From positions 1 through 34,610 of IMG/VR virus record IMGVR_UViG_3300032401_000040: 34,610 nt of DNA. One strand, given 5' to 3'. Positions 1 through 34,610 of this stretch are shown here, piece by piece. The notes below the pieces were generated by a model. It was not told the origin of the DNA. It did no database searches and was given only the letters and a program-made list of their open reading frames with translations. Origin of the DNA: a virus. The first letter of the stretch is position 1; every line of letters begins with the position of its first letter. A program made the translations under genes and the position numbers.

Positions 1-3000
1 CGGCCACCGTCAACGGGCAGCAGTCCGTCGTCGCGTCCGTCGACGGGGCGAACGGGATCGTCCAGCTCCTGATCCCGCCCCAGGCGGACGACGTCGTCAC
101 GATCAACTACTTCTTCCACCGCGGCGATACTCGGATCACCGACGACGTCTCGTCCCAGGTCACGACGACCCCGGCCGTCCTCGTCGCTCCGCAGGCGGAG
201 ACGTACAGCGTCCTCGCCGGCGTGAACGACACCTTCGCCGTCACGGTCGACGACGTCCTCCAGGTCTCGATCGCGCTGACGGTCGGCACCGGCCGCGCCG
301 CCTCGGACGTCGCGAACGACATCAACGCTGCGGCCGTGACCGGCCTCAGCGCGTCCGTCCACGTCGACGCCGCGGGCCTGAACCACGTCCAGCTCCAGGC
401 TCAGGGCAACATCCTCATCGGATCCGGGAACGCCAACGGCGTGTTCGGGTTCAATCCCGGGACGAGCACGGCCCGCAACGCGGCCTTCCGCGTCCTCAAC
501 GGCCCGGTCGTCGACGGCTCCAGCGGCGGCATCACCACGACGGATCCTTCCAGGGTCGTCGTGATCGTCAACGGCGTCCAGGTCCTTGCGAAGACCCTCG
601 ACGGCGCCAACTCGATGGTCACCCTTCCGTTTGCGCCGAAGCCCGGCTCGACGGTCGCCATCACGTACTACTTCAACACGTGGCAGGACACGTTCGACTA
701 CCTGCCGAACAGCAACATCGTCAACGTCGGGAACGTGGGCATCGCGCCCAACCGCCGCGACTACCTCAACGGACCCGACTTCGTCGTCATCAACCAGGGC
801 GAGCAGTCGATCATCCAGTGGGGAACGGCCTTCCTGGTGACCGCGGGCGAGAAGACGGGCCTCACCACCTTCGACTCCACCCAGATCACCGGCCTCCTCG
901 TCGACAACCGGATCTACGGCGTCCCCTGCGCGAGGTTCACGGATCCGCTCACCGCGACCGTCTCCGAGACGAAGTTCGTGACGCCGCTCTCGCCGACGAC
1001 CGGCAACGGCAGGGATACGCCCCTCGGCGTCTCCCTCTACCAGACGATCACGAACGGAAGGATCGACCTTCCGACGAACCGCCCGGACCTCGTCACCGTC
1101 CACGTCGGCAAGACGTGGCGCGACGCCGCGGCCCGTCCGTCGGTCGTCGTCCTCGAGGCCGACTCGGCGACGAACACCTTCGTCCTCCGCGATCCGGTCC
1201 CCGCCGACTATCAGGCGTTCGCCACCTTCTGGTACAACCGGATCTCGGACAGCGCCTTCACCTTCAGCGTCGTGACCTCCGGCCCCTCGGGCGTCGGACA
1301 GTACACGATCGAGTCGAGCGCGACGGGGGCCAACCTCTTCGGAGCCAAGTACGGGACGAAGTCCGGTCTCTCCCAGACGGTCCAGTGGCCGTCCGGCGTC
1401 GAGTACCTCCCCGACGCGTTCCACACCGGCTCCGGGACCCCCGTCTCCGAGACCGTGACCGTCCTCTTCAGCAACTCGCTGAACCCGGCGTCCCACGCCT
1501 CGTTCTCGAACGCCCAGCAAGAGCCGTACGACATCTACTCCGCCAGCAGCATCTTCGGCGGCGTCGTGGTCGACGGGACTCCCGCGGTGTCCCCGAACCT
1601 CGCGACGGCGTACAAGGCCGTCCTCGTCGGGAACCCCGTCACCAACCCGGTCGCCCCGCTGGCGACCGACCGGATCGTCCTGGTGATCGACGGCGTGACG
1701 CTCGGCCCGATCGACGTTTCGCTGTCGCTCTCGGTGGCCGCGGCCGCGGCGGCGATCAACGCTTTCGTCGACCTCGACGCTCAGGTCCATGCGGACGGGT
1801 CCCCGACGTTCCTCTCGACCGCGCCGAACGCCCTCGCCTCCGCGACCTCGTACGGGACGCAGGCCCTCCTGCAGGTCAAGGGCAGGAACGTCCAGTCGTT
1901 CACGAACGGCCTGACCTCGAGCGTCCTCGTCCTCGTCCCGACCTCCGGCGGCCAGACGGACGGCTCCCCGAAGTTCGGGCTCGCCCCGAACATGTCGGCG
2001 GCCGGCTCCTACAGCGCGATGAACCAGCCGGCGACCCTCGTCGGAACCAAGGTCGCTCCGTACAACATCACGTCCGGCCTGAACAACAACTTCCAGATGA
2101 GCGTGGACGGCCTGGACTTCGGCGTCACGCTGCCGTCCGGCGCGGCCACCACCCTGGAGGACGTCGTCACCGCCATCAACGACGGCTACCTCGCGGTCGC
2201 CCCCGCGGCGGACGTCGCCACGTACACGGCCGACCTCGTCGCCCTGGCGAACAACCTGAAGGCGACCTTCAACTCCCACATCCCGTCGGTCACGTACCAC
2301 CTCATCGCAGACGCGGTGAACCCGGTCGTGTCGCCGAACGCGACGGACCTCGTCACCAGCATCACGCTGATCAACGAGTTCCGCACGAACTACAACGCCC
2401 ACCTTTCCCAGGCCGGCGTCCATCAGCTGAGCGACACCGTCAATCCGACGGCCCTCCCGGCCTGTACGGACCTCCCGACCGCGATCCTGCTCGCCCACGA
2501 CCTGAAGGAGAAGTACAACTTCCACCTCCTTCAGAAGGGCGTCCACGGGTTCGACGACACCGTCAACGCCGAGACGGTCGCCATCGCCGTCGACCAGCTG
2601 ACGGAGGAGGCCCTCCTCACGGACCTCAAGGCCAAGATCAACGCTCACTACCTCCAGTCGGGCGTCCACAAGGTGAACGACGTCACGGACACGATCCTCG
2701 GGATCACGGTCCCGGACGGCCCCGGCGGCCCGTACACGAACTTCGCGGCCCTCGCCAACGAGATCAAGGCGAAGCTCAACGTCCACCTCGCGTCCACGGC
2801 GTACCACGCCGTGGCGGACACGACGAACGTCATCGTCGCCCCGAACGCGACCACGGTCGGGCCCGCGGGGCTCGCGTCGGTCATCGCCCTGGCGAACGCC
2901 ATCGGCTACGCGACGACGTTCGGCTCGTACAACGCCCACCGGACCCAGCTCCAGGGCATCTACCACGTCCACGGGACGAACGACCTCGTCGACGCGGCCA

Positions 3001-4748
3001 CGGCCACGCTCTCCGAGCTCGTCGCCCACACGGGCACGGGCTCCATTGCCGGCCAGCTGTGGCTCTCCTCGAGGGTCAACTCTCAGATCTCCAACGTCGG
3101 GATCAAGAGCACCGGGACCGCCAACGACGTCCTCGGCTTCGTCGGAGGGGCGCTCGCCCAGCGCCTTCAGCCCACGGCGAAGGCCATCGCCAGCGCCCTG
3201 AACGCGAACGTCGCCTTCGGCGCCCTCGCCGTGGCGTACGGGCTCCCCGTCCCGGGCCTCGGGAACTACCTCGAGATCAACTCGAGGTCGACCGGGTCCA
3301 CCTCGACGATCGCCTTCACCTCGGTCGCAGGCACTGCCTTCGTCACGGACACCGGCCTCGGGATCGTCCCGGGTTCGAGCTCCGCGGTCGGCGAGAACGC
3401 CCAGGCCGGGTACACGGTCTCCAGCTCGGCCGGCCTCGCAGGCTCCCACGGGACCGGGTTCCCGGGCCAGACCTACACGGACGCGACCACGGGCCTCCGC
3501 TTCACGGTCCTCCCGGCCACCGCCGGGGACTACGACAACGGCGGCAGCTTCAAGCTCGCCGTCGGCCAGACCTTCACCTGCGACGGGACGATCCCCCTCA
3601 GGTGCATCGGCGGCGTCGAGACGACCGTGTTCAACACGAACAACATGAACCCCGGGACCACGGCGGTCCTCACGACGTACCCGAGGTCCGGGACGCACCC
3701 GAAGATCGGCGACGTCTACTACGTCTCGTACGACTACGCGAAGACGGACCTCGCGACCGGCCTCTACCGGGACAACAAGAAGATCCAGCAGTCCTTCGGG
3801 CCTCCGACCCCGGACAATCCGCTCTCGCTCGGCGCGCGCTTCGCGCTCCTGAACGGCGCGGTCCTCCTCGGGCTGAAGCAGGTCCAGAGGGCCCCGGGCT
3901 CCTCGCAGGCGACCCTCCAGTCCTACGTGGCGGCCATCGACGAGCAGCAGAAGCCGATCAGCGGCTCGGTCAAGCCGGACGTCATCACGCCCCTGGCCAC
4001 CGACCCGCAGATCTTCTCGTACCTCAACCAGCACTGCGTCTTCATGAGCAGCCCGAGGCAGGAGGGCGAGCGCACCGGCATCGTCGGCGTCGCGGTCGGC
4101 ACGTCGCCGCTCGGGGTCCAGGCCATCGCCCGGGGCCTCTCGTCCGAGCTCATGATCGTCACGTACCCCGACTCGTTCGTCATCACCCTGACGGACGACC
4201 AGGGGAACTCGTTCGACCAGCTCGTGGACGGCTCGTACGCCGCCGCGGCCCTGGCCGGCTCCACCTGCAACCCGTCGGTGGACGTCGCGACGCCCATCAC
4301 GCGCAGGTCCCTCATCGGGTTCAAGAACCTCGGCAGGCTCCTCGATCCGACCGACGCGAACGCCACGGCGGTCTCCGGAGTCACGGTCGTCGAGCAGGTG
4401 GACACCGGCCTCCGGATCCGCCACGGCCTGACGACCCGGACCGACACCGTCATCACCAGGACCCCGTCCGTCACGCTGACGATCCAGTTCGTCCAGCAGA
4501 CCATCCGCAAGGTCCTCGACCCGTACATCGGCCAGAAGTTCACCGGGGCCATCATCAAGTCCGTCGAGACCCAGCTGACCGGCGCGTTCGGCAACCTCAT
4601 CGACCAGCAGATCGTGGCGAAGGTCGCCGGGCTCGCGGTCTTCACCGACGCGAACGACCCGACGATCCTCCGCGCGGAGGCCATCTACGTCCCGGTCTTC
4701 CCGCTCGAGTACATTGTGGCTACGATGCAGGTTCGCATCAGACTTTGA
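1..4748 (+). CDS. Giant contractile tail sheath protein, 5'-partial
   Basis: The reading frame is open from base 3, so the first ATG at 222 is internal and the true start lies upstream; 1581 residues are visible. The last ~430 residues look like a contractile sheath: a stretch with 'FMSSPRQEGER' (about 4040-4075), then a C-terminal domain with conserved spacing of 'RRSLIGFKNLGR', 'FTGAIIKSVETQL' and a final 'YVPVFPLEYIV' beta strand, as in the gp18/phage-sheath C-terminal fold. Sheath subunits are normally about 400-700 residues. The extra N-terminal >1100 residues are beta-rich modules: three copies of a unit ending in 'V.I.YYFN..D' (about 9-150, 553-705, 1096-1260), domains with a flagellin-IN-like 'AIN' motif, and six His-containing repeats (2241-2995). 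Inference: the insertions project from the outer face of the sheath. Sheath identity is fairly sure; the role of the modules is unknown. Confidence 0.82.
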   Translation, partial: ATVNGQQSVVASVDGANGIVQLLIPPQADDVVTINYFFHRGDTRITDDVSSQVTTTPAVLVAPQAETYSVLAGVNDTFAVTVDDVLQVSIALTVGTGRAASDVANDINAAAVTGLSASVHVDAAGLNHVQLQAQGNILIGSGNANGVFGFNPGTSTARNAAFRVLNGPVVDGSSGGITTTDPSRVVVIVNGVQVLAKTLDGANSMVTLPFAPKPGSTVAITYYFNTWQDTFDYLPNSNIVNVGNVGIAPNRRDYLNGPDFVVINQGEQSIIQWGTAFLVTAGEKTGLTTFDSTQITGLLVDNRIYGVPCARFTDPLTATVSETKFVTPLSPTTGNGRDTPLGVSLYQTITNGRIDLPTNRPDLVTVHVGKTWRDAAARPSVVVLEADSATNTFVLRDPVPADYQAFATFWYNRISDSAFTFSVVTSGPSGVGQYTIESSATGANLFGAKYGTKSGLSQTVQWPSGVEYLPDAFHTGSGTPVSETVTVLFSNSLNPASHASFSNAQQEPYDIYSASSIFGGVVVDGTPAVSPNLATAYKAVLVGNPVTNPVAPLATDRIVLVIDGVTLGPIDVSLSLSVAAAAAAINAFVDLDAQVHADGSPTFLSTAPNALASATSYGTQALLQVKGRNVQSFTNGLTSSVLVLVPTSGGQTDGSPKFGLAPNMSAAGSYSAMNQPATLVGTKVAPYNITSGLNNNFQMSVDGLDFGVTLPSGAATTLEDVVTAINDGYLAVAPAADVATYTADLVALANNLKATFNSHIPSVTYHLIADAVNPVVSPNATDLVTSITLINEFRTNYNAHLSQAGVHQLSDTVNPTALPACTDLPTAILLAHDLKEKYNFHLLQKGVHGFDDTVNAETVAIAVDQLTEEALLTDLKAKINAHYLQSGVHKVNDVTDTILGITVPDGPGGPYTNFAALANEIKAKLNVHLASTAYHAVADTTNVIVAPNATTVGPAGLASVIALANAIGYATTFGSYNAHRTQLQGIYHVHGTNDLVDAATATLSELVAHTGTGSIAGQLWLSSRVNSQISNVGIKSTGTANDVLGFVGGALAQRLQPTAKAIASALNANVAFGALAVAYGLPVPGLGNYLEINSRSTGSTSTIAFTSVAGTAFVTDTGLGIVPGSSSAVGENAQAGYTVSSSAGLAGSHGTGFPGQTYTDATTGLRFTVLPATAGDYDNGGSFKLAVGQTFTCDGTIPLRCIGGVETTVFNTNNMNPGTTAVLTTYPRSGTHPKIGDVYYVSYDYAKTDLATGLYRDNKKIQQSFGPPTPDNPLSLGARFALLNGAVLLGLKQVQRAPGSSQATLQSYVAAIDEQQKPISGSVKPDVITPLATDPQIFSYLNQHCVFMSSPRQEGERTGIVGVAVGTSPLGVQAIARGLSSELMIVTYPDSFVITLTDDQGNSFDQLVDGSYAAAALAGSTCNPSVDVATPITRRSLIGFKNLGRLLDPTDANATAVSGVTVVEQVDTGLRIRHGLTTRTDTVITRTPSVTLTIQFVQQTIRKVLDPYIGQKFTGAIIKSVETQLTGAFGNLIDQQIVAKVAGLAVFTDANDPTILRAEAIYVPVFPLEYIVATMQVRIRL
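2241..2995 (+). repeat. Six tandem ~41-residue NxH...H repeats inside the sheath gene
   Basis: Six in-frame units share the pattern [FYL/I]N-x-H-x(6-7)-[VY]-H-x(3)-D-x(2)-N. The Asn of the NxH triplet is encoded at 2271, 2394, 2517 and 2640, an exact 123-nt (41-residue) period, then at 2778 and 2931 where short insertions stretch the spacing. Two histidines per unit are nearly invariant (for example 'YNAHLSQAGVHQLSDTVN'). The last copy is divergent. The units diverge clearly at DNA level, so this is an old protein repeat rather than a recent DNA duplication. Confidence 0.85.
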
Positions 4749-4784
4749 GACCGATTTGAGATTGCCGGGCTGAAAGGCCTGTGC

Positions 4785-4790
4785 TAATCT
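4785..4790 (+). promoter_or_regulatory. -10 element TAATCT, leaderless position
   Basis: TAATCT, preceded by an extended-10 TGC, begins 12 bases before the ATG at 4797. No purine-rich ribosome-binding site lies between. The distance places the transcription start at or beside the A of the ATG. Two TTTGAGA copies lie just upstream (4743-4749 and 4755-4761) and may be part of the control region. Confidence 0.55.
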
Positions 4791-4796
4791 CAGATC

Positions 4797-5720
4797 ATGA
4801 GTTCAGTCAACAAATCGGGTGAGGCCGCGGAGAGATCTGCGGCCTCAGTCGTATTCACCATCTACTGTCATATCCACACCGAATCCGGGCGTCGTTACGT
4901 CGGACAGACGAAGAAGACGATGCTGAAGCGCTGGAACCAGCACGTCTACACCGCAAACGGAAAGATGAAAGGATGGTCACACTTTGCGAACGCCATTCGC
5001 GTTTACGGTAAAGACGCATTCTCGCACGAGGTTCTCGAGGTTTGCCATGACCTCGATTCCGCGAACGAGGCGGAGAAGCGATGGGTAGCCCATTTCGACA
5101 CGACGAACCCGGAGAAGGGCTTCAACTTCAAGTCTGGTGGTGATCACCAGCCGCACCCCGTTCGCAATCCGTGGGACCGCCCCGGCTTCCGTGAGAAGCA
5201 CCCGGTCACCATCGGGGCCTGCCACACGCCGGAGGCTCGCGCCAGGTCCAAGGCCGCGCTCAACACTCCGGAGTCCAGGGCCAGGCGATCGGCCGCCGCG
5301 AAGTCCGTGATGGCCGACCCCGCCGTCCAAGAGAGGCGCCGGGCGTTTCAGGACGACCCGGCCTACCGGGAGCGCATCGCCGAGTCTCTCAGGGCCTCCC
5401 TCAGCGATCCTGACGCCAGGGCCCGTCAGTCCGAGGCCGCCCGTCTCGCGAACGCCCGCCCCGAAGTGAAGGAGAGGATCTCCGCCGCGGCGAAGGAGGC
5501 TTTCTCCGACCCCGAAGTGAAGGCCAGGCACTCGGCCGCCGTCCGCGAGGCCCAGAGCCGCCCGGAGCTCCTCGAGAGGCGCCGCGTCTACCGGGCGAGC
5601 CCTGAGACCAGGGCGAAGATCTCCGCCGCGTCCACGGGCAGGAAGCACTCGCCCGAGGCGGTCGCCCGGATGAAGGACCTCTACTGGTCGCGCATCGTCT
5701 CGGCCGTCCTCGCAGCCTAG
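4797..5720 (+). CDS. GIY-YIG homing endonuclease with NUMOD-like tail (copy 1)
   Basis: 307 residues. The N-terminal ~100 residues are a GIY-YIG nuclease: 'IYCHIHTESGRRYVG' (residues 22-36) holds the two signature tyrosine strands, followed by 'RWNQHVY' and 'HFANAIRVYGKDAF', with a probable metal-binding Glu in 'ANEAEKRWV'. The rest is a chain of ~17-20-residue Ala/Arg/Ser-rich helical repeats of the type 'DPEVKARHSAA', ending in a NUMOD3-like motif ('SPETRAKIS...GRKHSPEA'), which in this family binds DNA. It stands alone directly after the sheath gene, and no interrupted host gene is visible, so it is a free-standing (Seg-like) element rather than an intron ORF. The nuclease domain is lower in GC than the repeat tail. 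It is closely related to the gene at 22445. Confidence 0.9.
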   Translation: MSSVNKSGEAAERSAASVVFTIYCHIHTESGRRYVGQTKKTMLKRWNQHVYTANGKMKGWSHFANAIRVYGKDAFSHEVLEVCHDLDSANEAEKRWVAHFDTTNPEKGFNFKSGGDHQPHPVRNPWDRPGFREKHPVTIGACHTPEARARSKAALNTPESRARRSAAAKSVMADPAVQERRRAFQDDPAYRERIAESLRASLSDPDARARQSEAARLANARPEVKERISAAAKEAFSDPEVKARHSAAVREAQSRPELLERRRVYRASPETRAKISAASTGRKHSPEAVARMKDLYWSRIVSAVLAA

Positions 5721-5723
5721 GTG

Positions 5724-5729
5724 TACCCT
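5724..5729 (+). promoter_or_regulatory. -10 element TACCCT, leaderless position
   Basis: TACCCT begins 11 bases before the ATG at 5735, with no Shine-Dalgarno sequence between, matching the TANNNT arrangement seen at other gene starts in the window. Confidence 0.5.
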
Positions 5730-5734
5730 CCGGC

Positions 5735-5914
5735 ATGGGAAGCATCATGTCGGCGATCAGGGACGACATCGAGGACTACGAGGCGCTGTGCAGGCGCTAC
5801 GGCGAGGAAGTCCGTTACTCGCACGGGAGCGCCGACTGCTACGGGAAGCACGCGGACTCGCTCAAGGAGCGCGCCCGCAGGGACGAGCCGGCCCGCGAGG
5901 TTACGGAGTCGTAG
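5735..5914 (+). CDS. Small hypothetical protein, 59 residues
   Basis: This short frame runs from ATG 5735 to TAG 5912-5914. The product is highly charged and probably helical, beginning 'MGSIMSAIRDDIEDYEALC' and ending 'EPAREVTES'; it has two cysteines and no recognisable domain. Support comes from the TACCCT element 11 bases upstream, strong GC3 bias in this frame, and tight packing between neighbours on the same strand. Its stop codon TAG is also the first three bases of the TAGGGT element of the next gene. A second possible ATG is at 5747. Function unknown. Confidence 0.6.
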   Translation: MGSIMSAIRDDIEDYEALCRRYGEEVRYSHGSADCYGKHADSLKERARRDEPAREVTES

Positions 5915-5917
5915 GGT
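5912..5917 (+). promoter_or_regulatory. -10 element TAGGGT overlapping a stop codon
   Basis: TAGGGT begins exactly 12 bases before the ATG at 5924. Its first three bases are the stop codon of the upstream 59-residue gene. There is no ribosome-binding site between it and the ATG. Confidence 0.55.
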
Positions 5918-5923
5918 TCCGTC

Positions 5924-6415
5924 ATGCCATTTCCTCAGGTAGGTGACGTCTGGAGGCGGTCCTCCCCGCCCGGGGCCGACGACCTGGAGCATTCCCTCCA
6001 GGACCCGCGATTCCTGAAGTTCTGCCAGCCCGGCGCCATCCTCAGCGTGACCGGGGTCTGGAAGTCGAGCCCCTCGGACCGGGCCGTCTGGGTCGACGCC
6101 CTGTGCGGCGGCGACACCGTCGTCTTCCAGAGAGAAGCCTTCGTCCGCGCCTACGGGATGGCCGTCCCGTCGAAGGCCCCGTCTTCCTCCGTCGTCCACG
6201 ACGTTCGGAACTGGTCTCCGGGGGAGATGCTGGACGACATTCCGCTTCTGAAGTGCCCCTCTTGCGGCAAGACGGCCTTCGACATCGGGCCGCCTTTGGA
6301 CTATCTTGGCCGCGCCGGAACCGGCAGGACGTATGTTCATGTCGTGTCCGGCCTTACCGATCGGAGCGGGACGCCGATCGTTTCGTGCGAGGGAATGACG
6401 GCCGTCAAGCCGTAA
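5924..6415 (+). CDS. Hypothetical protein with a CxxC zinc-knuckle
   Basis: 163 residues, start ATG 5924 set by the TAGGGT element 12 bases upstream. The N-terminal two-thirds has 'VGDVWRR' and alternating strand-like segments suggesting a small beta fold. Near residue 109 lies a 'CPSCGK' knuckle; a single further Cys near the C-terminus ('VSCEG') does not complete an obvious four-Cys site, so zinc binding is possible but unproven. No family recognised. It lies in the accessory island between sheath and tube, followed by a separately promoted gene. Confidence 0.7.
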   Translation: MPFPQVGDVWRRSSPPGADDLEHSLQDPRFLKFCQPGAILSVTGVWKSSPSDRAVWVDALCGGDTVVFQREAFVRAYGMAVPSKAPSSSVVHDVRNWSPGEMLDDIPLLKCPSCGKTAFDIGPPLDYLGRAGTGRTYVHVVSGLTDRSGTPIVSCEGMTAVKP

Positions 6416-6433
6416 GTCCTGTCCCGCCCGGCG

Positions 6434-6439
6434 TAAGCT
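6434..6439 (+). promoter_or_regulatory. -10 element TAAGCT, leaderless position
   Basis: TAAGCT (in the context GGCGTAAGCTG) begins 11 bases before the GTG at 6445, with no Shine-Dalgarno sequence. The same octamer context, CCGGCGTAAGCTG, recurs at 7894-7906, supporting a real promoter motif. Confidence 0.55.
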
Positions 6440-6444
6440 GTCAC

Positions 6445-7881
6445 GTGCCCGGACTTGAAGCCAGACGCTGGATCATCGCGTACGCCGCCACGGTGCTCGC
6501 CCAGTCCGAGCTGCCGATGACCCTGGACGAGATCTTCCCCGCGTACGGCGGCCCGCGCGGGCCCCGGACGATCGGGAGGAAGCTCCAGAGGTCCGTCGTG
6601 GACGCGATGATGAAGAAGGGCTACGTCTCGTCGCGCCGGATCTGCGGCGTGGAGATGTACGAGAAATCGAACTCCGGCGGTCTGTGGAGCGTGGCGATTC
6701 TCGAGGACGAGATCGGGGAGGTCGCGGACACCTTCGGAACAAGCGAGGCCGAGATGAGGAACAGAAGGTACGCCGCCAAGGAGGCCGAGAGGAAGGGCAA
6801 GATGGACGTCTCGGTCGGGGTGCTGAAGAAGCTCCTGTCCGTCCCGGAGCCCCAGTCGAGATCCTCCCTGTTCAAGGCCAGGCGGGGCGACAAGTTCGAG
6901 GAGAGGGCCGCATGGACCCCCACGTGGCAGGTTCCGCTCATGGACGCGCTCGTGAAGGTCGGCGCCGTGCGGGCCTCCGGGAGCCCCGTCGTGTACGAGG
7001 CGGCCGACAGAGAGCTCCTCCGGAGAATCTACGAGTGGAAGGAGAAGGGCCCCAACTGCCTCATGACGCTCCTCTTCCCTGACTCCCCGTGCGACATGGA
7101 CCACGCCCTCCCGGAGTCGGCCCCCCTGGACACCCCCGAGGTCCAGCTCGAGATAGAGCCCGTCCGGGACCCGGAGCCCGACGGCGATCCTGAGAGCGCG
7201 GAGGCCGAGGCCGAGGCTCCGCCGGATCAGACCCCCGCCTCCGCCCCGGAGGCCGGCGCCCAGTCCGCGGTCCTCTCCGTCCTGGACTCCATCACCGGGA
7301 TGCTGGGCGCGCAGGCAAAGTCGCACTCCATGGTCCTCAGCACGCTCCTCGAACTGGCCAAGACCGTCAAGGGCCTGTCGGACATCGTGGACGAGCTCAA
7401 GGACGGGGTCGCCTCCGCCGAGGAGGCCGCCATAGAGATGCAGAGGAAGCACGAGGCGGCCGGGCTCGAGACTTCCGCCCTTGGCCACCAGCTGAACTCC
7501 GTAAGGAAGAGGCTCGCGGATCTGGACAAGTCTGCCTCGGCCGAGGCCCTGGCCTCGTCGTCCAGGCATGACTTCGTGAAGAAGGCCGTGTCGGAGCTCG
7601 CGGCCGCGATAGCGTCCTCGCACCACCAGCCCTCCCGTCCTGACACGCCCGTCCTCGAGGCCATTGCGTCGCTCCGCACCGAGGTTGCCTCCCGGACGGC
7701 CCGTCCTCGCACCAGTGCTGCCCTCCTCAAGCGGCTCTCCGACACCGCGGACGACCTTGGCGCCCTCAGGGACCTGGCGCTCGACTCCATGAAGCCGGCC
7801 GTCGAGGCGGATCCCGTCAGCGTTGGCGTCCATCGCGGCATCCACCTGGACCGTTTCCCTCCCCGGGGTGATCCTGCGTAA
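6445..7881 (+). CDS. Winged-helix-like and coiled-coil protein, function unknown
   Basis: 478 residues from GTG 6445. The frame extends upstream to 6103 only as a shadow of the previous gene, and the TAAGCT element fixes the GTG. Residues ~1-75 and ~150-210 are compact helical segments ending in hydrophobic strands ('VDAMMKKGYVSSRRI', 'LMDALVKVGAVRASGS') that resemble winged helices. A Glu/Pro-rich linker follows (about 7130-7260, 'EAEAEAPPDQTP'). The last ~200 residues are heptad-like coiled coil. The design (compact N-terminal domain, acidic Pro linker, coiled coil) recurs in the gene at 9277. No enzyme motif seen. The fold call is an inference. Confidence 0.72.
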   Translation: MPGLEARRWIIAYAATVLAQSELPMTLDEIFPAYGGPRGPRTIGRKLQRSVVDAMMKKGYVSSRRICGVEMYEKSNSGGLWSVAILEDEIGEVADTFGTSEAEMRNRRYAAKEAERKGKMDVSVGVLKKLLSVPEPQSRSSLFKARRGDKFEERAAWTPTWQVPLMDALVKVGAVRASGSPVVYEAADRELLRRIYEWKEKGPNCLMTLLFPDSPCDMDHALPESAPLDTPEVQLEIEPVRDPEPDGDPESAEAEAEAPPDQTPASAPEAGAQSAVLSVLDSITGMLGAQAKSHSMVLSTLLELAKTVKGLSDIVDELKDGVASAEEAAIEMQRKHEAAGLETSALGHQLNSVRKRLADLDKSASAEALASSSRHDFVKKAVSELAAAIASSHHQPSRPDTPVLEAIASLRTEVASRTARPRTSAALLKRLSDTADDLGALRDLALDSMKPAVEADPVSVGVHRGIHLDRFPPRGDPA

Positions 7882-7905
7882 ATTGGATCGTGTCCGGCGT
7901 AAGCT
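7879..7905 (+). promoter_or_regulatory. Two stacked -10 elements, TAAATT and TAAGCT
   Basis: TAAATT (7879-7884) contains the TAA stop of the preceding gene and lies 11 bases before an in-frame GTG at 7890. TAAGCT (7900-7905, same context as at 6431) lies 23 bases before the ATG at 7923, which has its own Shine-Dalgarno sequence GGAG at 7913-7916. The pair could give one leaderless and one leadered product differing by 11 residues. Confidence 0.45.
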
Positions 7906-7922
7906 GCTGTCAGGAGACAGCC

Positions 7923-8390
7923 ATGAAGCTTCGTGAAGCAATCCGCACCATCGTTCGTGAGGTCGTCGGGCAGGACATTCGCCAGGCCGTCCGCGACATC
8001 CTCATGGAGGAGCTCATGGACGCCGGACCCTCCGCGGACCGGGACGACGGCTCGGACGACCCCGAGGAGACCTCGGCCAACGAGCATGCCGAAAGGGCTT
8101 CCGTCAGGCAGAGGGCCGGCAGGAAGGCCGCCGCCACGCGCAAGGCCCGCAAGGAGCAGTCTAGGCTCCCGAAGCCGGCCCGCGACATGGGCCTCGCCGT
8201 CGGACAGACCTGGCGCGGGAAGCCGTACAACAAGAACGTCGCCAAGAGGGTCGTCGAGATCGCGTCGATCGACGATACTGGCGTGGTCCCGCGGATCGTC
8301 TCCGCCGGCACCGACAGGACCGCGGCCAAGCACATGACGTTCGACCATCTCAGGAAGTGCTACGAGATGTCCGGCGGAGTCCTGCGCTGA
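7923..8390 (+). CDS. Small basic protein with N-terminal amphipathic helix and SH3-like C-terminus
   Basis: 155 residues from ATG 7923, chosen because GGAG lies 6 bases upstream; an in-frame GTG at 7890 would add 11 residues and sits at leaderless distance from TAAATT. The N-terminus ('MKLREAIRTIVREVV...') is an amphipathic helix resembling the N-terminus of the next gene product. An acidic stretch and a Lys/Arg-rich stretch follow. The C-terminal ~65 residues ('VGQTWRGKPYNKNVAKRVVE') look like a small beta-barrel of SH3 type, a form seen in many short phage proteins. The stop overlaps the next ATG (TGATG), implying translational coupling. Confidence 0.7.
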   Translation: MKLREAIRTIVREVVGQDIRQAVRDILMEELMDAGPSADRDDGSDDPEETSANEHAERASVRQRAGRKAAATRKARKEQSRLPKPARDMGLAVGQTWRGKPYNKNVAKRVVEIASIDDTGVVPRIVSAGTDRTAAKHMTFDHLRKCYEMSGGVLR

Positions 8391-9280
8391 TGACCCCCGG
8401 CTCTCTCGTCCGCGACATCGTCCTCGACGAGTTCCGCTCCGCCGTCATGGAGGCCGTCCGCGACTTCATGGCCGCGCGCCCTCCTTCGCCCGTCCGACTC
8501 CGTCCGATGCCCCGGTTCTCCTCATACCGTGGGGACTCCAGGGCCAAGAAGGCGGTCCGCCTCAGGGTGTGGGAGGCCGTCCGCGACAGCCTCGGCGAGG
8601 CCCTGTTCGTCGGCGGCCCGCACCTGTTCCTCTGCTCCCGCGAGGGCGGGGACGCGTCCGTGCTCCGCGGCCTCGGCGTCCCCGACGCCTCCATGATCGC
8701 CGTCGACTCTGACCCGAGCGCCGCGGTCCTGTTCTGCGAGTCCTATCCCGGGGTCACCGTCACCGTGTCCGACGTCGGGAACGTCCTCCCCCTCCTCCCC
8801 GCCCCTCTCTCCTCCGCATACCTGGACTTCACCTCCCACGTCTCCCCCGCCACCCTCCAGAGGGTCCTCCTGGCCGCCCGGGCGGTCCGCCCCGGGGGTG
8901 TCGTTGCGTGCACCTTCGCCTCGGGCAGGGAGAGGGGCCGCGCACGCGCCGCCGCCGGCGCTTGCGAGTCTCGCCTCGACGCCGTCGAGTCCTACCTTTC
9001 CGAGAACCTCGGATACCGTCCGGCGGTCATGGCGAGGATGAGCTATATCAGCGAGTCCGAGGAGGGCCGCGGGTCCAACATGTGCGTTCTGGTCTTCCGC
9101 ACCTCCCCCGGCGGCGGTCGCCTCCCTCGGATTTTGCGCGTCCGTGCGTACGACCTTTACCGTGACGTCCAGAGGCACTTGGACAGCCCTTCCCTCGGGC
9201 TTCTCCTGAACTGCGCTGACGCCCAGACGGCCATCATCAGGGACCGCGTCGTCGCGTACCCCCCGGAGCGTAAGTCTTGA
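8390..9280 (+). CDS. SAM-dependent methyltransferase-like protein
   Basis: 296 residues from ATG 8390, which overlaps the upstream stop (TGATG). An amphipathic N-terminal helix ('LVRDIVLDEFRSAVMEAVRD') is followed by a Rossmann-like core: 'LFLCSREGGDASVLRGLG' in the motif I position, 'IAVDSDPSA' with the acidic residues that would contact the SAM ribose, a motif IV-like 'AYLDFTS', and 'RAVRPGGVVACTFA' as the post-motif strand. Motif I lacks the canonical GxGxG, so cofactor binding is uncertain. The substrate is not evident; the C-terminal ~90 residues are unassigned. It could also be an inactive methyltransferase fold. Confidence 0.68.
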   Translation: MTPGSLVRDIVLDEFRSAVMEAVRDFMAARPPSPVRLRPMPRFSSYRGDSRAKKAVRLRVWEAVRDSLGEALFVGGPHLFLCSREGGDASVLRGLGVPDASMIAVDSDPSAAVLFCESYPGVTVTVSDVGNVLPLLPAPLSSAYLDFTSHVSPATLQRVLLAARAVRPGGVVACTFASGRERGRARAAAGACESRLDAVESYLSENLGYRPAVMARMSYISESEEGRGSNMCVLVFRTSPGGGRLPRILRVRAYDLYRDVQRHLDSPSLGLLLNCADAQTAIIRDRVVAYPPERKS

Positions 9281-10194
9281 CCCCCGCCGGGGTACCGATC
9301 TCCATGAAGCCGGTCAGCGAGTCCTGGTGGGAGGATCTCCATGCGGTCGTCCTTGTCGCCCTCTCCTCCCTTGCCAAGGGGGAGCCCATCCGGCTCGACC
9401 ACCTGACCGTCCCCGCCCACGGGTCCTCCAAGGACGTGGAGGCCGCATATCGGCGATTCAAGGAGGACGGGGTTCTTGACGGGGTCGGCCCCTTCCTCGA
9501 CGTCCTCGTCGCAAAGGGCGCCATGGACAGCAGGACTGTCGGCCAGTGGTCCCCGTTCTACAAGGTGAAGAACCGGTTCTTCGTGAGCTCCCTTATGGAA
9601 AAACTCAAGACTCAGGGGCCGTCCGCCGTCGCGGAGTTCATGGGGGCAGTCCTTCCTGCGCCCCTCGAGCCTGAGCTCGAGCCCGAGCCCGACCTGGCCG
9701 TCGGTCCTGGGACGGGAGAGGACGAGCTCGATGTCGCCCCCGAGGTCCCCGTCCGTCCGCGCCGCGTCGACTCTGCCGCGGTCTACGATCTGCTGTCTTT
9801 CATGGTCGAGAGATTCGCCAAGTCCGTGGACCTCCAGGTTCAGATGGCCGAGACCCTCGTGTTCGTGAAGGACGAGGTCGTGGCCATCAGGGAGAGACAG
9901 TCTTCCCTCTCCAAGAGGCTGAAGTCCATGGAGTCCGCGACTGCCGATCCTGCTCCCCCGTCCATCGTCGACAGCTCCGGCATTCGCGAAGAAGTCGCGT
10001 CCCTCTCCTCGAGGCTGGAGTCGGCCGTTTCGTCTGTAAATTCTATCCGGCAGGAGGTAGTCGGGGCTGTGAAGTCCGCAGCGGAGCGCATGGAGTCCGA
10101 CCGCATGTCCAGGATCGCCGAGGCGGCCGGACGTCTTTCGGGAGAGATCTGCGTCCTCCGCGACGCCCTCTCCGAGGAGTCCGAAGATGAATGA
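9277..10194 (+). CDS. Coiled-coil protein with acidic Pro linker, function unknown
   Basis: 305 residues if it starts at TTG 9277, which overlaps the upstream TGA (TTGA); an in-frame ATG at 9304 is the alternative and would make 296. The N-terminal ~120 residues are helical with a winged-helix-like end ('FLDVLVAKGAMDSRTVGQW'). A Glu/Pro linker ('EPELEPEPD', about 9665-9690) leads to ~150 residues of coiled coil ('RERQSSLSKRLKSMES', 'VASLSSRLESAVSSVNSI'). The same three-part layout occurs in the product of 6445, suggesting related roles. Overlap with both neighbours indicates one operon with 8390 and 10187. Confidence 0.7.
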   Translation: MTPAGVPISMKPVSESWWEDLHAVVLVALSSLAKGEPIRLDHLTVPAHGSSKDVEAAYRRFKEDGVLDGVGPFLDVLVAKGAMDSRTVGQWSPFYKVKNRFFVSSLMEKLKTQGPSAVAEFMGAVLPAPLEPELEPEPDLAVGPGTGEDELDVAPEVPVRPRRVDSAAVYDLLSFMVERFAKSVDLQVQMAETLVFVKDEVVAIRERQSSLSKRLKSMESATADPAPPSIVDSSGIREEVASLSSRLESAVSSVNSIRQEVVGAVKSAAERMESDRMSRIAEAAGRLSGEICVLRDALSEESEDE

Positions 10195-11164
10195 GCTCGA
10201 CAAGCTCGTGGCCGCCTACAAGAGCGAGTGCGGCGCCATGAGCGAGAAGCAGAAGGCTGAGTCCGAGAGGAGGATCTGGGCGGTCCACTATTCTTCTCTC
10301 GGCCCGGACGTCCCCAAGGGGGACAGGAGGGAATGGCTCGCTTCCGCTCTCGGCGGGACGTCCGCCGAGTATGAGCACCGCAGCAATCTCATCGGGGCTG
10401 GTGCCTGGGCGGATCCCTTCTGGGGCATGGCGGACTCCGGCGCCTCGCTGTACACCGTCATCCGCCTCTTCAGGGACGCCCGCAAGATCGTTACCTCCGG
10501 GCAGGCCACCCACGAGGACGCCGTCAGGTCCGTGATCGACGGGTACAACTCTCTGGGGTACATGGCGCGTTCCCCGGAAGGGAAGGTCTTCCGGAAGTCC
10601 GGCCCCGGCGGCCGTACCCCTCGTCCTTCTGACCCCCCGTCCGTTCCGGGGCCGTCCGACCGTCCCAAGGACTACAACTTCGACGGATCGTCGTCCCAGA
10701 ACTCCCGGTCGAAGAAGTTTCTCTCCGAGCTCATGTCCCTGGCCGACAGTTATGTCCTTTCTAGCCTCGCCGATCCTGACGCTGACGAGGCCCTCAACCT
10801 TCGGATTGCGAAGGACGACTTCCTAAGCTATGTGCGCGAGGCCGCCGAGGACCTCAGGCGCCGCGTCACCGCCTCCAGGTCGGTCGCCCGGAAGGACGTC
10901 CGGAGGCAGAGGGTCACGCGCGAGCATTTCAGGCATGCGTGCGAGGTCCTGAACCTCCCGTACGTGTACGGGCATGCCGTAGATCTCAGGTTCTGCAAGC
11001 GTACGATGCTCAAGAGAGCAGGCCCGCTGCACCCCGACCGGAACAACGGGTCGCACAGCGCGCAGTCAGAGTATCAGGCTGTGATCGAGTCGTACGCCGT
11101 CCTGGAGAAGTATGCGGAAGGACTGAAGAATGAGAACGGAGACAGAAATCATGAAGGCCGCTAG
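10187..11164 (+). CDS. J-domain (DnaJ-like) co-chaperone protein
   Basis: 325 residues from ATG 10187, overlapping the previous gene by 8 bases. The C-terminal ~70 residues read as a J-domain: a first helix ending in a leucine-rich turn ('FRHACEVLNLP'), a basic second helix ('DLRFCKRTMLKRA'), the HPD triad at residues 282-284 ('LHPDRNNGS') and a third helix with the usual aromatic/Leu pattern ('YQAVIESYAVLEKYAE'). In J-proteins HPD stimulates Hsp70 ATPase; no Hsp70 gene is in the window, so the partner would be the host DnaK or another phage protein. The N-terminal ~110 residues are helical and unassigned, followed by a Ser/Pro/Gly linker. An AAA+ ATPase gene lies three genes downstream. Confidence 0.75.
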   Translation: MNELDKLVAAYKSECGAMSEKQKAESERRIWAVHYSSLGPDVPKGDRREWLASALGGTSAEYEHRSNLIGAGAWADPFWGMADSGASLYTVIRLFRDARKIVTSGQATHEDAVRSVIDGYNSLGYMARSPEGKVFRKSGPGGRTPRPSDPPSVPGPSDRPKDYNFDGSSSQNSRSKKFLSELMSLADSYVLSSLADPDADEALNLRIAKDDFLSYVREAAEDLRRRVTASRSVARKDVRRQRVTREHFRHACEVLNLPYVYGHAVDLRFCKRTMLKRAGPLHPDRNNGSHSAQSEYQAVIESYAVLEKYAEGLKNENGDRNHEGR

Positions 11165-11723
11165 CAAACCGCGCAACACCGAGCCCGCCAGGGGGCGTTC
11201 GCGACCGGCGTCCGCCTCGTTCAGCGACTTCGTCCCCGATCATTCCCTCAACGAGGTGGATCGTGCCGCCCAGTTCTTGGACTGGGCGGCACAGCACATG
11301 CCGATGCGCTTTGTCCCGTACACCTGGATCGCGAAGCATGCGATCATCAGGCCGAGGGTTCCCGGCCCGGACTCGCCCGAGGTCGTCATGATCCGGAAGA
11401 AGATCGGGGCGATCAAACGGTCCCTCTGGGACCGCTATGGCCGGAGGTCCGTCGCGGCCCCCCGCGACCAGGAGCTCGGCATCCGGGCCACCGTCGACGA
11501 CGACGACGTCGCCGGGACCGACTTTCTTCAGAACAAGCGCCGCATTCACAACGGAATCCGGCGCCTCGAGGACACGCGGTCCAAGATTGATCCGGGCCGG
11601 ATGCGCGATCAGGGCCTCAAGGCCATGGTGACCGGCATGGACGCGGTCATGAAGAAGCTCACCCAGCCGGACCTCATGACACGCCTGAAGGAGCTCCCCG
11701 CCCGCAAGGACGAGGACGACTGA
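11151..11723 (+). CDS. Hypothetical protein with winged-helix-like core
   Basis: 190 residues from ATG 11151, preferred because GGAG lies at 11138-11141; an ATG at 11130 in the same frame would add seven residues. After a disordered Arg/Ser/Pro N-terminus, residues ~30-125 form a helical segment ('RAAQFLDWAAQHM', 'IRKKIGAIKRSLWDRYGR') followed by strands and an acidic turn ('LGIRATVDDDDVA'), the order expected of a response-regulator-type winged helix, though without clear DNA-contact residues. The C-terminus is helical and charged. The stop overlaps the next ATG (TGATG). Confidence 0.66.
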   Translation: MKAASKPRNTEPARGRSRPASASFSDFVPDHSLNEVDRAAQFLDWAAQHMPMRFVPYTWIAKHAIIRPRVPGPDSPEVVMIRKKIGAIKRSLWDRYGRRSVAAPRDQELGIRATVDDDDVAGTDFLQNKRRIHNGIRRLEDTRSKIDPGRMRDQGLKAMVTGMDAVMKKLTQPDLMTRLKELPARKDEDD

Positions 11724-11974
11724 TGGGCACCGTCAGCGTCGAGTACCTCCGCGCTCTCCTGAAGTCGTACGATGACGGCGAGACCACCGAGATGTCCGTG
11801 AGCGCAGACGTGTACCGGAAGGTCGTGGAGGACCTCGTCGAGGGCGTCAAGTCCGGGGAACCGTTGGGCTGCTTCAGCTCCGTGTGCAACTCTGGCCCGG
11901 TGCCCCCGAACGAGAAGCTCATGGTGGAGATCGAGTACGGGCCGTTCGAGATATGGGTTCGCCCCGCCCCCTGA
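11723..11974 (+). CDS. Small hypothetical protein, 83 residues
   Basis: ATG 11723 overlaps the upstream stop codon (TGATG), so it is probably translated by coupling. The product begins with a helix ('VSVEYLRALLKSYDDGE') and ends in beta strands ('EKLMVEIEYGPFEIWVRP'), with two cysteines in 'GCFSSVCNSG'. No family recognised. It is the last gene before the separately promoted AAA+ ATPase. Confidence 0.62.
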   Translation: MGTVSVEYLRALLKSYDDGETTEMSVSADVYRKVVEDLVEGVKSGEPLGCFSSVCNSGPVPPNEKLMVEIEYGPFEIWVRPAP

Positions 11975-11998
11975 CACCCCCGTCCTAGCCTCCTTTTG

Positions 11999-12004
11999 TA
12001 TGGT
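11999..12004 (+). promoter_or_regulatory. Extended -10 TGTATGGT, leaderless position
   Basis: TATGGT, preceded by TG of an extended -10, begins exactly 12 bases before ATG 12011, with no ribosome-binding site between. A second candidate, TAGCCT at 11986-11991, lies further upstream. Confidence 0.55.
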
Positions 12005-12010
12005 CCCGGC

Positions 12011-13501
12011 ATGGGCGGACTCATGCGCAGGACGGCGGCCTACCTCGGGAGGCTGAAGGAATCCGAGTACGGGGTCAACGCCGCCATGGGGGGCGTCGTC
12101 AACTACCTGGTCGACTCGTACTTCGCGAAGATCGACGAGAGGAACTCTCGTCGCGTGCCTGAGCGCCGCGTCCCGGCCGATCCCCACGCCCACGTCCGGG
12201 AGCTGTGGCTCGGGTGCGAGCTCCACACTTGCGTCACGCTGAACCGCCAGTATCCGGCCGTGTTCCGCGACCTGAACGCGTGGGCCATCGCCAACATGTT
12301 CGCCGGACCCCTCGCCCAGTACGAGCTCGTCCCGTTCCTCGACTCCTACGAGTTCAAGGAGATGCTCAAGGGCAACTACTCCTACAGGGTCCAGTCCGAG
12401 CAGCTCTCGATCGCCCCGGGCGTCCAGAAGACCCTCCCCGTATTCGGCAACTTCTTCGTCCAGCACCGCGGGACGGGGTCGAGGCTGTTCGTTTCGATCG
12501 ACCTGTGCTATGAGTCCATGGCCTGCGCGGTGTCCGCGATGGTCGCCCCGGGCCAGCAGGCCGCGGCGGAGGCCTTCTTCAGCGACCTTCAGGCCTCGAT
12601 CGCCGCCAACGACATCTACTTCAAGCAGTGCCTGAACTTCGTCCGCGGCAAGCTCGACTTCGCCGCCGTGACGTCCACCTCGTGGTCCTCGGTCGTCCTG
12701 AAGGACCCGATCAAGGAGTCGATCCACCAGAACACGGTCGGCGTCCTCGAGAACATGGACGCGCTCGCCGGCCTCGGGATGTGCCCGAACCAGAACGTCA
12801 TCCTCATTTCGCCGCCCGGGATGGCGAAGACGACGATCTTCCGCGCCATCTCGCACGAGGTCGACGGCCGGGTCACGCGTGTCTGGTGCACAGGCAAGTC
12901 CATCGAGAGCTCCAGGGACGTCACGTCCCTCTTCGAGGCCGCCCGCGGCCTCGCCCCGTGCCTCGTCTTCATCGAGGACATGGACCTGTTCGGCCGCGAC
13001 CGCTCGAGCGGCGTGCTCGGATCCGACCCTCACGTCCTGAACGAGTTCCTCGCGTGCCTCGACGGGGCCCAGGAGAACGCCGGCGTCGTCGTCCTCGCCT
13101 CGACGAACGACATCGCCTCCATGGACGAGGCCCTCGTCAACAGGCCCGGACGCTTTGACGTGAAGATCGAAATCCCGTTCCCGGACGCCCAGGACCGGTC
13201 GGACATGCTCAAGAAGTTCCTGATCCAGTATCACTCGGTCGTTGACTCGAGCGTGTCCCAGGAGACCTGGGAGACCCTCATCAACATGACCGAGGGCCTT
13301 ACGGGGGCCTACGTGAAGGCGCTCGCCAAGTCGGCCGTCATCCGCGCGACCGCCGACGGCTGCGTGTCGGACGACGGCAGGGTCTGCGTCCTGACGGCCG
13401 ACCAGCTGAACGCGTCGGCCGACCAGGTGATGAAGAACTATCAATTGGGTCAGAGGGCTCTCAAGCATCACAAGGTCGATGTTACCTTGAACCATCCCTG
13501 A
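12011..13501 (+). CDS. AAA+ ATPase of the Cdc48/FtsH/BCS1 class
   Basis: 496 residues from ATG 12011. The N-terminal ~240 residues are a unique alpha/beta region. The ATPase module follows: Walker A 'SPPGMAKTT' (residues 267-275), Walker B 'LVFIEDMD' (318-325), a sensor-1 Asn in 'VLASTND', and a second region of homology with two Arg in 'NRPGRFD' (377-383), then a helical lid. Walker A departs from GPPGTGKT: the first Gly is Ser and the Gly before the catalytic Lys is Ala, while Lys273 and Thr274 are kept, and Walker B reads ED rather than DE, as in some BCS1-like AAA proteins. AAA+ proteins of this class accompany contractile injection systems (Afp15/Pvc15), so a role in tail assembly is plausible but inferred. 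Its last 34 bases overlap the antisense HNH gene. Confidence 0.87.
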   Translation: MGGLMRRTAAYLGRLKESEYGVNAAMGGVVNYLVDSYFAKIDERNSRRVPERRVPADPHAHVRELWLGCELHTCVTLNRQYPAVFRDLNAWAIANMFAGPLAQYELVPFLDSYEFKEMLKGNYSYRVQSEQLSIAPGVQKTLPVFGNFFVQHRGTGSRLFVSIDLCYESMACAVSAMVAPGQQAAAEAFFSDLQASIAANDIYFKQCLNFVRGKLDFAAVTSTSWSSVVLKDPIKESIHQNTVGVLENMDALAGLGMCPNQNVILISPPGMAKTTIFRAISHEVDGRVTRVWCTGKSIESSRDVTSLFEAARGLAPCLVFIEDMDLFGRDRSSGVLGSDPHVLNEFLACLDGAQENAGVVVLASTNDIASMDEALVNRPGRFDVKIEIPFPDAQDRSDMLKKFLIQYHSVVDSSVSQETWETLINMTEGLTGAYVKALAKSAVIRATADGCVSDDGRVCVLTADQLNASADQVMKNYQLGQRALKHHKVDVTLNHP

Positions 13502-13911
13502 TGCTTGGCCGTCTTGCGCCTGTGACAGTTGGAACACCTGACGTCACACTTCTTTATCTCATCCTCGATGGCTTGAACGGAGTTTCCCCTCTGAATCATG
13601 GCTGCTACGTTCATCTTCTTAGTCCCGCGCACATGATCGAAGTCGAGAACCAAAGGGTCTTTCTCTCCACAGTCGACGCACGGGTTTGACTTCAGGTGTT
13701 TCAGGACGTACTCTTTGTTCTCTTTCGCCCTCTTCAGTCTACTTTTTTCAATAGACAACTTTAGGCTGTCTTTGTTCTTGTCGTAGTAGCTTGATGAGTT
13801 CTGGCCGACGCACTTTTTACATATTGCCTGCAGCCCGTCTTTTTTGGAAGAGTTTCTGAAGAAGTCTGAGAGAGACTTTCGAATTTCGCACTTCGGACAG
13901 ATTTTGGTCAT
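13468..13911 (-). CDS. HNH homing endonuclease, AT-rich
   Basis: 147 residues, start ATG at 13911 on the minus strand. The N-terminus carries a zinc finger ('CPKCEIRK' with 'CKKC'), a basic linker follows, and the C-terminus is the nuclease: 'NPCVDCGEKDP', the catalytic 'LDFDHVRG', and 'CDVRCSNCHRRKTAK' with the second Cys pair and final His. This is the common free-standing phage HNH type, with all catalytic residues present. Base composition is far more AT-rich than the neighbours (runs such as ACTTTTTT and codons AAA, AAT, TCT), a sign of recent arrival. The C-terminal coding end overlaps the 3' end of the ATPase gene antisense by 34 bases. Confidence 0.9.
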   Translation of the reverse strand: MTKICPKCEIRKSLSDFFRNSSKKDGLQAICKKCVGQNSSSYYDKNKDSLKLSIEKSRLKRAKENKEYVLKHLKSNPCVDCGEKDPLVLDFDHVRGTKKMNVAAMIQRGNSVQAIEDEIKKCDVRCSNCHRRKTAKHQGWFKVTSTL

Positions 13912-13917
13912 GAAAGA

Positions 13918-13923
13918 ACTTTA
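13918..13923 (-). promoter_or_regulatory. -10 element TAAAGT for the HNH gene, leaderless position
   Basis: On the minus strand TAAAGT occupies positions -12 to -7 relative to the ATG at 13911, exactly the leaderless spacing used by plus-strand genes; no ribosome-binding site is present. Confidence 0.5.
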
Positions 13924-14003
13924 CTGCATTCATGACTACGTCGAGGCCGAGGCGGAAATCCGCATCGGCGGCTGATCGATAGGCCTCCTTTACCAAGATC
14001 AAC

Positions 14004-14010
14004 GAGAGGA
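14004..14010 (+). promoter_or_regulatory. Shine-Dalgarno GAGAGGA
   Basis: GAGAGGA lies 6 bases before ATG 14017 and decides this start. The 105-base gap between the HNH gene and 14017 holds nothing else that I can identify apart from the HNH promoter. Confidence 0.6.
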
Positions 14011-14016
14011 CCTCAC

Positions 14017-14526
14017 ATGGACACACGCAAGATCGTCGCCGCCGTCAAGCACCTCGCACAGATGGACCCCCAGGATGCGGCCGTGGCGCGCACGGTCCAG
14101 GTCCTCAACGACGAGGCGGCCCTCCTCCGCGGCGGCGAGGTCGAGAGGCCCGACGGCTTCAAGGGCTCTTTCGGCGAGAGCTCGGCCAAGGCCGACCTCG
14201 AGGCCATCGGGGATCAGATCAAGAAGCTCCATTCCGCGGCCGCGGTCCCGGCCCGGAACTACGCCCGCATGGCCTCAATCCTTGCAGGCCTCCACAGGGC
14301 CCATGAGGCGTCGGGCCGCCCGGCCTACGCGCACCTCCGCCCTCGCATCGCGGGCATCATCGAGAAGGTCGCCGGCGTCTTCGCCGAGATCGACACCGTC
14401 CAGGACCTCGAGAAGCCCCTCGAGGCCATCGAGAAGGCCGTCCACGGCCTGTACGGCGACCAGGGCAAGAACGCGACGTTCTACTTCGAGCGCCGCAACA
14501 AGGGCCATCACGGCGAAGGAAAGTGA
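14017..14526 (+). CDS. All-helical hypothetical protein
   Basis: 169 residues with a good Shine-Dalgarno sequence. The product is almost entirely helical, with Ala/Lys/Glu-rich amphipathic segments ('MDTRKIVAAVKHLAQMD', 'RPRIAGIIEKVAGVFAEID') and an aromatic basic tail ('ATFYFERRNKGHHG'). No membrane segment and no known domain. It begins a three-gene set (14017, 14532, 14793) of short helical proteins upstream of the tail tube; they could be virion-associated or assembly proteins, but nothing in the sequence decides this. Confidence 0.7.
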   Translation: MDTRKIVAAVKHLAQMDPQDAAVARTVQVLNDEAALLRGGEVERPDGFKGSFGESSAKADLEAIGDQIKKLHSAAAVPARNYARMASILAGLHRAHEASGRPAYAHLRPRIAGIIEKVAGVFAEIDTVQDLEKPLEAIEKAVHGLYGDQGKNATFYFERRNKGHHGEGK

Positions 14527-14531
14527 CCAAC

Positions 14532-14786
14532 ATGAAGCCGACAGACGTCTCCACGAACCTCCGCAAGATCGCGGCCGCCATCGACGCCTCCAAGAGCCCG
14601 AGCCCCGAGCTCGTCGCGGGGGACATCCGCAAGATCCTCGCCGCGATGGAGGAGACCGCGCTCCCGAAGTCGAACGCCGGCAAGAGCATGCTCAAGGACT
14701 TCCTCGATCAGGCGAACGAGGCCCTCGAGTCGGGCGACGAGGCGGCTTTCAAGGCCGCGGTCGGCAAGCTCTCGAAGCACGGCTGA
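14532..14786 (+). CDS. Small helical hypothetical protein, 84 residues
   Basis: Start taken at ATG 14532 because GAAGGA (14515-14520) lies 11 bases upstream; an in-frame GTG at 14523 overlapping the previous stop would add three residues but is only 2 bases from that site. The product has amphipathic helices ('VSTNLRKIAAAIDASK', 'DIRKILAAMEETAL') and ends in a basic 'KLSKHG'. The first helix resembles that of the product of 14017 ('TRKIVAAVKHLA'), hinting at a shared motif. Function unknown. Confidence 0.65.
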   Translation: MKPTDVSTNLRKIAAAIDASKSPSPELVAGDIRKILAAMEETALPKSNAGKSMLKDFLDQANEALESGDEAAFKAAVGKLSKHG

Positions 14787-14792
14787 CCTGCC

Positions 14793-15527
14793 GTGCCGGA
14801 GCTTGAGCCCAGGCTTCAGCCCGGTCCGGGCTTCCACCTTCGGGAGGACGGCCAGTGGGAGGTCATGAAGATCCCCGCGGACGTCCTTGAGAGCGCCTCG
14901 CTCTCGGGCAAGCTCACAATCCAGGGATATAGGTGCACTGTGTTCGAGACTCCTGACAAGGACCAATGGGCGCAGAAGAGCGAGACCGTCCCCATCCTGG
15001 GGACGGTCGCCTCGCGCGTCGCCGCGTCCTGGCTGTCCACGGTCCCACAACACCAGTGCGCCTCTTGCGCGACGTTCGCGTGGCACGGCCCGGAGCAGTC
15101 ACCCGTCCGGTTCGCCGGCGGCGTGCACCATCCGTCGTGCCCGGAGCTCCGCGCGGACACGGTCGCTTCGAAGGTCGCCGCCCGCTTCTTCGAGGCTAAG
15201 GGCCGGAAGCGCGACGTGACGTCCATCGTCAAGAAGATCATGGACCGCCCGGGCGACGACAGGAGCTACGAGAAGGAGATCTCGAAGTACGGCAAGAAGG
15301 TCCGCAAGGCCGCGCCCAGGGCGAAGGCCGCCTTCGAGAAGCTCTCCGCCGAGCTCGAGAAGCTCTCGACCGAGCTCGCCGAGGCCGAGCACGAGAAGGT
15401 CGCCGGGCATCACGCCGGAGTCGTCGCGGACGAGATCGGCAAGGCCGTCTCGACCGTCCAGGTCGCCGCGTCCTCCCTCATCAGGAACCTCCTGAAGCGG
15501 GCCGAGGAGTGGGATCCGGAGGAGTGA
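14793..15527 (+). CDS. Hypothetical protein with a Cys/His knuckle and repeated VASxVAA motif
   Basis: 244 residues from GTG 14793, six bases after the previous stop. The first ~65 residues look beta-rich. Two copies of a short motif, 'VASRVAASWL' (about residues 70-79) and 'VASKVAARFF' (about 126-136), flank a Cys/His-rich segment ('QCASCATF', 'HHPSCPEL') that could bind zinc. The C-terminal ~100 residues are helical or coiled coil ('KLSAELEKLSTELAEAEHEK'). No family is recognised. The perfect hairpin at 15530 follows its stop codon by two bases, so it probably ends a transcription unit. Confidence 0.7.
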   Translation: MPELEPRLQPGPGFHLREDGQWEVMKIPADVLESASLSGKLTIQGYRCTVFETPDKDQWAQKSETVPILGTVASRVAASWLSTVPQHQCASCATFAWHGPEQSPVRFAGGVHHPSCPELRADTVASKVAARFFEAKGRKRDVTSIVKKIMDRPGDDRSYEKEISKYGKKVRKAAPRAKAAFEKLSAELEKLSTELAEAEHEKVAGHHAGVVADEIGKAVSTVQVAASSLIRNLLKRAEEWDPEE

Positions 15528-15529
15528 CC

Positions 15530-15563
15530 ACGAGCGGTACGATCGTCTGATCGTACCGCTCGT
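15530..15563. terminator. Perfect 15-bp hairpin between convergent genes
   Basis: The arm ACGAGCGGTACGATC (15530-15544) is followed by a 4-base loop GTCT and its exact reverse complement ending at 15563. It fills the space between the plus-strand stop at 15527 and the minus-strand stop at 15564, the position of a bidirectional terminator. There is no T tract on either side, so intrinsic termination is not certain. Confidence 0.75.
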
Positions 15564-15863
15564 CTACGTCGGACCGGATCTTCGGAACCTGTCCAGGTTC
15601 CACGTCCTGAGCCTCGAGCAGTTGGCGCACAAGAGCGTGCACTCGGCCGCCCGGACGGCTATCCTCTTCAGGCTGAGGAGGAGCATGCGGGACGGCGACT
15701 CTGTCCCCTCGTCCTTCCATAGGTCCATCTGGCAGGACTGGAGGTCCGGGTTCCCGCAGTCCTCGCATGGCCCTGTCTTCAGCTTGCGCAGGAGCTCCCT
15801 GGCCTGGAACCTCCTTCTGGCCGCCTTCGTCCGCGCCGCTGCCGCCGGATCGAACATATTCAT
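15564..15863 (-). CDS. Degenerate HNH-like protein, catalytic residues lost
   Basis: 99 residues, ATG at 15863 on the minus strand with AGGAG about 12 bases upstream. The layout matches the HNH gene at 13468: basic helix, 'GPCEDCGNPD', a central segment, then 'AECTLLCANCSRLRT'. The four zinc cysteines are kept, but the catalytic FDH is replaced by 'QMDLW' and the final His of the CxxCH motif is Ser. It also lacks the N-terminal zinc finger of the intact copy. Composition is GC-rich like the phage, so it has been resident longer than the AT-rich HNH gene. It is either a decaying endonuclease or a domesticated DNA-binding protein. A plus-strand 86-residue frame across the same DNA looks like a shadow. 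Confidence 0.62.
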   Translation of the reverse strand: MNMFDPAAAARTKAARRRFQARELLRKLKTGPCEDCGNPDLQSCQMDLWKDEGTESPSRMLLLSLKRIAVRAAECTLLCANCSRLRTWNLDRFRRSGPT

Positions 15864-15868
15864 GTACG

Positions 15869-15900
15869 TAGGAAACTCCTAAAGGCTTAATGCCTCCTTT
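15869..15900. promoter_or_regulatory. Two small palindromes upstream of the tail tube gene
   Basis: TAGGA-AAC-TCCTA (15869-15881) is followed by AGGC-TTAAT-GCCT (15883-15895) and CCTTTTTT. They lie between the divergent minus-strand HNH-like gene and the tube gene at 15906. No clear TANNNT element at leaderless distance is present for the tube. The palindromes may be an operator, a 5' leader structure or a weak terminator; the sequence does not decide. Confidence 0.35.
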
Positions 15901-15905
15901 TTGGC

Positions 15906-16604
15906 ATGAGCAGGGCAGATAGCGACACCTACATCTACAGGCGCGGCAGTTCCCCGAACACCCGCGTCGCGATCTCCCAGAAGAACCGCGTCTTCAGCAC
16001 GCCGTACACGTCCTCGACCCCCAAGCAGAAGCAGGTCGGCGTCCTGTCGACCTTCGACTTCAGCGAGTCCAGGGCGGTCGACCCGGTGCGCGGCGTCGGC
16101 TTCGGGGACAAGATTCAGGAGCTCGTGCCTGGCGTCACCGAGCCCATGGCGCTCACGCTGAACAGGACCCTCCTGTACACCGCGGGAATCATGCAGGAGC
16201 TCGGCTACCGCGCCGGCGTCGACGGCCTCGTCCGGTCGCTCCGCCAGCACAAGTGGCCCTTCGACATCCGTTCGGAGCTCGTGTTCTCCGAGCTCGTCGT
16301 GAACCAGGACATCAGCCAGATCCTCATGAAGACCCCCGACACGGACGGCGGCACCCTCGCCCTCATCACGTACTTCGAGGCCTGCTGGCTCAACAGCATC
16401 TCGGTCTCGTTCCCGAGCGACTCGGCCATCGTCGTGGAGGACGCCGCGGCGACCTGCACCGACGTCACGGACGGAACTTCGCTCTACGGCGTCTCGGCCG
16501 ACACGTACGGCGACCTCCTCGACTCGGGCAACAACCCGCTCAAGGGCTTCGGCTCCCGCCTCTACACGAGCGGCGGCTCGGCGGCGGCACGTCTGATTCC
16601 CTGA
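15906..16604 (+). CDS. Tail tube protein
   Basis: 232 residues. The segment 'LALITYFEACWLNSISVSFP' and the following 'AIVVEDAA' are characteristic of myophage tube subunits (gp19-like fold), and the order of the N-terminal strands and the helix around 'LYTAGIMQELGY' fits. The subunits form hexameric rings inside the sheath. Position supports the call: chaperone-like genes and the tape measure follow. In most myophages the sheath gene is adjacent, but here it is 11.1 kb upstream. A double hairpin directly after the stop codon suggests the tube is made from its own abundant transcript. Confidence 0.85.
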   Translation: MSRADSDTYIYRRGSSPNTRVAISQKNRVFSTPYTSSTPKQKQVGVLSTFDFSESRAVDPVRGVGFGDKIQELVPGVTEPMALTLNRTLLYTAGIMQELGYRAGVDGLVRSLRQHKWPFDIRSELVFSELVVNQDISQILMKTPDTDGGTLALITYFEACWLNSISVSFPSDSAIVVEDAAATCTDVTDGTSLYGVSADTYGDLLDSGNNPLKGFGSRLYTSGGSAAARLIP

Positions 16605-16663
16605 GCCGGCTGACCGGCTCCAACTTCGGCCCGGATCGGGACCTCCCGGCCCGGGCCGATCCG
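16603..16663 (+). terminator. Tandem GC hairpins after the tail tube gene
   Basis: A 7-bp hairpin (arm GAGCCGG, loop CTGA, 16603-16620) overlaps the stop codon of the tube gene. A second inverted repeat follows with arms CGGATCGG (16632-16639) and CCGATCCG (16656-16663). No T tract follows. Likely role: terminator or mRNA 3'-end stabiliser separating tube from chaperone expression. Confidence 0.6.
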
Positions 16664-16673
16664 TGTCCGCCGG

Positions 16674-16679
16674 TAGGGT
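16674..16679 (+). promoter_or_regulatory. -10 element TAGGGT with leader and Shine-Dalgarno
   Basis: TAGGGT lies 39 bases before ATG 16713. Transcription from it would give a leader of about 27 bases containing AAAGG (16699-16703), so this start is leadered, unlike most others here. Confidence 0.45.
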
Positions 16680-16712
16680 CAGTTCGGACATCCATCCGAA
16701 AGGCGACCCTGA

Positions 16713-17681
16713 ATGGAAGCGGATTTCTTCAACGATCTCGAGTCGGCGCTCACGAACGTCGGCACCAACGTCCTCTGGAAGAGGAAGGTCGGGGACGTTG
16801 TGCTGTGGATCGCCCCCCTCACGATGGTCGGACAGGGGAAGGTCGTCGAGACCATCACGAGCGCGGATCCGAAGTCGAACGTCATCGGGGAGACGAAGCG
16901 CATCACGCTCTCCCACTCGGTCGTCGGCATCAACGAGACCGACCTCCGCCCGTACAGGGACGGCGTGCCCGTCTTTCCGTCCCTGGACCGTGAAAGGAAG
17001 CCCGTGAAGGTGTCCCTGGACAGATACCTGTACGGGAAGATGGCCGGATGGGGCGCCCAGTTCGTCGACGACGCGTTCGCGGTCTACGCCGACCTCATGG
17101 AGTCATTCCAGAAGCAGAACCTCAAGGACGTCAAGTTCGAGAACACCAAGGATCCTCGCGAGGAGCTCGCCGACCTCATGGTGAAGGTCACAGAGCTACG
17201 CGAGCAGCTCGGCATGAACCAGCTCGTGGATCCCGACCATGAGCCCGCCCGGAGGGAGGAGCTCGACGAGGAAGTCCCCGACGAGCCGGTCCGGGCGGCC
17301 CCTCCCGTGGGGGACGACTTCGACCCGTTCCGCCAGGTGCCAGACCGAGCCCCACCCTCTCCGGATCCGGTCCCGCGCAGGGCCAGGGAGATCATGGAGT
17401 CCGAGGATGCGGCGCTCAGGGACGCCGCCCCCTCGGGAGCCCCCGTCCAGCATCCGAACCCGAACGCAGCCCCCGCTCCCCCGCCGATGCAGGCCGTCGG
17501 CCCCATACCCGTACCGGTCGTCAGCCGCCACCCTGGCGTCCACGGCCCCGTGCACGTCGGTACGCCTTCCGTCCCGTCCGAGGTCATCGAGGAGCCGTCA
17601 CGCCGGACGGCAGTCTCTCCTCCCGAAATCGACAAGCCTCATTCCAACCGGAATCCTCGCTTTCAGCCTCCCCCTCGGTGA
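16713..17681 (+). CDS. Tail assembly chaperone-like protein
   Basis: 322 residues. Residues ~20-150 form an alpha/beta domain ('ITLSHSVVGINETDLRPY', 'DRYLYGKMAGWGAQFVDDAF') of the type found between tube and tape-measure genes in many myophages, where such proteins bind the tape measure before assembly. The C-terminal ~150 residues are Pro-rich and low in structure ('PAPPPMQAVGPIPVP'). Position between tube and tape measure supports the role, which is inferred. The frame ends in a single TGA followed by C; the next gene is in the same frame with its ATG one codon later, so readthrough would give a fusion of about 710 residues, comparable to the lambda G/GT pair made by frameshift. Confidence 0.72.
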   Translation: MEADFFNDLESALTNVGTNVLWKRKVGDVVLWIAPLTMVGQGKVVETITSADPKSNVIGETKRITLSHSVVGINETDLRPYRDGVPVFPSLDRERKPVKVSLDRYLYGKMAGWGAQFVDDAFAVYADLMESFQKQNLKDVKFENTKDPREELADLMVKVTELREQLGMNQLVDPDHEPARREELDEEVPDEPVRAAPPVGDDFDPFRQVPDRAPPSPDPVPRRAREIMESEDAALRDAAPSGAPVQHPNPNAAPAPPPMQAVGPIPVPVVSRHPGVHGPVHVGTPSVPSEVIEEPSRRTAVSPPEIDKPHSNRNPRFQPPPR

Positions 17682-17684
17682 CGA

Positions 17685-18857
17685 ATGAGCGCACCCGTCC
17701 CTGAGGAAGGGAAGCGCAGGATAAAGATCACGGTCCCGGATGTCTACAAGAAGGTAGACGACGGGGTTTGGTCTGAGCTCGAGAAGTACGTCTTCACCGG
17801 CTTCCTGCACAGCTCCTCCGTGGTCCAGGGCAGGACTTTCGTGTTCAAGACCCTGAACGCGAACGAGGTGAGGATGATAGAGTTCATGAGGCCGTACGGG
17901 GCCACGTCTGCCGAGTCCAGGGCCTCGTTCCGGAGCTCCTTCATAGCACACAGCGTGCTCATGGCCGACGGCCAGAACGTGCTGCACGACAGGCCGAACC
18001 ACATCGTCCGCCTCATGAAGCTCGTCGGGAGGCTCCCGGTCCAGGTCCAGAACAAGGTCGTCGAGAACCTGTCCGCGCTGAACGAGAGGGCGTCGAGGCT
18101 CTTCCCGCTCGTCGAGCCCTACTCGTACGAGAACAGGTCCCGCTACAAGTGGCTCCAGGTGAAGGGCCAGCCTATCAACGCGTCCTCGTGCACCGGCATC
18201 CCCGGCACGGACGACCTCGGCATGAACTACTGCCAGCAGGTCTGGACCGCGATGAACAACATACAGGACCTCCGTGACTCCATGGAGAAGGACTGGTCGC
18301 ACGCCAAGTTCATCGGCTCCTGCTTTGCCGGAAAGAGCATCAGGTCCATCGACGAGAAGGACAAGATGCGCCATGAGAAGGAGCGCGTCGACCGGGAGGA
18401 GGCCAAGATGCTGGCCCTCCACGCATACCTGAACCGCCTCGCCGGCGCCCCCGACCCGACGGAGACGGTCAGGCTCCCCGACGGCCGGCAGGCCGATGTC
18501 GCCAAGCGCTTCCGGGCGGACTCCGTGGAGGAGCTCGCCGATCAGCTGTCGGCGGCGCTCTCCGGAGAGAAGGACTTCCACGACACCGTCGTCGAGGCAC
18601 GTGAGAGGGGCCTCAGGGACAGGGCCGCCGCCATAGAGGACCAGAAGCGCCTTTATTTCTCCCGTCCGAGGGTGAACGACGCTCAGGGCGGCGGTTCGAG
18701 GATCATCGGCGGGAGGGCCGAGGCCGACGCTTACCTCGCGAGGATGGAGGCCGCCAAGATGCACCAGCTCGAGATGCACCGGAGGGTGGTTTCCCCGGGC
18801 GAGGAAGAGACCTCCGATGGGCCGTTGGACGGCGGACCTAAGGACGGGGGAAGGTGA
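17685..18857 (+). CDS. Second tail assembly chaperone-like protein
   Basis: 390 residues from ATG 17685, one codon after the stop of the upstream gene and in the same frame. The first ~240 residues are mostly helical ('YKKVDDGVWSELEKYVF', 'VRMIEFMRPYGATSAESR'), similar in kind to the second chaperone of myophage tails. The C-terminal part is charged and helical ('DKMRHEKERVDREEAKML') with a Gly/Pro-rich tail. No catalytic motif. Role inferred from the position between chaperone and tape measure; it might alternatively be a tail-completion protein. Confidence 0.6.
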   Translation: MSAPVPEEGKRRIKITVPDVYKKVDDGVWSELEKYVFTGFLHSSSVVQGRTFVFKTLNANEVRMIEFMRPYGATSAESRASFRSSFIAHSVLMADGQNVLHDRPNHIVRLMKLVGRLPVQVQNKVVENLSALNERASRLFPLVEPYSYENRSRYKWLQVKGQPINASSCTGIPGTDDLGMNYCQQVWTAMNNIQDLRDSMEKDWSHAKFIGSCFAGKSIRSIDEKDKMRHEKERVDREEAKMLALHAYLNRLAGAPDPTETVRLPDGRQADVAKRFRADSVEELADQLSAALSGEKDFHDTVVEARERGLRDRAAAIEDQKRLYFSRPRVNDAQGGGSRIIGGRAEADAYLARMEAAKMHQLEMHRRVVSPGEEETSDGPLDGGPKDGGR

Positions 18858-18860
18858 CGG

Positions 18861-21800
18861 ATGGCTAAAGAACAGGTAAAGCTTGAAGTCCCGATCGTCG
18901 TAAAGATCGATCCGAAGTCCGTCAAGGAGGCCGAGAGGGACTTTAAGGCCCTCCAGAAGAGCCTGGCCAAGGCCAGCGTCGACTGGACGAAGCTCGGCAA
19001 GACCCAGCAGGTCAACGCCAAGGAGCTCATGAAGATCGGCGCGGCCGCGGCCGCGCTCGGGAGCAGCATATCCAGGGGCGCCCAGGACGCCGGGAAGAAG
19101 CTCGGCTCCCTCGGAAAGGCCATCGACGAGGCCAAGAAGGAGGCCGCAGAAGTCGCCAAGAAGATGGGGGAGACCTCCGACCCCGGGGCGAAGGCCGGCC
19201 TCTCCATCGAGTCCAAGAAGGTCCAGGGCGTCCTTTCAAAGCTGTACAAGCAGGTCGAGTCTCAGTCCAAGGTCTGGAAGAACAGTGAGAAGAATGTCAA
19301 GGCGGCCTCCAAGGCTCAAAGAACCCAGATAGACACTCTGAAGAAGGCCGGAAATTTCAGCCTTCAGGATATGTTCAAAGGGGTGTTCGACGGTATATCG
19401 AGGGGCGGCCTTGGTGGCGCAAAGGATGCCATCGGGGCCGTCGGGAAGGGAGCCATCAGCGGCGCTTCCAAGGCTGGCCAGGCCGCGGCCGGTGAAGGAG
19501 CTGGCGCCGAGAGTGCCATGGCGGCAATGGGATCCGCCGTCACAATAATCGGCGGCGTCGTGGTCGCCGTCGGGGCCCTCGTGAAGCTCCTCATGATGGC
19601 ATCGGCCCATCAAACCCAGCTGAATAAGGCCCTTCTGAAGGGATCCGGCTTTGCCAACGACATGGGTATGGCGAACGACGCCTACAGGAAGTCCGTCGAC
19701 CAAATCCGCACCGCCACCATCAATTCTGCTGAGTCTCTTCTCCGGTTCGGGAAGAACTCTGAGTCGGCCATGGCCGACATTAACGCCTTCGGCATGGCAG
19801 CTACCGGGTCGATAGCCAAGACCAAGGTCATGATGGAACAGCTCGGAGGTGGAAACCTCGAAGAAGGCATCAAGAAGTTTGTCACTTCAGCTACTGTCTA
19901 CGGGAAGGCCCTCGGCGTTGAGTCCGGAGACGTTGCTAAGATGATGGGCGATTTCGTCTCGGACATCGGCATATCTCACGAACACGTCGTTGGCGTGATG
20001 GACAACATCGTTAAGACCGCCGCCATGGCCAACATTCCGGTCCATAAAATGATGGACGTGTTCCACAACATTCTTCCGGACGTCAGCCTCTTCAACAACC
20101 GGATGGAAGAGCTTATCGGGACGGTTAAGCTGCTGTCGAAGACAATGGACGCCAAGGCCATGAAGTCCTTCATGAAGACAATGGGTCAGGGCTTCGACCA
20201 GCTGGACTTCAAGCAGCGCCTGAAGATGGCCTTCGTCATCGGCCCGGCCAAGGTCGCCAATATACTTCAGAAGGACTTCACGGCCACCGGTAAAGCGATA
20301 GGCAAAGAATTCGGAGGCCTTGGCGACGAGGTCCAAGCTGCCCTGAAGCAGGCCGACCCTGTTAAAGCCATGGCAGCAGTGGCCGCCAAGGCCACTGCGC
20401 TTGGAGTGGCCCCGGCGGCCATCGGGAAGGCCCAAGAGCTCGCTCGCAGTATGGCATCCCTGAAGAAGGGTGACGTCCTGAATGTCGCGTCCGCGATGAA
20501 GGGTGCCGGCATGTACGCCCGCATGACCATGCTTGAGTCTACCGCCGGAGCCTTCGATCCAAGCGGAGCGCTCAGCGGTCTGGGCGAGGTCACCGCTACG
20601 GCGATGGGGATTAATGCGGAACAACTGAAAGCGATTCTTGCGTTGAAGGACAACATGGCGATGTACAACGTCTCCATTGCCAAAACCGGTAAGACGTCGT
20701 CCAAGAGCCTGAATGAATCACTTAGGAAGACATATAGACTCTCTAAGGCCGGCACGAAAGAGGCCGCAGCGTCGGACGACGAAGTTGAGAAGTCGCTCGC
20801 TAAAATGGCCCAGGCTGATCCGAAGGGCCTCGAGGAAATGCTCAAGCAGGCTGCCGCCGAACAAATGGCTAGCACTAAGTCCCAGACAGAGTCGGCTGAG
20901 GATCTTGCAGCCGAGAATTATAACGTTCAGGCCTCGATCAGCGACAAACTGGAGAGCGTCGTCGGATTCTTCCTTGAAAAGATCTTCAACACTCTCCAAC
21001 CGATACTATCTCTTCTCGAGGAGTTCTTCGACCTCGTTTCTGCCCCGGACCCGGCTGCCAAGGCTCTCGTCGCCGCCCAAAAATCGGTGCTCGCGTTCCA
21101 GGTCTCCGCGGCCCAGGACGCGGAGAAAAACCAGCAAGCCCTTCTTAAGTCTAACACTGAGCTCACGGATGTTCAGAAGAAGAAGGTCGGCGGGGACCTC
21201 GCCGGGATGACATCCCTGATCAAGACCGCCGCCTCTAAGACGAGCTTCGGTGACACAGGTGGTGTTGAGGGTCAGATTACCACCCTGAAGCCGATGTTGG
21301 ACAAGATGGGGGACATGTCTGTCGCTCAGTTCGAGATGCAAAAGAAGGCTTTCGGGGGCGAGTTCTTTCGCGGGGATCCGGATCAAGACAAGAGATTCCT
21401 CGATATTCTCAAAGAGATAGAAAAAGCGAAGGCGGCGGGTGATACGGCGAAGGTCGAGGAGCTCAAGAAGAAGGCTACTGAGACCACCACTGCTTCGCTT
21501 GGATATGTGAAGGGTCAGGCGGGTGGCGAAGTAAAGATGATGAACAACTTGGGGAGGGTAGCCGGAGCCCTCGCCGGGGGCGGTACTGGGGTCGGAGCGG
21601 TCGGGGATCCGACCGCTATTGCTGCCACAAAGAGACAGACGGACGCGCAGAAGAAGGCAAATGACCTAGTTTCTGACTCGAATGACGTTGAAAAAGACTT
21701 CGTCCAGAAGATGGGCGGTGCTCAAACGGGCGTATCCTCGGCCGCAGACACCGTCCCGGCCGCCGTCGTCGGAGCTCCCGGCGTTGCCGTCGGCGCTCCG

Positions 21801-22421
21801 CCCGGCGCCCCGCCTGGCGCCGCGACGAAGACGCCGGAGCCCCCTCCGGGCCACGACGCCCAGGTCAAGGTCATGGAGGACTCAGGCAAGTCCCAGGAGG
21901 AGATCGCCAAGTACGCCGCGGACGACTACCAGAACACGTCGGACCTGCTGTCCCTCATGAAGAAGGGCATCAAGTTCGAGGACTCGTGGATGAAGAACAA
22001 GTATGCGAACGTCCTGAAGACGTCCACGCTCGACTCATTCAGGACCGCCCTCCTCGAGTTCGCCGTCATCGAGGCCAAGATGGGCGACGAGTCCTTCAAG
22101 AAGTCCCTCGCCGCCAGCGGCGAGGACCTGCTGGGCTCCGGGCTCCAGCTGAAGGACCTGGCGGGGGCGGGCTCCGGGGAGAACGACATCAAGAACATGA
22201 TCGACAAGGCCAAGAGCCATGCGACCGGCCTCATGGGCGTTCCGTACGACAACTACCTTGCCAGCCTCCACAAGGGCGAGATCGTCATGCCGGCGAGCGA
22301 CGCCCGCGTCGCCGGAAAGGGCGGCGGGGGCGGGAAGACGACGAACGTGGTCGTCTACGCCCAGGGCGTGCCCGCTAGCGAGGTAGCCCGTCGGATCGGT
22401 CAGATAGCCAATACTGACTAG
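18861..22421 (+). CDS. Tail tape measure protein
   Basis: 1186 residues with GGGGGAAGG just before the ATG. It is long, Ala/Lys-rich and helical, with coiled-coil segments through residues ~10-160, a hydrophobic, probably membrane-active segment at about residues 222-250 ('VTIIGGVVVAVGALVKLLMM'), and the C-terminal motif 'YLASLHKGEIVMP' common in tape measure proteins. It sets tail length, and its hydrophobic part is thought to act at DNA entry. A length of ~1190 residues would correspond to a tail of roughly 170-180 nm by the usual 0.15 nm per residue rule. The central part (about 19230-21720) uses more A/T at third positions than the ends, suggesting a mosaic history. Confidence 0.9.
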   Translation: MAKEQVKLEVPIVVKIDPKSVKEAERDFKALQKSLAKASVDWTKLGKTQQVNAKELMKIGAAAAALGSSISRGAQDAGKKLGSLGKAIDEAKKEAAEVAKKMGETSDPGAKAGLSIESKKVQGVLSKLYKQVESQSKVWKNSEKNVKAASKAQRTQIDTLKKAGNFSLQDMFKGVFDGISRGGLGGAKDAIGAVGKGAISGASKAGQAAAGEGAGAESAMAAMGSAVTIIGGVVVAVGALVKLLMMASAHQTQLNKALLKGSGFANDMGMANDAYRKSVDQIRTATINSAESLLRFGKNSESAMADINAFGMAATGSIAKTKVMMEQLGGGNLEEGIKKFVTSATVYGKALGVESGDVAKMMGDFVSDIGISHEHVVGVMDNIVKTAAMANIPVHKMMDVFHNILPDVSLFNNRMEELIGTVKLLSKTMDAKAMKSFMKTMGQGFDQLDFKQRLKMAFVIGPAKVANILQKDFTATGKAIGKEFGGLGDEVQAALKQADPVKAMAAVAAKATALGVAPAAIGKAQELARSMASLKKGDVLNVASAMKGAGMYARMTMLESTAGAFDPSGALSGLGEVTATAMGINAEQLKAILALKDNMAMYNVSIAKTGKTSSKSLNESLRKTYRLSKAGTKEAAASDDEVEKSLAKMAQADPKGLEEMLKQAAAEQMASTKSQTESAEDLAAENYNVQASISDKLESVVGFFLEKIFNTLQPILSLLEEFFDLVSAPDPAAKALVAAQKSVLAFQVSAAQDAEKNQQALLKSNTELTDVQKKKVGGDLAGMTSLIKTAASKTSFGDTGGVEGQITTLKPMLDKMGDMSVAQFEMQKKAFGGEFFRGDPDQDKRFLDILKEIEKAKAAGDTAKVEELKKKATETTTASLGYVKGQAGGEVKMMNNLGRVAGALAGGGTGVGAVGDPTAIAATKRQTDAQKKANDLVSDSNDVEKDFVQKMGGAQTGVSSAADTVPAAVVGAPGVAVGAPPGAPPGAATKTPEPPPGHDAQVKVMEDSGKSQEEIAKYAADDYQNTSDLLSLMKKGIKFEDSWMKNKYANVLKTSTLDSFRTALLEFAVIEAKMGDESFKKSLAASGEDLLGSGLQLKDLAGAGSGENDIKNMIDKAKSHATGLMGVPYDNYLASLHKGEIVMPASDARVAGKGGGGGKTTNVVVYAQGVPASEVARRIGQIANTD

Positions 22422-22424
22422 TCC

Positions 22425-22430
22425 TTTAAT
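22425..22430 (+). promoter_or_regulatory. -10-like TTTAAT before the second GIY-YIG gene
   Basis: TTTAAT ends 14 bases before ATG 22445. No Shine-Dalgarno sequence is clear. The spacing would give a leader of about 8 bases. Confidence 0.35.
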
Positions 22431-22444
22431 GCTCATCCCATGAG

Positions 22445-23581
22445 ATGGGATGGACGATCTATTGCCATGTGCACGTCGAGTCAGGCCGTCTCTACGTTGG
22501 ACTGACGAAAATGACCGTCCTTCAACGGTGGAATCGTCACGTCTACAATTCCAATCGGACAGGCAGTAAGAAGTTCGTCACTTCGCACTTTGCGAATGCT
22601 ATCCGTGTCTATGGGAAGGACGCTTTCACACATCACGTCCTCGGGGTCTGTCATGATCTTGAGGAAGCGAATCTCGTGGAGGAGGTCTGGATCTTCCTCC
22701 TGAACACCAGGGACCCTCAATTCGGGTTCAATATTGCAAAGGGCGGCAGTCATGCTCCGCATCCGATCCGCAACCCATGGGACCGTCCCGAGTACCGGGA
22801 AAAGGCGGTCGCCGCGGCGAAAGCCAAATGGAAGGATCCGGAATTTCGTTCGAAGCAGGAGGCTCGAGACTTTTCCCACCTTCAGTCCCGTGAAGCCCGT
22901 GGAGCCGCCTCAGCCACCCGCTCTACGCCGGAGTCCAAGGTCAGGCGGGTGGCCGCATCAAAGGCCGTTCTTGCGCGCCCGGACGTCCGGGAGAAGCTCT
23001 CGGCCGTGTACGCTGATCCGGAGCGCCTGAAAGCTATGAGCGAAGCGTCCAAGGCCGCCCATGCTCGTCCCGACGTCAAAGCGAGGGTCGCCGCGGCCTC
23101 CAGGGCATCGAACGCGCGGCCGGAGGTGAAGGCCAGGATCTCTAGCTCCTCAAAGGCCCTCTGGAGGGATACCGGTTACGCCTCGAGGGTAGCCTCCAGG
23201 ACCGTCTCCGACGAGACCCGTTCGAGGATGTCCGCGGCCTCCTCCACTCCGGAGAATCTGGAGAGACTGAATTCCGTGAGGGCGTCCCGTGACCCGGAAG
23301 TTCGTTCCAGGATCTCCGCCTCCCTGAAGGCCACACTCGACGATCCGGAGCGGAAGGCGAGGCTGTCAGAGATCTCCCGGTCTCGATGGGAAGACCCTGC
23401 CTACCGCGCGAGGATGACCGAGGTTCTCTCGGCAGCCAACGCCGCCCGTCCTGTCCAGACTCGCTGCAAGAGAGGCCACTCCATGGAGGATGCGCGCGTT
23501 CGACGCGACGGGCGGCGTCTTTGCCGGATCTGCTCCAGGCTCCGGAAGGCAGGTTATCGGGCTTCCGCACCTGTCGCCTAG
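22445..23581 (+). CDS. GIY-YIG homing endonuclease with C-terminal zinc finger (copy 2)
   Basis: 378 residues. The nuclease domain starts at once: 'TIYCHVHVESGRLYVG' (residues 4-19), 'RWNRHVY', 'HFANAIRVYGKDAF', and 'RNPWDRPEYR', all close to the copy at 4797. About twelve short Arg/Ala/Ser-rich repeats follow ('RPDVKARVAAASRASNA'), then a zinc finger absent from copy 1: C341, H345, C360, C363 ('CKRGHSME...LCRICSRLR'), a type often found in HNH and GIY-YIG phage nucleases. It sits directly behind the tape measure gene, free-standing, with a nuclease part lower in GC than its surroundings. Confidence 0.9.
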   Translation: MGWTIYCHVHVESGRLYVGLTKMTVLQRWNRHVYNSNRTGSKKFVTSHFANAIRVYGKDAFTHHVLGVCHDLEEANLVEEVWIFLLNTRDPQFGFNIAKGGSHAPHPIRNPWDRPEYREKAVAAAKAKWKDPEFRSKQEARDFSHLQSREARGAASATRSTPESKVRRVAASKAVLARPDVREKLSAVYADPERLKAMSEASKAAHARPDVKARVAAASRASNARPEVKARISSSSKALWRDTGYASRVASRTVSDETRSRMSAASSTPENLERLNSVRASRDPEVRSRISASLKATLDDPERKARLSEISRSRWEDPAYRARMTEVLSAANAARPVQTRCKRGHSMEDARVRRDGRRLCRICSRLRKAGYRASAPVA

Positions 23582-23600
23582 ACTCGCGCTCTTTTTTGAG

Positions 23601-23606
23601 TACGGT
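23601..23606 (+). promoter_or_regulatory. -10 element TACGGT
   Basis: TACGGT begins 14 bases before ATG 23615, with no ribosome-binding site; near-leaderless. A short ACTC...GAGT inverted repeat with a T-rich loop lies just upstream at about 23582-23601 and could end the endonuclease transcript. Confidence 0.45.
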
Positions 23607-23614
23607 GGAATGAC

Positions 23615-24241
23615 ATGCCCGCGAAGGTAGGACTCCCGTACAGGCCGAATCCGAAGGCCGACGACAAGAACACCAGCTACAGCCCTAGGCGCGGCCGCCC
23701 CATACTCTTCCAGATCTCGGTCCCCGGGAGCCTCCAGCCCCTCTTTCCGTTCATGCTCGCCCTCCACACGAACCCGGGCTCCCTCGAGGAGCACATGGCG
23801 AAGACGAAGAACGTCGTCCCGACCTACGGCGGTTTCGTCGAGTTTGTCTGGCCCGACGAGCTTACGACCCTGTCCGCCTCCCACTCGACCGGGGCCTTCC
23901 TCACTCCGGACTCCGGCCTCACGGCGGGATCCGACACCAGGACCGCCGGCGGAGGCTCCACGGGCCGTAGGAACTCCATGGCCTGGGAGCGGCAGGAGGA
24001 CCTCCTCGAGGTTTTTCACAACAACGGCGTGGTGTTCGACGGGAACGGCCTGCCCGCGATTCGCGGGAAGGTCATGATGATCTACGACCGCGGGATGTTC
24101 CTGGGTCACTTCACGACGTTCGAGGTGGACGAGTCCGACGACAAGCCCTGGTCCTTCGAGCTCACGTGGGAGTTCCGCGCGGAGCAGACTGTCTACAGCT
24201 TCCCGGTCGAGTCCTCGGACGTGGGGACGGAGGAGGGCTGA
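23615..24241 (+). CDS. Distal tail/hub-associated protein
   Basis: 208 residues. The core ('LHTNPGSLEEHM', 'TYGGFVEFVWPDEL', 'FHNNGVVFDGNG', 'YDRGMFLGHFTTFEVDESDD', 'FELTWEFRAE') is a beta-rich domain seen in myophage genes between the tape measure and the hub. The same order of motifs occurs in the C-terminal 190 residues of the next gene ('LLVNPSKFTRSY', 'YRNNGHIF', 'YIGSFDDFSVTDDG', 'YSFKFTVRYE'), so the two are paralogues. Likely role: a ring joining the tube or hub at the tail tip; the exact T4 equivalent cannot be assigned. The next ATG follows after one base. Confidence 0.7.
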   Translation: MPAKVGLPYRPNPKADDKNTSYSPRRGRPILFQISVPGSLQPLFPFMLALHTNPGSLEEHMAKTKNVVPTYGGFVEFVWPDELTTLSASHSTGAFLTPDSGLTAGSDTRTAGGGSTGRRNSMAWERQEDLLEVFHNNGVVFDGNGLPAIRGKVMMIYDRGMFLGHFTTFEVDESDDKPWSFELTWEFRAEQTVYSFPVESSDVGTEEG

Positions 24242-24242
24242 T

Positions 24243-25826
24243 ATGAGCAGGACTGAGGACGGCCCTCTGTCGGCCAACGATGTCTTCGACGGCATTGTCT
24301 TCTCCAGGGTCACGAACCTGAGCCAGATGAGGGCCCTCTTCGGCCAGAGGGACGTCGGCGCCGCCCTCATCGGCGGCGACAGGTACGGGACTCTGTCGGG
24401 GGCGAGGACGTCGGTGAAGCCGTTCATCGTCGGATTCATAACCCCGGACGTCCTCGTAAACTTCGTCCCCGTAAAGCTCAGCCAGGTCGAGGAGAAGACC
24501 GCCGCCGCCGCCCCGAAGACGAGCGACGAGCCGGTGAAGGATCCGAAGACCCTCTTCATAGACCACCCTCCGTCCTTCTACGCCAAGCTCAAGCAGGTCG
24601 CCGACAACATACACGCGAACCCCGAGGACCTCCTGGCCTGCCTCACGTCGGAGAGCGGCTTGAACGCTCAGGCGACGAACTTCGTCCGCGGCAAGGACGG
24701 GAAGGTTACGAACATCCTGCAGGCCCTCGGTCTGAACCAGATCACCCCGTCCGCCCAGAAGGCGTCGGGCATGACGGACTCCTTCTGGCGGAACGACTAC
24801 GGGAAGCTGACCGCCGAGCAGCAGCTCCCGTACGTCGAGAGGTACTTCAAGGCCGTCGGCCACGGCAGGAACTTCAACAACATCGGCGACCTCTACATGG
24901 CGAACGCCGCCCCCGGCTTCATCGGGAAGTCCGGCGACATCGTGATCTACACCGGGAACGCCGCCAAGCAGAACCCCGGTCTGGACGCCAACAAGGACGG
25001 GAAGATAACCGCCGGGGAGATAAACGACTTCACCGGGAAGGCGAAGAACAGCGGCCTCTACAAGTCGTACCTGGCGGCGTACAAGGCCGCCATAGCCAGC
25101 GGGGCGGTCCCGGCCGACGGGACTGCGGCCTCGAAGGGGCCGTCCATCGTGTCCGGCGGAATCATGTCGAACGGCGTCATTACCGACCAGGAGACGGGGG
25201 ATCCCCTGAACGCCATCGGGAGGAACGTCCAGGCCGCCGATCAAGACCGGATCGACATATCGAACGCCCAGGTGAACGAGCTCCGAGACCAGATACTGAA
25301 GGCTAAGAGCGTCCCCTCTCTCGTCCTCCTCGTAAACCCGTCGAAGTTCACGAGGAGCTACGAGCAGACTGTCGACACGGTGAAGGTCAGGCGCGGGTAC
25401 GCCGTCCATATCTGGAACGAGAGGCCGCCGTCCATATCGTGCAGCGGGGCGACCGCCGCACAGTACGCCTTCAGGTCCGACGGGGAGGGTGGGCTCACCC
25501 ACTTCAACCGCCTGCATTCGGCCTCGTACAAGAACTTGATGTCCCTGGTCTCCATGTACAGGAACAACGGCCACATCTTCAGGGGCGCCCCGAACCAGGA
25601 CCCATACAATATGGGCGTTCCGACGATCTCGATGAGCGTCTTCATATACTATGACGACAAGATCTACATCGGATCCTTCGACGACTTCTCCGTGACCGAC
25701 GACGGCGAGAAGCCATACAACATGTCGTACAGCTTCAAGTTCACGGTCAGGTACGAGATCGACCTGCCGGGCAGCGGCCTCGACAGGGACTTCACCACCG
25801 TCCAGGGACTGACGACGAGGTCGTAA
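24243..25826 (+). CDS. Tail lytic transglycosylase fused to hub-associated domain
   Basis: 527 residues with strong Shine-Dalgarno GGAGGAGGG before ATG 24243. Residues ~105-285 are an SLT-type lytic transglycosylase: catalytic Glu137 in 'CLTSESGLNAQATN', then 'ALGLNQITPSAQKASG' and 'YVERYFKA'. An EF-hand-like calcium loop sits inside it (D248, N250, D252, G253, I255, E259; 'LDANKDGKITAGE'). The C-terminal ~190 residues are the beta domain shared with the product of 23615. The enzyme would cleave cell-wall glycan at the tail tip during infection, and the fusion places it on the hub. An N-terminal ~100 residues of beta type include 'FIVGFITPDVLVNFVPVKL'. Its stop overlaps the next ATG (TAATG). 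Confidence 0.88.
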   Translation: MSRTEDGPLSANDVFDGIVFSRVTNLSQMRALFGQRDVGAALIGGDRYGTLSGARTSVKPFIVGFITPDVLVNFVPVKLSQVEEKTAAAAPKTSDEPVKDPKTLFIDHPPSFYAKLKQVADNIHANPEDLLACLTSESGLNAQATNFVRGKDGKVTNILQALGLNQITPSAQKASGMTDSFWRNDYGKLTAEQQLPYVERYFKAVGHGRNFNNIGDLYMANAAPGFIGKSGDIVIYTGNAAKQNPGLDANKDGKITAGEINDFTGKAKNSGLYKSYLAAYKAAIASGAVPADGTAASKGPSIVSGGIMSNGVITDQETGDPLNAIGRNVQAADQDRIDISNAQVNELRDQILKAKSVPSLVLLVNPSKFTRSYEQTVDTVKVRRGYAVHIWNERPPSISCSGATAAQYAFRSDGEGGLTHFNRLHSASYKNLMSLVSMYRNNGHIFRGAPNQDPYNMGVPTISMSVFIYYDDKIYIGSFDDFSVTDDGEKPYNMSYSFKFTVRYEIDLPGSGLDRDFTTVQGLTTRS

Positions 25827-28800
25827 TGAGGCAGTCCGCATTCAAGGGGAACTGGGTACCGAACAAGCGCCCCTATGTCGTCCTCACTCCGGACGTGTTT
25901 GTCTCCATCCAGGGGGAGACGTCCGTCATCGGTTGCGGCGAGTGCCGGCGAGAGATCAACATCAACGACTACATGACGTCGGTGTCCACCGAGGCGGCCG
26001 TCGACTCGGCCCCCGGGAGCGCGACCATCAACCTGTCCGTGCCCGACACCGACATCAACGACTTTTACATCGACGGGCAGCTCGTCATCATTCCGATGAT
26101 GGAGATAGAGGTGTACGCCAAGGGGTATTTCCTCATCGGAGGGTTCCCCCAGTACTACAGGGTCTTCTGGGGCCTCGTCTCGTCCGTCTCGAAGAGCTGG
26201 TCCGGCGGGACCACGACGCTCGCCATAAGCTGTAAGGACATCCTCAGGTGGTGGGAGCTGACCAACGTCACGATCAACCCGGCGTTCACCGAGAGCTTCG
26301 GAGGCAGCGCCGGCGGATACCAGCTCTGGCAGAACCAGTTCGCCGCGATGAACCCGTCGACGATCATAATAAAGCTCGCCAAGGAGTCGATGGGGGACTT
26401 CTCGATCACCCAGGGATCCTTCACGTCCTTCACTCCGGAGAAGGGTCCCGAGGGTCCGGCCATAGGGGCTTACGCCAAGGACGTCATGGCGTACTGGCAG
26501 CTGAAGTTCGCCAACATCTGGAACAGCCTCGTCATCTACGGATCGTCCGGAGAGCTGTACTCGTTCACGGGGGACGGCGACACGGTGTCGCCCGTCAACC
26601 TTTCGGCCCAGATGAACAACCAGGAGGAAAAGCTCTCCGGGAACAACCAGGCCACGAGCGTCTTCAAGATCCAGCCGAACGAGATAACCCCGTTCAAGCA
26701 GGAACTAGCGAGGGCCGGGGACGTGGAGCTCTTCCAGACCGAGGCTATGTCGAAGCTCTCGATCGCCCAGGCCTGCCGCGATCAGTCCGGGTGGGAGTTC
26801 TTCTGCGACCCGAGCGGCGACATAGTCTTCAAGCCCCCGTTCTACAACCTGAACGTCCTTCCGAACAAGCCCATCAGCTGGATACAGAACTATGAGATCA
26901 TCGACGACTCGGTGACGGACTCCGAGGCCGAGGTATACACGCACATCACGTCGAGCGGGAACGCCTTCGGCGGCACCATGGACTGGGGCCTGAACGACGA
27001 GATCACGACTCCGAGGACCGGCGTCATCGACTTCCACCTTCTCCGCAGGTACGGGTGGCGTCGGCTGGACTACCAGTGCGAGTGGGCCGGAAACCCCAAG
27101 AAGCTCTTCTACTGGCTCATGGACTACCTCGACCGCATGAATGCGAAGAGGCAGGCCGGATCCGTCACCATCCCGATGCGCCCGGAGCTGAAGCTCGGCT
27201 TCCCGATATGGTTCCCGAAGTACGATTCCTTCTTCTACGTCACCGGCATCTCGCACCAGTTCTCGGTCGGCGGTCAGGCCACTACGACGCTCACGCTCAT
27301 CGCCAAGCGCTCAAAGTTCATAGCTCCGAACAACATTGGGTTCATCAAGAAGTCCGGGAACACGCGCGACGAGATGGTCCGGGACTACGGCGTTCCTTGG
27401 AAGAACGGGGAGCCCAAGAACAAGGTCGTCGACGGGCGCCGTGCGTGGAACTCGGTTCAGATTCCGACCTACGAGATAGGCTTTCCGAACCGGCTTGGCG
27501 GCACGGCCGGCCTCAGCAACGAGGAGACGATGGGCCAGCCCGTCGTAGTCCGTAGTCCGAAGACCGGGAAGCTCCTCGGATTTCCGAACGCCGTCATGGT
27601 GTACCGCTCGACGATCGAGGGGACGGTCCTTTCGAAGATACTCGAGGAGCAGGGCTCCAACAAGTCGAAAGCCCCCGCGAACCAGGACAAGGGTAAGAAG
27701 GACACGGGTCCGAAGTACAACTACGACTACACCGTGACTCAGACTTTCTCCAGGCTCCGCGGCGACGCCAGGGCTAAGACCATATCGTCCCTACGAGCTC
27801 ACCGGTACGAGGCCGGCATGACCAACGGAGGGGCGTACGACTACGCCCGCGACGAGGACCGGGTCTTCCAGGAGATGACCCTGATCCCTACGAACTCGAT
27901 CTCCTGGAACAAGGCCGGAGAGGATCCGAATCAGCCGTCCACGTTCGACAAGACCGTGGCGGCCGGGAGCGACAAGAAGAAGGCCGAGCAGCAGAAGGCG
28001 GCGGTGGACGCCCAGGCCGCGGTCGTGAAGACCGCCAAGGGGAAGGTCGACGCGCAGGTGACGGCCGTCTCCAATATAGACAAGCAGCTGACGGTCCTCC
28101 TGAAGAAGCTCCCCTCCGTCCCGAAGACCGTGAAGAAGGCGCCCCCGACGCCGGGGACCCCCGACGGGACTTCCACGACCACCGCCACGGAGCCTCCGGA
28201 CATCGTGGACAAGAGAGCCGAGCTCCAGGTCGCGAAGGACAAGCTCGCGCTTCTTCAGAAGGACTACGACGAGGAGAGCCTCGCCCTCACCCAGACGAAG
28301 GCCAACCAGGGGACCGTCCGAACCCTCGCCAGCCTGAACGTACTGGTCCGACCGGTTTCGGACGACTTCGGGTTCGAGGTCATAGGCCACAACAAGTATG
28401 GGCGCGGGGCCTTCATCGACAGGGGCAAGATCCAGCTTGCCGGGGACGCTCCGGGTGGCGTGATCAACAGGATCAACGTCCAGTTCGCGCCCACGGGCGG
28501 GCTTCTGACCGACCCCGGGATCGTCGGAGCCCAGGACGGCAGCTCCGCGGACTTCGCCGCGTCGTTCGAGCGCATGCAGCCGGACGACTATGTGACCGGG
28601 GCCACCTTCACCGGCTCGAACAAGTCCTCCGACATAAAGGAGTTCCAGTTCACGGATCAGAACACGTACACGAACCAGATCAACGCGAACGTCGGGCACA
28701 GCCTTTACGTGGAGGCCGACCAGACCAGGAAGTCCAAGACCCTCGGGGAGCTCAAGCCCACCATCGCGATCGGCGGGCTGGACGGGCTGGACAGCTGCTC

Positions 28801-29794
28801 GTGCGGGATAGGGCGCGCCGACTGGCTTGCCCTCCTCCCCACGGACGTCATCGTGCAGGTCCTGAAGGCCGAGAGCGGCGCGGACGTGAAGCCTCAGAAC
28901 GTGGAGAACGCTTTCGGTGCGAAGATCACGTCCGGAGCGACACCTGGATCGCCAACGAGCCTGTCCTTGGAGAACGACAAGGCCAACAAGGCCATAGCGC
29001 AGATATTTCCGGGCCTGGACGTCCAGACCACCTTCACGGGCCTGGACGCCATAGTCGGGAACGTGACGACCGGCGGGTTCTTCGACGCCCTGACCAAGTA
29101 CCTGCAGAAGCTCGTCGCGACGAACTATGAGGCCAACGCCAGGAGGGAGGGGCGCTCCAACGCCGAGGAGCGTGGGGTCGTGAGCCAGCTCTTCGACGCC
29201 GAGGAGCAGACGAACATCCTCGGGGATGACGGACAGGATCCCCTCTTCGCCCGTGCCGCGTCCGGGGACCCGGCCGCCCTGGACGCCCTCAGGAACCAGG
29301 TGGCGAACTCGAACTTCGGCATGACCGCCGCCGCAGGAAAGAACTTCAAGAAGGCCTGGGACGACGGCAAGGAGAAGCTCCAGCAGACGTTCGAGCACTT
29401 CGGGGCTTCCGGCGGCACCACCGTCTTCGCCGTATCGGCCGGGAACGCCTCCGGATCGGTCGGCGTCTCCGTCGGGACCGTCGGGACGCAGCCCTCGGCG
29501 GAGGCGGCGGCGGCCACGGCGGCGGCGGCCAACGCCACGGCGGTCTCGGCCCTCACTCAGGCCACCACCGGAGTCCCGCCCTCCCAAAGCCCGCAGCCCA
29601 AGCAGGTCCAGCCCCGCAGGCCTTCCCCGAACCTGAGGTCGCTGATAGTGAACCCGTCGTCGCCGGCCGCCCTGAACCAGCCTCTCGTCGACGCGCAGAG
29701 CGCCGCGTTCACCGCGACCATCTCCACCACCCCCGGGCCCGTGGACCCCATCCCGACCTCGAAGCCGAAGGTCAAGAAGCCCGGGACCCCCTAG
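25826..29794 (+). CDS. Large baseplate hub protein
   Basis: 1322 residues, start coupled to the upstream stop. The N-terminal ~500 residues have the hub pattern of gp27/gpD-like proteins: 'YVVLTPDVFVSIQGE', 'GSATINLSVPDTDINDFY', 'YYRVFWGLVSSVSKSW', 'LAISCKDILRWW', and a later 'PMRPELKLGFPIWFPKY' with 'FYVTGISHQFS'. Residues ~700-830 are coiled coil with a Pro/Thr-rich break ('KAPPTPGTPDGT'). The rest is of unclear fold and ends in an Ala/Pro/Ser-rich tail. Typical hub proteins are about 350-600 residues, so this one carries a large extension. It would hold the spike (30217) and the transglycosylase. Its stop codon TAG overlaps that of the convergent minus-strand gene (CTAG). Confidence 0.78.
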   Translation: MRQSAFKGNWVPNKRPYVVLTPDVFVSIQGETSVIGCGECRREININDYMTSVSTEAAVDSAPGSATINLSVPDTDINDFYIDGQLVIIPMMEIEVYAKGYFLIGGFPQYYRVFWGLVSSVSKSWSGGTTTLAISCKDILRWWELTNVTINPAFTESFGGSAGGYQLWQNQFAAMNPSTIIIKLAKESMGDFSITQGSFTSFTPEKGPEGPAIGAYAKDVMAYWQLKFANIWNSLVIYGSSGELYSFTGDGDTVSPVNLSAQMNNQEEKLSGNNQATSVFKIQPNEITPFKQELARAGDVELFQTEAMSKLSIAQACRDQSGWEFFCDPSGDIVFKPPFYNLNVLPNKPISWIQNYEIIDDSVTDSEAEVYTHITSSGNAFGGTMDWGLNDEITTPRTGVIDFHLLRRYGWRRLDYQCEWAGNPKKLFYWLMDYLDRMNAKRQAGSVTIPMRPELKLGFPIWFPKYDSFFYVTGISHQFSVGGQATTTLTLIAKRSKFIAPNNIGFIKKSGNTRDEMVRDYGVPWKNGEPKNKVVDGRRAWNSVQIPTYEIGFPNRLGGTAGLSNEETMGQPVVVRSPKTGKLLGFPNAVMVYRSTIEGTVLSKILEEQGSNKSKAPANQDKGKKDTGPKYNYDYTVTQTFSRLRGDARAKTISSLRAHRYEAGMTNGGAYDYARDEDRVFQEMTLIPTNSISWNKAGEDPNQPSTFDKTVAAGSDKKKAEQQKAAVDAQAAVVKTAKGKVDAQVTAVSNIDKQLTVLLKKLPSVPKTVKKAPPTPGTPDGTSTTTATEPPDIVDKRAELQVAKDKLALLQKDYDEESLALTQTKANQGTVRTLASLNVLVRPVSDDFGFEVIGHNKYGRGAFIDRGKIQLAGDAPGGVINRINVQFAPTGGLLTDPGIVGAQDGSSADFAASFERMQPDDYVTGATFTGSNKSSDIKEFQFTDQNTYTNQINANVGHSLYVEADQTRKSKTLGELKPTIAIGGLDGLDSCSCGIGRADWLALLPTDVIVQVLKAESGADVKPQNVENAFGAKITSGATPGSPTSLSLENDKANKAIAQIFPGLDVQTTFTGLDAIVGNVTTGGFFDALTKYLQKLVATNYEANARREGRSNAEERGVVSQLFDAEEQTNILGDDGQDPLFARAASGDPAALDALRNQVANSNFGMTAAAGKNFKKAWDDGKEKLQQTFEHFGASGGTTVFAVSAGNASGSVGVSVGTVGTQPSAEAAAATAAAANATAVSALTQATTGVPPSQSPQPKQVQPRRPSPNLRSLIVNPSSPAALNQPLVDAQSAAFTATISTTPGPVDPIPTSKPKVKKPGTP

Positions 29795-30183
29795 GCGTCG
29801 CGCGGCGGTTCACCGCCGCGCACGGCCGCGACGAACCTCGGGTCGCACTTTGCCGGGGTGAGCACGTACGTCAGGACCCCCTCGGCCAGCCTGTTGACCG
29901 GCGACACTATGGCGAGTGACTCCGTCGTTCCGGCCGCCGTGCTCACCATGTGCCTGATCCTGACGACCTTGCACGACAGGGAGATGCTGTACTTGCCGTC
30001 CTCCTTGTCCACGACGCAGTCCAGGCTGTTCTGCCTCCCCACGTACCCGATCAGGGCCGGGTCCTTGACCGGGATGTTCAGGGAAACGGTGTGGCCCTCC
30101 TGGATCCAAGGGAGGTCCACGAGCCACCTCGCGCCCTCCACCATCTTTCCCGACATCGCGGCTGCCTGAATGATCAGTGGCAC
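29791..30183 (-). CDS. Small beta-rich protein encoded antisense within the baseplate cluster
   Basis: 130 residues from GTG at 30183 (minus strand), with GAGGAGG about 6 bases upstream. It appears mostly beta ('HTVSLNIPVKDPALIGYVG', 'KYSISLSCKVVRIRHMV') without known motifs. Its stop overlaps that of the hub gene. The start region shares a promoter core with the spike gene: TACGGT on the minus strand (30211-30206) is the near mirror of the spike's TACCGT. Being the only intact non-nuclease gene on the minus strand here, it may be expressed at another time, for example as a regulator or accessory protein. Function unknown. Confidence 0.68.
   Translation of the reverse strand: MPLIIQAAAMSGKMVEGARWLVDLPWIQEGHTVSLNIPVKDPALIGYVGRQNSLDCVVDKEDGKYSISLSCKVVRIRHMVSTAAGTTESLAIVSPVNRLAEGVLTYVLTPAKCDPRFVAAVRGGEPPRDA
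29800..29821. terminator. 9-bp GC hairpin at the convergent gene ends
   Basis: Arm GCGCGGCGG (29800-29808), loop TTCA, and its exact reverse complement (29813-29821). It lies just after the hub stop and inside the last codons of the minus-strand gene. As a terminator it would act on hub transcripts; no T tract is present. Confidence 0.55.
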
Positions 30184-30204
30184 GGTAAGCCTCCTCTACA
30201 TCAG

Positions 30205-30211
30205 TACCGTA
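30205..30211. promoter_or_regulatory. Overlapping divergent -10 elements in TACCGTA
   Basis: On the plus strand TACCGT (30205-30210) begins exactly 12 bases before ATG 30217, the leaderless spacing. On the minus strand the same bases shifted by one read TACGGT (30211-30206), which would give a ~16-base leader carrying GAGGAGG before GTG 30183. One 7-base core may therefore serve both directions. Confidence 0.5.
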
Positions 30212-30216
30212 CAGTC

Positions 30217-32514
30217 ATGGCAGGAGGAAAGACAGGCGGACCCGGCGACCTACCCGAAGTCCCCAAGGGCGGAGTGTCGATGTCGCGCGACATGCGGCAC
30301 CCCGGCGGCCCGAAGCAGGCCTCCTCCTCGGGACGCGAGGCGTTCGCATACCTGCACGCCGGCCACATAGTCCACGTCGACACCGAGACGATGGTCTGCT
30401 CGGTCCGCCTGGACTCGATGCAGAGCGAGAGGCACGACGTCCCGCTCCCCGCCGCGGCCGGGTCCGGCCCGAGGAGCTGGGCGGGCCTCATCCCCGAGAA
30501 GGGTACGAAGGTCCTGATCGGATGGAAGAAGGTCGACGCTTCGGCGCGCAACTTCTCCCCGTACATCGTCGAGTTCCTGACGAGCGGGACGTTCGCGGCG
30601 CGCGAGTACGAGCCGTTCATGTCGATGCCTCCGGAGGACGCGGCCGCGGCCCTGGACCTCCATCCGGAGCTCGCGGACGACCCGCGGTACAACATGGGCG
30701 TCGTCCGGCTCAAGGCCCGGAAGGGGTATCCCGGGGACTTCATCGCCTCCTCGAGCGGCGGGTCGGACTTCATCCTGGACCGGGACGTCCTCCTCACCAA
30801 CCGCGCCGGGAACGAGCTCCGCCTCAGGGACTCCGACCAGACGGCCGTCCTCCAGACCCTCAACGAGTTCACCAGCAACTCCGCAGGATACTACCGCCGC
30901 GGACTGGTTAAGCGCAACGCCTTCAACATCCTCCCGGACCTCTATCCGGTCGAGGACGCCAAGGTGGCGATCGTCAGCCCCGGCGACCCGGCGAACGGGA
31001 AGGATGCGAACGGTGAGCCTTTGGACCGGTCGGCGGCGTACGACGCCCTCCTGAACTTCGGCCTCATCAAGGAGGACGGGTCTGCGAACTTCGAGGAGGG
31101 CGTGTCCCCGTCCGGAAACTCCAAGCTCGTCGATCCGATCTATCCGCCTATCACCACGTCCGACGGCCAGAGGATCTCGTACGTCGTCCACGGCGAGCAC
31201 AGGTTCAGCTTTGCCGACACGCTGTACGCGTACGTCGAGGACAGGACCGAGCTCCGCCACATCTCGGACGGGATCATGGCCGTCACCGAGGAGGGCGACG
31301 GCTTCCAGGTGGACCCGCCTTTCCCGGCCTACGTGGAGGACGTGAAGGGGACCGTCGTCGGGAACGACTTTCACTCCGACGCCGGCCGGCCCTTGTACAG
31401 GCGCGTCCTCGGCATGAAGCTCTTTACGAGCCCCAACCAGAAGATCCCGTCCGACTTCCCGACGCTTGAGGCCGTGGACACGGTCACGAAGCTCGGGATC
31501 ATGGACGCCGTCGGCCTCGCCAGGCTCTTCAGGATCAACTGCCCGCAGCAGGGCAGCTCGAACCAGTTTGCCTTCGGCATCACCAAGGAGGGCAAGGTGA
31601 TGTGCCACATCCCGAAGACCCAGTATGGAGAGCCGGACGAGAAGGGCAAGTCCCTGGAGCTGAACCTCCAGGGCCTGTTCAAGGCCATCATCGGCGCGGA
31701 CGAGAACTCGGGGAACCTGAGCCTCGACATGAGGACGGTCGGCGGCATCAACCTCGACGTCGGGAGGTTCAACGGCGGACCGTACGCCGGGTCCTCCGTC
31801 GTCCTGAACCTCCACGGCGGGGTCAAGCGGATACACAACGGTGATCCGGACACGGGCGTCGCCGACGACGTCACGTACAACGGGTCCGGGAGCGAGATCG
31901 GGACCGGGTCCAAGCTCGTGTCCTGGGGCGGGAACATAATCAACAACGCCGGCGGCGAGAACGCCCAGTCTGGCCAGAAGATCACGATAAACGCCGGGGC
32001 CGGCGGCCTCATCAACACCGTCGCGGGCGACCTCGGGAACTCGGTCCTCGGCAAGACCCAGGAGCAGTACGCTCAGATCGTCACTACGACGTACGCCCTC
32101 GGGAAGGTCCGCACGACCGTCTCCGGCGTGGACTCCCTGACCATGCTCGCCGGGGCCATCACCCGCACGCTCGTGGCCGGCGTCGGCATAGCCGACACCG
32201 TCACGGCCGGGAACCTGATCCAGACCGTCGCTACCGGGAACAACCTGATAAACGTCGGGACTGGGAACCTGGCGGCCACCGTCGGGGCCGGTAGCCTGTC
32301 CCTTACCTGCGGCGCGGGGCCGGTGTCCGTCGTCTCGGCCCTCGCGGCCGCCATCACCTCGGGGGTCCTCATCTCCCTGACCACCCCGATCACGAAGATC
32401 GGCGCGACCGTCCAGGGGTTCGCCGTCGCCGGAATCCCGGGACCCGGCGGCCCCCACCTCGACTATCTGACGGGAATCCCGATCCTCGGGGTTCCGACCG
32501 TGACGATCGGTTAG
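30217..32514 (+). CDS. Baseplate spike-like protein with beta-helical tip
   Basis: 765 residues from ATG 30217; the frame is open further upstream but lies across the antisense gene, and the TACCGT element fixes this start. Residues ~40-130 look like the OB-fold of gp5/gpV/VgrG spikes ('GHIVHVDTETMVCSVRLD', 'WAGLIPEKGTKVLIGWKK'). The middle ~400 residues are less clear. The last ~190 residues are a Gly/Thr/Val repeat ('TVTAGNLIQTVATGNNLINV') typical of triple-stranded beta-helix spike shafts, with a tip-like 'IPGPGGPHLDYLTG' near the end. It would form the trimeric membrane-piercing needle below the hub. No lysozyme domain is inside it; that activity is on the product of 24243. Confidence 0.8.
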   Translation: MAGGKTGGPGDLPEVPKGGVSMSRDMRHPGGPKQASSSGREAFAYLHAGHIVHVDTETMVCSVRLDSMQSERHDVPLPAAAGSGPRSWAGLIPEKGTKVLIGWKKVDASARNFSPYIVEFLTSGTFAAREYEPFMSMPPEDAAAALDLHPELADDPRYNMGVVRLKARKGYPGDFIASSSGGSDFILDRDVLLTNRAGNELRLRDSDQTAVLQTLNEFTSNSAGYYRRGLVKRNAFNILPDLYPVEDAKVAIVSPGDPANGKDANGEPLDRSAAYDALLNFGLIKEDGSANFEEGVSPSGNSKLVDPIYPPITTSDGQRISYVVHGEHRFSFADTLYAYVEDRTELRHISDGIMAVTEEGDGFQVDPPFPAYVEDVKGTVVGNDFHSDAGRPLYRRVLGMKLFTSPNQKIPSDFPTLEAVDTVTKLGIMDAVGLARLFRINCPQQGSSNQFAFGITKEGKVMCHIPKTQYGEPDEKGKSLELNLQGLFKAIIGADENSGNLSLDMRTVGGINLDVGRFNGGPYAGSSVVLNLHGGVKRIHNGDPDTGVADDVTYNGSGSEIGTGSKLVSWGGNIINNAGGENAQSGQKITINAGAGGLINTVAGDLGNSVLGKTQEQYAQIVTTTYALGKVRTTVSGVDSLTMLAGAITRTLVAGVGIADTVTAGNLIQTVATGNNLINVGTGNLAATVGAGSLSLTCGAGPVSVVSALAAAITSGVLISLTTPITKIGATVQGFAVAGIPGPGGPHLDYLTGIPILGVPTVTIG

Positions 32515-32517
32515 CCT
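32512..32517 (+). promoter_or_regulatory. -10 element TAGCCT overlapping the spike stop codon
   Basis: TAGCCT begins 10 bases before ATG 32522; its TAG is the stop codon of the spike gene. No ribosome-binding site is visible. Confidence 0.45.
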
Positions 32518-32521
32518 GGAC

Positions 32522-33100
32522 ATGCCCGTAGACCCCGGAACAACCCTCCCCATATTCCAGGGGATGCTCGCGGCGAACGCCGTCATCGGGCCCGGCAGCG
32601 GCCAGCTCGCCGCAGGGCTGGCCAACGGCCTGTTTCAGTACCTGTCCGCCTCCGTCACCGTGCTCTCGATAGACGCCGGCACTCTCGGGGCCGGAACCGG
32701 TGTCGGGTTCGGCCTCATACTCCCCCCGAGCGTCATCCTCGGCGTCCTGAGCCCGATGATGGCGGGTCACCTTATACTCGGTCCGTTCGCACCCTCGACG
32801 GCGAACGCCATAGCCATGGCCGTGTCCCTCTCCCTCGCCGGAGCTTCGGTCCAGACTGTCAACGCCGGGGTGGGTATAGGGGCTGGGAAGGTCCAGCTCG
32901 TCCCCACCGGCACGGGCGGGGCTGTGTTCGCCGCCGCGATGACCGCCGCGGGCCTCACCGGCCCCATGGCGTCCGCCCTCGGGGACGCCGTCGGGATGTC
33001 GCTGGACACCGTGATCGCCGCCGTGATCGGCGTCGTCGTCATAGCCGGTCCGCCAAACATTCTGCCCGGAGCCGGCACCGGCGTAGGGAAGATCACCTGA
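32522..33100 (+). CDS. Gly/Ala-rich hydrophobic protein downstream of the spike
   Basis: 192 residues, beginning 'MPVDPGTTLPIFQGMLAAN'. The sequence alternates hydrophobic helices ('VILGVLSPMMAGHLILG', 'DTVIAAVIGVVVIAG') with glycine turns such as 'GAGTGVGFG' and 'GVGIGAGKV'. It might be a membrane protein, or a baseplate component buried at the spike. Small Gly-rich proteins next to spike genes include PAAR-type tips, but I see no PAAR or metal-binding histidine motif, so that is not claimed. Function unknown. Confidence 0.7.
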   Translation: MPVDPGTTLPIFQGMLAANAVIGPGSGQLAAGLANGLFQYLSASVTVLSIDAGTLGAGTGVGFGLILPPSVILGVLSPMMAGHLILGPFAPSTANAIAMAVSLSLAGASVQTVNAGVGIGAGKVQLVPTGTGGAVFAAAMTAAGLTGPMASALGDAVGMSLDTVIAAVIGVVVIAGPPNILPGAGTGVGKIT

Positions 33101-33104
33101 GGAG

Positions 33105-33110
33105 TACTGT
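33105..33110 (+). promoter_or_regulatory. -10 element TACTGT, leaderless position
   Basis: TACTGT begins 11 bases before ATG 33116. GAGG (33099-33102) lies too far upstream (13 bases) to be a convincing ribosome-binding site. Confidence 0.5.
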
Positions 33111-33115
33111 CCGAC

Positions 33116-34610
33116 ATGTCTCTGAACATAAGCGGGGGTCTCCTCGAGGGAGTCCGGGTCGCCACCGGGAACAACCCCTTCACGTACCCCGCCCGGTCCG
33201 TCATCGTGGACCAGGGCCAGCTGGACTCCGTCCAACAGCCGTCAGAGTATATGGTCTTCGTCGGAGGCCAGACCCCCTCAGCCTCGGGGATGGATATTGG
33301 CTCTCCGGACCTTAGGCTTTCCTGGAGCAAGAACCAGGGCACTGTCACGAGGTTCGACTTCGACGCGTTCGCCAGGCGCTGGAACACCACGCCCGGGTCG
33401 TCGCCGGACCTCGTCGGGAAGTTCGGAAACTCCCCGCGGCTGATCGTCCCCGTCCCCGATCCGTCGGTCCCGTACTCCGACGCCCCCTATCAGCTGTACG
33501 TCGGATATCCGACCAGGCTGGCCACGTTCACGGTGTCGATCGTGGAGTCAGCGGTCGACTTCGGAAGCCCCCCGGCCGGGACCGCAGAGCTGACGCTCGA
33601 CAAGGGAGAGCTGAACTTCGGGCCAGCCGACCTTGCCAATCTGTCGCTTGTCGGCGGCACCGTGTACTTCACCCGGCAGGGCTTCTTCGACAGGTCCAAG
33701 AGCAAGGGCGTCATCGGGAATCTCCCCGACAGTTCGTCCGTCAGCTACAAGCTCCTCCTCAACCCGATCCTGGGATCTGTCCAGACTCCGCGCGTCAGGA
33801 TCGGCTACAGGAAGTACCTCACCCCCGTCCCGTACGCCACGGAAACCTCAATCGTCCCTCCCGCCTCCGGATCCTTCGCGTTCTCCTACGACACCGGGCG
33901 GGTCGTGTTCGCCCCGGCGGACGTCGACGCTTTCGCCACGGAGAGCGTCTACTATGACGGCGTGGTGGTCGGGTCGTCGGGCCTCACCAGGTCACTCGTC
34001 GGACCGATGACCAGCTTCTATCCGGTCCCGTGCGGATCCTTCGCCGGATTCATGAGCCCGTCCGACCAGACTCGCTACGTGCTCCTCGTCGAACCTCCGT
34101 CAGGCCCGCGGTACTACCTCCAGATCTCGTTCTTCAAGCTCTCCGACGGGTTCCCCTCCTCCCCGAACTCCGGCACGGCCCTCGTGGAGTCCGTCACGGG
34201 CCTCGTTTACGTGTCGCAGGACGACTTTCTCGTCTTCCCCACAAGCCAGGTGTACGTGATCGACACGTACCTCCAGATGGAGAGCGGCGTGTCGGTCCAG
34301 CTCTACAGGAGCGCCGTGAACACGTCCGGGTTCGAGCAGGAGCCCGACTTCGTGGAGGTGTATTCCGTCCAGGGCCAGGTTGTCCAGGACGGCCTGAGCT
34401 CGCCGTTCGTGATCCTCCCCACCATCCCCATCGTCGATTCACCCCTCTCGTATTCCGTGACTCCGGCCCCCGGCGGAGGGACCTTCACGGGTGAGCTCGT
34501 CGACGGGGCGGATCCGACGAAGCCCGGGACTGGGTACCTTCTCGAGCTCGACTCCAAGCAGGTGAAGTTCTCTGATCGAAGGACCATGTCGGTCACCCTC
34601 CAGAAGGCCA
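33116..34610 (+). CDS. Baseplate or tail structural protein, 3'-partial
   Basis: The frame is open from ATG 33116 to the window end, 498 codons without a stop. The start is supported by TACTGT 11 bases upstream. The product is beta-rich with few charges ('YPARSVIVDQGQLDSVQQ', 'ELNFGPADLANLSLVGGTVY', 'YDTGRVVFAPADVDAF', 'YLLELDSKQVKFSDRR'). Repeating strands of the form 'F.YDTG.V.FAPADV....VYYDG' recall the N-terminal modules of the giant sheath ('V.L...P....V.I.YYFN'), though this is only a pattern likeness. Position after hub and spike suggests a wedge or fibre-connecting protein. No family is recognised. Confidence 0.7.
   Translation, partial: MSLNISGGLLEGVRVATGNNPFTYPARSVIVDQGQLDSVQQPSEYMVFVGGQTPSASGMDIGSPDLRLSWSKNQGTVTRFDFDAFARRWNTTPGSSPDLVGKFGNSPRLIVPVPDPSVPYSDAPYQLYVGYPTRLATFTVSIVESAVDFGSPPAGTAELTLDKGELNFGPADLANLSLVGGTVYFTRQGFFDRSKSKGVIGNLPDSSSVSYKLLLNPILGSVQTPRVRIGYRKYLTPVPYATETSIVPPASGSFAFSYDTGRVVFAPADVDAFATESVYYDGVVVGSSGLTRSLVGPMTSFYPVPCGSFAGFMSPSDQTRYVLLVEPPSGPRYYLQISFFKLSDGFPSSPNSGTALVESVTGLVYVSQDDFLVFPTSQVYVIDTYLQMESGVSVQLYRSAVNTSGFEQEPDFVEVYSVQGQVVQDGLSSPFVILPTIPIVDSPLSYSVTPAPGGGTFTGELVDGADPTKPGTGYLLELDSKQVKFSDRRTMSVTLQKA

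Follow-up and report, generated by a model that had tools for sequence, protein, structure and literature searches.

A -10-like element at leaderless spacing, conserved across a clade of uncultured jumbo phages

Upstream of many genes in a clade of uncultured jumbo phages we find the hexamer TANNNT, in its most characteristic form GTANNGT, with its first T 11 or 12 nt before the start codon. We consider this motif, with a probability of about 0.85, to be a sigma70-family -10 element giving rise, clade-wide, to leaderless or near-leaderless mRNAs, which would very probably begin at the start codon itself, devoid of a ribosome-binding leader. According to this model, GTANNGT (or the looser TANNNT) would be recognised by the RNA polymerase of the host carrying the housekeeping sigma, transcription would begin on the A of the start codon or no more than about six bases away from it, and the ribosome would have to initiate on a 5'-terminal AUG without Shine-Dalgarno (SD) pairing. 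This mode of expression would apply to roughly one in six genes of the clade, throughout the genome, beside SD-led operon genes and a further class marked by the motif TARRCYTTTNAT.

The stretch of DNA analysed here (the window) is an IMG/VR virus record of 34,610 bases. It is a piece of a jumbo phage genome: synteny is seen with contigs as long as 436 kb, and on the jumbo contigs that we fetched most window genes, those of 4797-11974 apart, have their orthologues in the corresponding neighbourhood. The AAA+ gene 12011-13501 matches 22 IMG/VR contigs, several of them of 240-436 kb, and gene 15906 matches 460, with 71-89% identity in close relatives. Among annotated phages, matches to gene 15906 came from Tunturi_5 (42% identity), an uncultured 485-kb phage and, remotely, gp180 of Bacillus phage G (26%), encoded close to the tail sheath gene of that phage; the product of gene 15906 (15906-16604) is probably a tail-tube-like virion protein. 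Megablast of positions 4700-14000 against annotated phages gave no match, nor did a search of the window against Rfam. The adjoining genes 23615-24241 and 24243-25826 have a domain in common (residues ~360-510 of the second), as a result of which tblastn chains the two and mimics an insertion; an apparent intron in the 24243 gene of three relatives (L003-L005; 487 extra bases) was discarded as an artefact of this chaining.

Table 1. Candidate promoter elements of the window and RpoD-like sigma genes of jumbo relatives
Feature	Record	Positions	Strand	First T	Distance to start (nt)	Context
TAATCT	window	4785..4790	+	4785	12	GIY-YIG homing endonuclease gene 4797-5720
TACCCT	window	5724..5729	+	5724	11	small ORF 5735-5914
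TAGGGT (GTANNGT form)	window	5912..5917	+	5912	12	gene 5924-6415
TAAGCT	window	6434..6439	+	6434	11	gene 6445-7881 (GTG start)
TAGCCTCCTTTT	window	11986..11997	+			upstream of 12011; kept in most orthologues
TATGGT (GTANNGT form)	window	11999..12004	+	11999	12	AAA+ ATPase gene 12011-13501
TAAAGT (GTANNGT form)	window	13918..13923	-	13923	12	HNH endonuclease gene 13468-13911 (minus)
TAGGCCTCCTTT	window	13980..13991	+			upstream of 14017, then SD GAGAGGA; similar in nearly all orthologues
TAAAGGCTTAAT	window	15880..15891	+			upstream of tail-tube-like gene 15906-16604
GTAGGGT	window	16673..16679	+		~39	gene 16713
TAAGCCTCCTCT	window	30186..30197	+			upstream of gene 30217
GTACCGT	window	30204..30210	+	30205	12	gene 30217-32514
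GTACGGT	window	30206..30212	-		28	gene 29791-30183 (minus), with SD GAGGAGG following the element
TAGCCT (rejected)	window	32512..32517	+	32512	10	gene 32522
TACTGT (GTANNGT form)	window	33105..33110	+	33105	11	gene 33116-end
RpoD-like sigma gene	L206	1051-2253
RpoD-like sigma gene	L207	1081-2214
RpoD-like sigma gene	L208	970-2160

The initial annotation had listed nine TANNNT hexamers 10 to 12 nt before starts of the window, and all nine are where it had placed them (Table 1). Thus 9 of 28 curated starts carry TANNNT at -10 to -12, compared with 6 of the 1565 other ATG or GTG codons of the window (binomial P ~1e-15 for nine sites and ~1e-11 for seven); this null, drawn from the window's own non-start codons, is stricter than the base-composition estimate given earlier. 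Across the window TANNNT is under-represented relative to shuffles (155 vs 191.8). The form GTANNGT occurs at -11/-12 of 5 of the 28 starts, compared with 0 of the 1565 remaining codons, and the pattern GTANNGTN(5,6)ATG, which needs no gene calls, was counted 5 times against 0 for its reversed form. The lack of an SD sequence, also claimed earlier, is true at functional spacing: the SD-like letters of 5735, 5924 and 33116 stand 14 nt or more before the ATG, ahead of where the transcript is predicted to begin. Two of the nine hexamers, those at 5912 and 32512, overlap an upstream TAG stop. A TTGACA-like -35 hexamer 15-19 nt upstream was not found at the nine sites, where the best candidates reach 4 of 6 matches, at two sites; the best -35-like hexamer among them is TTGCCG, 17 nt upstream of the 4785 element. 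A sigma70 -35/-10 scan of 4700-14100 returned 2 sites (0.7 expected), neither of which precedes a gene considered here.

Conservation of the individual sites is uneven, and this counts against our best explanation. At one end, all 7 orthologues of gene 33116 (40-52% amino acid identity) have TANNNT at -11/-12; the element of 30217 is found at -11/-12 in 3 of 7 relatives and farther out in 3 more; and that of 12011 is kept by a minority of orthologues, at -12 in G002, G003 and L011 and at -11 in L023, being missing from most others. For gene 6445, the exact offset is lost in two remote homologues (23-28% identity), and no homologues of ORF 5735-5914 were found outside the same species. Homing endonuclease genes frequently have an element of their own. 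This is so for the GIY-YIG gene 4797, whose element is at -12 also in L010 (62% amino acid identity) and whose GIY-YIG homologues have TANNNT at -11/-12 in 9 of 16 cases, and for the HNH gene ending at 13911, whose orthologue in G002 (61% identity) has TACAGT at -11. The window holds a second GIY-YIG gene, 22445-23581, a paralogue of 4797-5720 with ~69% DNA identity over 200 bases; only 4797-5720 is preceded by the leaderless element. The orthologues of 16713 keep GTANNGT, the distance of which to the ATG varies from -11/-12 in several, through intermediate values in others, to about 40 nt in the window. The leaderless status of 5924 is ambiguous despite a perfect GTANNGT, because the TA comes from the TAG stop of the upstream ORF. 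The hexamer at 32512, which also overlaps a TAG stop, fails altogether: it is not kept in orthologues of other species and, given this lack of conservation and the absence of any clade excess at -10, is probably due to chance. A start at 7890 with TAAATT at -11 was likewise dropped, in favour of 7923 with the SD AGGAGA. Finally, the sequence GTACCGTAC at 30204-30212 could possibly act as a single bidirectional promoter of 9 bp, from which 30217 would be expressed leaderless and the minus-strand gene beginning at 30183 with an SD.

For the clade statistics, genes were called by codon usage score alone, blind to upstream signals. In the window this caller shifts the starts of 4797, 30217 and 32522 a few codons inward, and the homologues of these three genes align from or near the curated start. 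The genome-scale enrichment check that had been proposed, run on seven relatives, gave a sharp TANNNT peak at -11 and -12 in each, for example 45 sites (2.0 expected) in G011, 60 (9.7) in G003, 34 (2.7) in G002 and 26 (0.9) in G010, and the leaderless-type element stands before about one gene in six (~15%). The letters preferred in the clade are tGTAnngT, and no -35 column is visible in the logos. Among 845 pooled genes preceded by a gap of 20 nt or more, 75 had GTANNGT at -11/-12, where its density in coding sequence predicts 0.26; the motif was never found at -7 to -10, as would be expected if the start codon must lie inside the transcript, and a tail falls off from 13 to 21. Summed over 15 subclade records, GTANNGTN(5,6)ATG was counted 369 times against 163 for the reversed control, and in 15 more distant records it stayed near the control level, with the exception of G026. 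This distant relative (the record of L161) has 51 matches against 12 controls, many of the form GTATGGTGAGG/GGGG..ATG; often containing GGTGAGG or GGTGGGG, these may represent SD sequences and not promoters of leaderless genes. GTANNGT is nearly confined to the subclade with at least 60% identity in gene 15906 (25/395 genes, vs 2/672 below this value), within which genome GC ranges from 0.36 to 0.67. The leaderless state is shared by reciprocal-best orthologues, with an odds ratio of 36 for G002-G003 (p = 2e-7), and with p = 4e-4 for G006-G010 and p = 2e-4 for G005-G011. In G011 (L028-L041) some 15-25 genes share two words at fixed positions, CGTACC around -26 and CGGAGGTGAC around -14, which suggests a repeated, SD-led promoter cassette.

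The occurrence of SD sequences depends on the distance of the motif from the start. An SD is present in 5% of genes with GTANNGT at -11/-12, compared with 37% of genes without the motif; with the motif at 13-18 it is found in 1 of 30 genes, at 19 and 21 in 8 of 9, and at 22-60 in 56%. Per genome, SD is likewise scarce in leaderless-type genes (3% vs 40% in G003, 3/41 in G002, 7/53 in G011 and 0/27 in G009). Being rare at -11/-12 and frequent with the motif 22-60 nt upstream, the SD pattern suggests that the motif sets the 5' end: if the mRNA start is fixed about 12 nt downstream of the motif, an SD becomes possible only where the motif is far enough upstream. Both the promoter role of the motif and the exact 5' end are inferred from sequence, as is the leaderless state itself.

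Not all promoted genes are of this kind. A motif search in 611 promoted, non-leaderless upstream regions yielded a second motif, TARRCYTTTNAT, which precedes the start by about 29-32 nt; in the window it stands about 25-37 nt upstream of starts, is often followed by an SD, and is conserved in relatives. Genes of this class and of the leaderless class are nearly mutually exclusive, and as both are spread over the genomes we assign neither to early or late expression. Before 12011, 14017, 15906 and 30217 the second motif is the best-conserved element. The initial annotation is supported in its proposal of -10-type elements at leaderless spacing, and these are enriched in relatives, depleted of SD and conserved in orthologues; its further statement, that TANNNT serves almost all promoted structural genes, has to be given up, in view of the second motif before these four genes and of the ~15% leaderless fraction in relatives.

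Several other accounts of the motif were weighed against the -10 reading. Were it a translation signal within a 5' leader, with transcripts beginning farther upstream, its tight anchoring to the start codon would be accounted for; this is nevertheless improbable, as the motif also occurs at longer distances, where SD returns, its distance from 16713 differs among relatives, and its letters and spacing are those of a -10 element. It is more improbable still that starts were picked beside TANNNT and that the real ones lie elsewhere. The blind caller did choose later codons for three of the genes, but its clade statistics still peak at -11/-12, the GTANNGTN(5,6)ATG count is independent of gene calls, and homologues align from or near residue 1. 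Both accounts are disfavoured by the SD pattern, by the hard edge at -11 and by the variable distance before 16713. Chance, aided by stop codons that supply the TA, fits 32512 and possibly 5912, yet as an explanation of the site set as a whole it is already refuted and its probability is close to negligible: with stop-overlapping sites removed, 29 of 34 remain in G002, 55 of 60 in G003, 33 of 34 in G009 and 38 of 45 in G011.

As to what reads the element, our preferred, albeit unproven, candidate is the host sigma-A; recognition by the host sigma alone is uncertain, given that a -35 element is essentially absent. A phage multisubunit RNA polymerase of the phiKZ/AR9 type (PF04998) was found in none of 14 records, some of which are incomplete. 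Alternatively, the leaderless element might be real but recognised by a sigma that the phage itself encodes, in which case the genes would form a phage regulon and the signals would not be borrowed from the host; we regard this as rather unlikely. One to three sigma70-family genes occur in each of 7 of 11 records, and the phage sigma proteins of ~380-400 amino acids are RpoD-like, with regions 2-4 (Table 1), shorter sigma-like proteins being present as well; the RpoD-like proteins of some records also count against our best explanation, and the near-confinement of GTANNGT to one subclade of such wide GC range points the same way. On the other side, G002, G010 and G011 give strong signals with no sigma region 2 detected (their records may be incomplete), and TA...T is compatible with an ordinary sigma-A. 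In E. coli sigma70, Q437 and T440 contact the -12 T. At the positions aligned with these residues the G003 sigma (the L207 gene of Table 1) has H and K, which hints that this phage sigma serves another promoter class, perhaps the second one. A bolder and more doubtful proposal is that the subclade has fixed GTANNGT as its own -10 consensus, to be recognised by a holoenzyme that the phage encodes or modifies, and that this would constitute a conserved leaderless regulon of ~15% of genes, working in hosts of very different GC, which the phage could switch on by biasing the ribosome in favour of leaderless initiation.

The actinobacterial marker WhiB was absent from 14 records, an absence with which actinobacterial hosts are compatible, and searches for phage S21 and IF3 yielded no IF3 and no confirmed S21 gene. 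A host contig scan gave three short matches (41-47% identity) in metagenome bins of Actinomycetota, Thermodesulfovibrionales and Altiarchaeales, uninformative as to the host; in these bins GTANNGTN(5,6)ATG and its reversed form numbered 38/23, 53/81 and 67/98, respectively. A Granulicella plasmid, taken as a stand-in for an Acidobacteriota host, gave 3 vs 1.3, too few sites. By analogy with other organisms, translation of the leaderless-type genes may depend on 70S ribosomes.

Leaderless phage mRNAs were previously known from a few phages such as Thermus phage phiYS40, and the present pattern is conserved and genome-wide in uncultured jumbo phages. From DNA alone, the consensus allows transcript starts to be predicted with an error of one or two bases, so that 5' ends become testable; it also corrects the annotation of start codons, gives a clue to the missing hosts, and opens the question of whether the genes of a giant phage fall into two translation classes, one SD-led and the other leaderless.

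The leaderless kind of gene is itself well known. TANNNT about 12 bp before starts, with no SD, is an established leaderless signature of Actinobacteria and Deinococcus-Thermus (Zheng 2011, PMC3160421), leaderless genes have been reported for Acidobacteria too (PMC3160421), and in Deinococcus radiodurans TANNNT acts experimentally as a -10 element (PMC12340547). The elements described here share this position and lack of SD; the earlier examples are cellular genes, whereas the present set is phage-borne and has a G before TA and another before the final T. In the open-access literature we found no earlier report of a leaderless pattern in jumbo or huge phages, so that, as far as we could find, the clade-wide use and the GTANNGT consensus are new. 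Bacillus phage G (Donellivirus), which has the remote 15906 homologue, showed 2 TANNNT sites against 6.9 expected, and with the same pipeline phage G, T4 and phiC31 gave no clear TANNNT excess. Among cultured phages the closest in gene 15906 is Tunturiibacter phage Tunturi_5, with 308.7 kb and an Acidobacteriota host; it has two annotated sigma factors and a weak leaderless signal (GTANNNT 9 vs 0.7), but GTANNGT stands at -11/-12 in just 1 of its 288 genes, which are mostly SD-led (57%). A close parallel in kind is phiYS40, a large phage described as having leaderless mRNAs, such as are predicted here from sequence, and in whose infection IF2 is raised and IF3 lowered (PMC3594737); as a positive control its TANNNT peak was recovered (17 vs 5.0 expected). 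P23-45, whose middle and late expression uses extended -10 promoters (PMC7403470), gave, over the 50 kb that were scanned, just 3 sites where 1.0 would be expected. Both are unrelated phages of a thermophile and lack the GTANNGT consensus, whereas in the clade described here the element occurs all along jumbo-phage contigs that measure 69-393 kb.
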